Below are positions 1 through 64,000 of a DNA stretch of 64,000 nt, piece by piece (within the stretch, counting starts at the first letter, position 1; the number at the start of each line of letters is the position of its first letter). The notes beneath the pieces are model-generated. The model was not told where the DNA came from, made no database searches, and worked only from the letters and a program-made list of their open reading frames with translations. This stretch comes from an uncultured Prevotella sp. Its GTDB lineage: Bacteria; Bacteroidota; Bacteroidia; Bacteroidales; Bacteroidaceae. The position numbers and the translations under genes were made by a program. The stretch covers positions 1 to 64,000 of the forward strand of contig CALUGW010000040.1 in assembly GCA_944320305.1 (NCBI GenBank), read 5' to 3'.

Positions 1-109
1 GCACTATTGCCGCCTTTTTTATTTAGTATCAAACAATGGACAAAAAACTTATCATATTGCGGGTTATCTGAAATTTGGAAAATAAATAAAATTGATTGAA
101 ACAATTTTA

Positions 110-141
110 TTTGCAGATAGAAAAAATAATTACTACCTTTG
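110..141 (+). promoter_or_regulatory. Bacteroidetes-type promoter before the AAA+ ATPase gene
   Basis: TTTG at 110-113 and TACCTTTG at 134-141, separated by 20 bp, match the -33/-7 promoter form of Bacteroidetes. Transcription would start near 148 and give a leader of about 215 nt before the ATPase start codon. Confidence 0.65.
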
Positions 142-220
142 CAATTAGAAGAATCAATCAAAAACATAAAAGCAAATTACACATTCAAATACATTTAATT
201 AATAATTCCACTATTTGAAA

Positions 221-340
221 TATGCAGAATAAACATTTGCCAATGTCATTTAATGCTATCGCACAAAAAAAGCAGCAGAATGAATTCCTTTTGTGCAGAG
301 TTAGCATAATGATATTATGCTTTGTGACATATTCTGCAAA
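221..340 (+). other. Structured leader: nested inverted repeats
   Basis: Three inverted repeats are nested in the leader of the ATPase gene. The outer arm TGCAGAATA (223-231) pairs with TATTCTGCA (330-338). Inside it lie GCACAAAA/TTTTGTGC (261-268/289-296) and AGCATAAT/ATTATGCT (303-310/314-321). Together they can form a three-way junction ending about 25 nt before the start codon. I do not recognise a known riboswitch or leader. An operator or a mobile-element end is an alternative. Confidence 0.4.
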
Positions 341-363
341 CGTATTATTCTCATAAAATCCCA

Positions 364-1557
364 ATGAATATGGAAGCGTTTTTCAGGACACATGCTTATT
401 TGGTGGAACATACGAATGCTCCTGTTCATCGGATGCTAATGGATGAGATAGACTGGAATGACCGTATGATTGGCATCAAAGGCACACGCGGAATCGGCAA
501 GACGACTTTTCTGCTTCAATATGCAAAAGAGAATTTTGACATTAATGACCGCAGGTGCTTGTATGTCAATATGAACAATTTTTATTTTCAAGGTCGTGGA
601 ATCTCTGATTTTGCAAGGGATTTTTATCATAATGGTGGACGTGTGCTGCTGATCGACCAGGTTTTCAAAGAGCCGAATTGGAGTAAAGAGCTCCGCGAAT
701 GTTATGACAAATATCCAGGTCTGAAAATCGTTTTTACCGGCTCAAGTGTTATGAGACTAAAAGAAGAAAACCCGGAATTGAACGGTATCGTGAAGAGTTA
801 TAATTTGAGGGGGTTTTCTTTCAGGGAATATTTGAACCTTAAGACAGGTAAAAAATTTAAGATTTACACACTTGATGAGATATTAAACAATTCGGTTCAC
901 ATATTAAAGGAGATAATATCGCAAGTGTCTCCGCAGAAATATTTTGCCGAATATATCCACCATGGATTCTATCCATTCTTTCAAGAGCACCGCAATTATT
1001 CAGAAAACTTGCTGAAAACCATGAATATGGTTACAGAAGTTGATATCTTGCTGATTAAACGGATTGAGTTGAAGTATTTGAATAAAATAAAGAAGCTGTT
1101 CTACCTTTTGGCTGTCGACGGTCCCAAGGCACCGAACATCAGCCAATTGGCACATGAGATAAAGACAAGCCGTGCTACTGTCATGAATTATATCAAATAT
1201 CTGTCAGATGCAAGGTTGATTAATATGATTTATCCTGTTGGCTTGGATTTCCCCAAAAAACCGTCAAAGATAATGATGCACAATTCCAATCTTATGTTTG
1301 CCATTTATCCAATAAGGATTGAGGAACAAGACATAATGGAAACATTCTTTGTCAATTCTTTGTGGAAAGACCACAAAATCAACCAAAATGGCAGAGATAA
1401 TCATTATATTGTTGACGGAACTTTAAAATTCAGAATCTGTGACTCTAATGATTTTCACAGGATTCGAATTTCTCCTGACACGGTTTATGCAAAATACAAC
1501 ACTGAAATCGGAAGCAACAAACAAATACCGATATGGTTGTTAGGTTTTCTATATTGA
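364..1557 (+). CDS. AAA+ family ATPase (COG1373-like)
   Basis: A cytoplasmic P-loop ATPase of 397 residues. Walker A is GTRGIGKTT at residues 40-48. The Walker B strand is LLID at 95-98, followed by Gln99 where this family normally has Glu. A sensor-1-like strand KIVFTGSS lies at 121-128 and is followed by the arginine-containing YNLRGFSFREYL segment. Residues about 245-295 look like a winged helix (SQLAHEIKTSRATVMNYIKYL), as in predicted ATPases that carry a DUF4143-type C-terminal region. The biological role of this family is not settled. The gene stands alone, has its own promoter and structured leader, and looks more AT-rich than nifJ, so recent acquisition is possible. ATG at 370 is an alternative start. 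Confidence 0.85.
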   Translation: MNMEAFFRTHAYLVEHTNAPVHRMLMDEIDWNDRMIGIKGTRGIGKTTFLLQYAKENFDINDRRCLYVNMNNFYFQGRGISDFARDFYHNGGRVLLIDQVFKEPNWSKELRECYDKYPGLKIVFTGSSVMRLKEENPELNGIVKSYNLRGFSFREYLNLKTGKKFKIYTLDEILNNSVHILKEIISQVSPQKYFAEYIHHGFYPFFQEHRNYSENLLKTMNMVTEVDILLIKRIELKYLNKIKKLFYLLAVDGPKAPNISQLAHEIKTSRATVMNYIKYLSDARLINMIYPVGLDFPKKPSKIMMHNSNLMFAIYPIRIEEQDIMETFFVNSLWKDHKINQNGRDNHYIVDGTLKFRICDSNDFHRIRISPDTVYAKYNTEIGSNKQIPIWLLGFLY

Positions 1558-1617
1558 CTTGATGACCACTATAAATTCAACAACATTTTGTTTATTCATT
1601 AATATTTATCTGTTAAA

Positions 1618-4600
1618 ATGGCTAAAGAAAAAAAATTTATCACTTGTGATGGAAACGAGGCTGCCGCACACGTCAGCTATATGTTTTCAGAAGTAGCAGC
1701 CATCTACCCTATCACTCCGTCGTCACCGATGGCAGAGCATGTGGATGAGTGGGCTGCACGTGGCCGTAAGAACCTCTGGGGTCAGGAAGTGACCGTGCAG
1801 GAAATGCAGTCTGAGGCAGGCGCTGCGGGTGCCGTTCACGGATCGCTGCAGGCAGGCGCGCTTACCACAACGTTTACAGCCTCACAGGGACTTCTTCTCA
1901 TGATTCCCAACATGTACAAGATTGCAGGAGAATTGATTCCGTGTGTGTTTGATGTTTCCGCACGCACGCTGGCCTCTCACTCTCTCTGTATTTTTGGCGA
2001 CCATCAGGATGTGATGGCCTGCCGTCAGACAGGTTTCGCAATGTTGTGTGAAGGTTCCGTGCAGGAAGTTATGGACTTGACTGCTGTTGCGCATTTGGCA
2101 TCACTCAAGACCTGTGTTCCTTTCGTCAATTTCTTCGACGGATTCCGCACATCCCACGAGTATCACAAAGTTGAACTTATGGAAGAAGACGATATCCGCC
2201 CATTGGTTGACGAGGCAGATATCAAGCGTTTCCGCGACCGCGCACTCAGCCCTGAACGCCCTGTCACACGTGGAACAGCCGAGAATCCTGAGACATTCTT
2301 CACCCACCGTGAAGCCTGCAACGAGTATTATGACAAAGTGCCTGAAGTTGTTGAGATGTATCTTGGCAAGATCAGCGAGATCACAGGCCGCGAGTACCAC
2401 CTCTTCTCTTATTATGGTGCTGAAGATGCAGACCGCATAATCATCCTTATGGGAAGCGCAACAGAGGCCGCGCGTGAGGCCATTGACCATCTCAATGCCA
2501 ACGGTCAGAAAGTTGGTATGGTGTCTGTACATCTTTATCGTCCATTCTCGGTGAAGCACCTTCTTGCAGCAGTTCCAAAGACCGTAAAGCGTATCGCCGT
2601 GCTCGACCGCACCAAGGAGCCGGGAGCAGAGGGCGAGCCTTTGTATCTTGACGTTAAGAGCGCATTCTACGACGTTGAGAATAAGCCGCTTATCATTGGC
2701 GGACGCTACGGACTCGGTTCAAGCGACACAACACCTGCAAAGATTATTTCTGTGTTCAATAATCTTGCATTGCCTGAGCCTAAGAACCACTTCACCGTTG
2801 GCATTGTTGATGATGTCACATTCACATCACTTCCCCAGGTTGAGGAAATGGCTCTTGGCGGCGAAGGAATGTTTGAGGCCAAATTCTACGGCCTTGGCGC
2901 AGACGGAACTGTCGGTGCTAACAAGAACTCTGTGAAAATCATCGGAGACAACACAGACAAGCATTGCCAGGCCTACTTCTCATATGACTCAAAAAAGTCG
3001 GGCGGCTTCACTTGCTCCCACCTGCGTTTTGGAGATCACCCCATTCGTTCGACCTATCTGGTCAACACTCCTAACTTTGTCGCTTGCCATGTTCAGGCGT
3101 ACCTCCATATGTATGATGTCACCCGTGGTCTGCAAAAGAACGGCACATTCCTGCTCAACACAATCTTTGACGGTGAAGAGCTGATAAACTTCATCCCCAA
3201 CAAGGTGAAGCGCTATTTTGCCCAGAACAACATCACCGTTTATTACATCAACGCAACAAAGATTGCCCAGGAGATTGGTCTTGGCAACAGAACAAACACA
3301 ATCCTCCAGAGCGCGTTCTTCCGCATAACAGGCGTTATTCCGGTTAATCTTGCTGTTGAACAGATGAAGAAGTTCATTGTCAAGTCTTATGGCAAGAAAG
3401 GCCAGGATGTCGTTGACAAGAACTATGCCGCAGTAGACCGTGGCGGAGAGTACAAGCAGCTCACAATTGACCCCGCATGGGCAAATCTCGCTGATGACGT
3501 CGTTGCAGAAGACAACGCACCCGCATTTGTCAAGGAGCTTGTCCGGCCCATCAACGCCCAGGCAGGCGACCTGCTGAAAGTCTCAGACTTTGTCAACCAC
3601 GGCACAACCGACGGTTCATGGCAAGTGGGAACAGCTGCCTACGAGAAGCGCGGAGTCGAGGCTTTTGTTCCTGTATGGAATTCGGAGAACTGTATCCAGT
3701 GCAACAAGTGCGCCTATGTCTGCCCCCACGCAGCAATCCGTCCGTTCGTTCTGACAGACGAGGAGCTGAAAGGCTTCTCCTCCCCTACTCTTGAGATGAA
3801 GGCTCCCGCAGCAATGAAAGGTATGCACTTCGTCATGGGCATTTCTGTGATGGACTGTCTCGGATGCGGCAACTGCGAGGACGTCTGCCCAGGCAACCCC
3901 AAGAAAGGCAAGGCACTCTCAATGGTACCGTTCGCAGGCGACGAGAAGGGAGCTGCTGAATGGGATTATCTTGTCCACAACGTGAAGAGCAAGCAGGATC
4001 TTGTCGACATAAAGAGCAACGTGAAAAACTCACAGTTCGCACAACCGCTGTTCGAGTTCTCCGGTGCCTGCTCCGGCTGTGGCGAGACGCCTTATGTCAA
4101 GCTCATCTCACAGCTTTTCGGCGACCGCGAGATGATTGCCAACGCCACGGGTTGCTCGTCAATCTATTCAGCCTCAATTCCATCAACACCCTATTGCACC
4201 AACGAGAAGGGCCAAGGACCGGCATTCAACAACTCACTGTTTGAAGACTTCTGTGAATTCGGCATGGGTATGGTGCTCGGCAACAAGAAGATGAAAGAGC
4301 GTGTTGAGATGCTGCTGAGCGAGGCATCAGCAAAGGCCGACACACCCGCCGACTTCAAAGCTGCAGCCGCAGAGTGGATTGCCGGCAAAGACGACGCAGA
4401 TGCCTCAAAGGCAGCTGCTGCCAAGCTCAAGCCGCTCATTGAGGCTGGAGCCGAGGCCGGTTGTGAGATTTGCAAGGAACTCAAGACTCTCGACCACTAC
4501 CTCGTAAAGCGCAGCCAGTGGATTATCGGCGGCGACGGTGCGTCCTACGACATCGGCTACGGCGGACTTGACCATGTCATCGCAAGCGGCGAGGACGTCA

Positions 4601-5196
4601 ACATTCTGGTGCTCGATACAGAGGTTTACTCCAACACTGGCGGCCAGGCCTCCAAGGCCACCCCACTTGGCGCCATCGCCCAGTTCGCAGCACAGGGCAA
4701 GCGCATCCGCAAGAAGGATCTCGGAATGATTGCCACCACCTACGGCTATGTCTACGTAGCGCAGATAGCGATGGGCGCCGACCAGGCACAGTGTCTCAAG
4801 GCAATCCGCGAGGCTGAAGCCTACCACGGTCCTTCGCTCATAATCGCATACGCGCCCTGCATCAACCACGGTCTGAAAGCCAAAGGCGGCATGGGCAAGA
4901 GCCAGGCTGAGGAGGCCAAAGCCGTTGAGTGTGGCTACTGGCATCTGTGGCGCTACAACCCCGAGCTGGCCGAGGAGGGCAAGAACCCGTTCTCACTCGA
5001 TTCCAAAGCACCAGATTGGAGCAAGTTCCACGACTTCCTCATGGGCGAGGTTCGCTATCTCTCTGTCAAGAAAGCATACCCCGACGAGGCTGAAGAACTC
5101 TTCTCAGAGGCCAAGCGTATGGCTCAGCTCCGCTACAAGAGCTATGTGCGCCAAACGCAGATGGACTGGAGCGATGAGAACAATGTAGAGGCCTGA
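1618..5196 (+). CDS. nifJ: Pyruvate:ferredoxin (flavodoxin) oxidoreductase
   Basis: A single-chain enzyme of 1192 residues, the usual length, that oxidises pyruvate and CoA to acetyl-CoA and CO2 and reduces ferredoxin in the cytoplasm. The N-terminal region (AAAHVSYMFSE, YPITPSSPMAEH) is the pyruvate-binding domain. Two [4Fe-4S] ferredoxin motifs follow: CIQCNKCAYVCP near residue 691 and CLGCGNCEDVCP near 747. ACSGCGE near 817 supplies the third cluster, and GDGASYDIGYGG with YSNTGGQ from about 972 binds thiamine diphosphate. A perfect-stem terminator follows 30 bp after the stop. In this organism the reduced ferredoxin could feed the Rnf complex and the NfnAB fusion encoded elsewhere in the window. 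Confidence 0.97.
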   Translation: MAKEKKFITCDGNEAAAHVSYMFSEVAAIYPITPSSPMAEHVDEWAARGRKNLWGQEVTVQEMQSEAGAAGAVHGSLQAGALTTTFTASQGLLLMIPNMYKIAGELIPCVFDVSARTLASHSLCIFGDHQDVMACRQTGFAMLCEGSVQEVMDLTAVAHLASLKTCVPFVNFFDGFRTSHEYHKVELMEEDDIRPLVDEADIKRFRDRALSPERPVTRGTAENPETFFTHREACNEYYDKVPEVVEMYLGKISEITGREYHLFSYYGAEDADRIIILMGSATEAAREAIDHLNANGQKVGMVSVHLYRPFSVKHLLAAVPKTVKRIAVLDRTKEPGAEGEPLYLDVKSAFYDVENKPLIIGGRYGLGSSDTTPAKIISVFNNLALPEPKNHFTVGIVDDVTFTSLPQVEEMALGGEGMFEAKFYGLGADGTVGANKNSVKIIGDNTDKHCQAYFSYDSKKSGGFTCSHLRFGDHPIRSTYLVNTPNFVACHVQAYLHMYDVTRGLQKNGTFLLNTIFDGEELINFIPNKVKRYFAQNNITVYYINATKIAQEIGLGNRTNTILQSAFFRITGVIPVNLAVEQMKKFIVKSYGKKGQDVVDKNYAAVDRGGEYKQLTIDPAWANLADDVVAEDNAPAFVKELVRPINAQAGDLLKVSDFVNHGTTDGSWQVGTAAYEKRGVEAFVPVWNSENCIQCNKCAYVCPHAAIRPFVLTDEELKGFSSPTLEMKAPAAMKGMHFVMGISVMDCLGCGNCEDVCPGNPKKGKALSMVPFAGDEKGAAEWDYLVHNVKSKQDLVDIKSNVKNSQFAQPLFEFSGACSGCGETPYVKLISQLFGDREMIANATGCSSIYSASIPSTPYCTNEKGQGPAFNNSLFEDFCEFGMGMVLGNKKMKERVEMLLSEASAKADTPADFKAAAAEWIAGKDDADASKAAAAKLKPLIEAGAEAGCEICKELKTLDHYLVKRSQWIIGGDGASYDIGYGGLDHVIASGEDVNILVLDTEVYSNTGGQASKATPLGAIAQFAAQGKRIRKKDLGMIATTYGYVYVAQIAMGADQAQCLKAIREAEAYHGPSLIIAYAPCINHGLKAKGGMGKSQAEEAKAVECGYWHLWRYNPELAEEGKNPFSLDSKAPDWSKFHDFLMGEVRYLSVKKAYPDEAEELFSEAKRMAQLRYKSYVRQTQMDWSDENNVEA

Positions 5197-5226
5197 TTCC
5201 TATGCATATCAGATGAACAACCAATC

Positions 5227-5260
5227 AGCGGGAGCACCGGCCGGTGCTCCCGCTTTTTTT
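5227..5260 (+). terminator. Intrinsic terminator of nifJ
   Basis: A perfect 14-bp palindrome (5227-5240 against 5241-5254, core GGAGCACCGGCCGGTGCTCC) is followed by a run of seven T. Confidence 0.9.
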
Positions 5261-5365
5261 GCCTTATCATGCCAAATTATGAATGTTCTCCTCTTGATAG
5301 CTCTTCTCCTGAACACAGAAAACCGGAGAATTGCATAGGTACTGCAAAAATACAAAAACGAGGCA

Positions 5366-5836
5366 GTCCGAAAAGCCGTTTGTGTTTTGGGCAATCCGGA
5401 AACATAGTTGCGACAGATTGTTCTAAATCGGAACCATGACCGTGAGCCGTATTGATTTTACCCATTGCGGCGTCACTCAAAAAAACGTAAGCAGATGGAT
5501 GTCTCTCGATTACAGTCTTGGTGAAAAAGTGCTGTTTTTTTTGCCGGTTCGTAGTCTTTTCGCGACATATGGTTTCAAACTAAAATAGGTCTTTTTGACG
5601 TGCAAAACGGCCTGTTTTGTGGTGCAAAACGAGCCATTTTAGAATGTAATATGCCCCATTTTACATCGTGTTTTGTGCCGTTTCATGTCTTTGATTGTCC
5701 TTTTTGTGAAGTTTGTACATCTGCCAAATGCATAAACTTCTCCCCAAACCGTTTGCCCGTTAGCCACGGCATGACACCTCATCTATTTTGGGAAACAACC
5801 ACTAAAACGCAACCGGCTTTTCGGACCGGCCCATTA
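5366..5836. repeat. Dispersed element, copy A, with terminal inverted repeats
   Basis: A non-coding element of about 460 bp in the convergent gap between nifJ and tRNA-Arg. GTCCGAAAAGCCGTTTG (5366-5382) is repeated inverted at 5810-5826 with one mismatch. Positions from about 5398 to 5836 match 47710-48152 in inverted orientation, with long blocks of near identity (for example GATTTTACCCATTGCGG). The 22-bp array at 5582-5669 lies in its middle. No target-site duplication is clear. Similar short reading frames cross both copies, but I see no recognisable protein. Confidence 0.7.
5582..5669. repeat. 22-bp palindromic array A (4 units)
   Basis: Four consecutive 22-bp units start at 5582, 5604, 5626 and 5648. 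The best unit carries the 15-bp core AAAACGGCCTGTTTT, a 5-bp stem with a 5-base loop, followed by a variable 7-bp linker. A- and T-tracts recur every 11 bp. The array is in register with four other arrays in the window and matches array D unit by unit after inversion. Confidence 0.8.
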
Positions 5837-5913
5837 TCTGGCTCAGAATGCATCAATATTTAACAAAAAACTCCCGTAAATCCGTATGTTTCGGGATTCC
5901 GGGAGCTTGTCCG

Positions 5914-5988
5914 TGATTCCGCAGGGATTCGAACCCTGGACCCACGCCTTAGAAGGGCGTTGCTCTAATCCAACTGAGCTACGGAACC
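5914..5988 (-). tRNA. tRNA-Arg (anticodon UCU)
   Basis: The reverse strand folds as a tRNA. The acceptor stem GGTTCCG/CGGAATC has one G-U pair and discriminator A. The D arm contains GTAGCTCAGTTGGATTAGAGC. The anticodon stem ACGCC/GGCGT closes the loop CTTCTAA, giving anticodon TCT. The T arm contains GGGTTCGAATCCC. CCA is not encoded. It reads Arg AGA codons. Confidence 0.95.
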
Positions 5989-6001
5989 ATGAAACCAAGT
6001 G

Positions 6002-6033
6002 CAAAGGTAGTTATTTTCTTTCATATAAACAAA
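6002..6033 (-). promoter_or_regulatory. Promoter of tRNA-Arg
   Basis: On the minus strand TTTG (6033-6030), a 20-bp gap and TACCTTTG (6009-6002) precede the tRNA 5' end at 5988 by about 14 nt. Confidence 0.75.
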
Positions 6034-6177
6034 CTTTGACACTTCATTTTTGCGAAACATAGATTTTAAACGCGAAGAAAAGTTATTTAACGGGGCTATT
6101 TTTAGTTTCGGCTATCCTTGTCGATTACCGTTATCTTACGTATTGAAACTTGCAAATAAGAAGCTTTCCTGTTCAGT

Positions 6178-7287
6178 TTACACTCTCTTCCTGTATGTCA
6201 TGGCTGCCGCGAGGCTGAATAGTATGGCAAAACCTGACAAAGCGGCATATTGCACCCAAAGGTCAGCCACGGTAGCCCCTTTCAGATAGACGGAGCGCAT
6301 GATTTCGATGAAATAGCGCGGCGGGATGGCGTAGGTGATGTTCTGCGCCCACCGGGGCATGGAGGCAATGGGCGTAAACAGTCCGCTCATCAACTGGAAC
6401 ACGATGACGAAAGCGAACATCATGAAAATGCTTTGCAGGATGGTTGCCGACTGGTTGGCAATGAATACTCCCAATCCTGACATAACGAGACTGAACAGGA
6501 TGGCAGCCAAATAAATGCTCACGATATTGCCCTCAGGCACAAGTCCATAGACCAGCCAGCCGATAAGCATTCCGACTGTCACGACCAGTATTCCAACAAC
6601 CCAATAGGGTATTAGTTTCGACAAGACAAACTCCAATCGCCCAACAGGTGTGACATTCATCGCTTCAATGGTTCCCGTTTCCTTTTCGCTGACCAAGTTC
6701 AGTGTTGGAAGGAAACCGCAGATGATGATAAGAAGCACCACCATAAGTGCCGGTATCATGTAGTTGCGGAAGTCAAGAGTCGGGTTATACAAATTTACCG
6801 TAGCTGATTCCTGTACAGGCAGACTCTTTCCTTGTTCTGTCAGCCAACGCGCAACGGTATTCGCCACAGACATCATGGCGTATTGTACACCGAGTGTGCC
6901 TTTAGTCGCATTCACACCATTTGCTTTCAAGTCCAGTTCTGGCTTCTTGCCGTTAGTCAGGTCTTTTTGGTAATTTTTCGGAATGGTGACAATGGCATCC
7001 GCCCTCCCCTCTTCCACCTGCCGAAATGCTTCATCGTATCTGAAATAGCTGCCAGTTACGGACAGGTATTCCGATGCATCCATGTCCGCTACCATCCGTC
7101 GCGACAGTTCCGTCCGATCGTTATCCACCACGGCCACTTCCACGTTCTTCACGTCAAGGGTCGCCACAAGAGGAATTATCAGCATGACCAAAACCGGCAG
7201 ACCCACTATCAGGCGGGGAATAATAGGGTTGCGTTTCATCAGCGACAGTTCTTTCTTGAGCAGTATCTTCAAAGTCTTTGCATTCAT
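6178..7287 (-). CDS. ABC-2 type exporter permease (YbhR/YbhS-like)
   Basis: An inner-membrane permease of 369 residues. It has one N-terminal membrane helix (RLIVGLPVLVMLIIPLVATL), an extracytoplasmic domain of about 130 residues, then five or so helices in the second half with the family motif NLVSEKETGTIEAMNVTPV just after the second helix. It ends in AAAMTYRKRV with a basic cytoplasmic tail. It is last in a seven-gene minus-strand operon and lies 7 bp after a homologous permease, so the two probably form a heterodimer driven by the two ATPases upstream. Substrate unknown; related CecR-regulated systems export drugs. No clear terminator is visible after the stop. Confidence 0.93.
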   Translation of the reverse strand: MNAKTLKILLKKELSLMKRNPIIPRLIVGLPVLVMLIIPLVATLDVKNVEVAVVDNDRTELSRRMVADMDASEYLSVTGSYFRYDEAFRQVEEGRADAIVTIPKNYQKDLTNGKKPELDLKANGVNATKGTLGVQYAMMSVANTVARWLTEQGKSLPVQESATVNLYNPTLDFRNYMIPALMVVLLIIICGFLPTLNLVSEKETGTIEAMNVTPVGRLEFVLSKLIPYWVVGILVVTVGMLIGWLVYGLVPEGNIVSIYLAAILFSLVMSGLGVFIANQSATILQSIFMMFAFVIVFQLMSGLFTPIASMPRWAQNITYAIPPRYFIEIMRSVYLKGATVADLWVQYAALSGFAILFSLAAAMTYRKRV

Positions 7288-7294
7288 ACAGCCT

Positions 7295-8344
7295 TCATTT
7301 TTTTGCGTTAAACTTCTTGAGGGCCAAAGACAATACAGCCAATGTCATTCCCAGCAGGACAAGGATTTCCGTCAGTACATACCCTATGGGAAGTTGCTGG
7401 ATCATCAGCACACGCATGGCCGAGATATACCAACGGGCAGGTATGATGCAGGAGAGCCATTGCAGGACCAATGGCATATTTTCAACCGGAAATATCATGC
7501 CGGACAGCAGGACGACCGGAACCATGAACATCACGCCCGAAACCAACAGAGCCGACACCTGTGTGGAGGCTATGGTGGATATGAGCAATCCCAATGCAAG
7601 GGCAAGGACTACATACAGGATGGTCACCCATATCGCATTGATGACGTTGATGAAGGAGAAAGGCAGCCCCAGCACGGTGTAGCTCAATACCAGTACCAGC
7701 GTCAGGATGATGCACGACAGCAGAAAGTAAGGCACCAATTTGCCAATAATGATTGTCCAGGGACGTACCGGTGAAACCAACAGCAGATTCATGGTTCCTG
7801 TTTCTTTTTCGCTGACAATCGACACGGAAGTCATCATCGCGCAGATAAGGATGAATATCATGCCCATGATGCCCGGAACAAAATTGTAAGCACTTCTCAA
7901 TTGTGGGTTATAGAGTGTATTGGTCACGACCGGGATGCCTGTCGCGGAACTGATGACACTTTCCAAATAAGCCGTTGAAGTCTGTGCCATATTGGTATTA
8001 GATGCGTCCACAACAATCTGATGGCTCAATTTTCCGTCTTCCGTGCGAAACACTACAGCGACATCCGCCTGACTTTTCCTAAGAACACTCTCCATTTCGT
8101 GGTAAGGCACAATTCCTTCAAACGTGAAGTAGGGATTGTTGCGTAAGCGGTCGATAATCTGTTTGGTCTCGTCTGTATGCTGATCTACCACAGCAACAAC
8201 TTTTACATTGTTGACCTCGGTGGATATGGCAAACCCGAAGAGCAACAGCAGCAAGACGGGCATAACCAGCACCACCGTTATCGTGCGAAAGTCGCGCAGG
8301 AGGTGCAGCACCTCTTTCTTTATGAGTGATTTGAATATCGACAT
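7295..8344 (-). CDS. ABC-2 type exporter permease
   Basis: The second permease, 349 residues, with the same architecture: an N-terminal helix (TVVLVMPVLLLLLFGFAIS), a periplasmic domain containing AVVDQHTDE and a conserved TLYNPQLRSAYNFVPG segment, then a helical bundle containing SIVSEKETGTMNLLLVSPV. It shares order and motifs with the next gene, consistent with an old duplication. It starts 29 bp after the ATPase gene stop. Its role is the membrane channel half of a TolC-linked efflux pump, inferred from the operon. Confidence 0.93.
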   Translation of the reverse strand: MSIFKSLIKKEVLHLLRDFRTITVVLVMPVLLLLLFGFAISTEVNNVKVVAVVDQHTDETKQIIDRLRNNPYFTFEGIVPYHEMESVLRKSQADVAVVFRTEDGKLSHQIVVDASNTNMAQTSTAYLESVISSATGIPVVTNTLYNPQLRSAYNFVPGIMGMIFILICAMMTSVSIVSEKETGTMNLLLVSPVRPWTIIIGKLVPYFLLSCIILTLVLVLSYTVLGLPFSFINVINAIWVTILYVVLALALGLLISTIASTQVSALLVSGVMFMVPVVLLSGMIFPVENMPLVLQWLSCIIPARWYISAMRVLMIQQLPIGYVLTEILVLLGMTLAVLSLALKKFNAKK

Positions 8345-8373
8345 ATTAATGAGGAATTAAGAATGATGAAGAA

Positions 8374-9120
8374 TTAATATCCCCTTTTCGCATCCTTCGC
8401 CACGATGCGAAACACCTCGTCCATTGCCCCGGCGTGATACTGCCGTTTTAATCTTTCCGGACTGTCCAGCGCCTTGACACATCCGTCCACCATGATGGAG
8501 ACGCGGTGACAATATTCTGCCTCATCCAGATAGTGTGTGGTTACAAAGATTGTCATACCCTCAGATGAAGCCCGGTAAATCATTTCCCAGAACTTGCGCC
8601 GGGTGGAAGGGTCTACCCCTCCGGTCGGCTCGTCCAGAAAAACGACATCCGGCGAGTGCAGGGTGGCGGCGATGAACGCCACTTTCTGTTTCCATCCGAT
8701 GGGAATCTCCTTTACCAGCATATTCCGCATATTTTCCATACCCAAAGTCTTGAACACAGCATCGGTCTTTTCCCTGATACTCTTTGCCGACATTCCATAA
8801 ATGGTGGCAAACAGGTTCAGGTTCTCCCACACCGTCAAGTTTTCATAGAGGGAGAACTTCTGGCTCATGTAGCCGATGTGCCGTTTTATTTCCTCCGCCT
8901 GACGAAGAATGTCATACCCGGCCACAGACCCGCTGCCCGATGTCGGAAAGCTGAGCCCGCACAGCATACGCATGGCGGTGGTCTTGCCCGCGCCGTTTGC
9001 TCCCAAGAATCCGAATATCTCGCCCCGGCCTACTTGCAATGTGATATGGTCAACGGCGGTGAAACTACCGAATTTCTTGGTGAGGTCTTTCACTGATATT
9101 ACAGCTTCCTTATCCATCAT
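8374..9120 (-). CDS. ABC transporter ATP-binding protein
   Basis: An ATPase subunit of 248 residues. Walker A is GANGAGKTT at 40-48, the Q-loop Gln is at 87 and Walker B is VVFLDEP at 159-165. The ABC signature is IPIGWKQK at 139-146 instead of LSGGQ, while its partner upstream keeps LSGGMKQ. Asymmetric signatures like this are known in YbhF- and RbbA-type pairs. E. coli YbhF carries both ATPase domains in one chain; here they are separate genes overlapping by 11 nt. It would power the two ABC-2 permeases that follow. ATG three bases downstream is an alternative start. Confidence 0.94.
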   Translation of the reverse strand: MMDKEAVISVKDLTKKFGSFTAVDHITLQVGRGEIFGFLGANGAGKTTAMRMLCGLSFPTSGSGSVAGYDILRQAEEIKRHIGYMSQKFSLYENLTVWENLNLFATIYGMSAKSIREKTDAVFKTLGMENMRNMLVKEIPIGWKQKVAFIAATLHSPDVVFLDEPTGGVDPSTRRKFWEMIYRASSEGMTIFVTTHYLDEAEYCHRVSIMVDGCVKALDSPERLKRQYHAGAMDEVFRIVAKDAKRGY

Positions 9121-10024
9121 CCTTCGCCAATTTAATGAACAAATCTTCTATATTCCCCTTTGCAGGCCAAATCCGGGCATCACCCAAGCCATTCTGCCGA
9201 AGCCTGCGCACGGCATCGTCAGGATTGAAACCGTCGTTTGTCACGATGTGCAGCGTGGCTCCGAAAGTATAGCAGTCTTTCACGTCCGGCAAAGTACGCA
9301 AGGTTTCCAAAAGCGGATACATATCTTTGGACGATGCATTGTAAAGGTTCTTATCCATGTCCTTAACCAACCTGCCGGGTGTATCAACGTCAAGAATCCT
9401 TCCTTTGTTTATCAGGGCGATGCGTTCACAACGCTCGGCTTCGTCCATATAGGAGGTGGAGACAAGAATCGTGATGCCCTTTTCCCGTAGCGTGGCCAGC
9501 ATATTCCAGAACTCGATTCTCGACACGGCATCCACTCCGGTGGTAGGCTCATCCAAAAGCAACACTTTCGGACGGTGTATCAACGCGCAGCTCAAGGCAA
9601 GTTTCTGTTTCATCCCCCCTGACAAAGCTCCGGCCATACGGTTCGGAAACTTCTTCAGCTGGCCGAATATAGGGGCTATCAGGTCGAAGTTGTCTTTTAC
9701 GTCCACTCCGAACAGCGAGGCGAAGAAGTGCAGGTTCTCGCTGACGGTAAGGTCGGGATAAAGGGAGAACTTCTCCGGCATATAGCCTATTTCGGTGCGC
9801 AGTTTTCTATAGTCTTTTACAACATCCAGCCCCACCACGGTAGCCGAGCCATCATCGGGACTGAGCAAAGTGGTCAGCATTTGGAACAGCGTCGTCTTGC
9901 CCGCACCGTCCGGGCCGATAAGACCGAACAGAGTGCCTTCGGGAACGGAAAGGCTCACATGGTCGAGTGCCACGAGTTTTCTGTACCGCTTCGTCAGGCC
10001 CCGAATGTCAATTGCGTTTTTCAT
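9110..10024 (-). CDS. ABC transporter ATP-binding protein
   Basis: An ATPase subunit of 304 residues. Walker A is GPDGAGKTT at 37-45, the signature LSGGMKQ at 134-140 and Walker B VLLLDEP at 155-161. A C-terminal extension of about 90 residues after the ATPase core (ending DLFIKLAKDD) is typical of exporters of this class. It overlaps the HlyD gene by 4 nt upstream and the second ATPase gene by 11 nt downstream, so the pair is probably translationally coupled and assembles as a heterodimer with one canonical and one degenerate site. Confidence 0.94.
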   Translation of the reverse strand: MKNAIDIRGLTKRYRKLVALDHVSLSVPEGTLFGLIGPDGAGKTTLFQMLTTLLSPDDGSATVVGLDVVKDYRKLRTEIGYMPEKFSLYPDLTVSENLHFFASLFGVDVKDNFDLIAPIFGQLKKFPNRMAGALSGGMKQKLALSCALIHRPKVLLLDEPTTGVDAVSRIEFWNMLATLREKGITILVSTSYMDEAERCERIALINKGRILDVDTPGRLVKDMDKNLYNASSKDMYPLLETLRTLPDVKDCYTFGATLHIVTNDGFNPDDAVRRLRQNGLGDARIWPAKGNIEDLFIKLAKDDG

Positions 10025-10908
10025 AAGCGCACCTCTCCATACTGTCCGAGTTTCAGCCTGCCGTCATTCTTCACCGCGACTTTCACAGCATATACGAGGT
10101 TTGCCCTTGTGTCTTGCGTCTGGATGGACTTGGGAGTGAACTCGCTTTCCTGTGCAATCCAGACAATCCTGCCGGGATATTCATATTGCTTGTCTCCGCC
10201 AAAATCGGCAATGACGGTCACCTCCTGTCCGATTCTGATGTGAGCCAACTGCGAAGCCGTAAAGTAACTGCGGAGATAGATGTCGTCAAGGTTCGCCATC
10301 GTGAAGAGTGGGCGTCCGGGAGTCGCGTATTCACCCTGCTCGGCGTATTTCTGCAAAACAGTTCCCATTATCGGAGCGGTGATGCGGCTCTTGCGTATCT
10401 GTTCTTCTATCTGTTCTTTCTGATATTGCAAGGCGGAAGCGCTTTCTGTGATGGAGCTGCGGTTCTTGTCCAGCGTAGAAAGCAGTCCTTCCAATTGTCC
10501 GCGCAAGGTTCTCAGCTGCGCGTGGGCATCATCGCTTTGTTTCTGAGTGGCTGCTCCATTGGCAAGCAAACGCTTAATGCGGTCGCATTCATTCTGTTGG
10601 TGGGCAATCTGTGATCTTAACGCCGCAGCCTGTGCCGCAATGTCTGGCGAAGACTTCTCGGTGGACAACTGCAGACTGTGAAGCTGTCTCTGTTGCAGCG
10701 CAAGCAATGTGGTGTCTACCAGCCCGACTTGCTGTCCGATTCTAAGGCTGTCTCCCTCGTCAATGTCAAACGCCACAAGTTTTCCTGTGGTTTCCGAAGA
10801 TACGGTTATGGTATTAGCCTCAAAGATGCCTGTGGCATCATACTTTTCAGCGTTTTGGCAGGAAGCCAGTACCATAATAAATATGAGGAATAATGCTGTC
10901 TTTTTCAT
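10021..10908 (-). CDS. HlyD/YbhG-type periplasmic adaptor, lipoprotein
   Basis: An adaptor of 295 residues that would join the inner-membrane ABC exporter to the TolC-like channel. The N-terminus MKKTALFLIFIMVLASC is a lipoprotein signal with lipobox LASC and Cys17 as the lipidated residue. A lipoyl-like half domain (SSETTGKLVAFDIDEG) starts near 38. A long alpha-hairpin rich in Q, L and E runs from about 68 to 180, and the second lipoyl half contains APIMGTVLQKYAEQGEYATPG. It overlaps both neighbours by 4 nt (ATGA), so co-translation is likely. Confidence 0.93.
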   Translation of the reverse strand: MKKTALFLIFIMVLASCQNAEKYDATGIFEANTITVSSETTGKLVAFDIDEGDSLRIGQQVGLVDTTLLALQQRQLHSLQLSTEKSSPDIAAQAAALRSQIAHQQNECDRIKRLLANGAATQKQSDDAHAQLRTLRGQLEGLLSTLDKNRSSITESASALQYQKEQIEEQIRKSRITAPIMGTVLQKYAEQGEYATPGRPLFTMANLDDIYLRSYFTASQLAHIRIGQEVTVIADFGGDKQYEYPGRIVWIAQESEFTPKSIQTQDTRANLVYAVKVAVKNDGRLKLGQYGEVRL

Positions 10909-12194
10909 TTGTTCAAGGTGTATTTAAGTTGGTAAATGCTTTGTAAGAGTTGGATTTCTTGGTAGGATGCGTTGAGACGGGCCTGTTTCTCGTCCGTCAG
11001 CTTGGTGAGCAGGTCTGTGGCATCGATGACGCCGTTGTCAAGTTGAGATTCTGCCGCTTTCCTTACATTGGTACGAAGTTCCACTATCCGTTCATTCTTT
11101 TTCATGATGGCTTTCAGCTCGTCAATACGGTCAAACTGCGATTGGATCCGCATATTCGTGTTGAACAAGAACACGTCACGTTCCACCGCTATGTTGGCCG
11201 ATGAAAGGCGCAGCTTCCGTTGGTCGTTCTTCTTATGATAGAAAGATCCTATGTTCCACGACACTTTTACGCCGGCAAGAATGTTGAACGACAGGTCTCG
11301 GTTCATCATGCTCTCGAAATAGTCGAATCCCGGATAACCATAATAAGCCTGTGCGAACAGCCCGATTTTGGGCATTGTGCTTGCCGTGATGCTCGCGTTC
11401 CTTGTCTCATTGGTTTGCAGTTGTGCCTCGAAAAGTTTTAATTCTGGTCGGTCTGGCAACAAGTTTTGGGGAGTGGAGGCGTCAGGTTTCACCAGGTCCA
11501 GTCCGGCAAGGCTTTTCCCTGTGAACATCTCCAATACTTTCCGATAGCTTTTCGCCGTGCTTTCCGCCTGGATAAGTTGTTGTGAAGTAGCAAGGCATTG
11601 CGCCTCCACCATATCCACATCGCTTTGCATAGCGGTGCCATTTTCGTACATGGTCCGCAGTTTGCCAAGGTTGCATTGGAGTAACGTTTGCATATTTCGG
11701 GTCTGTTCGGCCAGCTCCTCAATGAGCAAGATGCCGAAATACAAGTCTTCCACCCTCTCTCGGATGGCATAAAGCTGGACATCCAGAGCAGCCTGCCGTT
11801 CCGCATCTTCGGCACGTTCTATCTTCCGTCCGGTTTTCGACAGGCCTCCGTCCCAAATGTTCTGGCTAATGTCGGCACCTACTTTATATTGCCATTCGTT
11901 CAGTCCGGAAACGGACATTCCTGCTTGAGAAATTATCCCGGCCAACGATTCAGGGAGTGAAGGAGTCTCATTCTGCACAGCTCCTTGCCCGTATATATTG
12001 ATTTGCGGCAGCCAACTTTTATTGATGTCCGACAGGTTCACTTCTTTCGTTTGTTTCAGCAAATCATACTTCCGGATGAGTGGATAGTTGTCTTGCGCAA
12101 GCCTGACACACTCTTCCAATGTTACTTGAGCTGACAACTGGACACCAGCAAACAGTAACAGTGCCAAGAACAGATACTGCTTCAACATAATCAA
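10905..12194 (-). CDS. TolC family outer-membrane efflux protein
   Basis: An outer-membrane channel component of 429 residues with a signal peptide cleaved after about residue 23 (LFAGVQLSAQ). Two OEP repeats are visible: the first starts VTLEECVRLAQDNYPLI and the second follows the Pro-rich link TPQNLLPDRPELKLFEAQL. Both are rich in long amphipathic helices. It overlaps the TetR gene and the adaptor gene by 4 nt each. With the adaptor, ATPases and permeases it would complete a tripartite exporter spanning both membranes. Confidence 0.93.
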   Translation of the reverse strand: MIMLKQYLFLALLLFAGVQLSAQVTLEECVRLAQDNYPLIRKYDLLKQTKEVNLSDINKSWLPQINIYGQGAVQNETPSLPESLAGIISQAGMSVSGLNEWQYKVGADISQNIWDGGLSKTGRKIERAEDAERQAALDVQLYAIRERVEDLYFGILLIEELAEQTRNMQTLLQCNLGKLRTMYENGTAMQSDVDMVEAQCLATSQQLIQAESTAKSYRKVLEMFTGKSLAGLDLVKPDASTPQNLLPDRPELKLFEAQLQTNETRNASITASTMPKIGLFAQAYYGYPGFDYFESMMNRDLSFNILAGVKVSWNIGSFYHKKNDQRKLRLSSANIAVERDVFLFNTNMRIQSQFDRIDELKAIMKKNERIVELRTNVRKAAESQLDNGVIDATDLLTKLTDEKQARLNASYQEIQLLQSIYQLKYTLNK

Positions 12195-12832
12195 TGGATT
12201 TTTAGTTTTCTCAAGATGGTTTCCACATTCTCTTTTTTACGTATAGCCAGGAATTCGTCATAATTTTCATACGAGCTTCCGATTATTTCGCCAATGATGG
12301 GAGCGGCCATGAAAGGAAAGACATTGAGCGACACAATGTCTATCAGCAGCATACGTGCGTCAACTTGCCTGCAGGGCTTTTGCCTGGCACACTCATCAAT
12401 CTCACGTTGAAAATTATTTAGCATTTCGCCGGCTATATTCTGCATATTCACCTTCATCGTTTCAAGTCGTTCCGGGTGTGCGTGGACTTCATTCACAAGG
12501 AATCTCGGCAACTCATGGTTGGCTGCGATGAAGTCGAAGTGATGTTCAATGCCTTGACGGATTCTGTCTTCCAATGGCAAGTTGCCATCTCCAATAGCAC
12601 TCAACACAATTTCCTCCAACATATTCATCTTCTCTGTGATAATTCGCTCGAAAAGTTTGTCTTTCGTGCGGAAGTAGTAGTGCAGCATGGCATGGGTCAC
12701 ACCTGCCGCTTCTGCAATAGATGCCGTCCTTGCTCCGGCAAAACCTTTTTCAAAGAACTCTTTTTCAGCAGCTTGTAGAATTCTTGACTCTGTGTCTTGT
12801 GACTGATCAAATTCTTTATCCATATCGCACAA
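12191..12832 (-). CDS. TetR/AcrR family transcriptional regulator
   Basis: A repressor of 213 residues and the first gene of the exporter operon. The N-terminal TetR helix-turn-helix is at about 14-60 (RILQAAEKEFFEKGFAGART, then SIAEAAGVTHAMLHYYFRTKDKLFE). The C-terminal ligand domain is helical. A perfect 16-bp palindrome lies directly after its promoter, 23 bp before the start codon, so autorepression of the whole operon, relieved by a pump substrate, is the likely scheme. Context resembles CecR, which controls ybhGFSR in E. coli. Met4 is an alternative start. Confidence 0.93.
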   Translation of the reverse strand: MCDMDKEFDQSQDTESRILQAAEKEFFEKGFAGARTASIAEAAGVTHAMLHYYFRTKDKLFERIITEKMNMLEEIVLSAIGDGNLPLEDRIRQGIEHHFDFIAANHELPRFLVNEVHAHPERLETMKVNMQNIAGEMLNNFQREIDECARQKPCRQVDARMLLIDIVSLNVFPFMAAPIIGEIIGSSYENYDEFLAIRKKENVETILRKLKIH

Positions 12833-12854
12833 CTTTTAAGTTCATCCAATTGGA

Positions 12855-12870
12855 CTAACAATTTTGTTAG
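12855..12870. promoter_or_regulatory. Candidate TetR operator
   Basis: CTAACAATTTTGTTAG consists of two perfect 7-bp half sites (CTAACAA/TTGTTAG) around TT. It starts 2 bp after the -7 box and covers the expected transcription start of the operon, the usual place for a TetR-family autorepressor site. Confidence 0.7.
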
Positions 12871-12872
12871 CG

Positions 12873-12903
12873 CAAATGTATGAACTTTATTTGAAACATC
12901 AAA
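12873..12903 (-). promoter_or_regulatory. Promoter of the TetR/exporter operon
   Basis: On the minus strand TTTG (12903-12900), 19 bp and TACATTTG (12880-12873) form a full Bacteroidetes promoter. From 12904 to 13105 I see no gene or other signal. Confidence 0.8.
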
Positions 12904-13105
12904 ATGGAATAATTGAGAACAGCAACGCCCAAGTTTTGTTTTATGGATTTTTAACCAACAACTGCGTTCTTAGAAACTGTTTTTTATTTTGTCCTGTATT
13001 ACACACTTGCTGAAATTCAGCACCCAAAGAATAAAGAAAACGTTTTTCTTTGGAAAAAGCAGGATGGTGTGGTGCCCGTAGATTTTCAAGTCCTTCTTAT
13101 AAAAC

Positions 13106-13162
13106 AAACAAGAACCGACTGCGAAATTCTAAATCGAATTAGTGCGCAGCCGGTTCCTGTTT
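13106..13162 (-). terminator. Terminator hairpin of clpC
   Basis: AAACAAGAACCGACTGCG (13106-13123) pairs with CGCAGCCGGTTCCTGTTT (13145-13162) with one unpaired base on each side. It lies 36 bp after the clpC stop in the minus direction. The T-rich tail is short. Confidence 0.7.
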
Positions 13163-13198
13163 GCCGAGAATTATCATTATGCGTCAAGTCGCGGCAAC

Positions 13199-15775
13199 TC
13201 ATTCAAGTGCCTTTGGCGCAACGTTATTGTCACATTCTTCCACCTTCATAACAACATCATTCTCGTCTTCTTTTTTCTCTACGACAATTGTCTGGCCTTG
13301 TTTCAGTCCGCCATTGATTATCAACTCGCACAGTTTGTCCTCGATGTGATTCTGAATGGCACGCTTCAACGGCCGAGCCCCGAACTGCACATCATAGCCT
13401 TTTCTGGCCACGAACATTTTTGCCTCATCGGTAATTCGGATTTTAAACCCTAATGTTTCTATGCGGCCGAACAGCCCCGCAAGCTCGATGTCTATTATTT
13501 TGGTGATCGAGTCAAGATCAAGCTGGTCAAAAGTGATTATCTCATCAAGCCTGTTAAGGAACTCCGGCGAGAACTGGCGGCTCAGCGATTTCTGTATAAT
13601 GCTTCTGGCGTATTCCTTGTCCTTGTCATTAAGCGCAATGCCTACGTTCGCCGCATTGAATCCAACGCCGTGCGAGAACTCTTTCAGCTGTCGTGTGCCA
13701 GCGTTGCTTGTCATTATTATAACCGTGTTTCTGAAATCAACAAAGCGCCCGTTGCCGTCTGTAAGACGGCCTTCGTCCAGCACTTGAAGCAGGAGATTGA
13801 ACACATTGCCGTGAGCCTTCTCTATCTCGTCGAGCAGCACGATGGAATAAGGATGCCTGCGGACCTTTTCGGTCAGCTGTCCGCCCTCCTCGTATCCCAC
13901 ATATCCCGGAGGCGCGCCAATAAGCCTTGAGACATTGAAACTTTCTGTGTATTCGCTCATGTCGATTCTTATCAGCGCGTCTGCCGAGCCGAACATGAAT
14001 TCGGCCAACTGTTTGGCCAAATATGTTTTTCCGACACCGGTAGGCCCGAGAAACATAAACACGCCTATCGGGTGATTAGGACTTTTCAGACCCACGCGGT
14101 TGCGCTGTATGGCCTTGACCATTTTGTCTATGGCAGCATCCTGCCCTATGACCATGTGTTTCAACTCGGCTGCCATCCCCCTCAGACGCACGCCTTCGGC
14201 TTCGGCCATGCGATGCACGGGCACGCCTGTCATCATCGACACCACTTCTGCCACGTCTTTCTCCGTGACGCTGTACCGCTCTCCACACTCTCCTTTGCTC
14301 CAGCTCTCGCTCAGCATGGCCAGTTCCTTTTCAAGCTCAGTCTGCTTGTCACGATAACCTGCGGCCAGTTCAAAATTCTGATTGCGCACGGCCACCTGCT
14401 TTTTTGCCTTGACAGCCTCGATTTCTTTTTCTTTTTCGGCAATCTCCGGCGGAATCTGAACATGCCCCATATGCACCCTTGAGCCAGTCTCATCGAGAGC
14501 GTCGATGGCCTTGTCGGGGAACTGGCGGTCTGTGACATAGCGTTCTGTCAGATTGACACACGCCGCAAGCGCCTCCGCGGTATACGCCACATGATGATGA
14601 TGCTCATACCTTTCTTTGATGTTGTTCAGAATCGTCAGAGTCTGCTCCTTGTCCGTCGGCTCAACGAGCACCTTCTGAAATCTGCGCTCAAGTGCTCCGT
14701 CCTTTTCAATGCTGTTGCGATACTCGTCAAGTGTTGTCGCCCCGATACATTGTATTGTGCCTCGTGCAAGCGCCGGCTTAAGGATGTTGGCGGCATCCAT
14801 GCTGCCTGGAGTAGACCCTGCGCCTATAAGAGTGTGAATCTCGTCGATGAAAATAATTATGTCGGGGTTCTGCTCAATCTCCTTAATCAGTGCGCGTATG
14901 CGCTCTTCAAACTGTCCGCGATATTTGGTTCCGGCCACTATGCCCGTCATGTCGAGGCTCACAAGCCTCTTGCCAAACAGCATTGGCGAAGTGCGGCGCG
15001 AGGCAATGAGCTGGGCCAGCCCCTCAACAATTGCGCTTTTCCCCACCCCGGGCTCTCCGATCAATATCGGATTGTTTTTTTTGCGGCGGCCCAAGATCTC
15101 CACAACACGAGCCATCTCGTGTTCCCTGCCCACAACGGGGTCCAGCTTGCCTTCACGCGCAGCCTGCGTCAGATCCGTTCCGAAGTTGTCAAGAACAGGC
15201 GTCTTGCCGCCGCCATTGCGTGTCTGCGTGGCGGTTTGCTGCCCATGCTGGCCGCCTCCGGCATATTTCCCCTCATCGCTGTGCCTTGTGTCTTCCTCTT
15301 CTTCCTCAGGCAAGCCTATGCCGTCTCTCGCTCTGCCGTCTTGCTGCTGCAGGAGTGTGTAAACGTCTTCGTATATCATATTGTTAAGTTCCAAAATTTC
15401 TTTTGCGCCATTACTCACGTTGTCATGAAGAATAGCCAGCAGTATGTGCTGCTCGTCCACGCGCTGCAGATGCTGTATACGCGCCTCAAGCACAGCAAGT
15501 TTCAGAATATTGCTCGCCTTTTCGTTGAGCACAAGCTCTGAAGTGTTGATGGGCTGTGACAGCTCGTTCCTCCGCACCCTCTCCTCAAGCTCGGTCTTAA
15601 CGGTCTGAATGCTTACGTTCAGCCGCTTGAACACATCTATCACCGGCCCGTCTTTCATTCTGAGAAGCCCCAGAAGCAGATGCTCTGGAGCCACAGAACG
15701 GCTGGCCAGCCTGGATGCCTCCTCCCTGCTGAAAGCAAGAACCTCAGATACTTTTGGTGAAAACTGGCTTGTCAT
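13199..15775 (-). CDS. clpC: ATP-dependent Clp protease ATP-binding subunit ClpC
   Basis: A double-ring AAA+ unfoldase of 858 residues that feeds substrates to ClpP. Order: two Clp_N repeats at the start ([20 protein letters not shown]), a linker of about 80 residues rich in E and G, the first ATPase with Walker [10 protein letters not shown] near 239, a UVR-type segment ([19 protein letters not shown]) near 470 that marks ClpC rather than ClpA or ClpB, and the second ATPase with Walker [10 protein letters not shown] near 575. I chose ATG at 15775 (MTSQFSPK) because Clp_N starts there; 29 further upstream codons are open but look non-coding. A sigma54-like promoter lies about 70 bp upstream. 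Confidence 0.95.
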
Positions 15776-15840
15776 ATTTATTTTGTCCTTTCGTTGCTTT
15801 TGTCTTGTTTTGTTTTGCACTACAACTCTGATGACAATAT

Positions 15841-15859
15841 CAAGCAAAAGTCGTGCCAA
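15841..15859 (-). promoter_or_regulatory. Sigma54-like promoter of clpC
   Basis: TTGGCACGACTTTTGCTTG on the minus strand has GG at -24 and GC at -12 with exactly 10 bp between, and matches TGGCAC-N5-TTGC. A start near 15833 would give a leader of about 58 nt. I see no TAnnTTTG box between this site and the start codon. Confidence 0.55.
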
Positions 15860-15910
15860 CACACTGCCGTCCGCACACTCTTAGCTCTGCGGCTATCACA
15901 AAAGCAATGA

Positions 15911-16012
15911 ACTCATTTAAACTTTTTGCGACTTCAGCCCGAGGAATGTTTTCGCGGCTGTTTATTTGCAGGAAAGAGGAGCGTGGCGGGCTACGTGACG
16001 AATGACGGCGAA
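15911..16012. repeat. MITE-like repeat, left partial copy
   Basis: This copy begins ACTCATTTAAACTTTTTGCG and runs to ATGACGGCGAA. It is a close inverted copy of 16573-16677 (shared GGCTGTTTATTT and GGGCTACGTGACGAATGA). Only one end is present here. Both copies translate to RSVAGYVTNDGE in one frame, but no real gene is apparent. Confidence 0.75.
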
Positions 16013-16196
16013 ATTTCACCAAATCGACTGATTTTTATGGCACGCATTCAGCATTGTGCCATATTGGATATCCTACAAAAACAACAGCCGGAAGTGTATG
16101 AATATGCGGTTTTCAATTCACTGCGGAATGCGTCACAGCCTCTCCTGCACCACTAAAAATGCGGTGTATGACTCCACCAAGCCTTCATCACTCTGC

Positions 16197-16284
16197 AATA
16201 TGGCCCTTTTCGCATCGCAATATAGGCCATTTCGCCTTCCAATATGGCCTATATTGGAAGCCTAAATGACCGATTTTACAAAAC
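16197..16284. repeat. 22-bp palindromic array B (4 units)
   Basis: Units start at 16197, 16219, 16241 and 16263. The third has core AATATGGCCTATATT. A hairpin with a 10-bp stem (CTTCCAATAT 16236-16245 / ATATTGGAAG 16251-16260) and a 5-base loop spans the unit border. The array lies between the two MITE-like copies in the divergent clpC gap. Confidence 0.8.
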
Positions 16285-16506
16285 ATTGATTATCAATGTG
16301 TTACACAAGACGCCAAAGAATGCAACGGAACGCCTCCACGCTCAGACTGGCATGAACATCGGCAAAGCGCAGTTTCTGTATATTTATACGTTCCGCACAC
16401 TATCATTACATTTTCTTTTTTTATGCAATCGGCCTGAGACACATATTGCGGGCGATTGTGGTTTTATAATGCGACTGCACGGCAGATAATTCAAAACAGA
16501 TGATGA

Positions 16507-16676
16507 ACTCATATAAACTTTTTCCGAAAAGTCTTTTTTTGCTTCATTTCGAGGTTCTTTTCGGTCTGTTTCTTCGCCATCATTCGTCACGTAGCCCGCT
16601 ACGCTCCTTTTTCCGGCAAAAATAAACAGCCACGAAAACATTACTCGGACTGAAGTCGCAAAAAGTTTGAATGAGT
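16507..16676. repeat. MITE-like element with 20-bp terminal inverted repeats
   Basis: The ends ACTCATATAAACTTTTTCCG (16507-16526) and the inverse of ACTCATTCAAACTTTTTGCG (16657-16676) match at 17 of 20 positions and enclose a 170-bp element with no transposase. Its right two-thirds is the inverted copy of 15911-16012. The rest of the gap from 16285 to 16506 shows nothing I recognise. Confidence 0.7.
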
Positions 16677-16749
16677 CCGATGTTTTTCTGCCGCAAAACC
16701 TGCCGACAACTTAGATTTTTGGTGTAACTTTGCAGGCAATATAAAATTA

Positions 16750-17658
16750 ATGTGTACAGAAATGAGATATTATTCAGAATACAACCGCAGTGGAGATTAT
16801 TGGCATTACGACGTTGACAAGGAGTGCGGACTCCTGGAATTTCTGCTTTCGAACGTCAGTGAGAGCCATTCCAAGATAAAGGCCACACTGAAAGGGCGCG
16901 GAGTGAAGGTTGACGGAAAGTTTGTCACGCAGTTCGACTTTCCGCTGAAACCGGGCATGAAAATCTCTGTAAGCAAGACAAAGCGCAACCAGAATATGTT
17001 CAAAAGCCGGTGGCTGAAAATTGTCTACGAGGACAGGTGGCTCATTGTGGTGGAGAAAGCGGCGGGCATACTCTCTATGGCGGCAGGCCATTCGAGCCTG
17101 AACGTAAAGTCTGTGCTGGACGACTACTTCCGCAAGTCCAGACAGAAGTGCAGGGCGCATGTGGTGCACAGGCTTGACCGCGACACAAGCGGGCTGATGG
17201 TCTACGCCAAGGACATTGAAACAGAACAGGCTTTCGAGCACAATTGGCATGACATTGTGTACGACCGCCGCTATGTTGCCGTGGTCAGCGGCGAGATTGT
17301 TGAGAACGAAGGCACCGTGGCCAGCTGGCTGAAAGACAACAAGGCCTATATCACTTATTCCTCGCCCGTAGACAACGGCGGCAAGTATGCCGTTACCCAT
17401 TATCACGTCATGGCGCGCACAACAGACCACTCGCTCGTGGAATTCATACTGGAGACCGGGCGCAAGAACCAAATCAGGGTGCATTCCGCCGATATGGGGC
17501 ACCCTGTCTGTGGCGACGTGAAATATGGCAACGGCGATGATCCGCTGCACAGGCTCTGCCTCCATGCCTACTTGCTGTGCTTTGAACATCCTGTGACACA
17601 CGAGAAGATGGAATTCGAGACTCCGGTGCCTGCCGTTTTCCGCAGGATGTTCAAATGA
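16750..17658 (+). CDS. RluA family 23S rRNA/tRNA pseudouridine synthase
   Basis: An enzyme of 302 residues that isomerises uridine to pseudouridine in RNA. An S4-like RNA-binding segment (LLEFLLSNVSESHSKIKATLKGRGVKVDG is split over residues 24-54) precedes the catalytic domain. The motif HRLDRDTSG near 140-148 holds the catalytic Asp, and the family motif TGRKNQIRVHSADMGHPVCGD follows near 240. The exact target uridine cannot be told from sequence. The -7-like TAACTTTG at 16725-16732 lies 18 bp before the ATG without a clear -33 box. ATG at 16762 (MRYYSEY) is an alternative start. Confidence 0.92.
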   Translation: MCTEMRYYSEYNRSGDYWHYDVDKECGLLEFLLSNVSESHSKIKATLKGRGVKVDGKFVTQFDFPLKPGMKISVSKTKRNQNMFKSRWLKIVYEDRWLIVVEKAAGILSMAAGHSSLNVKSVLDDYFRKSRQKCRAHVVHRLDRDTSGLMVYAKDIETEQAFEHNWHDIVYDRRYVAVVSGEIVENEGTVASWLKDNKAYITYSSPVDNGGKYAVTHYHVMARTTDHSLVEFILETGRKNQIRVHSADMGHPVCGDVKYGNGDDPLHRLCLHAYLLCFEHPVTHEKMEFETPVPAVFRRMFK

Positions 17659-17691
17659 TGGTGACGACACTAAAAGACTGCAAACGCAATC

Positions 17692-17856
17692 ATGGAAAAT
17701 ATCATATATTACATAACCGCACTGCTGATGGTGACAGTAGGTGTGGTTGTGGTGAAGAAATTGGCCGGATGCCTCGTCCGCACCGTTGTGATATTCATCT
17801 TGTTGGCAATACTTGCCGCGCTGTATTTCTTTTACCGCAGCGAGGCATCTGCCTGA
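17692..17856 (+). CDS. Small two-helix membrane protein, unknown
   Basis: A short open frame of 54 residues, MENIIYYITALLMVTVGVVV to RSEASA. Two hydrophobic stretches (about 4-20 and 30-48) flank a basic turn (KKLAGCLVR). It starts 33 bp after the pseudouridine synthase stop on the same strand and stops 13 bp before the convergent menA stop, so it fills the only space available. The composition is strongly membrane-like, which supports it as a real gene. I do not recognise a family. Confidence 0.6.
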   Translation: MENIIYYITALLMVTVGVVVVKKLAGCLVRTVVIFILLAILAALYFFYRSEASA

Positions 17857-17869
17857 CAATGACGTTTCT

Positions 17870-18778
17870 TTACATCAGAAATCCGAGAGCCGTGCACAGA
17901 CCGTAGACAAACATGTTGCGGGCTGTCTCGCCAAGGCATTTGTTCAGGGCCTTGCCACGGTCGATGCGCACAATGCTTAGGTAAGTGCGGATGTGAAGCG
18001 GAAGATAAACGGCCAGCGGCAGTGCGAATGCAGCCCAGTGGCCGCACAAGACAAACGAAACGCCCAGGAGGCAGGCGGCAACTCCACACGAGAGGTACAG
18101 CAGGCGTGACGCCCGTGCGCCGATTCGCACCACAAGCGTAACCTTGCCCGACTCGCGGTCGGTGTCGCGGTCGCGGTAATTGTTGACAAGCAGCAGACAG
18201 TCAATGACAAGTCCGCAGCCCACTGCCGCCAAAATGGCTGGCCATGTGCATGAATGTACCTGGATATAATATGTGACACAAACGGGAACAATTCCAAAAA
18301 ACACCAGCACCAACACATCACCCAGACCGATGTAAGACAGATACGTCGTATAAAGGAAACAGAACACAACACACAACGCTCCGACGGCAACCATCTCAAC
18401 GCCTCCATAAAATATTAAAGGCAGGCCGAAAAAACAGGCCACGCCGGTTGTAATCGCTATCGCAACCTTCATGGCCCGCGGACTCACCCACCCTTGAGCG
18501 CAAGCCCTGCGCGGGCCAAGTCTGCGCCCGGTGTTGTCGGTACCTTTGACAAAGTCAAAGTAGTCATTGATGAAATTGGCGTCAACCTGCATGGCCAGCG
18601 CGAACAACATACAGAGCACAGCTGCCGTAATGCTGAACTCTGCCCCTGAGGCCTTTATATCGGCAAAGGCCAGCGACAATCCGATCATCACAGGTGAGGC
18701 TGCGGCTGTCAGCGTTTTGGGCCGGGCCGCCAGTATCCACGCCTTAACGGACCCTGGCCTGATTTCATTTGATTCCAT
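17870..18778 (-). CDS. menA: 1,4-dihydroxy-2-naphthoate polyprenyltransferase
   Basis: An integral membrane UbiA-type prenyltransferase of 302 residues that attaches the isoprenoid tail in menaquinone synthesis. It begins with the typical WILAARPKTLTAAASPVMIG. The first Asp-rich motif is NDYFDFVKGTDNTGRRLG and the second NNYRDRDTDRESGK, both Mg-diphosphate binding. About eight hydrophobic helices are visible. Its product would go to the menG methyltransferase encoded at 41008. Its promoter is interleaved with that of the divergent HD-domain gene. Confidence 0.95.
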   Translation of the reverse strand: MESNEIRPGSVKAWILAARPKTLTAAASPVMIGLSLAFADIKASGAEFSITAAVLCMLFALAMQVDANFINDYFDFVKGTDNTGRRLGPRRACAQGWVSPRAMKVAIAITTGVACFFGLPLIFYGGVEMVAVGALCVVFCFLYTTYLSYIGLGDVLVLVFFGIVPVCVTYYIQVHSCTWPAILAAVGCGLVIDCLLLVNNYRDRDTDRESGKVTLVVRIGARASRLLYLSCGVAACLLGVSFVLCGHWAAFALPLAVYLPLHIRTYLSIVRIDRGKALNKCLGETARNMFVYGLCTALGFLM

Positions 18779-18796
18779 TGTTTTCGATATAGAATA

Positions 18797-18828
18797 TTTG
18801 CAAAATTAAATATTATTGCTTACATTTG
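18797..18828 (+). promoter_or_regulatory. Promoter of the HD-domain gene
   Basis: TTTG (18797-18800), 20 bp, TACATTTG (18821-18828). The -33 box directly abuts the -7 box of the opposing menA promoter. Confidence 0.75.
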
Positions 18829-18832
18829 CAAA
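18801..18832 (-). promoter_or_regulatory. Promoter of menA, interleaved with the divergent promoter
   Basis: On the minus strand TTTG (18832-18829), 20 bp, TAATTTTG (18808-18801). Transcription would start about 15 nt before the menA ATG. Confidence 0.7.
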
Positions 18833-18916
18833 AAACAGAGGCAAAAACTGTATGCAAATACGGGCGTCTCTGGAATTATCGAAACTTGCAGAACATATTT
18901 ATAGGTCAAACAGTCT

Positions 18917-19558
18917 ATGGTAACAAAAACAGCAAGTCTGGATCTGGTGGAGTTCATAGAGACAAACATTCTGCCGCAATATGCCGGTTTTGACAAAGCA
19001 CACGGACTGGCTCACGTGTCATCCGTAATAAAGCGCTCGGTGGAGCTGGCATCGGGAATCGGCGCAGACATAAACATGGCTTATACCATTGCGGCATACC
19101 ATGACCTTGGCATGGCCGGGCCGCGGGCCATTCACCACATCACTGGCGGCCGGATCCTTGCGCGTGACGCACGGCTGAAACGCTGGTTCACCACAGACCA
19201 GATAAATGTGATGAAAGAGGCTGTGGAGGACCACAGGGCCTCCGCATCACACGCGCCGCGGAGTGTATATGGGAAAATAGTCGCAGAGGCAGACCGTGAC
19301 CTAAGTCCGCAGACGGTGTTGCGGCGCGCCGTGCAGTTTGGCCTTTCGCATTATCCGGAACTTGGCGAGGAGAAACAATGGCTGCGCTTTCAAAAGCATA
19401 TTGATGAGAAATACTCTCCCCACGGCTACATAAAGCTATGGATTCCCGGCTCTGAGAACGAGCGGAAGCTGAAAGAACTGCGGTCGTATATTTCCGACAC
19501 GGCCCTCCTGCGGGAAATGTTCGACACAATCTATAAGGAAGAGACCGCTGAAACATGA
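18917..19558 (+). CDS. HD-domain phosphohydrolase
   Basis: A cytoplasmic protein of 213 residues with the HD metal-binding fold. HGLAHVSSVIKRS holds the first His pair, YHDLGM the His-Asp signature, and VEDHR and AEADRDLS the later ligands. Members of this superfamily cleave phosphate esters, often of nucleotides; the substrate is not evident here. It has its own promoter, divergent from menA, and a leader of about 80 nt. Confidence 0.85.
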   Translation: MVTKTASLDLVEFIETNILPQYAGFDKAHGLAHVSSVIKRSVELASGIGADINMAYTIAAYHDLGMAGPRAIHHITGGRILARDARLKRWFTTDQINVMKEAVEDHRASASHAPRSVYGKIVAEADRDLSPQTVLRRAVQFGLSHYPELGEEKQWLRFQKHIDEKYSPHGYIKLWIPGSENERKLKELRSYISDTALLREMFDTIYKEETAET

Positions 19559-19601
19559 CACTTTGACCTAAAAACGAAGCAGCAGGATCCGCAATAGCGG
19601 C

Positions 19602-20048
19602 TCAGCAGTCTTTACCAAGCAGATGGCGCAGAAAGTCGTCAAGGTCCTTGTCCAGGTCGGGCATCATTTCCGGATCAATTATGACTGTGTCACCGTCAAC
19701 AATATACAACTCCGCGACGGACTCTTTGTCTTCATCTTCAAGAACAAAGGAGAACGGCTTGATGACAGACATTTCCTCAATGACCTCTTTCCGATTGGCC
19801 AGACATTTCCTGATGCTCGATGTGACCGAGTCATAAAAGTCATCGTCCGTATTGGCAATCCATGGCTCAATGACAGTTCTGGTGATTTCCTTGTCATTGT
19901 CGTCAAACGCCACCAGCTCGCCCGTTTCCTGATTCACGCGGAAATGAATGTCTGTCATAAGCGTGGCTTCTGCCGTGGACGGGAACTTGTCGGCAACCTT
20001 GCCTATGGCTCTTTCTATTTGCTGCAAAGCCTGTTCTGTTTCTTTCAT
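19602..20048 (-). CDS. Conserved hypothetical acidic protein
   Basis: A soluble, acidic protein of 148 residues with no signal peptide or membrane segment. It starts MKETEQALQQIERAIGKVADK and has a C-terminal acidic stretch DPEMMPDLDKDLDDFLRHLLGKDC. I do not recognise the family. The ATG at 20048 is chosen because the open frame further upstream runs back through the rseC-rnf promoter and reads as non-coding. It is divergent from the Rnf operon, and its stop lies 43 bp from the convergent HD gene. Confidence 0.75.
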   Translation of the reverse strand: MKETEQALQQIERAIGKVADKFPSTAEATLMTDIHFRVNQETGELVAFDDNDKEITRTVIEPWIANTDDDFYDSVTSSIRKCLANRKEVIEEMSVIKPFSFVLEDEDKESVAELYIVDGDTVIIDPEMMPDLDKDLDDFLRHLLGKDC

Positions 20049-20144
20049 ACTTGCTTTATTGTGTTCTATTTCTGCAAATTTAATAAAATATCCCAACAGC
20101 CGCAAACGATTACGGATGTTTTTGCCAAAATGTTTTTGTTTTTG

Positions 20145-20175
20145 TTTGTAAATTCGAAAGTTAGTGTTAACTTTG
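20145..20175 (+). promoter_or_regulatory. Promoter of the rseC-rnf operon
   Basis: TTTG (20145-20148), 19 bp, TAACTTTG (20168-20175). The first ATG of rseC is 48 bp downstream. Confidence 0.8.
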
Positions 20176-20222
20176 CAGAAATTAGCAAAGCTAAAAACCT
20201 GGTGCGGCTCGCCCTTAGAACA

Positions 20223-20648
20223 ATGAATAACATGACAGAAAGAATAAGTCATTCTGGTGTGGTAGACTCGGTAGACTCTTCCGGTGTAAAAGTCAGGATT
20301 CTACAGACTTCGGCCTGCGCTTCCTGCAAAGTGGCCGGATATTGCAATGCTTCGGAAAGCAAAGAGAAACTGATAGAAATAAGCGGTTCCCATTTTCTGA
20401 ATGAGCTGAAAGCGGGAGACTGCGTTACGGTATCTGTGTCAAAAAAAGTTGCAAACAGCGCATTGCTAATGGGGTTCGGCCTACCGTTTGTTATACTCAT
20501 CGCAGTGCTGTTTGTCGTAACACTGGCTACAGAGAATGAGACAACGGGCGCCGTTTCCGCCATTTGCGCTTTAATACCTTATTATTTCCTGCTTTTTGTT
20601 TTCAGAAACAAAATCCGCAGAAGAATAATATTCGAGGTCGAAAAATGA
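20223..20648 (+). CDS. rseC: RseC/MucC family membrane protein
   Basis: A protein of 141 residues that leads the Rnf operon, as is common in Bacteroidetes. An N-terminal cytoplasmic part carries CASCKVAGYC, a likely redox or metal Cys cluster, with MTERISHSGVVDSVDSSGVKV before it. Two membrane helices follow near 82-104 and 110-127, then a basic tail. RseC proteins take part in SoxR reduction or sigma-E control in proteobacteria; next to rnf it may help Rnf assembly or cluster maturation, which is inference. ATG at 20232 is an alternative start. The longer open frame upstream covers the promoter and is not coding. Confidence 0.88.
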   Translation: MNNMTERISHSGVVDSVDSSGVKVRILQTSACASCKVAGYCNASESKEKLIEISGSHFLNELKAGDCVTVSVSKKVANSALLMGFGLPFVILIAVLFVVTLATENETTGAVSAICALIPYYFLLFVFRNKIRRRIIFEVEK

Positions 20649-20685
20649 ATCACTAATTAAAAACCAAATAAAAGTAAACAAAATT

Positions 20686-21576
20686 ATGAATCTCATTTTA
20701 ATCGCGGTCATAGCGCTGGGGGCAATAGGACTGGTTTCTGCAACAGTCCTTTATGTCTGTTCAAAGAAGTTTGCCGTGAAAGAAGACCCACGCATTGGCG
20801 AGGTCGCAGAACTGCTTCCACAAGCCAATTGCGGCGGATGTGGCTTTGCCGGTTGCTCCGGTTTGGCAGACGCATTGGTAAAAGGTGCTGACGCAGGAAC
20901 TATTGACGGCTTGTCATGCCCGGTTGGCGGACAGGAGGTTATGGGGAAAATTGCAGACTTATTGGGTATGGCGGTTGCAAATACAGAGCCAATGGTGGCT
21001 GTTGTCAGATGCAATGGCACATGTCAGAACCGACCGAAAATCGCAGAGTACTCAGGGCTGAGAACTTGCGCGGCGATGCACTCGTGCGGCGCCGGTGAGA
21101 CGGCGTGCGGGTATGGGTGTCTTGGCTGTGGCGACTGTGTGGCCGCCTGCCAGTTCGGAGCAATCAGCATCAATCCCGAAACAGGCATCGCAGAAGTTGA
21201 CGATGACAAGTGTACTTCATGCGGCGCATGCGTGAAAGCCTGTCCGCGCGGCATCATTGAAATCAGAAAGAAAGGACCGAAGAACCGCCGCGTTTACGTG
21301 AGCTGTGTCAACAAAGACAAAGGGCCTGCCGCCATGAAGGCATGCAAAGTGTCGTGCATCGGATGCGGCAAGTGCCAAAAAGAATGTCAGTTTGACGCCA
21401 TAACTGTAACCGGAAACCTGGCATATATAGATCCAAACAAGTGCCGTCTGTGCAGAAAATGCGAGAAAGTTTGTCCGACCCATGCAATTGTTGCTGTCAA
21501 TTTTCCTGTTCCCAAGGACAGGCAGGACAATCCGACCAAGACTTCTGAGAACGAAAACGTGGAACTTGTCAGTTAA
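20686..21576 (+). CDS. rnfB: Rnf complex subunit RnfB (iron-sulfur)
   Basis: The ferredoxin-facing subunit, 296 residues. An N-terminal helix (LILIAVIALGAIGLVSATVLYV) anchors it. CGGCGFAGC at 49-57, with a later Cys in LSCPVGG, binds the first [4Fe-4S] cluster. Four ferredoxin-type motifs follow: CLGCGDCVAACQ, CTSCGACVKACP, CIGCGKCQKECQ and CRLCRKCEKVCP. This long multi-cluster form is usual in Bacteroidales and longer than E. coli RsxB. It would take electrons from ferredoxin reduced by the NifJ enzyme and pass them to the membrane subunits. Confidence 0.96.
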   Translation: MNLILIAVIALGAIGLVSATVLYVCSKKFAVKEDPRIGEVAELLPQANCGGCGFAGCSGLADALVKGADAGTIDGLSCPVGGQEVMGKIADLLGMAVANTEPMVAVVRCNGTCQNRPKIAEYSGLRTCAAMHSCGAGETACGYGCLGCGDCVAACQFGAISINPETGIAEVDDDKCTSCGACVKACPRGIIEIRKKGPKNRRVYVSCVNKDKGPAAMKACKVSCIGCGKCQKECQFDAITVTGNLAYIDPNKCRLCRKCEKVCPTHAIVAVNFPVPKDRQDNPTKTSENENVELVS

Positions 21577-21592
21577 ATGAGGATAATAAATT

Positions 21593-22945
21593 ATGAATAT
21601 AAGAACATTTAGAATCGGCGGAATACACCCGGAAGAAAACAAACTAACGCACGAAGTCGAGACAAAGGTAGCTCCGCTGCCCAAACAAGCCATATTTCCA
21701 CTGTCGCAACACATCGGTGCGCCGACAAAGCCCGTTGTCAAGAAGGGCGACAAGGTAAAGGTGGGCACAATGATTGCAGAGGCTGGAGGCTTCGTCTCGG
21801 CTCCAATCTTCTCGTCAGTGTCTGGAACTGTCTTTAAAATTGACACGGCAATCGACGCCACAGGCTACAGGGTTCCGGCCATAATAATAAATGTTGAAGG
21901 TGACGAATGGGAAGACTCTATTGACCGTACCGAAAAACTCGAGACAATGGAAGCTCACCAGGAGTTGACTCCCGAAAGCATTGTTGAGGCTGTAAAGGCT
22001 GCCGGTGTGACCGGTATGGGTGGAGCCGGATTCCCAACATTCATCAAGCTGTGCCCCCCGCCAACCGCAAAAGCAGAGTGCGTCATAATCAACGGTGTTG
22101 AGTGCGAGCCATATATCACCTCTGATTATCGGCTGATGATGGAGCATTCTGATGAAATAATAGTCGGACTGCAGTTATTGATGAAAGCCGCAAAGGTTGA
22201 AAAAGGTTACATTGGCATTGAAACCAACAAGCCAAAAGCCATAGAGTTGCTGTCAAGAAAGGCACTGGCAGACCAGAGAATTGAAATCGTTCCGCTCAAG
22301 CAGCGCTATCCTCAGGGCGGCGAAAAACAGCTTGTTGACGCCGTCATACGGCGTCAAGTGCCCGCACCGCCTGCAATACCAGTAAATGTTGGAGCAATTG
22401 TACAGAATGTTGGTACTGCATACGCTGTTTATCAGGCGGTTATGAAGCACAAGCCATTGTTTGAGCGCTATACCACCGTGACCGGCAAACGCCTTGCCTA
22501 CCCCGGAAACTTCCTTGTGCGCATGGGAACACCTATGAAAGATTTGATTGAGCTTTGCGGTGGTATGCCTGATGGTGACAACAAGTTGCTGGCTGGCGGG
22601 CCAATGATGGGCAAGGCTTTGACATCTGACGAAGTTCCGATTTGCAAAGGAACAAACAGTGTTACAATTATCAGCGACACCGAGGCAAGACGCAAGCCGG
22701 CTGACCCTTGCATCAGATGTGCAAAATGTGTAAGTGTTTGTCCGATGGGGCTTGAGCCATTCCTTCTTGCAACAGCATCCGCAAAACAAATGTGGGAAAA
22801 GGTTGAAGCAGAATGTATAACATCATGCATTGAGTGTGGTTCATGTCAATACACGTGTCCTTCACACCGTCCGATATTGGACAACATCCGTTATGGAAAA
22901 TCAAAAGTTATGGGCATTATTAGAGCCCGCAATGCTAAAAAGTAA
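21593..22945 (+). CDS. rnfC: Rnf complex subunit RnfC
   Basis: The NADH-binding peripheral subunit, 450 residues. The glycine-rich motif GMGGAGFPTFIKL near 141 is the FMN/NADH site shared with NuoF. Two [4Fe-4S] motifs are near the C-terminus: CIRCAKCVSVCPMGLEP and CIECGSCQYTCPSHRPIL. It starts 16 bp after rnfB and is followed 8 bp later by rnfD. It passes electrons to NAD+ at the cytoplasmic face. Confidence 0.97.
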   Translation: MNIRTFRIGGIHPEENKLTHEVETKVAPLPKQAIFPLSQHIGAPTKPVVKKGDKVKVGTMIAEAGGFVSAPIFSSVSGTVFKIDTAIDATGYRVPAIIINVEGDEWEDSIDRTEKLETMEAHQELTPESIVEAVKAAGVTGMGGAGFPTFIKLCPPPTAKAECVIINGVECEPYITSDYRLMMEHSDEIIVGLQLLMKAAKVEKGYIGIETNKPKAIELLSRKALADQRIEIVPLKQRYPQGGEKQLVDAVIRRQVPAPPAIPVNVGAIVQNVGTAYAVYQAVMKHKPLFERYTTVTGKRLAYPGNFLVRMGTPMKDLIELCGGMPDGDNKLLAGGPMMGKALTSDEVPICKGTNSVTIISDTEARRKPADPCIRCAKCVSVCPMGLEPFLLATASAKQMWEKVEAECITSCIECGSCQYTCPSHRPILDNIRYGKSKVMGIIRARNAKK

Positions 22946-22953
22946 CAAATAAA

Positions 22954-23952
22954 ATGGGAAAGTTAATAGTTTCTTTATCACCACACGCCCATGGCACAGA
23001 CAGCGTTGAACGCAACATGTATGGCGTTGTCATTGCATTGATTCCGGCTCTGCTTGTGTCGTTTTTCTATTTCGGCCTTGGTTCGGTGATTGTATGCGCA
23101 ACAAGTGTCATCTCTTGTGTGTTTTTTGAATGGTTGATAAACAAGTACATGCTTAAGAACGACAGGCTGACAATCTGCGACGGGTCAGCTGTCCTCACCG
23201 GCTTGCTGCTTGGGTTCAATTTGCCATCAAACCTTCCGGTATGGATTATTATTATCGGAGCATTGGTTTCCATCGGTGTTGCCAAAATGACATTCGGTGG
23301 CTTAGGCTGCAACATTTTCAATCCCGCGCTTGTGGGGCGCTGCTTCTTGCTGATCAGCTTCCCGGCGCAAATGACATCTTGGCCTATTGTCGGACAAGTA
23401 GAAAGTTATCTTGACGCCGAGACTGGCGCGACACCGCTCAGCCTCATGAAAACGGCCATAAAGACAGGAGACGCATCCGTGCTGAACGATCTGCCGGATT
23501 CGTTGCACTTGCTTCTTGGCAACAACCCGATGGGTGGCGCAGGAACAATCGGAGAAGTGTGCGCCTTGGCTCTGTTGCTCGGACTTGCCTATATGCTGTG
23601 GAAGAAAATCATAACATGGCACATTCCTGTAAGCATTATTGCCACTGTCTTTATAATCAGCTGGCTGTTGCATCTTGCAAACCCTGTATACGCAGATCCG
23701 ATAGCTGTGATTCTCAGCGGCGGCTTGATGCTCGGCGCGATATTCATGGCGACAGACTATGTGACATCGCCAATGACATATAAAGGCCAAATAATATACG
23801 GCGTTGCAATAGGTGTGCTCACTGTTGTAATCCGAAATTGGGGCAGCTATCCGGAAGGTATGTCGTTCGCAATATTGATAATGAACGCATTCACACCTCT
23901 TATTAATACTTATGTCAAACCAAAACGTTTCGGGGAGGTAGTTAAGAAATGA
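22954..23952 (+). CDS. rnfD: Rnf complex subunit RnfD
   Basis: An integral membrane subunit of 332 residues with about nine to ten hydrophobic helices. ETGATPLSLMKT holds the Thr that carries covalent FMN in this family. The C-terminal ATDYVTSPMTYKGQ segment matches the NqrB/RnfD family. Its stop overlaps the rnfG start by 4 nt (ATGA), so coupled translation is likely. Confidence 0.97.
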   Translation: MGKLIVSLSPHAHGTDSVERNMYGVVIALIPALLVSFFYFGLGSVIVCATSVISCVFFEWLINKYMLKNDRLTICDGSAVLTGLLLGFNLPSNLPVWIIIIGALVSIGVAKMTFGGLGCNIFNPALVGRCFLLISFPAQMTSWPIVGQVESYLDAETGATPLSLMKTAIKTGDASVLNDLPDSLHLLLGNNPMGGAGTIGEVCALALLLGLAYMLWKKIITWHIPVSIIATVFIISWLLHLANPVYADPIAVILSGGLMLGAIFMATDYVTSPMTYKGQIIYGVAIGVLTVVIRNWGSYPEGMSFAILIMNAFTPLINTYVKPKRFGEVVKK

Positions 23953-24581
23953 AGAAGTTAGAATCTACATTGCCCAACATGGTCATTGTCCTTGTGGCAG
24001 TGGCTGTCGTTACTGGCGGATTGCTGGCATGGGTAAACAACGTGACAGAGGAGCCTAAGAAAGCTCAGGCCGGTCTTGTTCTGGCTGAAGGAATCAAGAG
24101 TGTCATCGGCGGCGGCGACATCATCGTTGCCGAAGAAGACACAATTGTCAAAGACCTTGACGGCAAGACAAGCACTTTTGTTGTCCATAAGGTGAACAAC
24201 ACAGATGGGAAATTCATCGGGGCGGCAGTAGAAAGCTCCAGCATGGGATTTGGAGGCGACTTGAAAATACTTGTCGGATTCGATGCCGAGGGCAAGATTC
24301 TCGGTTATACCGTCTTGCAGCATGCGGAAACTCCGGGCCTTGGCGCCAAAGCCGACAAGTGGTTCCAAAAGGACGGCAAGGGAAGCATCATCGGTCGTGA
24401 CCTCTCAAACGGCAAGCCACTGGTTGTAAACAAAGACGGAGGCGACATTGACGCAATCACGGCCTCAACAATCACGACAAGGGCTTTTCTGAAAGCTGTC
24501 AACCAGGCTTACGCTATATATGCCCAGCAAGATGTCGACGCACAGACCGGCGCGACCAGCAAATCCAATGCGGAAGAATAG
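23949..24581 (+). CDS. rnfG: Rnf complex subunit RnfG
   Basis: A subunit of 210 residues with one N-terminal helix (MVIVLVAVAVVTGGLLAWV) and a periplasmic FMN domain. AETPGLGAKAD is the conserved core and DAITASTITTRAF holds the Thr that binds covalent FMN. A short tail rich in Q, T and S (DAQTGATSKSNAEE) ends the protein. Confidence 0.96.
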   Translation: MKKLESTLPNMVIVLVAVAVVTGGLLAWVNNVTEEPKKAQAGLVLAEGIKSVIGGGDIIVAEEDTIVKDLDGKTSTFVVHKVNNTDGKFIGAAVESSSMGFGGDLKILVGFDAEGKILGYTVLQHAETPGLGAKADKWFQKDGKGSIIGRDLSNGKPLVVNKDGGDIDAITASTITTRAFLKAVNQAYAIYAQQDVDAQTGATSKSNAEE

Positions 24582-24613
24582 TTATTTGTAAAACGAAAAT
24601 TCATTGATAGAAT

Positions 24614-25198
24614 ATGAACAACTTTAAAGTATTAATGAATGGAATTGTCAAGGAGAACCCGACTTTTGTGCTCTTGCTTGGCATGTGCCCAACGCTGGCC
24701 ACCACAACATCCGCAGTTAACGGCATGTCAATGGGACTTGCAACCATGTTTGTGCTGATTTGTTCGAATCTCGTGATTTCTCTGATAAAGAACCTCACAC
24801 CCGACATGGTGAGAATTCCTGTGTTTGTCGTTGTCATTGCATCGTTTGTAACCATTCTGCAGATGTGCCTTGAGGCATATCTGCCGTCAATCAACAAATC
24901 GCTAGGCATTTTCATACCCTTGATTGTGGTAAACTGCATCATTCTCGGCCGCGCGGAAGCCTTTGCATGTAAAAACAATCCAATTGCCAGCGTCTTCGAT
25001 GGCATTGGCATTGGCATTGGCTTTACATTGGCTCTCACTATCCTCGGAATGGTAAGAGAACTGCTTGGAGCCGGCTCGTTGTTTGGTCTGGTAATCATGC
25101 CCGAAACATACAATGTACTCCTTTTCGTTCTGCCTCCCGGTGCGTTCATTACCTTGGGCTTTTTAATAGCGATAGTAAACAAACTCAAAAAAGCATAA
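24614..25198 (+). CDS. rnfE: Rnf complex subunit RnfE
   Basis: An integral membrane subunit of 194 residues with six predicted helices. It begins with the typical FKVLMNGIVKENPTFVLLLG and carries NCIILGRAEAFA, the conserved Cys-containing loop. It is paralogous to RnfA, three genes of the operon sharing this membrane core. It is followed by rnfA after 3 bp. Confidence 0.96.
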   Translation: MNNFKVLMNGIVKENPTFVLLLGMCPTLATTTSAVNGMSMGLATMFVLICSNLVISLIKNLTPDMVRIPVFVVVIASFVTILQMCLEAYLPSINKSLGIFIPLIVVNCIILGRAEAFACKNNPIASVFDGIGIGIGFTLALTILGMVRELLGAGSLFGLVIMPETYNVLLFVLPPGAFITLGFLIAIVNKLKKA

Positions 25199-25201
25199 AC
25201 C

Positions 25202-25804
25202 ATGGAATATTTGCTCATATTCATTTCCGCCATATTTGTGAACAACATTGTGTTGTCACAGTTTCTGGGAATCTGTCCGTTCCTTGGCGTTTCAAAAAAA
25301 ATTGACACGGCACTCGGTATGGGGGCTGCTGTGGCATTTGTGCTGACACTGGCCACCATCGTGACATATCTTGTACAGAAGCTTGTCCTCGACCCGTTCA
25401 ACATCCAATACCTCCAGACAATCGCTTTCATCCTTGTGATTGCGGCTTTGGTACAGATGGTTGAAATTATAATGAAGAAAGTTTCGCCGTCACTTTATCA
25501 GGCACTCGGCATTTTTCTTCCCCTTATCACAACAAACTGTGCAGTGCTCGGTGTGGCGATACTTGTAATCCAGAAAGACTACAACCTTATGGAAAGTGTG
25601 GTCTACGCATTCTCAACAGCCCTCGGATTTGGTCTGGCACTGACAGTCTTTGCCGGAATGCGTGAGCAGTTGGCACTTGTCAATATTCCCAAGGGGATGC
25701 GTGGTATGGCCATTGTCCTTGTGGCAGCCGGTCTTCTCAGTCTTGCGTTCATGGGCTTTTCCGGTGTTGACGGAGGATTGCGCGCACTTGCAGGCTTAGA
25801 TTGA
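25202..25804 (+). CDS. rnfA: Rnf complex subunit RnfA
   Basis: An integral membrane subunit of 200 residues, six helices, topologically inverted relative to RnfE. FVNNIVLSQFLGICPFLGVS carries the conserved Cys near the N-terminus and TTNCAVLGVAI the second. RnfA and RnfE together bind a membrane-embedded iron-sulfur cluster in studied complexes. It is the last gene before an operon terminator. Confidence 0.96.
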   Translation: MEYLLIFISAIFVNNIVLSQFLGICPFLGVSKKIDTALGMGAAVAFVLTLATIVTYLVQKLVLDPFNIQYLQTIAFILVIAALVQMVEIIMKKVSPSLYQALGIFLPLITTNCAVLGVAILVIQKDYNLMESVVYAFSTALGFGLALTVFAGMREQLALVNIPKGMRGMAIVLVAAGLLSLAFMGFSGVDGGLRALAGLD

Positions 25805-25826
25805 CACATCTTTTGTCATTAAAATA

Positions 25827-25871
25827 GGGCAGAAAGATAAGAATTATGTTTTTTTTATCTTTCTGCCTTTT
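25827..25871 (+). terminator. Terminator of the rnf operon
   Basis: GGCAGAAAGATAA (25828-25840) pairs with TTATCTTTCTGCC (25855-25867), followed by a T run, 24 bp after the rnfA stop. Confidence 0.85.
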
Positions 25872-26039
25872 CCTTTTATCCATTTTATACTACCTTTGTA
25901 GTAAAATCAAATTATAAAACCTAAGACTGCACAAATCCAGTCTATTTCCATTTTGGCAGACGTCAAAATGCCGGAGTACATAGGCGTGCAAAAATTAAAC
26001 AACAAAACAAAAGCAGAAAGAACTAAATACACAACAAAA

Positions 26040-27077
26040 ATGAAACAGACAATTTTAGTAACAGGAGGCACCGGCTTTATCGGTTCCCACACAACTGTTG
26101 AGTTGCAAAATGCAGGATACAAGGTAGTGATTGTAGACAACCTTTCAAACTCTCAGGCTGGGGTCATCGATGGCATTGAGAAAATCACACATATTCGGCC
26201 TGCCTTTGAGCAAGTAGACTGCCGCGACAAGGAAGCTATGGACAAGGTGTTCGCAAAATACCCTGACATAGAGGGCATCATTCATTTTGCGGCAAGCAAG
26301 GCCGTCGGCGAAAGCGTTGAGAAGCCCCTGCTCTATTATCAGAACAACATTGTCAGCCTTCTCAACCTGCTCGAACTTATGCCGAAGCACAACGTGAAGG
26401 GTATTATCTTCTCGTCGAGTTGCACTGTTTATGGTCAGCCGGACCCGGAGAATCTGCCTGTAACCGAAAACGCCCCAATAAAACCGGCAGAAAGTCCTTA
26501 TGGAAATACAAAGCAAATCAACGAGGAAATAATCCGTGACGACATAAACAGCGGTGCCCCGATCAAGGCCATACTGCTTCGCTACTTCAACCCCATAGGG
26601 TCTCACCCGACAGCTCTTATCGGAGAAATGCCTAACGGCGTGCCAATGAACCTTATTCCTTATGTCACTCAGACAGCCATCGGCATTCGTGAACAGCTCA
26701 AAGTCTTTGGCAATGATTATGACACGCCGGACGGAACCTGCATCAGAGATTATATTTATGTGGTTGACCTCGCAAAAGCTCATGTAAAAGCAATGGAGCG
26801 TGTGCTTGACATGGACAGCGACAAGCTCGAAGTGTTCAACATCGGAACCGGCCATGGCGTAAGCACCAAACAAATTATTGACGCCTTTGAGAAAGCCACC
26901 GGCGTGAAGCTGAACTGGACATACGCCCCGCGCCGTGCTGGAGATATTGAGAAAGTCTGGGCCAATCCTGAGAAAGCAAACAAAGTGCTCGGCTGGAAAG
27001 CCGAGACAAGCCTTGAGGACACGCTGAAATCAGCTTGGCATTGGCAGAAGAAACTGCGCGAGGACGGTATTCAATAA
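26040..27077 (+). CDS. galE: UDP-glucose 4-epimerase
   Basis: A short-chain dehydrogenase-type epimerase of 345 residues that interconverts UDP-glucose and UDP-galactose. TGGTGFIGSH near residues 8-17 binds NAD. IFSSSCTVYG and SPYGNTKQINEE hold the catalytic Ser/Thr, Tyr and Lys. The length fits GalE. I chose ATG at 26040 (MKQTILVTGG) because the Rossmann fold starts there; 29 upstream codons are open but not homologous in kind. A -7-like TACCTTTG lies at 25891-25898. A long hairpin follows the stop. Confidence 0.95.
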   Translation: MKQTILVTGGTGFIGSHTTVELQNAGYKVVIVDNLSNSQAGVIDGIEKITHIRPAFEQVDCRDKEAMDKVFAKYPDIEGIIHFAASKAVGESVEKPLLYYQNNIVSLLNLLELMPKHNVKGIIFSSSCTVYGQPDPENLPVTENAPIKPAESPYGNTKQINEEIIRDDINSGAPIKAILLRYFNPIGSHPTALIGEMPNGVPMNLIPYVTQTAIGIREQLKVFGNDYDTPDGTCIRDYIYVVDLAKAHVKAMERVLDMDSDKLEVFNIGTGHGVSTKQIIDAFEKATGVKLNWTYAPRRAGDIEKVWANPEKANKVLGWKAETSLEDTLKSAWHWQKKLREDGIQ

Positions 27078-27098
27078 CAAACCATTTCCTGACCGTGT

Positions 27099-27147
27099 CA
27101 GACGGACACAATCCCTATCATATATGACGTAGGATTGTGTCCGTCTG
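27099..27147 (+). terminator. Terminator hairpin of galE
   Basis: A perfect 16-bp stem, CAGACGGACACAATCC (27099-27114) with its complement at 27132-27147. The T tail is weak (TCGTTT). Confidence 0.75.
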
Positions 27148-27221
27148 TCGTTTGCACAGGTGTATAAATGAGTTTCTGCATGAGTTTCTGCATATTTTGG
27201 CGATACAAAACAGGAAGAAAA

Positions 27222-27253
27222 TTTGTCCGTACTATTTTTTTTTACTAACTTTG
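27222..27253 (+). promoter_or_regulatory. Promoter of rpmE
   Basis: TTTG (27222-27225), 20 bp, TAACTTTG (27246-27253), about 51 bp before the rpmE start codon. Confidence 0.8.
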
Positions 27254-27304
27254 CAGCCCAAAGCGAAGATATTAAAAACAACAAACAATAAGATTAAAGT
27301 CAAA

Positions 27305-27559
27305 ATGAAAAAAGGCATTCATCCCGAGAACTATCGGCCCGTTGTATTCAAGGACATGTCTAATGGCGATATGTTCATTTCACGTTCTACGTGCAAGACC
27401 AATGACACTGTAGAGTTTGAGGGCGAGACTTACCCTGTGGTAAAGTTGGAAATTTCAAGCACCTCACACCCGTTCTATACCGGCAAGAACAAGCTCGTTG
27501 ACACGGCCGGCCGCGTAGACAAGTTCATGAGCCGCTACGGCAAGGCTGCAAAGAAATAA
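27305..27559 (+). CDS. rpmE: 50S ribosomal protein L31, type B
   Basis: A protein of 84 residues, [18 protein letters not shown], with the L31 block [21 protein letters not shown] split over about 49-70. It lacks the paired Cys zinc motif of zinc-binding L31, having a single Cys, so it is the zinc-independent type (L31B). ATG at 27305 is chosen because the longer frame upstream runs through the promoter. Monocistronic, with its own promoter and terminator. Confidence 0.97.
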
Positions 27560-27588
27560 AGACGCATACGAAATTTGCCCATACCAAA

Positions 27589-27630
27589 GCGCATCCGTTG
27601 CAGACAGAAATGTTCGGATGCGCTATTTTT
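27589..27630 (+). terminator. Terminator of rpmE
   Basis: AGCGCATCCG (27589-27598) pairs with CGGATGCGCT (27615-27624), followed by ATTTTTG. Confidence 0.8.
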
Positions 27631-27654
27631 GTACCCTTAAGCCCCATCCCGTTC

Positions 27655-28575
27655 ATGGTATGTAGATTCCACATTCATTGGCTTTTTGCTTCAATTCTGC
27701 CGCTTGCGTCATGCAGTATAGACAACGGCAGCGAAGAAATCACTCCCGGCAACGCCAACCGCAACAACACAGACATTGCCCCCGCCACAGGGCGTCTGGA
27801 ATTCCCCAAGACGCGCGATAACGGCTCTAGCCTTGTCATAGTGCATTCCACTGACGCCCACGGAGTGAACTATGCCGTGGAATGGGACTGCTCCAGGCGT
27901 GCGCAACGGTGGACGTGCTACCAGATGTATGCCTCTAACAGTGTCACACGGTGGAAGCGTGACAATTGGCACAACACAACATGGAATGGAAAGCACTGGA
28001 ACGGAGACCCTTTTCAGGAGGATTCCGACTTGCCAGACTGCTGCCGCTCAACACTGGCCGACTACAGAGGCTCCGGCTTCAACCGCGGACACATCTGCCC
28101 CTCTGCCGACCGCCTGTGCTCACAAGACGCCAACGGACAAACATTTTTTCTCTCAAACATACAGCCTCAATATTATAAATTCAACGCTGGCCTTTGGGAG
28201 AAGATGGAAGAACAGATACGCTCTTGGAATGCCGACACATTCCGTGACACTCTGTACGTCTGCAAAGGCGGCACTATTGAAGACTATGGCACGACACAAG
28301 GAGTGCTGACGCACACCCCGTCAGGACTTGTCGTGCCGAAATATTTCTTCATGGCTGTGCTGTGCAAGCGTGGACGCACATACAAAGCCATGGCCTTTTG
28401 GGCAGAGCACGAAGACCTCAACCGCCAGTCGGACAGGCTCAGAAAATACGCGGTCAGCGTGCGCGAGCTTGAGCGCAAGACCGGCATCGATTTTTTCTGC
28501 AACCTCCCCGACGCTGTTGAAGAGCGTGTTGAGACCATGACAACGGCAAGTATCATAGACGCATGGGGGCTGTAG
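27655..28575 (+). CDS. DNA/RNA non-specific endonuclease, lipoprotein
   Basis: A secreted nuclease of the NUC1 family, 306 residues from ATG 27655. The N-terminus MVCRFHIHWLFASILPLASC is a lipoprotein signal with lipobox LASC. The active-site motif reads NRGHICPSADR; the family consensus is DRGH, and the His is the general base. FFLSNIQPQ holds the metal-binding Asn. ATG at 27655 is preferred because the signal peptide starts there; 19 further upstream codons overlap the rpmE terminator. It may scavenge external nucleic acids, which is inference. Confidence 0.88.
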   Translation: MVCRFHIHWLFASILPLASCSIDNGSEEITPGNANRNNTDIAPATGRLEFPKTRDNGSSLVIVHSTDAHGVNYAVEWDCSRRAQRWTCYQMYASNSVTRWKRDNWHNTTWNGKHWNGDPFQEDSDLPDCCRSTLADYRGSGFNRGHICPSADRLCSQDANGQTFFLSNIQPQYYKFNAGLWEKMEEQIRSWNADTFRDTLYVCKGGTIEDYGTTQGVLTHTPSGLVVPKYFFMAVLCKRGRTYKAMAFWAEHEDLNRQSDRLRKYAVSVRELERKTGIDFFCNLPDAVEERVETMTTASIIDAWGL

Positions 28576-28644
28576 CCCTGTGTTTCAAATCCGCCCCGCA
28601 GTACTGTCACTCCGCTCTGAAAATACTAAATAAATCCTATTATT

Positions 28645-28676
28645 TTTGGTTTTAAACAGGAAAATAAGTATTTTTG
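28645..28676 (+). promoter_or_regulatory. Promoter of gpx
   Basis: TTTG (28645-28648), 20 bp, TATTTTTG (28669-28676), 41 bp before the start codon. Confidence 0.7.
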
Positions 28677-28717
28677 CGTCACGTAAACATCAGACAATAA
28701 CTATTGCGACAAAAGAA

Positions 28718-29266
28718 ATGAAAACCGTTTATGATTTCTCTGTCAAAGACAGAAAAGGGAAAGACGTATCGTTGAAAGAGTATTCCAACGAAGTGCTTCT
28801 TATTGTGAACACCGCCACAAAGTGCGGATTCACCCCACAATATGAAGAATTGGAGAAACTCTATGAGAAATACCACAGCCAGGGCTTCGAGATTCTCGAC
28901 TTTCCGTGCAACCAGTTCGGCCAGCAGGCACCCGGAACAGACGAGTCTATACACAGTTTCTGCAAACTCACATACGGAACGGAGTTCCCGCGGTTCAAGA
29001 AAGTAAAGGTTAATGGTGACGATGCCGACCCGCTCTTCAAATTCCTGAAGGAGCAGCGGGGCTTCGCCGGATGGGATATGAGCCACCCCCTGGCTCACGT
29101 TCTTGACGATATGCTGTCTAAAGACGACCCGGACTACAAGCAGAAAGCAGACATAAAGTGGAACTTCACAAAGTTCCTCACCAACAAGCTTGGCATGGTC
29201 GTGGCACGTTTCGAGCCGACAGAGAGCATCGACAACATCGCAAAACAGATTGAAGAGCTGCTCTGA
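28718..29266 (+). CDS. Glutathione/thioredoxin peroxidase
   Basis: A peroxidase of 182 residues that reduces hydroperoxides. NTATKCGFTPQY carries the catalytic Cys36, where animal enzymes have selenocysteine. DFPCNQFGQQ holds the Gln and a second Cys, and KWNFTKFL the Trp and Asn, completing the tetrad. Bacterial Cys forms usually take electrons from thioredoxin, and trxB follows 39 bp downstream, which suggests a thioredoxin-linked pathway here. ATG 28718 (MKTVYDFSVKD) is where homology starts; upstream codons overlap the promoter. Confidence 0.93.
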   Translation: MKTVYDFSVKDRKGKDVSLKEYSNEVLLIVNTATKCGFTPQYEELEKLYEKYHSQGFEILDFPCNQFGQQAPGTDESIHSFCKLTYGTEFPRFKKVKVNGDDADPLFKFLKEQRGFAGWDMSHPLAHVLDDMLSKDDPDYKQKADIKWNFTKFLTNKLGMVVARFEPTESIDNIAKQIEELL

Positions 29267-29305
29267 CAGCACCCGCCCCAATGACCACAACAAAATAACA
29301 GCCAG

Positions 29306-30250
29306 ATGGAACAAAACACAGAACACGTCCGTTGCCTTATTGTCGGCAGCGGCCCCGCCGGATATACAGCGGCCATATACGCCGCCAGAGCCAACCTCAA
29401 GCCTGTGGAGTATTGCGGAATACAGCCTGGCGGGCAGCTCACCCAGACCACAACAGTAGAGAACTTCCCCGGTTATCCGCAGGGAGTTGACGGCAACCAG
29501 ATGATGATGGACCTGCGCGAGCAGGCCGAGCACTTCGGTACAGACATCCGAGACGGCTCCATTGTCAAAGCCAACTTGTCCGCACGCCCATTCAGGCTCA
29601 CCGCCGAAGACGGCCACGACATTCTGGCCGACACGGTCATCATTGCCACCGGTGCGTCGGCCAAGTATCTCGGGCTGGACGACGAGAAGAAATACAACGG
29701 CCAAGGAGTGTCGGCCTGCGCCACCTGCGACGGATTTTTCTACCGTAAGAAGACCGTTGCCGTCGTAGGCGGTGGCGACACTGCCTGCGAGGACGCGCTA
29801 TATCTGGCCGGGCTTGCCAAGAAAGTCTACATGATAGTGCGCAAGCCTTACCTTCGCGCGTCGAAGGTCATGCAGGAGCGCGTGCTCTCAACCGACAACA
29901 TAGAGGTGCTCTTTGAGCACAACACTGTTGGCCTCTTCGGCGAGAACGGAGTTGAGGGCGCGCATCTCGTAAAGCGCAAGGGCGAGCCTGACGAGCAACT
30001 GGTGGACATCAGCATCGACGGCTTCTTCCTCGCCATAGGCCACAGCCCCAACAGCGAGGTGTTCCGCGAGTGGCTCGACACCGACGAGGTGGGCTATCTG
30101 AAAAAGATTGACGGCACGCCGCGCACCAAGATTCCCGGAGTGTTTGTGGCCGGCGACGTGGCCGACCCTGTCTACCGGCAGGCCATAACCGCTGCCGGGT
30201 CGGGATGCCAGGCTGCCATCGAGGCCGAACGCTTCCTGCTGAACGCTTAG
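29306..30250 (+). CDS. trxB: Thioredoxin-disulfide reductase
   Basis: A flavoprotein of 314 residues that passes electrons from NADPH to thioredoxin. FAD motif GSGPAGYTAAIYAARA lies near residue 13, the redox pair CATC at 138-141, and the NADPH motif VVGGGDTACEDALYL near 155. GVFVAGDVADPVYRQ is the C-terminal FAD motif. Length fits the family. It forms a pair with the peroxidase gene upstream and ends at a strong bidirectional terminator. Confidence 0.96.
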   Translation: MEQNTEHVRCLIVGSGPAGYTAAIYAARANLKPVEYCGIQPGGQLTQTTTVENFPGYPQGVDGNQMMMDLREQAEHFGTDIRDGSIVKANLSARPFRLTAEDGHDILADTVIIATGASAKYLGLDDEKKYNGQGVSACATCDGFFYRKKTVAVVGGGDTACEDALYLAGLAKKVYMIVRKPYLRASKVMQERVLSTDNIEVLFEHNTVGLFGENGVEGAHLVKRKGEPDEQLVDISIDGFFLAIGHSPNSEVFREWLDTDEVGYLKKIDGTPRTKIPGVFVAGDVADPVYRQAITAAGSGCQAAIEAERFLLNA

Positions 30251-30279
30251 CAGCACCCCGACTGAACCAGAAAACAAAC

Positions 30280-30326
30280 AGAAAGAGGCGCCGGTCAAGC
30301 CATATGGCAGACCGGCGCCTCTTTCT
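30280..30326. terminator. Bidirectional terminator between trxB and a HAD gene
   Basis: A perfect 17-bp stem, AGAAAGAGGCGCCGGTC (30280-30296) with its complement at 30310-30326, in the convergent gap. A- and T-rich ends serve both strands. Confidence 0.85.
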
Positions 30327-30353
30327 GTACCCTACCCTCTTCTTGAACACTTG

Positions 30354-31004
30354 TCACTTGACCTGTCCGTTCACAACAGCCGCCAGGTCGGCAAAGTCGT
30401 CAATCAGGAAGTCCGCAGCCGCCAGGTCCCGTCGGCTGCCGTTGCCATAAGTCACGCCGCAGGTCAGCGTGCCAGCCCGCCTGCCCATCTCGATGTCAAA
30501 CCATGTGTCGCCCACCATTATGGCCTCTGCCGCACTGCCGCCGGTCTCGCCGAGCGCCCTCAGCGCCATGTCCGGCGCGGGTTTGGCGTGCTCCACATCA
30601 GTTGAAGCCACCACGCAGCGCACAACATCCGCGAGGCGCATGTCTGCGAGAAAATCCAGCAGCGACCGCCTGCTGCGGCTGCTTGCAATGGCCAGGGTGT
30701 ATCCCTCGCCGTGCAGTCGCCTCATCGTCTCAACCACATGAGGAAACACCGCCACCCTGTATTCGGCATTGTTGCGGGCAAACAGTTCCCTGTATTTGTT
30801 CTCACACCGCGCCGCCTCTGGACCGTCGCACCCCAGCAGTTTCACAAAACACTGCCGGAGCGGCAGACCGATGGTGGCCGCACACTCACCGTCAGCATGT
30901 GGCGGCAGGCCGAGTTCGGCCAAGGTCTGCCGCATGGTCCTGACAATCAGGCCGCAGGTGTCGCCGATGGTGCCGTCAAAATCCAAAATAACCGTCCTTA
31001 TCAT
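30354..31004 (-). CDS. HAD family phosphatase (phosphoglycolate-phosphatase-like)
   Basis: A hydrolase of 216 residues. DFDGTIGDT at 8-16 carries the nucleophile and acid Asp. IASSRSR holds motif II Ser, KPAPDMAL motif III Lys, and MVGDTWFDIEMG motif IV Asp. A cap insert lies between about 20 and 85. Members act on phosphoglycolate or sugar phosphates; the substrate is not certain. It follows the symporter gene on the minus strand after 79 bp and may be cotranscribed with it. Confidence 0.9.
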   Translation of the reverse strand: MIRTVILDFDGTIGDTCGLIVRTMRQTLAELGLPPHADGECAATIGLPLRQCFVKLLGCDGPEAARCENKYRELFARNNAEYRVAVFPHVVETMRRLHGEGYTLAIASSRSRRSLLDFLADMRLADVVRCVVASTDVEHAKPAPDMALRALGETGGSAAEAIMVGDTWFDIEMGRRAGTLTCGVTYGNGSRRDLAAADFLIDDFADLAAVVNGQVK

Positions 31005-31083
31005 TATTGGTTTTACACAAAATTAAAATCTGAAAACATTGCAGATGCCGATGCCCGCCGCAGCACGGGCCGGGCATCGCCGC

Positions 31084-32517
31084 TCATGAGGCACATGCCT
31101 GTTGGCGGCGCGAAATGGCCAGCAGTCCGGCAAAGGTGAGCAGGCCGTTGAGCAGCAGCAACTCGTAGCCGAAGCGGTAGCCCGTCAGAACCGGCACGCC
31201 CCAATCGGCCAAAAGGCACAACAGCGGCGCCGACAGCGCCACACAAGGCACAAGCCTGTCGCGGACCTGACGTCTCGTAGCCATGCCGAATGCGAAAAGC
31301 CCGAGCAGCGGGCCGTAAGTATATGAACATAACGTGTAAACCGCATCGAGCACCCCCTTCGAATTGACAGCGCGGAACAGCAGTATGAACAGCACAAACA
31401 GCAGGCAGAGGCCGAGATGCGCCCTCTTGCGCAGGCGTTCGTCTCTGTCTTTCCCGAATATGTCAACACACAGGCTTGTGGTCATCGCGGTGAGGGCAGA
31501 GTCGGCACTGCTGAACGCCGCCGCCACAATGCCGATGGTGAACAGCACGGTGACGGCCGCCCCGAGACTGCCGGTCGCCGCAAACATCGGCAGCAGCTCA
31601 TCGCCATTGGCGGGCAGTGCCACTCCCCTGGCCGCGGCAAGCTGCACAAGCAGAACGCCGAGAGAAAGGAAAAGCAGATTGGCCGGAAAGAACGCGAAAC
31701 CGTAAGTGCACATATCCTTTTGCGCCTCGCGCAGTGTCTTGCACGTAAGGTTCTTCTGCATCATGTCCTGGTCGAGTCCGGTCATGACAATCACTATGAA
31801 CGCGCCGCTCACAAACTGCTTCCAGAAGTTCTGGGCAGACAGCCAGTCGTCAAACACGAAGACTCTGCTCTCCGGTGCGGCGGCCACTGCCCGGGCGGCC
31901 TCCACGGGTCCCAATCCCAACTCTGCGGCCACGTTCAGGATGATCAGCAGCAGCGAGCCGAAGAGGCAGAGCGTCTGGAATGAGTCTGTCCACACCAGAG
32001 TCTTTATGCCGCCCCGCCGCGTGTAGAGCCATATCAGCGCCACCATCGCGGCCGCTGTGGCCGCAAACGGAATGCCTGCCGTATCGGCTACAAACGCCTG
32101 CACGATGATGCATACGACATAGAAGCGCAGCGATGCGCCCAGCATCTTTGAGAGCAGGAAGAACCACGCCCCCATTCTGTACGCGCAATGCCCCAGACGG
32201 CGGTCAAGATATGTGTAGATTGTGGTGAGGTTGTGCCTGTAATAAAGCGGCAGCAGCAGGAACGCCACCGCAAAATAGCCTGGAATGAAGCCGAGGCAGG
32301 TCTGCAGATACGTCATGCCAGTGGCTGTCACCATGCCTGGCACCGACACAAACGTCACTCCCGATATTGACGCGCCCACCATGCCGAAGGCCACCATATA
32401 CCACGGCGACCTGCGGTCGGCACGGTAGAAAGACTCGTTGGTGCCGCGCTTCACAGTTATCCTGCTTACGGCCCAAAGCGCCGCGAAATACACCAGAACA
32501 GTTGCCAAGATTATCAT
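31084..32517 (-). CDS. Sodium:solute symporter (SSS family)
   Basis: An integral membrane carrier of 477 residues with about 13 helices. The conserved segments GMVGASISGVTFVSVPG, CLGFIPGYFAVAFLLLPLYYR and SSADSALTAMTTSLCVDIFGKD identify the SSS family, which couples uptake to sodium. The solute cannot be assigned. A TAACTTTG box at 32529-32522 on the minus strand ends only 4 bp before the ATG; if it is a real promoter, the transcript would be leaderless or the start further in. Confidence 0.93.
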   Translation of the reverse strand: MIILATVLVYFAALWAVSRITVKRGTNESFYRADRRSPWYMVAFGMVGASISGVTFVSVPGMVTATGMTYLQTCLGFIPGYFAVAFLLLPLYYRHNLTTIYTYLDRRLGHCAYRMGAWFFLLSKMLGASLRFYVVCIIVQAFVADTAGIPFAATAAAMVALIWLYTRRGGIKTLVWTDSFQTLCLFGSLLLIILNVAAELGLGPVEAARAVAAAPESRVFVFDDWLSAQNFWKQFVSGAFIVIVMTGLDQDMMQKNLTCKTLREAQKDMCTYGFAFFPANLLFLSLGVLLVQLAAARGVALPANGDELLPMFAATGSLGAAVTVLFTIGIVAAAFSSADSALTAMTTSLCVDIFGKDRDERLRKRAHLGLCLLFVLFILLFRAVNSKGVLDAVYTLCSYTYGPLLGLFAFGMATRRQVRDRLVPCVALSAPLLCLLADWGVPVLTGYRFGYELLLLNGLLTFAGLLAISRRQQACAS

Positions 32518-32588
32518 TCTGCAAAGTTACAAAAAAAACACGGCCTGCGGGTGCGCAATCCGCACCGTTGAGCGCCCGCCCGGAAACA

Positions 32589-32615
32589 TTAACACTGTTA
32601 AGTTAAAAGTGTTAA
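32589..32615. repeat. Short inverted repeat upstream of the symporter
   Basis: TTAACACT (32589-32596) is repeated inverted as AGTGTTAA (32608-32615). It could be an operator or a hairpin. Nothing else is seen between it and array C. Confidence 0.35.
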
Positions 32616-32667
32616 CGCTCCATGTTGTTTGCCATCCGGCTTAACCGCCTGATTCCCAACACGATAC

Positions 32668-32777
32668 GAAGCAGGTCATTTCGGCTTCCAGAACAGGTCA
32701 TTTCGGTCTGCAAAATGGCCTGTTTCGGAAGCCCAAACGACCCTTTCCGCAAACCAAAACGGCACGGAACGCAGAAC
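32668..32777. repeat. 22-bp palindromic array C (5 units)
   Basis: Units start at 32668, 32690, 32712, 32734 and 32756. The third has core AAAATGGCCTGTTTC. A long imperfect hairpin pairs 32683-32702 with 32714-32733 (17 of 20 positions). From 32778 to 32931 I see no gene. Confidence 0.75.
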
Positions 32778-32931
32778 AGTCAAGAACGGACAAATTTTAG
32801 TTGCGTATTTTTAATTAATGAATATCCGCAAGTTGCCAGATGCACCAATATTTAGCGGCGCGGTATGCGAGATACGCCACATACGGAATACACAGCTTGC
32901 AAAATTGCTGATAAGTAGCTGTTCAAAATGG

Positions 32932-33723
32932 CTAATCGTTTTTCCTGTATTCCGAAGGTGACAAACAGATCCGCCTTTGCACATACCGGCTGAAATAGGA
33001 TACGGAAGAGAAATTCAACCGTTCTGCGATTTCCGTCAGAGAAAGCTTTTTTGCCGGAGCAGGCGGGTGATTTCCTGCATTGTGAAGCGGTCTATCCAGT
33101 AAGAGGCCGGCCTCCCGCTTATCTTTCTGCATATCTCCGACAAATAGTGAGGTGTGGCACAAAGGCGTGAAGCGTAAAATCCGATGTCTCTGCTTCGGAT
33201 GTATTCGCCATCATACAGCAATTCTATGAATTGCCGCAGCAGCGAGGTGACACGTTCCGACACGTGCAAGTCCTTGTGGCAGCGCGCGTGAATGTCGTGG
33301 CTGCCCAGCAATTCCTCACGGAAAAAATGTTTGTCATCTTCCATACGCATACGCAGATACAGCAAGGCCGCCTCGCATATCTGAAAATCACGCCCGGAAA
33401 GCCTCATGACTGGATTCCGCAGAAGCGACAGGTGCCCTATGATGCCATAATTGCTGCGAATCGCAATTGAGGCGACGAATGCCTCAGGGAGGTTCATCAG
33501 GATGCCTTGGAAATCATCAGACGCCGAGAAACCCGAGGCAAGTGCCGCATTTGGGCAAAATGACATAATCTCCGGCAGAAATATTATAATGTGTGTCCTG
33601 AAAGGTAAATCCCATATTGCCGTTTCTGCAAAGGATATGAATCACCCTTCCAACACATTGCAATGTGCTGAACTCCTGCCAGGTGTCGCCAAAAACGATT
33701 CCGTCAAAATACGTGTCGCTCAT
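32932..33723 (-). pseudogene. AraC family transcriptional regulator, frameshifted
   Basis: A broken AraC-type gene read in three frames. The N-terminal sensing half starts at 33723 (MSDTYFDGIVFGDTW). Near 33551-33555 one extra base in a GGG/TTT run shifts the frame after DYVILP, and NAALASGFSASDD continues. The second frame carries the linker and the first helix-turn-helix to EITRLLRQK. A lost A in an A6 run (33047-33052) shifts again to KLSLTEIAERLNFSSVSYFSR, the second helix-turn-helix, ending at 32932. The segment LLGSHDIHAR also looks shortened compared with relatives. Both shifts sit in homopolymers, so sequencing error is possible for each. Confidence 0.85.
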
Positions 33724-33852
33724 TGTCCGTGTCTGTTTGATGGCAAAAATAGCAAAAACCACGAAAAGTGAAAACATTGCCCCGAATTATGTAACGGCGG
33801 AACGGCAGGCACTTTGTAATTTTGCACCAGAAACCAAAACCATAAGAAAAAA

Positions 33853-34356
33853 ATGAATGATGCAAGATTGAACAATGGGGTAATGATGCCGGCCATCGGT
33901 TTCGGCGTTTATCAGATTCCTGAAAATGAAACGGAACGTGCCGTAAGCGAAGCCATCGAAGTGGGTTATAGGATGTTCGACACGGCAGCTTCCTATTTCA
34001 ACGAGAAGCAAGTGGGCAACGCCATCCGTCAGAATTACCATGACTACTACAAGACCTCACGGGGCTATCATCCGCGCTCGCTCAACTCCAATGCGGGGTG
34101 GCAGACCATCACCAGCCTGCCGTTCCTCACTTTCCCGTTGATGGCGTATGCCGGAGAAATAAAAAGTGCCGTGCTCATCGTGCATGGAGACAAGGCGTAC
34201 TCGCTCGATGCAAGCAAGGAGGCATACAGCCGGATGCGTGGTGACAATAAGGAGCTGCTGCTAATACCAGGAGCCAGCCACACGGACTTGTACGACCGGA
34301 CGGACATAATTCCTTTCGACAAATTCGAGGCGTTTTTCAGAAAATATTTGAGATAA
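33853..34356 (+). pseudogene. Chimera: aldo/keto reductase start fused in frame to an alpha/beta-hydrolase end
   Basis: An open frame of 167 residues made of two unrelated parts. Residues 1-59 ([20 protein letters not shown], ending EKQVGNAIR) are the N-terminus of an aldo/keto reductase, including the DTAASYFNE catalytic Asp and Tyr. From about residue 60 ([19 protein letters not shown]) to the end it is the C-terminal third of an alpha/beta-hydrolase with the terminal [10 protein letters not shown] His. The hydrolase nucleophile and most of the reductase barrel are missing. A deletion between two adjacent genes is the simplest origin. It is divergent from the broken AraC gene, which may once have controlled both. 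A function is unlikely. Confidence 0.85.
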
Positions 34357-34378
34357 ATCAGGTAGACCAAACAAAAAA

Positions 34379-34420
34379 GGATGCATCAAATTGCGATATA
34401 TTTGATGTGTCCTCTTTTTT
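34379..34420 (+). terminator. Terminator after the chimeric gene
   Basis: GGATGCATCAAAT (34379-34391) pairs with ATTTGATGTGTCC (34400-34412) with two non-matching positions, then a T run at 34414-34420. Confidence 0.75.
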
Positions 34421-34490
34421 CATGTTGTGAAAGTATGGAAATTCTTTAAGCAGCCTTTTTTTGTTTTTTCTGTTCTGAATCGCCAAGTTA

Positions 34491-34667
34491 CATGGCCATC
34501 CCCACTTAAATTTCTACTGCCCCATCTTCATCCCGCTCGCCAAGTCACGCAAGAGGATTGAAACATTGTTCTCGCAACTGACAGACCAATTCATGGCCAC
34601 CAGAAACTACGCAAAAATAGCCAACGGTTTGTTTGCCAGAATCATCGGCAAGGTTTCGCTCCGCTAA
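34491..34667 (+). pseudogene. IS982-type transposase remnant (C-terminus)
   Basis: About 58 codons in one frame ending at TAA 34665-34667. It reads FIPLAKSRKRIETLFSQLTD, then FMATRNYAK and GLFARIIGKVS, the C-terminal block of IS982-family transposases with the catalytic Glu in RKRIET. No start, no upstream catalytic residues and no clear terminal repeats remain. It marks past insertion next to the decayed AraC and reductase genes. From 34668 to 34738 nothing is seen. Confidence 0.75.
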
Positions 34668-34738
34668 TGCAGTGATGCAACAAACAATCATTAATTTAGA
34701 AACTCATTCCACCACCAAAGCGTTTCTTCCGTTTCGAC

Positions 34739-35401
34739 CTATGCCATACAAGAAGCCAGCAAGTCTTCACATCTTGCATAAGAGACAGCGTCAAAATCAT
34801 CAACAACAATGTCTGCAAACTGCCCTACGGCATCCGCTGGATTTGTTGTGGCAAGCCCAACAACTTTCATGCCTGCAGCTTTTCCTGATTTCAAACCGTT
34901 GATGCTGTCTTCAAAGACAACACACTCTGAGACACCGACACCAAGTCTTTTGGCCGCCGCCAGATAGCAGTCGGGCGCGGGCTTGCTTCTCTCCATATCC
35001 TCGGCAGTAAGAATTGCGTCAAACAAAAGTTTGAAGCCGTTGTGCCGACGGTAAACCGCCGACATCTTTTTTCTGTTTGAGCTTGTAACGACTGCTGTCT
35101 TCACGCCGCGTGCACGCAAATCCTTGACAAATGTCTCAAACCCCGGTATGTATTCAAAAGGCATATTCCCCTCGAACTCATCAAGCCTGCGGGTGATCAG
35201 CCCGCGCTTTGACTCCAGCCCGCCACTGAAATACTTGTCGTAGATTTGTGTCAGGGTCTGACCTTTTATAATCTGTTCAAGATGCCGCATTTCAGGATGG
35301 AACTCTCTGCCCTGCTGTCCCCAGAATTCAGAATAATACTTTTCCGTGTCGAAAACGACCCCATCTAAATCAAACAATGCGGCTTTAAAACGATTTCCCA
35401 T
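34739..35401 (-). CDS. HAD family hydrolase, beta-phosphoglucomutase-like
   Basis: A cytoplasmic hydrolase of 220 residues. FDLDGVVFDTE near residue 10 carries both catalytic Asp. VVTSSNRKK holds motif II, SKPAPDCYL motif III and VFEDSINGLKSGKAAG motif IV, the latter characteristic of the beta-phosphoglucomutase and sugar-phosphatase branch. The exact substrate is unknown. A -7-like TAATTTTG (35424-35417, minus) lies 16 bp before the start. Confidence 0.92.
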   Translation of the reverse strand: MGNRFKAALFDLDGVVFDTEKYYSEFWGQQGREFHPEMRHLEQIIKGQTLTQIYDKYFSGGLESKRGLITRRLDEFEGNMPFEYIPGFETFVKDLRARGVKTAVVTSSNRKKMSAVYRRHNGFKLLFDAILTAEDMERSKPAPDCYLAAAKRLGVGVSECVVFEDSINGLKSGKAAGMKVVGLATTNPADAVGQFADIVVDDFDAVSYARCEDLLASCMA

Positions 35402-35575
35402 ATTCTATTTTTCCTGCAAAATTACACAAATCAGGTCAAAACTGCAACAAAATGAGCTCATTGTTGATGTTTTCTGCGCCTTGCCTATCGCCAGAACACC
35501 ACAGTGACAGAGTCCAGACAGAATGCAACATAATAAGAAAAAGACATTCAACACCATATTACCGAGCAAAACAAA

Positions 35576-36553
35576 TCAGTCACGGTAAATCCATGCAAAA
35601 ATCCTGTTGATCCATTTTACAGACACCCTGAACCACTTATACGTGCCGACAGGCTTGCCGCCAAACTGCAGAATAAAATCGCGGTAAGGATTCTTTTTGA
35701 ACGGCAGCCCCACATCCATAAACACAATATGGTCGAAATGGTGCTCATAAGCATACTTTATAACGCTCCACACGGTAAACGTGTCTGGATGCGACATTGC
35801 ATAAGTCTTGCGCAGCGATGCCGAATACCACAGATATGCGTTGTTTTCAGAGAACACACACATACTGCACCCGATTATCTTGCCCTTATATCTGGTCAGA
35901 AAAAGTCTGCCGCCGTCACCGTCCATAACCTGTCTGAAGAAATTAATATCCGGTATATATCTTTTAGGCTTCAGCCTGTTATGCCGCCTAAGCAATCTGA
36001 CAAATTCCTGCAGTCCGCCCTCGTCTTTAACGGTTTCGACACAGAGGCCCTTGGCACGCGCCTGCCCCAACCGCCGACGCGCCTTGTCACTCAGACGCTC
36101 TTCGGGCGGCCTGCTGTGCAGGGAATTCCTTACATTCTGCCAATGTATGGGGAAATAACCGTTCTCGCGGAAGCAACGGTAGCCATACATCTTCTCGGTT
36201 ATGCTACTGAATTCTATATAAAGCGCCTTGCTCTGCACGGTCTTGGTAAGTGCTGAAAGCATACGGTCGAACAGCATCTCCCGTGACAACGGGCCGTCGG
36301 CATACTCCCCCACCCCAATAACAATGCAATGGGTGTAAAGAAAAGGTGGGAAGAGCGATGTGCGGTAACGAATTGCGGCCAGCATATGAGCCACAACTTT
36401 GTTTTCTGAAGTGCACACAACAATCATATAAGGCGTTATACGCGGAGTATTCTCAAACATCCGGAAAAGCGCCTTGCCATGAAAAAAATCAACACATTCC
36501 ATTTCCGGAATGCAGTCATAGCTGTCGCAAACAACCGTGTGCAGACTTATCAT
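35576..36553 (-). CDS. GNAT/FemAB-like acyltransferase, unknown substrate
   Basis: A soluble protein of 325 residues resembling a double GNAT fold as in FemAB-like proteins. The first half carries LFPPFLYTHCIVIGVGEYAD and ALYIEFSSITEKMYGYRCFRENGYFPIHWQ split over residues 55-145. The second half has RRLGQARAKGL and the acyl-CoA-fold segment KIIGCSMCVFSENNAYLWYSAS. The end has VFMDVGLPFKKNPYRDFILQFGG. In Bacteroidetes such genes often sit near lipid or surface polymer functions, but the neighbours here do not show this. ATG 36553 (MISLHTVVCD) is chosen over an upstream open stretch rich in Cys that reads as non-coding. Confidence 0.8.
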   Translation of the reverse strand: MISLHTVVCDSYDCIPEMECVDFFHGKALFRMFENTPRITPYMIVVCTSENKVVAHMLAAIRYRTSLFPPFLYTHCIVIGVGEYADGPLSREMLFDRMLSALTKTVQSKALYIEFSSITEKMYGYRCFRENGYFPIHWQNVRNSLHSRPPEERLSDKARRRLGQARAKGLCVETVKDEGGLQEFVRLLRRHNRLKPKRYIPDINFFRQVMDGDGGRLFLTRYKGKIIGCSMCVFSENNAYLWYSASLRKTYAMSHPDTFTVWSVIKYAYEHHFDHIVFMDVGLPFKKNPYRDFILQFGGKPVGTYKWFRVSVKWINRIFAWIYRD

Positions 36554-36746
36554 ACCGCAAAAATAACAAATATATTCTAAAAAAGCAATCACACAAACCT
36601 TTTTCTGATTATAAGTCATTATCTTTGTAATAATTGCGGAGTCGCACTGACGGCAAAACATCCAACGCTATCAGCCAACGCCACAGTGTGTGCCCCCACA
36701 AGACAAACAAAAAAAACGAAACATAAAACCTCATATCTCAGACAAA

Positions 36747-37523
36747 ATGAAAATTGCACTGATAGGGGCAGGAAGACTGTCCGTAAACTTAGGCCGTGCG
36801 CTGCACGATGCCGGGCATGACATATTGCAGGTTTTCAGCAGGACAGAAAAGCCTGCCGCCACCCTTGCGGCGGCAGTCGGCGCGTCGCCCCTGACAGACA
36901 TTGAAAACCTGACAAAATCTGCCGACATATACATTGTGGCAGTCACTGATTCCGCCTTGGCTGACCTGATACCCAAAGCATGCAAAGGACGTGAACAAAA
37001 AATATTCCTGCACACAGCGGGGAGCATCCCGGCTGACGCATTCAAGGGTATGGCACTGCACTACGGCGTGCTGTATCCGCTACAGACTTTCAGCAAAGAA
37101 AGGTCTGTTGACTTCGGAAATATTCCGTGTCTGATTGAAGCCAACGATGAATACACATTGGGCACAACGTGGGATTTGGCATCGTCCATCAGCCAAGATG
37201 TAAGAGCCGTTAATTCCGAGCAGCGGAAATTCGTACACCTGGCGGCTGTCTTCGCCTGCAACTTCGTGAACCACTGCTACGCCCTTGCCGCCGACATAAT
37301 GGAGCAAAAGGGCCTGCCTTTCGAACTGCTGCTGCCGCTTATTGACGAGACGGCATCCAAAGTACACACCCTCCCACCGGCCACAGCCCAGACCGGCCCT
37401 GCTCTTAGATATGATGAAAATGTAATAAGGAGTCAAAGCAAACTGTTGGCAGGCAACCCATTTGCGAAAGACCTGTACGACAGAATGACTTTAAGTATCC
37501 ACAGAAAATTTGAAACACGATGA
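36747..37523 (+). CDS. Rossmann-like and DUF2520 domain protein
   Basis: A dehydrogenase-like protein of 258 residues. [20 protein letters not shown] is an NAD(P)-binding Rossmann start, and [14 protein letters not shown] begins the helical DUF2520 domain, which contains [13 protein letters not shown]. The family resembles ketopantoate or prephenate dehydrogenases, but no reaction is established. Its stop overlaps the kdsC-like start by 4 nt. ATG at 36747 is where the fold starts; the 19 codons before it are non-coding in character. Confidence 0.9.
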
Positions 37524-38038
37524 TCAATTATGACCTTACGAAAATCCGCGCCATAGTTTTCGATGTGGACGGAGTCCTGAGCAAAGACACAATACCTCTC
37601 CATCCAAGCGGAGAGCCAATGCGTACCGTCAACATTAAAGACGGCTATGCCATTCAGTTTGCAGTAAAAATGGGAATAAGAATAGCCATTATGACCGGCG
37701 GAAACACCGCAAGTGTGGTGAAAAGATACAAGCACCTCGGAGTTGAAGACATTTATATGGGCTGCTCGATAAAAATCGACACATACAAGAAATTCTGCGA
37801 CAAATACTATTTCTGCGACGAGCAGATTATGTATATGGGCGACGACATTCCCGACTATGAAGTCATGCAACGGTGCGGATGCCCCGTCTGCCCGGCCGAC
37901 TCCAGCCCGGACATTAAAGAAATCAGCAGATATGTAAGTACGAAAAACGGCGGTTGCGGCTGTGCGCGCGACGTTATAGAACAAGTGCTGCGGGCACAGG
38001 GCAAATGGCTGACATCCGAAAAGGCATTCGGGTGGTAA
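37520..38038 (+). CDS. kdsC: KDO-8-phosphate phosphatase (KdsC-like HAD)
   Basis: A C0-type HAD phosphatase of 172 residues without a cap. [12 protein letters not shown] carries Asp15 and Asp17, IMTGGNT is motif II, and [11 protein letters not shown] motif IV. Family members hydrolyse 3-deoxy-D-manno-octulosonate 8-phosphate in lipopolysaccharide synthesis as tetramers. It overlaps the DUF2520 gene by 4 nt and is followed after 53 bp by maf. Confidence 0.93.
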
Positions 38039-38091
38039 TTCCTTGTGAAAGTAAAAAAGAAAAACATTCGACTAATAACACAACAACTATT

Positions 38092-38673
38092 ATGCTTGAA
38101 AATCTTAAGCAATACAATATAATTCTGGCAAGCAACTCACCACGTAGGAAAGAATTGCTTGCTGGATTGGGCATAGACTTTGACATCAGGGTTCAGCCGG
38201 GCATAAAAGAACAATATCCCGAGGAACTCAGCGTGGAGAAAATACCTGCGTTTCTTGCAGCGCAAAAGGCCGAGGCAAACAAGCATAGCATGAATGACAA
38301 AGACCTGCTGATAACGGCCGACACCGTTGTGGTCTGCGATGGCAAGGCACTCGGAAAGCCCCAGAACGAGACAGACGCCGCCGCTATGCTGCAAACGCTT
38401 AGCGGCAAAACACACCAAGTCATAACTGGAGTGTGCTTGACAAGCCGTGAAAAACAAACGGTCTTTTCCGTGTCAACCGATGTTACGTTCAGAAGTCTCA
38501 CAAATGAAGAAATCAATTATTACATTTCAAAATTCAAGCCTTATGATAAAGCCGGGGCATACGGGATTCAGGAGTGGATTGGATACATCGGCGTTGAAAG
38601 TATATATGGCAGCTTCTTCAATGTCATGGGGCTGCCTGTCCAGCGATTGTACTGCGAACTGCAAAGATTTTAA
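38092..38673 (+). CDS. maf: Maf-type nucleotide pyrophosphatase
   Basis: A house-cleaning pyrophosphatase of 193 residues that hydrolyses non-canonical NTPs or dTTP/UTP. The signature ILASNSPRRKELLAGLGIDF is near the N-terminus. TADTVVVCDGKALGKP and the later DKAGAYGIQEWIG match the Maf active site. ATG 38092 (MLENLKQYN) is chosen because the longer frame overlaps kdsC. It probably belongs to the same operon. Confidence 0.95.
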   Translation: MLENLKQYNIILASNSPRRKELLAGLGIDFDIRVQPGIKEQYPEELSVEKIPAFLAAQKAEANKHSMNDKDLLITADTVVVCDGKALGKPQNETDAAAMLQTLSGKTHQVITGVCLTSREKQTVFSVSTDVTFRSLTNEEINYYISKFKPYDKAGAYGIQEWIGYIGVESIYGSFFNVMGLPVQRLYCELQRF

Positions 38674-38770
38674 CACTAAAATGTCTCCAATTCGCCCATA
38701 AGCACATGGGAATGAAATGCAAAATCATGGATTAAAAAACATAAAAAACAAGAATAAAAGCACAAAAATG

Positions 38771-38802
38771 TTTGGAAGTTCGAACAAATAGTATTACCTT
38801 TG
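38771..38802 (+). promoter_or_regulatory. Orphan promoter of a candidate small RNA
   Basis: TTTG (38771-38774), 20 bp, TACCTTTG (38795-38802). No coding region starts nearby; a terminator hairpin follows 46 bp later. Confidence 0.75.
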
Positions 38803-38808
38803 CAATCG

Positions 38809-38886
38809 ACAACTAGTAATTTTAATCTATATTTATCATTTTCCTACAAGCAATCTGACTGTGAAGTTCGATTGCTTTTCTTTTTT
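38809..38886 (+). ncRNA. Candidate small RNA, about 75-80 nt
   Basis: A full promoter is followed by about 40 nt of AU-rich sequence and a strong intrinsic terminator (38848-38886), with no start codon between. The region lies in the 376-bp gap between maf and phoH. The single-stranded 5' part contains CUAGUAAUUUUAAUC and UUAUCAUUUUCCUAC, which could be a pairing region. I do not recognise a known RNA family. The 38887-39013 remainder of the gap shows nothing further. Confidence 0.55.
38848..38886 (+). terminator. Intrinsic terminator of the candidate small RNA
   Basis: AAGCAATC (38848-38855) pairs with GATTGCTT (38870-38877), followed by TTCTTTTTT. Confidence 0.8.
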
Positions 38887-39049
38887 CACCATAACCGGAC
38901 AAGCGGATGCCGACATTCAGAAGAACACAACAAAAACACAGCCAATCATCTGTATATAAATAATTTATTTGTTCAAATATGCCGTTTTCTGACTTTATTT
39001 CATAAAATTTCCGTAATTTTGCAGATGTAAATTTTAATGAGCCAAACAA

Positions 39050-40030
39050 TTGACAGAAAAGCATATTGTACTTGAGGATATCGACCCCATCGTATTCTTC
39101 GGCGTGAACAATGCTCACTTGCAAATGATCAAGGCGCTTTTCCCGAAGTTAAGAATTGTCGGAAGGGACAATGTCATACGTGTTTTGGGTGACGAGGTGC
39201 AAATGGCAGCCTTTGAAGAAGCTGTCGAGACCATGCGCAAGCATGTTCTGAAATTCAATGCAATAAAGCCGGAAGACATTCTTGATATTGTCAACGGAAA
39301 GAAGACGCATGATGAAATACCGGAGGGAGTGCTAATTTACAACATTAGCGGAAGACCTGTCAAGGCAAGGAGTGAGAACCAGCAAAAACTGATTAACGCC
39401 TACAACAGCAACGATATGGTTTTTGCTGTCGGGCCTGCCGGAACAGGTAAAACATACCTCAGCATCGCACTTGCCGTCAAAGCGCTGAAAGAGAAGGCCA
39501 TAAAAAAAATCATACTCAGCCGCCCGGCTGTTGAGGCAGGTGAGAAGCTCGGTTTCCTGCCCGGAGACATGAAAGATAAAATAGACCCTTATCTCCAGCC
39601 GCTTTATGACGCACTTGAGGACATGCTGCCGGCCGTCAGACTTCAAGACCTGATGGACAAGCACGTGATACAAATTGCCCCGCTGGCTTTTATGCGCGGA
39701 AGAACCCTTAGCGACGCCGTGGTGATTCTTGATGAAGCCCAGAACACCACCCCAGCACAAATCCGTATGTTTCTCACGCGCATGGGCTGGAACTCCAAGA
39801 TGATCGTCACAGGAGACCTCACACAGGTGGATCTCCCACACAGCCAGAAAAGCGGACTGAAAGAAGCGATTGAGATTCTCACAGGAATCGAAGGGATAGA
39901 AGTGGTGAACTTCAATAGAAAAGACATCGTACGCCATAAACTTGTCACAAGGATTGTCAATGCATACGAGGCCTTTGACAAAGCAAAAAAATCCGAACTA
40001 AATATAAACAGCAATGAAAGCATTAACTAA
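39050..40030 (+). CDS. phoH: PhoH family ATPase
   Basis: A P-loop ATPase of 326 residues, related to superfamily I helicases and often linked to RNA metabolism. Walker [11 protein letters not shown] is at 128-137 and Walker [15 protein letters not shown] at 224-237. The only fitting start is TTG at 39050 ([13 protein letters not shown]): an in-frame stop lies 9 bp upstream, and the nearby ATG at 39037 is in another frame and stops after 12 codons. A -7-like TAATTTTG is at 39014-39021. It overlaps purC by 17 nt and leads a seven-gene cluster. Confidence 0.93.
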
Positions 40031-40961
40031 CACAGATTTCCATTTTGAGGGTCAGAAGAGCGTTTATCACGGCAAAGTCCGCGATGTTTACAACATCAAT
40101 GACGACCTTCTCGTGATGGTTGCAACAGACAGAATTTCCGCTTTTGACGTTGTTCTGCCCAAAGGCATCCCGTTCAAAGGGCAAGTGCTCAACCAAATTG
40201 CATCAAAATTCCTCGATGCCACCAATGACATCTGCCCGAACTGGAAGCTCGCGACACCAGACCCAATGGTGACAGTTGGATTGAAATGCGAAGGATTCCG
40301 CGTTGAGATGATCATCCGCTCAATACTCACAGGTTCTGCATGGCGCGAATACAAAAACGGATGCCGCGAACTGTGCGGCGTCAGGCTGCCGGAAGGCATG
40401 AAAGAGAACCAGCGGTTCCCCGAGCCAATAATCACACCGACCACCAAAGCAGATGAAGGTCACGACATGAACATCTCGAAAGAAGAAATAATCAGGCAGG
40501 GCATCATGTCAGAGGAAGACTACAACATAGTCGAGAACTACACGAGAAAGCTTTTCAGCCGTGGCCAGGAAATTGCAGCCAAGCAGGGTCTCATCCTCGT
40601 CGACACAAAATATGAGTTCGGCAAACGCGACGGAAAGATATATCTCATTGACGAAATTCACACGCCTGACTCAAGCCGCTACTTCTACGCCGACGGCTAT
40701 GAAGAGAAGTTCAAGAATGGCGAGCCGCAGCGCCAGCTCTCGAAAGAGTTCGTGCGCCAATGGCTTATCGAGCACAACTTCATGAACGAGCCTGGACAGC
40801 AGATGCCGGAAATAACAGACGAATACGCCGAGAGCGTGAGCGAGAGATACATCGAACTGTATGAGCACATTACCGGCGAAAAATTCGACAAGGCAGCAGA
40901 AGAGGGCGACATCGCCTCAAGAATAGAGAAGAACGTTTCGGCTTATCTCAAAACAAGGTGA
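40014..40961 (+). CDS. purC: Phosphoribosylaminoimidazole-succinocarboxamide synthase
   Basis: SAICAR synthase, 315 residues, the longer form common in Bacteroidetes. It ligates aspartate to CAIR in purine synthesis. [21 protein letters not shown] is split by the ATP-binding loop at residues 21-41, with [18 protein letters not shown] after it. [20 protein letters not shown] and DSSRYF form the metal and substrate site. The start codon lies inside the end of phoH. Confidence 0.96.
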
Positions 40962-41007
40962 GCGCCGAAGCGCAAAAGACATTGTTTCCATCTATTAAAT
41001 AAGGAGA

Positions 41008-41742
41008 ATGTTTAAGCAAGAGGGAATCAAGCCTTACAGCGAGAATGGTGACAAGGGCATACAGGTTGAGCAAATGTTTGACCAGATTGCCCACTCATAC
41101 GACAAGCTCAACCACAGGCTTTCCTTTGACATTGACAAGAGCTGGAGGCGCAAGGCAATAAAGCGACTTGCGCCTTTCAGCCCTCAAACCATACTGGATG
41201 TTGCCACCGGCACAGCCGATTTTGCCATCCTTGCGGCCAAAACGCTTAATCCGAAACAGCTCATCGGCATCGACATCAGCGAGGGAATGATAGACATAGG
41301 GCGAAAGAAAATACAGAAAGAGAAGCTTGAAGACATCATATCGCTCCAAAACGGAGACTGTATGCAGCTCCCGTTTGAAGCCAACAAGTTCGACGCTGTG
41401 ACTGCGGCATTCGGTATCCGCAATTTCAAGGATTTGAAACGCGGGCTTAAAGAAATGCAAAGAGTATTGAAACCGGGAGGGCATCTGTGTGTCATCGAAC
41501 TGACAACGCCTACCAGGTTTCCGATGAAACAACTCTTCGGCATCTATTCCCACACCATTCTCCCACTTTATGGGGCATTGATTTCAAAAGACAACAAGGC
41601 CTACAGCTATCTCACAGCAACCATTGAGGCATTTCCACAAGGAGAGGCCATGATGGAAATATTGAAGTCAACAGGTTTCTCAGAGGCGCATTTCAGAAGA
41701 CTGACGTTTGGAATCTGCACAATGTATTTTGCAAAAAAATAA
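41008..41742 (+). CDS. menG: Demethylmenaquinone methyltransferase
   Basis: A class I SAM-dependent methyltransferase of the UbiE/MenG family, 244 residues, performing the last step of menaquinone synthesis. [20 protein letters not shown] is the UbiE N-terminal signature. [12 protein letters not shown] near 64-75 binds SAM, and [10 protein letters not shown] and [14 protein letters not shown] are further family motifs. With no ubiquinone expected in an anaerobe, the menaquinone role is preferred. menA lies elsewhere in the window (17870). Confidence 0.95.
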
Positions 41743-41757
41743 AACAAAAAACAAATC

Positions 41758-42504
41758 ATGGAAAAATACGGACTGATTGGCTATCCGCTCGAACATTCTT
41801 TCTCCATCAGTTATTTCAACCAGAAATTTACTGACGAAAACATCAACGCAGTGTATGAGAATTTTGAAATCCCGACAATAGACCTTCTGCCTGAAGTTCT
41901 TGACTCAAATCCAGACCTGCGAGGCTTCAACGTTACAATTCCTTATAAACAGAAAGTCATACCATTCTTAGACTCAATCAGTCCTGAAGCAAGGGCCATT
42001 GGTGCTGTAAACGTTGTCAAAGTGGAAAGAGACGGAACAAGAATTATCTTGAAGGGATACAATTCTGACGTCATCGGCTTTACCAAAAGTATTGAGCCAA
42101 TGCTCGACAACAGTCATACGAAAGCTCTGATATTGGGCACAGGAGGCGCCTCAAGAGCCATTGATTACGGACTCAAGTCTCTCGGGCTTGAGACAGTATT
42201 TGTCAGCAGATACCAGCGGCCGGGCACCATTCAATACGAAAACATCACACCAGATGTGATCAAAGAATACAATGTAATTGTCAACTGCACGCCATGCGGA
42301 ATGTATCCTCACTCTGACGAATGCCCCGACCTGCCTTACGAGGCAATGGACCAACATACCATCCTGTATGACCTGATATACAACCCGGACACAACGCTGT
42401 TCATGCAGAAAGGCGCCGAACACGGCGCAAGCACAAAAAACGGTCTTGAAATGCTGCTTCTGCAGGCATTCGCAAGCTGGGAATTCTGGAACAAGGACAA
42501 CTGA
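41758..42504 (+). CDS. aroE: Shikimate dehydrogenase
   Basis: A shikimate dehydrogenase of 248 residues that reduces 3-dehydroshikimate with NADPH. YPLEHSFSISYFNQKF holds the substrate-binding serines, GFNVTIPYKQKVIPFLD the catalytic Lys, and LGTGGASRAIDYGLK the NADPH loop. Slightly shorter than E. coli AroE, as usual in Bacteroidetes. It starts 15 bp after menG. Confidence 0.95.
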   Translation: MEKYGLIGYPLEHSFSISYFNQKFTDENINAVYENFEIPTIDLLPEVLDSNPDLRGFNVTIPYKQKVIPFLDSISPEARAIGAVNVVKVERDGTRIILKGYNSDVIGFTKSIEPMLDNSHTKALILGTGGASRAIDYGLKSLGLETVFVSRYQRPGTIQYENITPDVIKEYNVIVNCTPCGMYPHSDECPDLPYEAMDQHTILYDLIYNPDTTLFMQKGAEHGASTKNGLEMLLLQAFASWEFWNKDN

Positions 42505-42559
42505 CCCACCCACACCGACAGGCAATTCTACAAATCATCAACAATAGCACACGACAGAA

Positions 42560-43729
42560 ATGGACAACAGCAATCGTTATATGATGCGCGGTGTCAGCGC
42601 AGCAAAAGAAGATGTTCACAACGCCATCAAGAACATCGACAAAGGCATTTTCCCGCAGGCTTTCTGCAAGATAATACCTGACATTCTGGGCGGAGACCCG
42701 GAATACTGCAACATCATGCACGCTGACGGAGCCGGCACAAAATCATCACTGGCATATATTTATTGGAAAGAGACCGGAGATTTGAATGTATGGAAAGGCA
42801 TCGCACAGGATGCGTTGATAATGAATACAGACGACCTCCTTTGTGTAGGCGCGGTAGACAACATCCTTGTGTCAAGCACCATCGGAAGAAACAAGATGCT
42901 TGTGCCCGGAGAGGTCATATCTGCCATAATAAATGGAACAGACGAGCTTCTGAGCCAGATGCGCGAGCTTGGCATCGGCATTTATGCCACCGGTGGCGAG
43001 ACTGCTGATGTAGGCGACCTGGTGCGCACAATTATTGTCGATTCCACAGTTACTTGCCGCATGAAAAGAAGTGATGTGATTGACAATGCAAACATCCGCC
43101 CCGGCGACGTGATTGTAGGTCTTGCGTCATTCGGACAGGCCACATACGAGAACCAATACAACGGCGGCATGGGCAGCAACGGACTCACCAGCGCACGGCA
43201 TGACGTATTTGCAAAATACATTGCAGAAAAATACCCGGAAAGTTACGACCATGCAGTTCCTGACGAACTCGTATACAGCGGGCACTACCATCTTGACCAA
43301 GCCGTTCCAGACACAGGTCTCAACGCCGGCCAGCTGGTCCTGTCCCCCACCAGAACATACGCCCCTGTCATAAAAAAGATTCTTGACTCACACCGTTCCG
43401 ACATTCACGGTATGGTACACTGCACCGGTGGAGCACAGACAAAGGTGCTGCATTTCGTCGGAGACAACTGCAAAGTGGTCAAAGACAATATGTTCAGCGT
43501 TCCACCGTTGTTCAGAATAATCCGCGAGGAAAGCGGAACCGACTGGAAAGAAATGTACAAAGTGTTCAACATGGGGCACAGAATGGAGATTTATGTCAGC
43601 GAGGAAACGGCTCCAAGCATCATTGAAATAAGCAAGAGCTTCAACATTGACGCTCAAGTCATCGGCCATATTGAGGAGGGACCGAGAAGCCTGACCATCA
43701 ACAGTGAGTTCGGAACTTTTGAATATTGA
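42560..43729 (+). CDS. purM: Phosphoribosylformylglycinamidine cyclo-ligase (AIR synthase)
   Basis: A PurM-family enzyme of 389 residues. HADGAGTKSSLAYIYWKETG corresponds to the DGVGTK ATP motif, and YATGGETADVGDLVRTI to the GGETA motif. It catalyses ATP-dependent ring closure to AIR in purine synthesis. The chain is longer than E. coli PurM (about 345), matching the Bacteroidetes form with C-terminal extension. Its stop overlaps the TTG codon upstream of prfA. Confidence 0.93.
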   Translation: MDNSNRYMMRGVSAAKEDVHNAIKNIDKGIFPQAFCKIIPDILGGDPEYCNIMHADGAGTKSSLAYIYWKETGDLNVWKGIAQDALIMNTDDLLCVGAVDNILVSSTIGRNKMLVPGEVISAIINGTDELLSQMRELGIGIYATGGETADVGDLVRTIIVDSTVTCRMKRSDVIDNANIRPGDVIVGLASFGQATYENQYNGGMGSNGLTSARHDVFAKYIAEKYPESYDHAVPDELVYSGHYHLDQAVPDTGLNAGQLVLSPTRTYAPVIKKILDSHRSDIHGMVHCTGGAQTKVLHFVGDNCKVVKDNMFSVPPLFRIIREESGTDWKEMYKVFNMGHRMEIYVSEETAPSIIEISKSFNIDAQVIGHIEEGPRSLTINSEFGTFEY

Positions 43730-43734
43730 CAATT

Positions 43735-44847
43735 ATGGCAGAAGACAGCAGCTTGCTCGAAAAACTTGACGGACTTGTCAGCCGGTACGAAGAAATATCG
43801 ACTCTCATCACCGATCCCGAAGTCATTGCAGACCAGGAACGCTACGTAAAGCTGACAAGGGAGTACAAGGATCTTGACGACATTATGAACGCAAGAAAGA
43901 GGTACACCGCCTGTCTAAACTCCATCGCTGAGGCTAAAGACATCATTGCCAATGAGAGCGACCCGGAAATGAAAGAAATGGCACGCGAGGAACTTTCTGA
44001 GAATGAAAATCTGCGCCCTAAAATTGAAGAAGAAATAAAGTTCGCACTGATACCGAAAGATCCTGAAGACGCAAAAAATGTGCAAATGGAAATCAGGGCC
44101 GGCACCGGCGGCGACGAGGCTGCCCTGTTCGCCGGCGACCTGTTCCAGATGTATAAGAAATTCTGCGACTCTAAGGGCTGGACGATGTCCGTTACCAGTG
44201 CCAGCGAGGGAAGCGTCGGCGGTTTCAAGGAAATAGACTTCGCCGTTAGCGGCGACAATGTCTACGGCACATTAAAATATGAGTCAGGGGTTCACCGTGT
44301 GCAGCGCGTACCTGCAACAGAGACCCAGGGCCGAATGCACACCAGCGCTGCCACTGTGGCCGTATTGCCAGAGGCTGACAAGTTTGAAGTGAACATAAAC
44401 GAAGGCGACATTAAGTGGGACACATTCAGAAGCTCCGGTGCAGGCGGCCAGAACGTCAATAAGGTCGAGTCTGGCGTGCGCCTCCGCTACCCTTGGAAAA
44501 ACCCGAACACCGGAGAAACGGAAGAAATACTGATAGAATGTACAGAAACCAGAGACCAGCCGAAAAACAAGGAACGGGCACTGTCGCGCCTGCGGACATT
44601 CATTTACGACCGCGAACATAAAAAGTATATTGACGACATCGCAAGCCGCCGCAAGACACTTGTATCGACAGGCGACAGAAGCGCGAAAATCAGGACGTAC
44701 AACTTTCCCCAAGGGCGAGTGACAGACCACCGGATCGGCTTCACCACCCACGATTTGCAAGGCTTCCTCGGCGGAGACATCCAGAGCATGATTGACGCGC
44801 TGACCGTTGCCGAAAACACTGAAAGAATGAAAGAAAGTGAATTATAA
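43735..44847 (+). CDS. prfA: Peptide chain release factor 1
   Basis: A release factor of 370 residues that reads UAA and UAG. The GGQ motif, which triggers peptide release, is at 237-239 within SSGAGGQNVNKVES. The domain order (N-terminal coiled coil, PCRF domain with IRAGTGGDEAALF, RF-1 domain) and length are normal. ATG at 43735 is chosen; an in-frame TTG nine bases earlier overlaps purM. Confidence 0.96.
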   Translation: MAEDSSLLEKLDGLVSRYEEISTLITDPEVIADQERYVKLTREYKDLDDIMNARKRYTACLNSIAEAKDIIANESDPEMKEMAREELSENENLRPKIEEEIKFALIPKDPEDAKNVQMEIRAGTGGDEAALFAGDLFQMYKKFCDSKGWTMSVTSASEGSVGGFKEIDFAVSGDNVYGTLKYESGVHRVQRVPATETQGRMHTSAATVAVLPEADKFEVNINEGDIKWDTFRSSGAGGQNVNKVESGVRLRYPWKNPNTGETEEILIECTETRDQPKNKERALSRLRTFIYDREHKKYIDDIASRRKTLVSTGDRSAKIRTYNFPQGRVTDHRIGFTTHDLQGFLGGDIQSMIDALTVAENTERMKESEL

Positions 44848-44868
44848 CAGATAAAAGAATATTAGAAG

Positions 44869-45690
44869 ATGAACAGACAAGAACTGAGAGAACATATTTT
44901 CGACAAGAAGTCATTTCTTTGTGTCGGCCTGGATACTGACACGAAAAAAATCCCTCCTCACCTGCTTGGCACAGAGGAGCCTATATTCGAATTCAACAAA
45001 AGCATCATCGACGCCACCGCTCCTTTCTGCGTCGCCTATAAACCCAATCTCGCATTCTACGAAGCCGCAGGCTTGAAAGGCATGGCTGCTTTTGAAAAAA
45101 CAGTCGCTTATCTGAAAGACAATTATCCCCGCCATTTTATCATTGCCGACGCCAAACGAGGAGACATCGGAAACACATCGGCCATGTATGCACGCACGTT
45201 CTTCGACGAGTATGGAGTCGATGCGCTGACAGTCGCACCATATATGGGCGAAGACAGTGTAACACCGTTCCTCGAATATTCCGGCAAATGGGTCATACTG
45301 CTTGCCCTTACAAGCAACAAGGGGTCGCTTGACTTCCAGCTGACCACAGACGGAAACGGAGAGAGACTGTTTGAAAAAGTGCTGAAAAAGTCGCAGGAAT
45401 GGGGAACTGCCGACAACATGATGTATGTTGTCGGCGCCACACGCGGCCGTATGTTTGAAGACATCAGAAAAGTTGCACCCGACCATTTCCTGCTCGTGCC
45501 TGGCGTTGGAGCACAGGGGGGCAGTCTTCAGGAGGTCTGCAAGTATGGCATGAACAAGGATTGCGGCCTCATCGTCAATTCGTCACGTGGAATTATATAT
45601 GCCAGCAGCGGTGAGGACTTTGCTACTGTTGCGGCAGAGAAAGCAAGCGACTTGCAACGCGAAATGGCTGCAGAGCTCGCCCAACTCTGA
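44869..45690 (+). CDS. pyrF: Orotidine 5'-phosphate decarboxylase, type 2
   Basis: OMP decarboxylase, 273 residues, the long type-2 form. [17 protein letters not shown] begins the barrel, and [15 protein letters not shown] holds the catalytic Asp-Lys-Asp array. VPGVGAQGG is the phosphate site. It makes UMP in pyrimidine synthesis. It ends the phoH-purC-menG-aroE-purM-prfA-pyrF cluster; a terminator hairpin follows 36 bp later. Confidence 0.96.
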
Positions 45691-45726
45691 TTTAGCCCGA
45701 AAGCGGGAAACTGAAAACACATTCAT

Positions 45727-45771
45727 AGAGAGCCGTGCCGGATTCTTCATACAGTCCGTGCACGGCTCTCT
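45727..45771. terminator. Terminator between pyrF and lrgB
   Basis: AGAGAGCCGTGC (45727-45738) pairs with GCACGGCTCTCT (45760-45771), a perfect 12-bp stem in the convergent gap. Confidence 0.8.
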
Positions 45772-45907
45772 CTCGTATCAAGAGGAACTCAAGATGCAGC
45801 CGTAAGGCTCAGCAATGGTGTGTGCGAAACTGTTCACGGCACAGGCTCCAAATCAGAAAGCACATAAAACAACCATTATGCGCAACCCGTCAAGTCAGGC
45901 CGGGAAT

Positions 45908-46603
45908 TCACAATATCATTGCAAACAACGACGCCCCAACAACAGTCAGAACACCGCTCACCACTATCGACAGACTGCTCGTCGCTCCCTCTATCACCCC
46001 CATTTCCATTGCTTTGGCTGTACCAATTGCGTGCGAACTGCTGCCAATCGCAATGCCTCGGGCTATAGGCTCGTCCACTTTTATCAACTTCAGAAAACGC
46101 TCGGCTGCAATATTTCCAAGAACACCGGTTATGACAATAGACACAACCGTCACAGAAACTATGCCGCCAAGCTCCTCCGAAACACTCATGCCAATAGCTG
46201 TCGTAATGGACTTAGGCAAAAATGTGACATAAGCAACATGCGTAAAGCCAAACATAACGGCCAGCAGAAGAACTGTTGCCATGCTTGACAGTGCCCCGCC
46301 GACAATCCCGCAGACTATCGCCTTGCTGTTCTTTTTCAGAACTTCCATCTGTTGGTAAAGTGGAACAGCCAGGCATACTGTAGCCGGTGTGAGCAGATAG
46401 CTAAGCCATGAGGCGCCTTTTTCATAGTCTGCATAGTCAATATCAAACAACACCAGGAACAATATCACAAAGACAATTGAGACAAGCAGCGGATTCAAAA
46501 AGCTCAACCCGGTCTTGCGGCGCAGCCAGACGCCGACGGCGTAGGCAAGCAGACTGACACAGACCCCAAAGTAAACAGAGTCTTGAAAAAAAGCAGCTGT
46601 CAT
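45908..46603 (-). CDS. lrgB: LrgB/CidB family membrane protein
   Basis: An integral membrane protein of 231 residues with about seven helices. FLPKSITTAIGMSVSEELGG and RGIAIGSSSHAIGTAKAMEMG are the LrgB signature segments. LrgAB pairs act as holin-like murein hydrolase regulators in Firmicutes and as pyruvate or glycolate carriers in other bacteria and plastids. The start overlaps the lrgA stop by 4 nt. Confidence 0.94.
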   Translation of the reverse strand: MTAAFFQDSVYFGVCVSLLAYAVGVWLRRKTGLSFLNPLLVSIVFVILFLVLFDIDYADYEKGASWLSYLLTPATVCLAVPLYQQMEVLKKNSKAIVCGIVGGALSSMATVLLLAVMFGFTHVAYVTFLPKSITTAIGMSVSEELGGIVSVTVVSIVITGVLGNIAAERFLKLIKVDEPIARGIAIGSSSHAIGTAKAMEMGVIEGATSSLSIVVSGVLTVVGASLFAMIL

Positions 46604-46956
46604 TTTCTTCTCCTTTCTTTTCTAATTATTTTTTGTGTCAGCAATCCGGCAACAGCCATGACCACAAACGTGGTGATCACCGTCATGGCAATGTAAGAAG
46701 CCCAGTGACCGGATATGGCGCTCCACGAGTCCAACAAGCCGACAGCCGCCGGAATGAACATCACAGGCATAACCGCAATGAGAAATGTGCTCGTCTCGCT
46801 CACATCTTTCACCTTTACCCACCCTTTTGACAACGCAACAAACAACAGCACAATGCCATATATGCTTGCCGGAACAGGCAGCGGAAGCAGCGCACGGCAC
46901 AACTCACCCAAAAACGAAAAGCCGAGAATTATCAAAAACTGAACAATATACTTCAT
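46600..46956 (-). CDS. lrgA: LrgA/CidA family membrane protein
   Basis: A four-helix membrane protein of 118 residues: FLIILGFSFLGELCRALLPL, PASIYGIVLLFVAL, the conserved TFLIAVMPVMFIPAAVGLLD, and a last helix before the basic tail QKIIRKERRRK. It works with LrgB, encoded directly after it. It lies 15 bp after the cytidylate-kinase-like gene, so all three are probably one transcript. Confidence 0.94.
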   Translation of the reverse strand: MKYIVQFLIILGFSFLGELCRALLPLPVPASIYGIVLLFVALSKGWVKVKDVSETSTFLIAVMPVMFIPAAVGLLDSWSAISGHWASYIAMTVITTFVVMAVAGLLTQKIIRKERRRK

Positions 46957-46971
46957 CTTTCCGCCTGCACA

Positions 46972-47547
46972 TCATTTCACACCAACACTGTCAATGTAAC
47001 GCTCTATAAGCTCAACCGATTTTTGACACCCCAGCCGCAAACTGTCGAAGCACAAATCATAATCACAGGAATTGCCCCACTGCAGATGGGTGTAATACTT
47101 GTGATACCTCACACGGCTGTTGTCCATGTCGCGCACGAAGTCTTTTGCCTCCGCCAATGGAACGCGACGCTCGGCAGCTATGACCTTTATGCGTTCCGAC
47201 TCTCTTCCGCTCAGAAAGACCGAGACAAGGTCAGGCCTGCGGCGGAAGATGTAATTGCCGCAACGGCCAATGATAATGCAATCACGACGGCCAATCATTT
47301 CCGACAGCACATCAAGCGCCTTGCTGTGCAACGGTCCCTCATCAGCGCCTAATGCGGAAATTGCAAAGAGAAGCTCGTCAACAGGACGTTCCTCGAAGAA
47401 GTCGTCCAACTCTTCAAGAACGCCACATTCCGAAGCCATGTCCTTAAGACTTTTGCGCGTATAGAAAGGAACGCCATAATCAGCAGAAAGCATCTTGCCG
47501 ATGTCGATAGCACCGCATCCGCACTGCCTTGCAATTGTAATAATCAT
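46972..47547 (-). CDS. Cytidylate kinase-like protein
   Basis: A protein of 191 residues of the cytidylate-kinase-like family. MIITIARQCGCGAIDIGKML is a P-loop variant with GCGAIDIG in place of a full GxxGxGKS, as is usual in this family. IIGRCGNYIFRRRP and RVRYHKYYTHLQWGNSCDYDLC are later conserved blocks. It lacks the Lys of a normal Walker A, so nucleotide kinase activity is uncertain. It leads a transcript with lrgA and lrgB. ATG 47547 is preferred to 13 upstream codons that overlap the promoter. Confidence 0.88.
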   Translation of the reverse strand: MIITIARQCGCGAIDIGKMLSADYGVPFYTRKSLKDMASECGVLEELDDFFEERPVDELLFAISALGADEGPLHSKALDVLSEMIGRRDCIIIGRCGNYIFRRRPDLVSVFLSGRESERIKVIAAERRVPLAEAKDFVRDMDNSRVRYHKYYTHLQWGNSCDYDLCFDSLRLGCQKSVELIERYIDSVGVK

Positions 47548-47574
47548 AAAAAGAACTGTTTTGAAAAACGGCTG

Positions 47575-47607
47575 CAAAGGTAACAATAAATTATAAAAAA
47601 GCCCAAA
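47575..47607 (-). promoter_or_regulatory. Promoter of the cytidylate kinase-like/lrgAB operon
   Basis: On the minus strand TTTG (47607-47604), 21 bp, TACCTTTG (47582-47575), 27 bp before the start codon. Confidence 0.7.
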
Positions 47608-47709
47608 AACAAAGCGTTTTTATCAACTCCTCGCCAACAATTATCACATAAGGTTAAACGGTTACAGTCCGACACCTTCCATGCCAGAAATTAATACAAC
47701 ACAAACAAT

Positions 47710-48152
47710 CGGGTCTGTCAGAAAAGCCGGTTGCGCCTTAGCGGCTGTTTTCCAAAGCCGAATGAGGCTCCATGCCATGGCTAATGGACAAAAGGTTTGG
47801 GAGAAGCTCGTGCCTTCGGCAGAGTGCGTCCACTTCACAAAAAGGACAACCAAAGACGTGGAGCGGCACGAGACACGATGTAAAACGGGGCATATTGCAT
47901 TCTAAAACGGGTCGTTTCGGCGTGCAATACAGGCCGTATTGCACGCCAAAACGGCCTATTTTGATTTAAAACCAAATAGCGTCAAAACTGCTGCGAATCG
48001 ACGGGAAAATAGCGCCTTGCCGCCAAGAGTGCAATCAAAAGGCATTCGTCTGCTTACGATTTTCGAGTGTTGCCGCAATGGGTAAAATCGAGACAACTCG
48101 CGGTCATGCTCCGATTTCGAACAATCCTCCGCAACAACGTCTTCGGACAGCC
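47710..48152. repeat. Dispersed element, copy D (inverted relative to copy A)
   Basis: About 440 bp matching 5398-5836 after inversion, including blocks such as GATTTTACCCATTGCGG and CCTTTTTGTGAAGT and the same central array. Similarity by eye is roughly two-thirds to three-quarters; I did not compute it. The inverted terminal repeat of copy A is recognisable only at the 47715 end. It fills the gap between the cytidylate-kinase-like gene and the DUF1573 gene. Confidence 0.7.
47882..47969. repeat. 22-bp palindromic array D (4 units)
   Basis: Units start at 47882, 47904, 47926 and 47948. A perfect hairpin, GGCGTGCAATAC (47919-47930) with GTATTGCACGCC (47936-47947), has a 5-base loop AGGCC. Relative to array A both arms changed together (AAAAC/GTTTT there, AATAC/GTATT here). 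Confidence 0.8.
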
Positions 48153-48265
48153 TCCAACAATCACGAATCAAAGCAAAACAAAGAACCGACGCTTGCAGGA
48201 GAGCAGACTTTTCCTTTCCTTCAAGCGCCGGGGCTGGCTGTCTGGCACACGGATGCCCGTATGCG

Positions 48266-48673
48266 CTATTTCTTCGCTTCCTCCATGTCGCCTTCTATAT
48301 AAAGGCGCGTCATCTCCACAACGCCATTTGTGCGGATTGTTATTGATTTCTTGAAATGGCCCGGAAAGCGGCCTGCACCGTTATACGTAACCTTGATTTG
48401 GCCTTTCTGTCCTGGCATGACAGGTGTTTTTGTATACTGCGGCACTGTACAGCCGCAACTGGCCACCGCCTGATTGATTATCAACGGCGTCGAGCCAACA
48501 TTTGTATACGTGAAAACACACGACTGCTTGGGTGATGACTCGGAGAACTTGCCAAAATTGTGAGTTGTCTTGTCAAACTTGATTTCCGCCTTTTTCTTAT
48601 CGCCTGCTGACTGAGCCACAGCGAGAGTCAGACCGCAGACAAGCATAACCGCCAAAAGAAAGATTTTTTTCAT
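48266..48673 (-). CDS. DUF1573 domain secreted protein
   Basis: A secreted protein of 135 residues. MKKIFLLAVMLVCGLTLAVA is a signal peptide. The mature part has the immunoglobulin-like DUF1573 block: FDKTTHNFGKFSESSPKQ, CVFTYTNVGSTPLIINQAVA, SCGCTVPQYTK and IKVTYNGAGRFPGHFKKSI. The family is abundant in Bacteroidetes without a set function. ATG 48673 is where the signal starts. A -7-like TAATTTTG is at 48708-48701 on the minus strand. Confidence 0.92.
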   Translation of the reverse strand: MKKIFLLAVMLVCGLTLAVAQSAGDKKKAEIKFDKTTHNFGKFSESSPKQSCVFTYTNVGSTPLIINQAVASCGCTVPQYTKTPVMPGQKGQIKVTYNGAGRFPGHFKKSITIRTNGVVEMTRLYIEGDMEEAKK

Positions 48674-49186
48674 AACCGTGTCTATTTTATAAAGTCTGCG
48701 CAAAATTACCCCATTTCCGCCATTATTGTATGTTTCACAACAGATATTTCATATAAATTAACTCATAGCAGCAAATAAATACATTTCCGGCTTTCAAAAC
48801 AGCTCATGAAAGTTCTGGATAAAATTCCCATTTTTGCAGACTAAAACTATCATATAATCAGCATAGCAAATCATTCTTTTTCAATTGGTTATGTGGCATC
48901 TTCTATATTAACACTTTCAATATGTAAATGTGTTTATAGCACTCCCAACAGCGATTAATACTTATCATAATGATTGGATTTGAAAGTGCTGTCCGTATTC
49001 GCTAAAAGCATAATTGTTGCAGTTTGCACAAAACCGCCCATCGATATGAATATTTCTATATGTTGTTTCATTTTGTCAGAATTTGTTGGCAATTACGATA
49101 ATTATCACTAAATTTGCAGAGATAATATTGCAAGATAATAAACTGCCGTCCCTAAATATAGGGGCTGATTTAATTGATTTATAAAA
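48674..49186. other. AT-rich gap of 513 bp upstream of thrA
   Basis: No gene is seen. Near thrA lies TAAATTTG (49109-49116) with TTGG 19 bp before it, a probable thrA promoter with a leader of about 65 nt. An inverted repeat CACTTTCAA/TTGAAAGTG (48912-48920/48980-48988) lies further upstream, before that promoter. I find no Thr- or Ile-rich leader peptide. Confidence 0.5.
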
Positions 49187-51616
49187 ATGAAGGTACTGAA
49201 ATTCGGGGGTACGTCCGTTGGTTCGGAAGAAAGCATACTGAGTTTAAAAAGAATTGTTGAGGCAGAAAGCGACAATGTCATCGTCGTTGTAAGTGCACTT
49301 GGAGGAATTACAGACAAATTGTTGTCAACCTCAAAACTTGCAGCCGACGGCAATGAGCAATATATTTCAGAATTGGATGTAATTGTGCAGCGCCATCACG
49401 CCATGGTGGACTCTGTGATTAAGGACAGAGAAAGCCATAAGAAACTGTCAGCTGCCATTGACGCCCTACTCGACCAACTTCGCTCTATATATTATGGTGT
49501 GTACTTGATTCGCGACTTGAGCTTGAAGACTGTCGCTGCCATTGTCAGTTATGGTGAACGGCTGAGTTCTTTAATTGTTGCCGAGCTGATAGGCAATGCA
49601 ACGCTGTATGATGCCCGCGAATTTATAAAAACAGAAAAGAAGCACAACAAGCACATTCTCGACAGTGAGCTGAGCCAGAAGCTGGTGTTTGATGCTTTTT
49701 CTCCGATGCCGCGGAGGGCTGTTGTGCCCGGATTCATAAGCTCAGACAAGCATTCCGGTGAAACGACGAACTTGGGGCGTGGCGGAAGTGATTACACCGC
49801 AGCTATCATTGCCGCCGCACTGAATGCAGAGGTATTGGAGATTTGGACAGATGTTGACGGTTTTATGACTGCCGACCCCAAAGTCATACGCACAGCTTAC
49901 ACAATAAATGAGCTGAGTTATGTTGAGGCAATGGAGCTTTGCAACTTCGGCGCCAAGGTGATTTATCCTCCAACGATTTATCCTGTATGTGTTAAGAACA
50001 TCCCCATCAGAGTAAAGAACACGTTCAACCCCAACGGTTCGGGCACAATAATCAAAAGCGAGGTGACCAACGACCGCAAGCCCATTAAAGGTATCTCAAG
50101 CATCAAGGGCACAACACTCATCACTGTCACGGGTCTGTCGATGGTCGGCGTCATCGGCGTCAACCGCCGCATCTTCACAGCCCTGGCAGACAATGGAATC
50201 TCTGTTTTTATGGTGTCGCAGGCCTCTTCGGAAAATTCCACGTCAATCGGAGTCCGCGATGAAGACGCCGATGAAGCCGTAAATGTGCTCAATCATGAGT
50301 TTGCAAAGGAAATCGAGACCGGCGCCATGTTCCCGATGCACGCCGAGAGCGGGCTGGCCACAATCGCCATTGTGGGTGAGAACATGAAGCACACCCCCGG
50401 CATTGCAGGAAAACTCTTCGGAACTTTGGGCCGGAGCGGCATCAGTGTGATTGCGTGCGCCCAAGGTGCGTCGGAGACGAACATATCTTTTGTTGTCGAT
50501 TCCCGCTTGCTGCGCAAGTCGCTCAACGTGCTTCACGACTCATTTTTCCTCAGCGAGTACAATGTTCTCAACCTGTTTGTCTGCGGAATCGGCACCGTCG
50601 GCGGAAATCTTATCGAACAGATACGCCAGCAATATGAGGAACTCAAGCAGACACGCAGGCTCAAACTGAATGTCGTTGGAATAGCCAACAGCACCAAGGC
50701 GATTTTCTCTCGCGATGGCATAAATCTCTCAACGTACAGAGCACAACTTGAAGATGCTGCGGAAAGTGACATCTGTCATTTGCGTGATGAAGTTATCGGA
50801 ATGAACATCTTCAACAGTGTGTTCGTGGATTGCACTGCAAGCAGCGAGGTGGCAGGTCTTTACCAGACGTTTCTTGAGCACAACATATCCGTTGTTGCAG
50901 CCAACAAAGTGGCCGCGTCGAGCGACTATGAAAGCTATGCCTTGCTTAAGGAGACGGCATTGCGGCGCGGCGTGAAATTTCTTTTTGAAACCAATGTGGG
51001 AGCTGGTCTGCCGATTATCGGAACTATCAATGACCTTCGCTCGTCGGGCGACAGAATTTTGAAGATAGAGGCAGTACTGAGCGGAACGCTGAACTTCATT
51101 TTCAATGAGATTTCTGCCACAGTTCCTTTCTCCGAGACTGTGCGTATGGCCAAGGAGCAAGGTTTCAGTGAGCCTGACCCGCGCATAGACCTGAGCGGAA
51201 AAGATGTTATAAGAAAGCTCGTTATTCTGACACGTGAGGCTGGTTACAAAGTTGAACAGGACGACGTGGAGAAACATCTGTTCATTCCAGACAGATTGTT
51301 CAAGGGCAGCATAGAAGACTTCTGGCGGGAGTTGCCGTCACTTGACGCAGAGTTCGAACGCAAGCGCAAGACCATGGAGGCTGAGCACAAGAGGTGGCGT
51401 TTTGTGGCAAAAATGGACCGCGGGGCGACCAGCGTGTCACTTGAGGCGGTCTCTGCCAATCACCCGTTCTACCGCCTTGAAGGGTCCAACAACATAATCC
51501 TGCTGACCACAGAGCGTTACCGGGAATATCCGATGCTCATCCAGGGCTATGGAGCCGGTGCTGAAGTCACGGCGGCCGGAGTGTTCGCAAACATCATGTC
51601 CATCGCCAATATTTAA
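49187..51616 (+). CDS. thrA: Bifunctional aspartokinase / homoserine dehydrogenase
   Basis: A fused enzyme of 809 residues for the first and third steps from aspartate to threonine. The kinase starts KFGGTSVGSEES at residues 5-16 and has TNLGRGGSDYTAAI near 198. Two ACT domains lie at about 300-450 and are the likely site of threonine feedback. The dehydrogenase starts with FVCGIGTVGGNLIEQI near 463 and has NKVAASSDYE and the GAGLPIIGTINDL motif. It is followed after 44 bp by the mutase-type gene and then thrC. Confidence 0.96.
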   Translation: MKVLKFGGTSVGSEESILSLKRIVEAESDNVIVVVSALGGITDKLLSTSKLAADGNEQYISELDVIVQRHHAMVDSVIKDRESHKKLSAAIDALLDQLRSIYYGVYLIRDLSLKTVAAIVSYGERLSSLIVAELIGNATLYDAREFIKTEKKHNKHILDSELSQKLVFDAFSPMPRRAVVPGFISSDKHSGETTNLGRGGSDYTAAIIAAALNAEVLEIWTDVDGFMTADPKVIRTAYTINELSYVEAMELCNFGAKVIYPPTIYPVCVKNIPIRVKNTFNPNGSGTIIKSEVTNDRKPIKGISSIKGTTLITVTGLSMVGVIGVNRRIFTALADNGISVFMVSQASSENSTSIGVRDEDADEAVNVLNHEFAKEIETGAMFPMHAESGLATIAIVGENMKHTPGIAGKLFGTLGRSGISVIACAQGASETNISFVVDSRLLRKSLNVLHDSFFLSEYNVLNLFVCGIGTVGGNLIEQIRQQYEELKQTRRLKLNVVGIANSTKAIFSRDGINLSTYRAQLEDAAESDICHLRDEVIGMNIFNSVFVDCTASSEVAGLYQTFLEHNISVVAANKVAASSDYESYALLKETALRRGVKFLFETNVGAGLPIIGTINDLRSSGDRILKIEAVLSGTLNFIFNEISATVPFSETVRMAKEQGFSEPDPRIDLSGKDVIRKLVILTREAGYKVEQDDVEKHLFIPDRLFKGSIEDFWRELPSLDAEFERKRKTMEAEHKRWRFVAKMDRGATSVSLEAVSANHPFYRLEGSNNIILLTTERYREYPMLIQGYGAGAEVTAAGVFANIMSIANI

Positions 51617-51660
51617 ATCACTGGCTTGTGGGGCAATATTTTTTACACATTAAATAATAT

Positions 51661-52893
51661 ATGAAACACATCATAATCCTTGGCGACGGCATGGCCGACC
51701 ACCCGGTGGAGCGTCTTGGAGGCAAGACCCCAATGCAATATGCCGCCACTCCCTATATGGACACTATCGCCCGTGCAGGCCGGTGCGGGCGTCTGTGCAC
51801 AATCCCCGCAGGATTCATGCCGGGCAGCGAGGTGGCCAACACCGCTATTCTCGGTTACGATCTGAACAGCGTTTATGAGGGGCGCGGGCCGCTTGAGGCC
51901 GCCAGCATAGGCTATGAGATGCGTCCTGGAGACATGGCCGCCAGGTGCAACATCATCACAATTGGCAACGGACTGATAAAAAATCATCATGGAGGCCACC
52001 TGACAACGGCCGAAGGCGAGGTGCTTGTGAATTTTCTGAACGAGAAACTGGGCAACGACAGGGTGCGTTTTGTCACCGGCATTCAGTATCGCCACTTGCT
52101 GATAGTCCGTGGCGGCAACAAGCACATTGTGTGCGCCCCGCCGCACGACCACCCCAATGAGCCGTGGCACGACCTGCTGATAAAGCCGGAAGAAGGAGAC
52201 TATGGTGACGACGACAGCGGCAGAATGTCGGCGGAAGAGACGGCTGGACTGCTCAATGAGCTGATTCTGAAATCGCAAGAGCTGCTTGCCTCCCATCCTT
52301 TCAACCGCGACCGGGCAGAGAAAGCAAATTCCATCTGGCCGTGGAGTCCAGGTTACAGGCCATCGATGAAGCATCTCTCAGAAATGTTTCCGCAGATAAA
52401 AAGCGGCTCGGTTATCTCTGCCGTCGATCTGATCCGTGGCATCGGCCATTATGCCGGACTCAGAAATATAATTGTTCCCGGTGCTACCGGACTGGCAGAC
52501 ACCAATTATGAAGGCAAGGCAAGAGCCGCTATCGAGGCGCTGAAAACAGATGATTTTGTATTCCTGCACCTTGAGGCAAGCGATGAGGCTGGCCATGACG
52601 GCGATTTGGATCTCAAGATTAAGACCATCGAATACCTCGACAGCCGCATTGTAGGGCCTATTTACAATGAGCTGCAGACGTGGGATGAACCTGTCTGCAT
52701 GGCCATTCTGCCAGACCACCCCACCCCCGTCGAAATCAGGACACACGTGGACGAGCCTGTGCCGTTCGCCATCTTCCACAAGGGAATCAAGCCCGATGGC
52801 GTCACAACATTCGACGAGGCAAGTTGTGTGAGCGGAAGCTACGGCCTGCTTCACCTCGAAGAATTTATGAAAGTGTTTATGGACATCAAGTGA
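51661..52893 (+). CDS. apgM: Cofactor-independent phosphoglycerate mutase family; likely homoserine kinase
   Basis: An alkaline-phosphatase-superfamily protein of 410 residues. IILGDGMADHPVERLGGKTP begins the metal-binding core; PGSEVANTAILGYD holds the Ser; HLEASDEAGHDGDLDLK and ILPDHPTPVEIRTH hold later metal ligands. By sequence it is an archaeal-type phosphoglycerate mutase. Its position between thrA and thrC, with no thrB in the cluster, and published mutant-fitness work on the Bacteroides thetaiotaomicron homologue point to homoserine kinase activity. The family call is firm; the kinase role is inference from context and that precedent. Confidence 0.88.
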   Translation: MKHIIILGDGMADHPVERLGGKTPMQYAATPYMDTIARAGRCGRLCTIPAGFMPGSEVANTAILGYDLNSVYEGRGPLEAASIGYEMRPGDMAARCNIITIGNGLIKNHHGGHLTTAEGEVLVNFLNEKLGNDRVRFVTGIQYRHLLIVRGGNKHIVCAPPHDHPNEPWHDLLIKPEEGDYGDDDSGRMSAEETAGLLNELILKSQELLASHPFNRDRAEKANSIWPWSPGYRPSMKHLSEMFPQIKSGSVISAVDLIRGIGHYAGLRNIIVPGATGLADTNYEGKARAAIEALKTDDFVFLHLEASDEAGHDGDLDLKIKTIEYLDSRIVGPIYNELQTWDEPVCMAILPDHPTPVEIRTHVDEPVPFAIFHKGIKPDGVTTFDEASCVSGSYGLLHLEEFMKVFMDIK

Positions 52894-52911
52894 AATTAAC
52901 AGAAAGAAGAA

Positions 52912-54213
52912 ATGAAATATTACAGCACAAACGGGAAAGCGCCTCTTGCGACGCTTGAAGAAGCGGTGGTCAACGGGCTTGCGCCAGACAGAGGGCTTTA
53001 TATGCCGGAGCGGATAAAGAAGCTTCCTGCCGATTTTTTTGAGGATATAGACCGTATGTCGTTCCAAGACATTGCCTGCACGGTAGCCCAGGCCTATTTC
53101 GGCGAAGACATTGAGAGCGGTGAGCTTGAGCGCATCGTCAGGTCAACGCTGGCGTTCGATTGCCCGGTTGTACCCGTCTGCGACGGCATTTCCAGCCTTG
53201 AGCTGTTCCACGGCCCCACCCTTGCGTTCAAAGATGTCGGTGCAAGGTTTATGGCACGGTTGCTCCAGCACTTCATCAAGTCAGGCAGCGGCGGCACTGT
53301 CAATGTGCTTGTGGCGACAAGCGGCGACACAGGCTCTGCCGTTGCCAACGGCTTTCTCGGCGTTGACGGAATCCATGTTTACGTGCTTTATCCCAAAGGC
53401 AAGGTCAGCAAGATACAGGAAAGCCAGTTCACCACGCTCGGACAGAACATAACAGCACTCGAGGTTGACGGCTCTTTTGACGATTGCCAGGCGTTGGTCA
53501 AAAGCGCGTTCATGGACTCACAGCTGAACAGTCATATGCGCCTCACCTCGGCCAACTCCATCAATGTGGCCCGCTTCCTGCCGCAATCGTTTTACTATTT
53601 CAACGCCTACGCCCGCATGAAAGAGCGCGGTGCAGCCGGACGACTTGTGGTCTGCGTGCCGAGTGGCAATTTCGGCAATCTCACAGCCGGCCTTTTCGCA
53701 CGCGAGATGGGATTGCCTGTCGAACGGTTTATAGCGGCCAACAACGCGAACGATGTGTTCTGTCAGTATCTTTCCACCGGCATTTACTCCCCGCGCCCCA
53801 GCATCCGCACCGTGGCCAACGCCATGGACGTGGGCGATCCGAGCAATTTTGCACGCATTCTTGACCTCTATGGAAACAGCCACGACAAGATAGCGGCCTC
53901 AATAAGTGGGGCTGCTTATGACGACAGCCGGATATTGCGCACCATCAGTGAGTGCCACGCCGCCACCGGCTACGTGCTCGATCCTCATGGGGCCTGCGCT
54001 TATCAGGCTCTGGCTGACGGCCTGCGCGATGGAGAGGCCGGCGTGTTCCTCGAAACCGCCCACCCCGCCAAATTCAAGGAAACTGTCGAAAGTGCCGTCG
54101 GCGCATCCATTGATATGCCACAACGTCTGCAGGAATTTGCCTCCAGGCAGAAACAAACTGTAGAAATGACAAGCAGCTTCAATGATTTTAAAGAATATCT
54201 GATGGGTGAATGA
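52912..54213 (+). CDS. thrC: Threonine synthase
   Basis: A PLP enzyme of 433 residues that converts O-phosphohomoserine to threonine. MKYYSTNGKAPLATLEEAVV is a typical N-terminus. HGPTLAFKDVGARFMARLL holds the Lys that binds PLP, and VATSGDTGSAVANGF the phosphate-binding loop. It starts 18 bp after the mutase-type gene. The operon ends at a hairpin 28 bp further on. Confidence 0.96.
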   Translation: MKYYSTNGKAPLATLEEAVVNGLAPDRGLYMPERIKKLPADFFEDIDRMSFQDIACTVAQAYFGEDIESGELERIVRSTLAFDCPVVPVCDGISSLELFHGPTLAFKDVGARFMARLLQHFIKSGSGGTVNVLVATSGDTGSAVANGFLGVDGIHVYVLYPKGKVSKIQESQFTTLGQNITALEVDGSFDDCQALVKSAFMDSQLNSHMRLTSANSINVARFLPQSFYYFNAYARMKERGAAGRLVVCVPSGNFGNLTAGLFAREMGLPVERFIAANNANDVFCQYLSTGIYSPRPSIRTVANAMDVGDPSNFARILDLYGNSHDKIAASISGAAYDDSRILRTISECHAATGYVLDPHGACAYQALADGLRDGEAGVFLETAHPAKFKETVESAVGASIDMPQRLQEFASRQKQTVEMTSSFNDFKEYLMGE

Positions 54214-54241
54214 CGCATTGTGCTTGTCTTCATGCCTAACA

Positions 54242-54309
54242 AAAAGCTATCCGGACAGAGGTGTGTGCCGCACAAATTATGGCGGCGCAAAACTGTTCGG
54301 ATAGCTTTT
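54242..54309 (+). terminator. Terminator hairpin of the thr operon
   Basis: AAAAGCTATCCG (54242-54253) pairs with CGGATAGCTTTT (54298-54309) around a 44-base loop. Confidence 0.65.
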
Positions 54310-54514
54310 AAGTGGGATTTTACAAAACCCGCCAAAGGTGAATAAATCTTTCAACTGTTAATTTTGACATTGCAAAGCCTCCGAAATTTCGCGAATTTGA
54401 AAATAAAATCCCTTTGACCGCAAATACGCGAAATATGAGTGTGCAACCGTAACTAATTGGCCTAATTAGACTTATTGGACTAATAAGACTAATTGTGCAA
54501 CTTTTTCAGCCTAC

Positions 54515-54646
54515 AAAACAGCCTGTTTTCAGCCCCTAAACAGCCTGTTTTGCCTTGCAAAAAGTGTCGTTTGGGCTTCCAATATGGCCTATATCGCAAT
54601 GCGAAAAGCCCCATATCGCATCGTGATATGACCCTTTTTACAAAAT
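54515..54646. repeat. 22-bp palindromic array E (6 units)
   Basis: The longest array, with units starting at 54515, 54537, 54559, 54581, 54603 and 54625. Cores include AAAACAGCCTGTTTT and AATATGGCCTATATC. The last unit ends TTTTTACAAAAT, like the last unit of array B. From 54647 to 54870 nothing else is seen; TAACTTTG at 54892-54899 is a probable -7 box for serS. Confidence 0.8.
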
Positions 54647-54934
54647 CAAGCGCCTTTTCCGACATTTTGAGAGGGATGGAAACTGCATTAAGTTTTCTAT
54701 TTCATCGAAAACAAAAGTGTTAAAAATCAAGTGTGCCATTACGCTGGAACAGTTAGAATCCGACATGAAAACCGAATAAAAATGCAGATGCAAGCCGCAA
54801 AGTTAGTCTGCAGTCAAAAAAAGGTAATGGTCATTTCTGTGTGTTAATCAAATTTATACCGGCAATAAGTATTTGTTCGCCTAATTTTATTTAACTTTGC
54901 AGCAAAATAACAATTAGTAAAAAACAGACAGAAT

Positions 54935-56227
54935 ATGCTTACACTCAAACGTATTACCGAGGACACCGAGCATGTGATTCTTGGATTGGAAAAGAAACAT
55001 TTCAGCGGTGCCAGGGAAGCAATTGAAAAGGTAATAGCAATCGACAAGACCCGGCGCGAGTCGCAGAAAGCCCTCGACAAGTCAAAACAGGAGGCCAAGC
55101 AGCTCGCATCTCAGATAGGAAGCCTGATGAAGCAAGGCCGCAACGCAGAGGCAGACGAAATAAAAGCGCGTGTGGCCGGCATCAAGCAGACAGATAAGAA
55201 CCTGCAGGAAACCATGGAACAGGCCGAGAAAGACCTGCGCGACCTGCTGTGCACAATCCCCAACGTGCCAAACGATGATGTGCCCGAGGGCAAAGACGCT
55301 TCGGACAACGTGGTTGTCAAAGAGGGCGGAGTGATTCCAGAACTGCCCGCTGGCGCACTGTGCCACTGGGACTTGTGCAAGAAGTTCAACCTCATAGACT
55401 TCGATCTTGGAGTGAAAATCACCGGCGCCGGTTTCCCCGTTTACATCGGCAAGATGGCTCGTCTGCAGCGCGCTCTTGAGGCGTTCTTCCTTGAGGAGGC
55501 GCGCAAGAGCGGTTATCTCGAGGTTCAGCCACCATATGTTGTCAACGAGGCATCCGGCTACGGCACCGGGCAGTTGCCCGACAAGGAGGGACAGATGTAC
55601 CACTGCAACCTTGACAACCTCTACCTGATACCCACCGCAGAGGTGCCTGTGACCAATATTTTCCGCGATGTGATACTCGAAGAGAAAGACTTGCCCATAA
55701 AGCGCACGGCCTATTCGGCCTGCTTCAGGCGCGAGGCAGGCTCATACGGAAAGGACGTGCGCGGGCTCAACAGGCTCCACCAGTTTGACAAGGTGGAGAT
55801 TGTCCGCATCGACACCCCGGAGCATTCGTATGAAAGTCTTGACGAAATGCTCAACCACGTTGAGGGCCTGCTGAAGAAGCTGGAACTGCCCTACCACATT
55901 CTGCGCCTTTGCGGAGGCGACATGAGCTTCACATCAGCCATCTGCTACGACTTCGAGGTGTGGAGCGCAGCCCAGAAACGGTGGCTCGAAGTGTCGTCGG
56001 TATCCAACTTTGAGAGCTATCAGGCCAACCGCCTGAAGTGCAGGTACCGCCGCGCCGATGACAAAAAGATAGAGTTGTGCCACACGCTCAACGGCTCGGC
56101 GCTGGCTCTGCCGCGCATTGTTGCCGCGATAATAGAGAACAACCAGACCCCGACGGGAATCAAGGTGCCACGGTGTCTGGTGCCGTATTGCGGCTTCGAG
56201 ATGCTCGACGACAAGAATTTCTGCTGA
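54935..56227 (+). CDS. serS: Seryl-tRNA synthetase
   Basis: A class II synthetase of 430 residues. The N-terminal long coiled-coil arm (about 28-105) binds tRNA-Ser. Motif 2 is FRREAGSYGKDVRGLNRLHQF near 263-283 and motif 3 lies in LNGSALALPRIVAAIIENNQ near 390. TAEVPVTN holds a conserved Ser-AMP site. Length and order are normal. Confidence 0.97.
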   Translation: MLTLKRITEDTEHVILGLEKKHFSGAREAIEKVIAIDKTRRESQKALDKSKQEAKQLASQIGSLMKQGRNAEADEIKARVAGIKQTDKNLQETMEQAEKDLRDLLCTIPNVPNDDVPEGKDASDNVVVKEGGVIPELPAGALCHWDLCKKFNLIDFDLGVKITGAGFPVYIGKMARLQRALEAFFLEEARKSGYLEVQPPYVVNEASGYGTGQLPDKEGQMYHCNLDNLYLIPTAEVPVTNIFRDVILEEKDLPIKRTAYSACFRREAGSYGKDVRGLNRLHQFDKVEIVRIDTPEHSYESLDEMLNHVEGLLKKLELPYHILRLCGGDMSFTSAICYDFEVWSAAQKRWLEVSSVSNFESYQANRLKCRYRRADDKKIELCHTLNGSALALPRIVAAIIENNQTPTGIKVPRCLVPYCGFEMLDDKNFC

Positions 56228-56364
56228 GCCTACTTCAGGCAAACGCATACCGGCAGTCGCCCGGACGGCATGGATTCTGTGCCGCCCGGACGGACGCCGG
56301 CCTTGCATATAGGACGCGCTACGGGCAAAATTGTACTGACAAACAACGCAATTAAAACTGAACA

Positions 56365-58725
56365 ATGAACAAAATCGTCGCAAAAAAACAGTTCTCAGAA
56401 AACGTGTTTCTGTTTGATATAGAGGCACCGCTGATAGCCAAAAGCCGCAAGGCGGGTAATTTTATCATTGTGAGAGTGGGCAAGAACGGTGAGCGGATAC
56501 CGCTGACCATCGCCGATGCCGACCCGCAAAAAGGCACAATAACCATTGTTGTGCAGAAAGTGGGGCTCTCCTCGATGAAACTCTGCGCACTCAACGAGGG
56601 CGACTACATAACGGATGTGGTAGGCCCGCTGGGCAATCCGACGCACATTGAGAACTTCGGCACGGTGATATGTGCCGGCGGCGGAGTCGGCGTAGCACCC
56701 ATGCTGCCCATTATCAAGGCACTTAAAGCTGCCGGAAACAGGGTGCTGTCTGTGCTGGCGGGGCGCACCCGTGACCTGATCATACTTGAAGACGAGGTGC
56801 GTGCCAGCAGCGACGAGACGCTCATAATGACAGACGACGGCTCTTATGGCGAGAAAGGCGTTGTTACAGTAGGCATTGAAAAGCTCATACAGCAGGAGCA
56901 CATTGACAAGGTCTTTGCCATTGGTCCTCCAATTATGATGAAGTTCTGCTGCCTGCTGACTAAAAAATATAATATTCCGACCGATGTGTCGCTCAACACA
57001 ATCATGGTGGATGGAACGGGAATGTGCGGCGCCTGCCGTCTTACAATCGGTGGGAAAACCAAGTTTGTATGCATCGACGGTCCGGAGTTTGACGGATTTC
57101 TTGTTGACTGGAACGAGATGTTCAAGCGCATGGGAACGTTCAAGCGTGCGGAAAAAGAAGAGCTTGAGCATTTCCAAGAGCATCTTGACTCAGTCTGTGA
57201 GACACCGCAGCAGACGAATGTAGGCAGCGGTGAGAAAGCCCCCGCCCACCCTCTGCAGGACATGACTGCCTTGACAGACCGCAACTCGCAGTGGCGCCAA
57301 GAGCTGCGCAAGGCCATGAAGCCAAAGGAGCGCATGGCCATCAAGCGTGTTGTGATGCCGGAGCTGGATCCGGACTACCGTTCGAAGACCCGCCGCGAGG
57401 AGGTGAACATCGGTCTGACAAAGGAAATGGCAATGACAGAGGCAAAGCGCTGTCTGGATTGTGCCAATCCCTCCTGCGTTGAAGGCTGTCCTGTTGGCAT
57501 AGACATACCATCTTTTATAAAGAACATTGAGCGTGGAGACATCCTTTCGGCAGCAAGAGTGCTGAAGCAGACGTCGTCGCTGCCGGCTGTTTGCGGGCGT
57601 GTGTGTCCGCAGGAAAAGCAGTGCGAAAGCAAGTGTGTCCATCTGAAGATGAACGAGCCGGCTGTGGCAATTGGTTATCTTGAGCGCTTTGCGGCCGATT
57701 ATGAGCGCGATAGCGGCAACATCTCACTGCCGGAAATCGCTCCGTCGAACGGCATCAGAATCGCCGTGGTGGGCAGCGGACCGGCCGGCTTGAGCTTTGC
57801 CGGCGACATGGTGAAGAGAGGCTATGACGTTTATGTTTTCGAGGCTCTGCACGAAATTGGGGGCGTCTTGAAATACGGTATTCCCGAATTCCGCCTGCCA
57901 AACAGGATTGTGGATGTGGAAATCGCCAACCTGACAAAAATGGGAGTACACTTCCAGACCGATTGTATCGTTGGCAAGACGATATCGGTTGACGACCTTG
58001 AAAAAGCAGGTTTCAGAGGAATATTTGTCGGTTCAGGCGCCGGACTGCCAAACTTCATGGGCATTCCAGGTGAGAACGCGATAAACATCATGTCATCCAA
58101 TGAGTATCTCACCCGCGTGAACCTGATGGACGCCGCCAATCCGCACACCGACACACCGCTTAACCCGGGGCGGAAGGTTCTTGTGGTGGGCGGCGGCAAC
58201 ACGGCAATGGACTCCTGCCGCACTGCCAAAAGGCTTGGGGCGGACGTAACGCTCGTCTACCGGCGCTCGGAGGCTGAGATGCCAGCCCGCCTGGAGGAAG
58301 TGAAGCATGCCAAAGAAGAAGGCATACACTTCCTGACACTCCACAATCCGATAGAATACAAGACCGATGAGAACGGCGCGGTATGTCAGGCTGTGCTGCA
58401 GATAATGGAGCTTGGAGAGCCTGACGAAAGCGGCAGGCGCAGCCCAGTGCCTGTTGCAGGTAAGACGGTTACACTGGATGTTGACCAGGTTATTGTTGCC
58501 ATAGGCGTGTCGCCGAATCCGCTTGTGCCGAAATCCATCGAAGGTCTGGAATTGGGAAGAAAGAACACCATTGCCGTGAATTCTGAGATGCAAAGCTCAA
58601 GACCTGAGATTTATGCCGGCGGCGACATTGTCCGTGGCGGAGCAACGGTAATCCTGGCCATGGGCGACGGACGGCGTGCAGCCGCAAATATGGACAAACA
58701 AATCTTGAACCAAACTAAACAATGA
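56365..58725 (+). CDS. Fused NfnB-NfnA-type ferredoxin:NADP oxidoreductase
   Basis: A single chain of 786 residues joining two proteins that are separate in Nfn. Residues 1-about 290 are the NfnB/PyrK-like FAD and NAD reductase; its [2Fe-2S] site reads Asp216, Cys221, Cys224, Cys236, the Asp-plus-three-Cys pattern known from NfnAB and unlike PyrK. From about 300 the NfnA/glutamate-synthase small-subunit half has CLDCANPSCVEGCPVG and VCGRVCPQEKQCESKC for two [4Fe-4S] clusters, VVGSGPAGLSFAG near 464 for FAD and VVGGGNTAMDS near 605 for NADPH. It would bifurcate electrons between NADPH, NADH and ferredoxin. Annotated elsewhere often as glutamate synthase, but no large subunit is nearby. Confidence 0.92.
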   Translation: MNKIVAKKQFSENVFLFDIEAPLIAKSRKAGNFIIVRVGKNGERIPLTIADADPQKGTITIVVQKVGLSSMKLCALNEGDYITDVVGPLGNPTHIENFGTVICAGGGVGVAPMLPIIKALKAAGNRVLSVLAGRTRDLIILEDEVRASSDETLIMTDDGSYGEKGVVTVGIEKLIQQEHIDKVFAIGPPIMMKFCCLLTKKYNIPTDVSLNTIMVDGTGMCGACRLTIGGKTKFVCIDGPEFDGFLVDWNEMFKRMGTFKRAEKEELEHFQEHLDSVCETPQQTNVGSGEKAPAHPLQDMTALTDRNSQWRQELRKAMKPKERMAIKRVVMPELDPDYRSKTRREEVNIGLTKEMAMTEAKRCLDCANPSCVEGCPVGIDIPSFIKNIERGDILSAARVLKQTSSLPAVCGRVCPQEKQCESKCVHLKMNEPAVAIGYLERFAADYERDSGNISLPEIAPSNGIRIAVVGSGPAGLSFAGDMVKRGYDVYVFEALHEIGGVLKYGIPEFRLPNRIVDVEIANLTKMGVHFQTDCIVGKTISVDDLEKAGFRGIFVGSGAGLPNFMGIPGENAINIMSSNEYLTRVNLMDAANPHTDTPLNPGRKVLVVGGGNTAMDSCRTAKRLGADVTLVYRRSEAEMPARLEEVKHAKEEGIHFLTLHNPIEYKTDENGAVCQAVLQIMELGEPDESGRRSPVPVAGKTVTLDVDQVIVAIGVSPNPLVPKSIEGLELGRKNTIAVNSEMQSSRPEIYAGGDIVRGGATVILAMGDGRRAAANMDKQILNQTKQ

Positions 58726-59090
58726 ACGGATTTTACACCATCCTGCTGCTGATTCTTAGCAATGTCTTTATGACACTCGCGTGGTATGGGCACTTAAAGC
58801 TCCAGCAGACAGGCGTCGCAAGCAATTGGCCGCTGGTCGGCGTGATTGCGTTTTCATGGGGGATCGCTTTCTTTGAATACTGCTGCCAGGTGCCGGCAAA
58901 CAGACTTGGATTTGTCGGCAACGGTGGCCCGTTCACTCTCGTACAGCTGAAAGTTGTGCAGGAGTGCGTGAGTCTATGCGTGTTCGCCATCATAGTGAAT
59001 ATTCTTTTTCAAGGGCAAAATCTGCACTGGAACCATATTCTGGCATTCTTTCTGATAATCTGCTCTGTCTATCTTGTCTTTATGAAATGA
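58722..59090 (+). CDS. DUF486 family membrane protein
   Basis: A membrane protein of 122 residues with four helices. YTILLLILSNVFMTLAWYGH starts it, VIAFSWGIAFFEYCCQVPAN is the family block, and GPFTLVQLKVVQECVSLCVF leads to the last helix ending YLVFMK. The family resembles small drug/metabolite transporters, but no substrate is known. It overlaps the NfnAB gene by 4 nt and the ttcA start by 4 nt, so it is translationally locked between them. Confidence 0.9.
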   Translation: MNGFYTILLLILSNVFMTLAWYGHLKLQQTGVASNWPLVGVIAFSWGIAFFEYCCQVPANRLGFVGNGGPFTLVQLKVVQECVSLCVFAIIVNILFQGQNLHWNHILAFFLIICSVYLVFMK

Positions 59091-59833
59091 CGGATTCAGG
59101 GATGACGGAAAGCGATGCTTACAAGAAGGCGGAGCAGAGGATTGTGAAACGTTTTCACAAGGCACTGTCAACATACAAGCTCATTGAAGACGGCGACAAA
59201 GTACTGGTGGGGCTTTCAGGAGGCAAAGATTCGCTTTGCCTCCTGGAGTTATTGGGCAATAGGATGAAAATCCAACGGCCGGATTTTAAGGTAGAAGCCG
59301 TGCACGTCCGCATGAAGAACATCGGATATGAAACTGATGCGGCATATTTGCAGCGGTTTGCAGACAGCATGAGCATCCCTCTTCACGTTGTGACGACAGA
59401 ATTTAAAGTGGATGAATCGGGCAGAAAGCCCGTGTGCTTTCTGTGCTCGTGGTACAGGCGCAAGGCCATGTTCAACATGGCACAGGAGCTTGGCTGCAAC
59501 AAAATCGCACTTGGACACCATCTTGACGACATTGTGCAGACCACGCTCATGAATCTGTTCTTTCAAGGACATTTCTCGCCTATGCCTGCAAAATTGGCCA
59601 TGAGAAAAATGCCGCTGACCATTATCAGGCCTCTGTGCATGGAAACGGAATCGGATATAAACATCTATGCAGAATCCCACAAGTATCACAAGCTGAAAAA
59701 GATATGCCCGTTTGAGAATGACTCACGGCGCGCAACCGTAAAGCGTATTATTAACGATGTGGAAAAAATATACCCGGACCTCAAGCACTCGGTCTGGAAC
59801 GCGATAGACAAAGACGGCAAGCCGGTGCTCTGA
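59087..59833 (+). CDS. ttcA: tRNA 2-thiocytidine synthetase (TtcA-like)
   Basis: A PP-loop ATPase of 248 residues. GLSGGKDSLCLLELL near residue 41 is the SGGKDS ATP site, and CFLCSWYRRKAMF carries the CxxC that binds an iron-sulfur cluster. GHHLDDIVQTTLMNLFFQG is a further family block. It thiolates cytidine 32 in tRNA. ATG at 59087 overlaps the DUF486 stop (ATGA); a longer frame starting at 58964 lies inside DUF486. The 3' end forms one arm of a terminator hairpin. Confidence 0.92.
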   Translation: MTDSGMTESDAYKKAEQRIVKRFHKALSTYKLIEDGDKVLVGLSGGKDSLCLLELLGNRMKIQRPDFKVEAVHVRMKNIGYETDAAYLQRFADSMSIPLHVVTTEFKVDESGRKPVCFLCSWYRRKAMFNMAQELGCNKIALGHHLDDIVQTTLMNLFFQGHFSPMPAKLAMRKMPLTIIRPLCMETESDINIYAESHKYHKLKKICPFENDSRRATVKRIINDVEKIYPDLKHSVWNAIDKDGKPVL

Positions 59834-59865
59834 TTCAATATGAGCCGGTTTGCCGTCACTTTCTT
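59813..59865. terminator. Terminator overlapping the ttcA stop
   Basis: GACGGCAAGCCGG (59813-59825, inside ttcA) pairs with CCGGTTTGCCGTC (59845-59857) with one G-T position, then ACTTTCTT. It separates convergent ttcA and mltF. Confidence 0.7.
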
Positions 59866-61087
59866 ATTGGCCTGCCGAGAGCTTGAATTTTGATTTGTAA
59901 TGTCTTGCTTTCTTCGGCGCGACGAGGCTGCCGCCGCCCGCCGCTGTCTTGACACCTTTGTACTGTAGCCATCTGCGCGTTATTCTTGACACATAATCTA
60001 CAGTTTCCTGCCCTCTCATGTAGCCGTATTTTACAGCCGGATCGCGATAATACTGCGGAGTGCTGAGCAGAAGAACATATTTTGAGACGTTGCTCCATGT
60101 CTTTGCGTTCTGCCCGTATTTGGAAGTCAGACGCATGGCGTCTCGTATATGATGGTATCCCCCGTTATAACTTGCAAGGACAAAATTCAGCCTCTCACGC
60201 CTGCTTTTGATATCAGAAAATTTCATCTCCAACTCATCCAAATATCTCACGGCAGCTTCGATGTTGGCTTTCGGGTCAAACAGATCAGAATGGGGAAGGC
60301 CCAAATGCGTGGCTGTCTCAGGCATGATTTGCATCAAGCCGCAGGCACCCGCCCACGACCTGGCATTGGGGTCGAAAGTAGATTCTTGGTAACATTGTGC
60401 GGCAAGCAAACGCCAATCCCAACGGATATTGCGGCTGTTTTCAATGAAAAGCCCATCATATTTTGAGATAATACCCCGTTGGCGATCCTGCATCGGAGCA
60501 AAAACGCGCCGACGGACTCCATGGGAGCGCAAGAGCGCGGACTCTTCGCGTTTGACTGCCGACAACAACGATGGGGAGTACCACTGGTTCAACGCCTGTG
60601 CAAGATTTTTCTGTGCGGAGGTTACAACCCATCTGGCTTTTGTTGCCCCTAATGCCGGCCCGCACAGTATGAAGTCTGACTCGCCCGTTCCAACGGAAGT
60701 GCTTGAAATCGGAAATGCGATAACATCGGCTTCTCCGGCTTTTAACTTGTCGAACATTTGCAACGAGTCATGACAAAGCTCGACCCTGAGACTGACTCCG
60801 ATTTTGTCAGCAAAACGCTGACAAAGCAGAAATTGTGTCCCCAAGTGCTTGCCTCGATAATCATAATAAGAGTCGGGACCGCTGAGCGTCAGCATAATTA
60901 ATTCTCCGTTGTTCTGTATCTGATCCAAGTCAAGCGTATGGTCTTCTGAAATGGAATCGCCAAAGGTCTCTCCCCATGGAGTTACAGACTTGTCATTGCC
61001 AGACTGTGAGCAAGCGCACGCCAATGCGCCGGCACACAACACAGTCAAAACAAGTTTATATGCAACAAATATTCTCTTTAAATCCAA
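59864..61087 (-). CDS. mltF: Membrane-bound lytic transglycosylase F-like lipoprotein
   Basis: A lipoprotein of 407 residues. The signal MDLKRIFVAYKLVLTVLCAG is followed by Cys24 and Cys26, one of which is lipidated. Residues about 50-230 form a solute-binding domain (SBP_bac_3). The C-terminal SLT domain has LLAAQCYQESTFDPNARSWA, with the catalytic Glu, then GACGLMQIMPETATHLGL. It cleaves peptidoglycan to 1,6-anhydro-muropeptides. A minus-strand -7-like TAACTTTG is at 61114-61107. Confidence 0.93.
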   Translation of the reverse strand: MDLKRIFVAYKLVLTVLCAGALACACSQSGNDKSVTPWGETFGDSISEDHTLDLDQIQNNGELIMLTLSGPDSYYDYRGKHLGTQFLLCQRFADKIGVSLRVELCHDSLQMFDKLKAGEADVIAFPISSTSVGTGESDFILCGPALGATKARWVVTSAQKNLAQALNQWYSPSLLSAVKREESALLRSHGVRRRVFAPMQDRQRGIISKYDGLFIENSRNIRWDWRLLAAQCYQESTFDPNARSWAGACGLMQIMPETATHLGLPHSDLFDPKANIEAAVRYLDELEMKFSDIKSRRERLNFVLASYNGGYHHIRDAMRLTSKYGQNAKTWSNVSKYVLLLSTPQYYRDPAVKYGYMRGQETVDYVSRITRRWLQYKGVKTAAGGGSLVAPKKARHYKSKFKLSAGQ

Positions 61088-61122
61088 TTTAATTACAATT
61101 TGGCTGCAAAGTTAAAGAAAAT

Positions 61123-61154
61123 CTTGCACAAATATATCTTTTTGTGTAAATTTG
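61123..61154 (+). promoter_or_regulatory. Promoter of the his operon
   Basis: CTTG (61123-61126), 20 bp, TAAATTTG (61147-61154), 27 bp before the hisG start codon. Confidence 0.65.
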
Positions 61155-61181
61155 CAATGCTTTAATACAAAAAATATAAGA

Positions 61182-62033
61182 ATGTTACGAATAGCTGTTC
61201 AATCGAAAGGCCGCCTGTATGAGGACACCATGAACCTGTTGGCGGAAGCAGACATTAAAGTAAATGCCAACAAGCGGACTTTGTTGGCACAGGCTACAAA
61301 CTTTCCTTTGGAAGTTTTGTATCTTCGTGACGATGATATTCCGCAGAGTGTCGCGAGCGGAGTTGCCGACATCGGGGTTGTTGGGGAGAACGAGTTTGTT
61401 GAGCGCAATCAGGATGCAGAGATTATCGCAAAGCTCGGATTCAGCAAGTGCCATCTGTCTCTTGCCATTCCTAAGGACATTGAATATAAGGGAATTGAAT
61501 GGTTTGAAAACAAGAAGATAGCCACGTCTTATCCTTTCATATTGCAAAACTTTATGGAAAGGAAATCTGTTTCTGCCGATATTCACACCATAACCGGCAG
61601 CGTTGAGATATCGCCAAGCATTGGTCTTGCAGACGCAATTTTTGACATTGTGAGCAGCGGGTCAACGTTAGTGAGCAACAATCTGAAAGAGGTTGAGGTG
61701 GTGATGCAAAGCGAGGCTGTGTTGATTGCCTGCAAAAATATGAATGAGGAAAACAAAGACATACTTGAGAATCTGTTGTTCAGGATAAGTGCCGTGCGCA
61801 ATGCGGAGGACAAAAAGTATGTGAGAATGAATGTTCCGAAAGACAAGCTGCAGGAAATCATCGACGTGCTGCCTGGCTTGAAAAGTCCGACAGTGATACC
61901 TCTGGCAGACCAAGAATGGTGCTCGGTACACACGGTACTCAACCAGAAATGCTTCTGGGAAATAATAGGCAAGCTGAAATCTATGGGGGCACAGGGAATT
62001 CTTGTAACTCCAATAGAAAAAATGATAATGTGA
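61182..62033 (+). CDS. hisG: ATP phosphoribosyltransferase, long form
   Basis: The first enzyme of histidine synthesis, 283 residues. It joins ATP and PRPP. IAVQSKGRLYEDTMNLL begins the catalytic domain, and DAIFDIVSSGSTLVSNNL is the PRPP loop. The C-terminal part (about 205-283, PTVIPLADQEWCSVHTV) is the regulatory domain of the long form, so HisZ is not required and histidine feedback is expected. ATG 61182 (MLRIAVQ) is where homology begins; upstream codons cover the promoter. Confidence 0.96.
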   Translation: MLRIAVQSKGRLYEDTMNLLAEADIKVNANKRTLLAQATNFPLEVLYLRDDDIPQSVASGVADIGVVGENEFVERNQDAEIIAKLGFSKCHLSLAIPKDIEYKGIEWFENKKIATSYPFILQNFMERKSVSADIHTITGSVEISPSIGLADAIFDIVSSGSTLVSNNLKEVEVVMQSEAVLIACKNMNEENKDILENLLFRISAVRNAEDKKYVRMNVPKDKLQEIIDVLPGLKSPTVIPLADQEWCSVHTVLNQKCFWEIIGKLKSMGAQGILVTPIEKMIM

Positions 62034-62050
62034 ACACCAGCCAGTTACGT

Positions 62051-63340
62051 ATGGAAATAATAAAGTCTGCGAAAAAATCGCAATGGGCGGAAATTGTCAA
62101 ACGGCCGAAAATCGACGTTGACAACCTGAATGCGACGGTGGCTGCCATTCTCAATGATGTCAAAAAGAATGGAGACGAGGCGGTCATAAAATATTGTGAA
62201 AAATTTGACAGGGCCAGACTTCAGTCCTTGGCTGTAACGTCAAAGGAAATGGCTGAGGCTGAAAGCGCTGTGTCTGACGATTTAAAACAGGCAATGCTTC
62301 TGGCTCACGCCAATATTGGGAAATTCCACTTGGAACAAAAATTCAGTCCGCGCAAGGTTGAAACTTCAAGGGGAGTGATGTGCTGGCAGAAAAGTGTTCC
62401 AATACAAAACGTCGGACTATATATTCCTGGAGGCACTGCGCCATTGTTCAGCACCGTTCTTATGCTTGCCACGCCTGCAAGAATCGCCGGCTGCGAGGAA
62501 ATAGTGTTGTGTACCCCACCCGATTCAGACGGAAGAGTACATCCGGCAATTCTCGTTGCAGCGCGCATTTCTGGAGTTACTCAAATATTCAAGGCCGGCG
62601 GAGTGCAGGCCATTGGCGCCATGGCCTATGGAACAGAAACAATACCCAAGGTGTCCAAAATCTTCGGTCCGGGCAACAGCTATGTCATGGCTGCCAAGCA
62701 GCAAGTAAGTCTGCATGATGTAGCAATTGATATGCCCGCCGGTCCGTCTGAAGTATGTGTTATCGCCGATGAGAGCGCGACTCCTGGATTCGTGGCAGCA
62801 GATTTGCTTTCGCAGGCTGAGCATGGGCCGGATTCGCAAGTGCTGTTGATAACCACAAGCGAGAGAATTCTTGTTGAAGTGCAAGCTGAAATCAACAAGC
62901 AACTTGCCGCACTTCCCCGCAGGACTATTGCAGAAAAGGCATTGGAGAGTAGCAAACTGGTACTGGTGGCAAACAGCGATGAGGCGATGGAATTGTCAAA
63001 TATGTATTCTCCGGAACACTTGATAATTCAGACGTCTGACAGTGAAAGCCTTGCAGAAAAGGTGATAAATGCCGGAAGTGTTTTTATCGGTAATTATGCT
63101 TGCGAGAGTGCGGGCGATTATGCAAGTGGCACAAACCACACTCTGCCGACACACGGTTACGCAAAAGCGTATAGTGGGGTGAACCTTGACAGCTTCTGCC
63201 GCAAAATAACATTCCAGCACATTACCGAGGAAGGAATCCGCAACATTGGCCCTGCGGTGGAATTAATGGCCGGCGCGGAATCGCTTTTCGCCCATAAAAA
63301 AGCAATGAGTATGAGATTGGACAGTCTCAATGGCAAATAG
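62051..63340 (+). CDS. hisD: Histidinol dehydrogenase
   Basis: A dehydrogenase of 429 residues for the last two oxidations to histidine. VPIQNVGLYIPGGTAPLFST and FGPGNSYVMAAKQQV are family signatures, and SQAEHGPDSQVLL holds the conserved HGPDS with a zinc ligand His. ATG at 62051 (MEIIKSAKK) is chosen. GTG at 62030, overlapping the hisG stop, is a possible alternative and would add seven residues. Confidence 0.95.
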   Translation: MEIIKSAKKSQWAEIVKRPKIDVDNLNATVAAILNDVKKNGDEAVIKYCEKFDRARLQSLAVTSKEMAEAESAVSDDLKQAMLLAHANIGKFHLEQKFSPRKVETSRGVMCWQKSVPIQNVGLYIPGGTAPLFSTVLMLATPARIAGCEEIVLCTPPDSDGRVHPAILVAARISGVTQIFKAGGVQAIGAMAYGTETIPKVSKIFGPGNSYVMAAKQQVSLHDVAIDMPAGPSEVCVIADESATPGFVAADLLSQAEHGPDSQVLLITTSERILVEVQAEINKQLAALPRRTIAEKALESSKLVLVANSDEAMELSNMYSPEHLIIQTSDSESLAEKVINAGSVFIGNYACESAGDYASGTNHTLPTHGYAKAYSGVNLDSFCRKITFQHITEEGIRNIGPAVELMAGAESLFAHKKAMSMRLDSLNGK

Positions 63341-63372
63341 AACGCAATCATTAACACATCAACATTGAAAGA

Positions 63373-64000
63373 ATGAAACAGTTAAAAGATTTGACCCGTC
63401 CGAATATATGGAACCTGTCTCCTTACAGCTGCGCCCGCAATGAGTACAGCGGCAAGCAAGCGACTGTTTATCTTGACGCCAATGAGAATCCATACAATTC
63501 TCCTTTAAACAGATATCCGGATCCGCTGCAGACAGAGTTAAAAGCAAAGGTGGCGCATGTTAAGGGCATACCGGCAGAAGATATATTTTTAGGCAATGGC
63601 AGTGATGAGGCAATTGATCTGGTATATCGGTGTTTTACCCGTCCAGGACTGGACAATGTTGTTGCCATTTCACCGACTTATGGAATGTATAAAGTCTGTG
63701 CAGACATTAATGATGTGGAATACAGACCGGTTTTGTTGAATGATAAATTCATGTTGGACGCTGACAAACTGTTGGCTGCGTGCGACGGGAACACCAAAGC
63801 AATATGGCTGTGCACCCCCAACAATCCGACCGGAAACAATATTGGCAAAGATGCTGTAATGAAGATTCTTGACACGGTTGAGGGTATTGTTGTGATTGAT
63901 GAGGCATACAGTGACTTTTCAAAAGAGCGGCCGTTCAGATATGAAATTGCAAAATACCCAAACCTGATAGTTCTCAATACAATGAGCAAGGCATGGGGAT
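63373..64000 (+). CDS. hisC: Histidinol-phosphate aminotransferase, cut by the window end
   Basis: The first 209 residues of a fold-type I PLP aminotransferase. [20 protein letters not shown] starts it; [26 protein letters not shown] and [11 protein letters not shown] are typical HisC motifs. IDEAYSDF holds the Asp and Tyr that contact PLP. The frame is still open at base 64000 (NTMSKAWG), just past the start of the segment that carries the PLP Lys. It begins 32 bp after hisD in the his operon. Confidence 0.95.

Follow-up and report, generated by a model that had tools for sequence, protein, structure and literature searches.

Arrays of 22-bp palindromic units as the core of dispersed intergenic repeats in an uncultured Prevotella

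Introduction

BIMEs are regularly spaced, intergenic arrays of REP palindromic units that alternate in orientation and are tied to REP/RAYT biology, and they differ in both sequence and pitch from the arrays described here. REPINs are inverted doublets of palindromic units that form hairpins, are intergenic, dispersed and non-autonomous, and are tied to Y1 transposases, the RAYTs (PMC3116915). BrickBuilt, a MITE of Porphyromonas gingivalis, is likewise intergenic and places short tandem units between a leader and a tail, with a 23-nt unit (consensus AGAYCATARTATCCTCTCRTRTG) and ends (GAGACCTTTGCA) that carry inverted repeats, some copies lacking the leader or tail (PMC4596501). Within the genus itself, Prevotella intermedia carries PINSR, a dispersed, intergenic, non-coding repeat of unknown function with a 188-bp consensus, 177 and 184 copies per genome and a copy downstream of tnaA; it was described as limited to a few related species and as having no terminal inverted repeats (PMC4755523).

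The arrays in the 64,000-nt stretch of DNA analysed here (the window) share features with each of these systems. As in REPINs, palindromic units form inverted, hairpin-forming doublets that are dispersed between genes, whereas sequence and pitch differ and the arrays have three to six units in a row (PMC3116915). We reject membership of the REP/RAYT system, as a search of this genome, which is 99.93% complete, gave no Y1 transposase (PF01797); the same family was absent from 12 of 23 genomes with matches to our search model R1. The elements around the arrays resemble BrickBuilt in being intergenic and in having a core of short units and ends with inverted repeats, but BrickBuilt directly repeats one unit in up to 22.8 copies, whereas the arrays comprise three to six paired units at a pitch of 22 (PMC4596501). 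BrickBuilt membership is rejected as well, because neither its unit (up to 3 mismatches) nor its ends (up to 1 mismatch) matched anywhere in the window and the pitch is 22, not 23. PINSR is like the arrays in being intergenic, dispersed, non-coding and found in Prevotella (PMC4755523).

Results

Five arrays in one register

Direct re-reading of the window bore out the five arrays proposed by the first-pass annotation, all in register and all between genes:

5582..5669, unstranded: array 1, four 22-bp units
16197..16284, unstranded: array 2, four 22-bp units
32668..32777, unstranded: array 3, five 22-bp units, the fifth weak
47882..47969, unstranded: array 4, four 22-bp units, with a single long stem-loop as predicted fold (z about -5.5, whichever strand is read)
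54515..54646, unstranded: array 5, six 22-bp units

For array 1, the four units originally counted are clear, and a weak fifth extends the array to 5684 under a lenient score (5582-5684). The unit had been described as 22 bp long with a variable 7-bp linker, of which the pitch stood; the linker is itself palindromic (GCANTGC in the consensus units of this genome), so that dyads occur every 11 bp. A/T-rich and G/C-rich stretches also take turns every 11 bp in the array units. Search model R2 matched the window 20 times up to E = 1, each time inside one of the five arrays, and because the 30 sequences from many species that make up this model include all five, the informative part of the result is that no other place in the window matched up to that threshold.

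Copy number and pitch in this genome and its relatives

A genome scan, one of the checks proposed at the outset, revealed about 146 intergenic array places, so the five arrays are not a local or chance feature. There are more arrays than expected by chance, with 100 array rows in the fetched loci of this genome against 3 dimers when the loci were read backwards at the same scores, the scoring matrix having been trained on those same loci. Steps between regex-defined consensus units (gaps <=60 bp, 95 fetched loci of this genome) were 22 bp in 144 of 158 cases, 44 bp in 13 and 56 bp in one. Unit length elsewhere, the other proposed check, also came out in favour, as the pitch is kept in this genome and in the arrays sampled in other species, where core letters are species-specific; both search models assume a 22-bp pitch.

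The flanking genes share no common orientation, as initially claimed, with 24 convergent, 40 same-direction and 19 divergent pairs around 83 arrays of this genome. Within the genus, model R1 matched 23 of 60 genomes, this one included. A single 22-base match in Lysinibacillus was taken as chance. In the related genome G028, arrays lie nearer to stop codons than to starts, with only 2 of 17 between divergent genes. Arrays appear to persist at two to three sites shared across species, and at one shared site (L110 here, L184 in G082) both species have near-perfect unit pairs whose letters differ between them. Between genes matched on both sides, locus L101 spans about 750 bases here and about 355 in G004, the break points not being aligned, and the element seems to be absent from G004 at this site.

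Longer elements that enclose the arrays

Longer, non-coding, dispersed intergenic repeats enclose the arrays as their conserved core, and several element types (A to D) share this core. In the window we delimited the following:

5388..5832, minus strand: type A element with array 1, the low end at 5388 (5360 if an alternative end is taken); target duplication not clear here
16095..16392, unstranded: approximate type C element with array 2, bordered on each side by GCATATTTATGC-like motifs and having a GACAGTCAG-type flank; probable bounds, from the flank motifs
32589..32819, unstranded: approximate type D element with array 3, a TTAAC..GTTAA palindrome on one side and TTTTAGTTGCGTATTT on the other; probable bounds
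47711..48154, plus strand: 444-bp type A element with array 4, terminal inverted repeats of 26 bp (imperfect), flanks AAACAATC and CAACAATC (7/8 alike)
54357..54727, plus strand: approximate type B element with array 5, ends not sharply set
54603..54639, plus strand: counterparts of units 3 and 4 in the type B alignment, with a 19-bp stem and 3-base loop and covariation across 35 copies

Arrays 1 and 4 belong to two copies, in opposite orientation, of one element of about 444 bp (type A), which has imperfect 26-bp terminal inverted repeats at both ends in ten copies, as MITEs do. An exact 8-bp target duplication flanks the copy at locus L009 and, only if an alternative end is taken, the one at L008, and 5 of the 10 copies read have none; the 8-bp flanks are 7/8 alike at L001 and L003 and 6/8 at L004. 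Type B is a family of about 400 bp with dozens of copies of near-constant length, in which indels are rare across the whole element, array included; queried in full against 60 relatives it matched two, namely this genome and, in two short pieces, G003. Type D has six other copies of 215-217 bp, and the type C copy at array 2 was missed by the strict element pattern. Neither terminal repeats nor duplications turned up for types B, C and D at the places inspected, and queries other than the type A ends brought up no transposase and no autonomous partner. The suggestion that the arrays are parts of a transposable repeat is supported for arrays 1 and 4 by the type A ends and some 8-bp duplications, and it likely extends to arrays 2, 3 and 5, since the dispersed families that hold them vary little in length.

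Pairing between neighbouring units

Compensatory changes in type B fit a 19-bp stem that joins two neighbouring units across a 3-base loop. For the stem of units 3 and 4 (35 arrays), covariation was 0.160 against 0.112 in shuffles, with 0 of 500 shuffles as high, and doubly changed cells numbered 32 against 19.4, for a helix that was chosen by a scan of the same 35 rows and for shuffles that ignore relatedness. The count of pairs with double changes was ordinary (7; 184 of 500 shuffles), and alternative helices in the same rows gave no covariation excess, which thus appeared in one of four tested helix sets. Another axis centre came first in the scan (z 8.5) yet had a covariation of only 0.002 and was set aside. 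By covariation and predicted folds, units 3 and 4 of type B make up an inverted doublet that can fold into a single hairpin, as in REPINs.

We rejected a hairpin inside each unit, for which covariation gave no support and 496 of 500 shuffles paired equally well or better. The RNA hairpin arrays first envisaged may exist, but the hairpin as drawn (5-bp arm and 5-base loop within one unit) lacks the covariation that the stem between neighbouring units has, and mismatches are strand-neutral.

Over all arrays the pairing excess is moderate. Among 97 arrays, the best inverted partner scored 0.768 within an array versus 0.726 in another array, and the best direct partner 0.730 versus 0.724; arm complementarity was 0.816 versus 0.747 in rebuilt arrays, and G028 showed no excess (0.851 versus 0.855). 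Growth by direct tandem duplication was rejected, with likeness at lag 1 of 0.647 within an array and 0.640 between arrays, while neighbouring 3-base spacers were directly alike at 0.472 versus 0.382 by chance, so that some duplication may have occurred.

Discussion

How the arrays may be maintained

We favour, at a probability of about 0.5, the reading that the arrays are the core of a large family of non-autonomous hairpin repeats in Prevotella (in the GTDB sense) that is maintained at the DNA level. Such elements would be spread by enzymes acting in trans, and, by analogy with REPINs and MITEs, the stem may act in DNA, single-stranded or extruded, during copying or resolution of the element; the two-helical-turn pitch would hold successive stems in register, and some copies would remain at the same site across species. 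We counted for this reading the copy number, the 22-bp register, the occurrence in other species of the genus, the type A ends and duplications, the near-constant type B and D lengths, the covariation of units 3 and 4, the inverted likeness and arm complementarity within arrays, the paired units with different letters at the L110/L184 site, and the lack of both a G-U strand preference and an orientation bias in this genome. Counted against it were the five type A copies of ten without a duplication, the one exact duplication that needs an alternative end, the negative results for a transposase with queries other than the type A ends and for terminal repeats in types B, C and D at the places inspected, the choice of the type B helix from the same rows, the ordinary number of doubly changed pairs, and the moderate overall pairing excess, which G028 lacks. 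Persistence at shared sites, together with G028 arrays near 3' ends, could instead reflect a host role.

Were the arrays to act as RNA, in untranslated parts of messages, their stems would serve RNase III type processing, stability or termination, and 22 bases would equal two turns of an RNA helix. Stable predicted folds (z -2.3 to -6.1) and the placement of the G028 arrays agree with this, whereas 19 of 83 arrays here lie between divergent genes, G-U type cells show no strand preference (32 versus 46, or 29 versus 28 minus one column) and an Rfam search matched nothing but a tRNA, so that we hold it to be unlikely. It is similarly doubtful that the arrays are phased sites for a DNA-binding or nucleoid protein, with a dimer on each palindromic unit and neighbours on one helix face two turns apart: this would suit the exact pitch despite letters that differ between arrays, the 11-bp alternation and the lack of any tie to the orientation of neighbouring genes here, but within-unit symmetry shows no compensatory change, pairing between neighbours is not predicted, and core letters vary widely among species, though the protein could vary too. 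The case for selection on intrinsic bending is weakened, as the curvature predicted from wedge angles is maximal at periods of 20-21 rather than 22. A genus-specific machine that reads pitch and paired stems in DNA or double-stranded RNA, and hardly reads base sequence, would let core letters diverge from species to species and keep only spacing and pairing fixed, a structural ruler that we consider decidedly improbable.

Pairing might also be a by-product. Template-switch correction at imperfect palindromes is a known DNA process, and by copying arm onto arm it would yield compensatory changes in single steps without selection, the pitch being simply inherited. Because indels are rare throughout type B and not in the array alone, register by itself need not show selection, and the only moderate overall pairing excess agrees with this. 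That species whose core letters are unrelated share one pitch, and that the type B excess is confined to one of the tested helix sets, speak against it, and we rate it very unlikely. If maintenance at the DNA level is true, a single rule of 22-bp pitch, neighbour pairing and free core letters would cover scattered repeats of gut and mouth bacteria, and the roughly 146 natural copies with their sister-species versions would make the spread and cellular use of hairpin repeats directly testable.

Relation to PINSR

The first-pass annotation knew of no described family, which may need amending for PINSR, a plausible member (PMC4755523). On circumstantial grounds, PINSR may belong to the array family, and, if so, a repeat open since 2015 might fall under the same 22-bp rule. 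Terminal inverted repeats set the two apart, being present in type A and reported as absent from PINSR (PMC4755523). An array upstream of a tnaA-like gene in G348, and none in the 14 kb surrounding the tnaA-like gene of this genome (L239), weaken the link; neither G155 nor G191 had a tnaA-like match, and only 3 of 20 tryptophanase-like loci searched had array matches. A genus-wide tnaA search led to G371, which has a tryptophanase-like gene (527 bits, below the family cut-off of 825.8) followed by an array some 270 bp downstream; arrays are dense there, two in 16 kb, and these two share 219 bp at 78%.

Abundance, form and setting of the arrays

The 22-bp-unit arrays are real, abundant and partly common to several species, and they belong most readily with dispersed intergenic repeats that form hairpins, as a variant of their own and with PINSR, the dispersed repeat of P. 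intermedia, as a plausible member. Direct reading together with a position matrix bore out the first-pass annotation's five arrays with units in steps of 22 bp, which lie within four types of longer repeat element (A to D):

5582-5669, array 1, in a type A element
16197-16284, array 2, in a type C element as judged by its flanks
32668-32777, array 3, in a type D element as judged by its flanks
47882-47969, array 4, in a type A element
54515-54646, array 5, in a type B element

A profile search with R2, a model built from 30 array sequences of many species, placed every window match with E of 1 or less inside these arrays; because R2 contains the five, only the absence of other window places is informative. 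Further arrays were found by scanning the 2.72 Mb genome of origin, in which the window makes up bases 1-64000 of contig 40. They occupy about 146 places (merged within 400 bp), an approximate figure drawn from the best rows of each search (150 of 1307 candidates scored in one, 40 in BLAST searches), with 21 of the 146 coming from one search alone, some weak and short.

The unit consensus is RAWAY RGSCY RTWTY GCANTGC, derived from 150 exact dimers (both strands, 300 units) that include the window arrays, two of them entered twice. Core and linker are both palindromic, and dyads therefore alternate each 11 bp. Spacings of up to 60 bp between regex-defined units at 95 loci of this genome (n=158) were 22 bp in 144 cases, 44 in 13 and 56 in one. 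Across 100 rows, arrays held four units (54), five (20), six (14), three (11) or two (1); later counts use 97 arrays, leaving out the two-unit row and two rows repeating window arrays. The earlier reading that flanking genes share no orientation also holds in this genome, as arrays were found in every gene orientation: of the 83 with both neighbours called, 24 stand between convergent genes, 40 between genes of the same direction and 19 between divergent ones. A predicted gene was overlapped by 2 of 97 arrays.

Element types and their probable mobility

Among the 50 matches listed in the search that brought out type A, 15 reach well past the array region, and an array is present in 14 of those 15. 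Copies carry imperfect terminal inverted repeats and mostly measure 443-447 bp. An 8-bp flanking duplication is exact in one copy (L009), holds at 7/8 positions in L001 and L003 and at 6/8 in L004, and is exact in L008 only if an alternative end is taken (473 bp); ten copies could be recognised at both ends, and five of them show no evident 8-bp duplication. The evidence favours mobility for type A, and we infer it for the other types; no clear target duplication was seen for types C and D. A type A leader fragment without an array lies at L015 (genome G000, contig 4, 19247-19399), and the intergenic region of array 1 also holds, just beyond its type A element, a tRNA gene:

5913-5988, minus strand, tRNA-Arg (anticodon tct)

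Type B occurs in at least 40 places, array 5 counted, at E 1.3e-16 or better (40 of 161 candidates scored), and its ends are not sharply defined. The distance from last unit to downstream anchor, measurable in 29 of 37 copies, was 54 bp in 24 copies, longer than this by a multiple of 22 in four and 55 bp in one; this near constancy implies that indels are rare across the entire element, and therefore register within the array is alone no proof of selection in type B. Beside array 5, at 54452-54495, lies a short tandem repeat of 9 and 18 bp (ACTAATTGG / ACTAATAAG) that is part of the element and recurs in type B copies, and a run of the CAGGAGACAGGAGGCAGGAGAC kind follows the GTGTTAA end of several (L079, L080, L084, L087, L089). 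Arrays 2 and 3 match types C and D on their flanks, type D measuring 215-217 bp (six copies, strict pattern). A flank of the AACATTGATTATCAA..TGTTACAC kind stands both beside array 2 (16281-16307) and near an array in Xylanibacter rodentium (L072, about 361-395).

Pairing between units

Fold prediction for either strand of the five arrays gave z between -2.3 and -6.1. Covariation was evaluated, with 35 type B arrays aligned without gaps, for the stem between units 3 and 4 (19 pairs, 3-base loop), whose axis had been chosen beforehand by scanning the same 35 rows. Paired cells reached 87.1% (84.3 shuffled), doubly changed cells 32 (19.4 shuffled) and covariation 0.160 (0.112 shuffled), values that none of 500 shuffles reached; the number of pairs with a double change (7; 184/500 shuffles) and of pair types (18; 63/500) were unremarkable. 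Other helices in the same rows served as a control for relatedness, and no excess appeared for within-unit hairpins, units 2-3 or units 2-4.

Across the 97 arrays, an inverted unit pair alike at 18 or more of 19 positions occurred in 16 and a direct such pair in one, and at lag 1 such inverted pairs made up 3.7% within arrays versus 1.2% between arrays. Arm complementarity was 0.816 versus 0.747 in arrays rebuilt with shuffled units (200 rebuilds, maximum 0.775); the arrays of another genome, G028, gave no excess (0.851 versus 0.855 rebuilt). G-U cells in the type B stem numbered 32 and A-C cells, which are G-U on the opposite strand, 46, or 29 and 28 minus one column, which gives no sign of selection on one-strand RNA. 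Because pairing shows no strand preference, the stem would act at the DNA level.

Comparison with known repeats

PINSR is described in PMC4755523 as a 188 bp intergenic repeat that numbers 177 and 184 copies, lacks terminal inverted repeats and also occurs downstream of tnaA. Genome G371 (2.7 Mb, 2 contigs) has an array some 270 bp downstream of a gene resembling tryptophanase, whose name is uncertain because it scores below the family cut-off, a cut-off reached in 0 of 398 genomes; the 16 kb fetched there hold two arrays, 78% alike over 219 bp. Arrays are dense, and R2 matches up to E = 0.1 occurred at 3 of 20 tryptophanase-like gene loci. On this circumstantial evidence PINSR is a plausible member of the array family. 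Literature searches for 22-bp repeats in Prevotella gave no match, and judged on titles and abstract openings no description of such arrays was recognised apart from PINSR, which in the literature searched appeared with Prevotella only in PMC4755523.

The Porphyromonas gingivalis MITE BrickBuilt, as presented in PMC4596501, differs from the window arrays in both unit and ends. REPINs, inverted doublets of REP units, are the nearest system in architecture as outlined in PMC3116915, but the Y1 transposase (RAYT) to which they are tied was not found in this genome or in 11 others matching R1, a second array profile. A structured-RNA survey includes palindromic candidates in Bacteroidetes among its entries (PMC8040213).

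Arrays in other species

Within the genus R1 matched 23 of 60 genomes, the source genome counted, and it matched 0 of 40 from other families of the order. Across the family R2 matched 16 of 251 genomes (nine in the same genus, seven in five other genera, the latter with one to three matches per genome); both models presuppose a 22-bp pitch and filter strictly, and they pass over arrays that differ in pitch or letters. At least one of the matches outside the genus, a weak one (L215, genome G139), looks like a different tandem repeat of the TATATCGCGATGAAAAA type. Without a model, spacings were 22 bp in 31 of 42 cases from one array each of 22 species, in 41/46 in G028, 46/53 in G082 and 14/18 in nine loci from the family-wide R2 search; the outer parts of the model-free loci gave 4/7, which may be additional arrays. 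Core letters change from one species to another (AAAACTGCCACTTTT, AATAAGTGACATATT and AAAATCGACGATATT are examples set in one frame). A locus in the same genus (L205, G207) is identical to a Xylanibacter rodentium record where compared, and on this ground the genus is taken to be Prevotella as delimited by GTDB. Settings in G028, readable at 17 of 20 loci, were 5 convergent, 10 same-direction and 2 divergent, with arrays nearer to stops than to starts.

Comparison of sites, with this genome represented by its fetched loci (about two thirds of known places), revealed that two of 20 G082 loci (L184 and L197) match L110 and L096 here on both flanks, and a third (L178) matches L089 on one. The L184 and L110 arrays align gap-free, and a unit pair with differing letters is complementary at 15/15 positions in G082 and 14/15 here. 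Other sites differ: the gene adjoining the L185 array has no array beside it in the window, and the element at L101 of this genome seems to be absent from G004.
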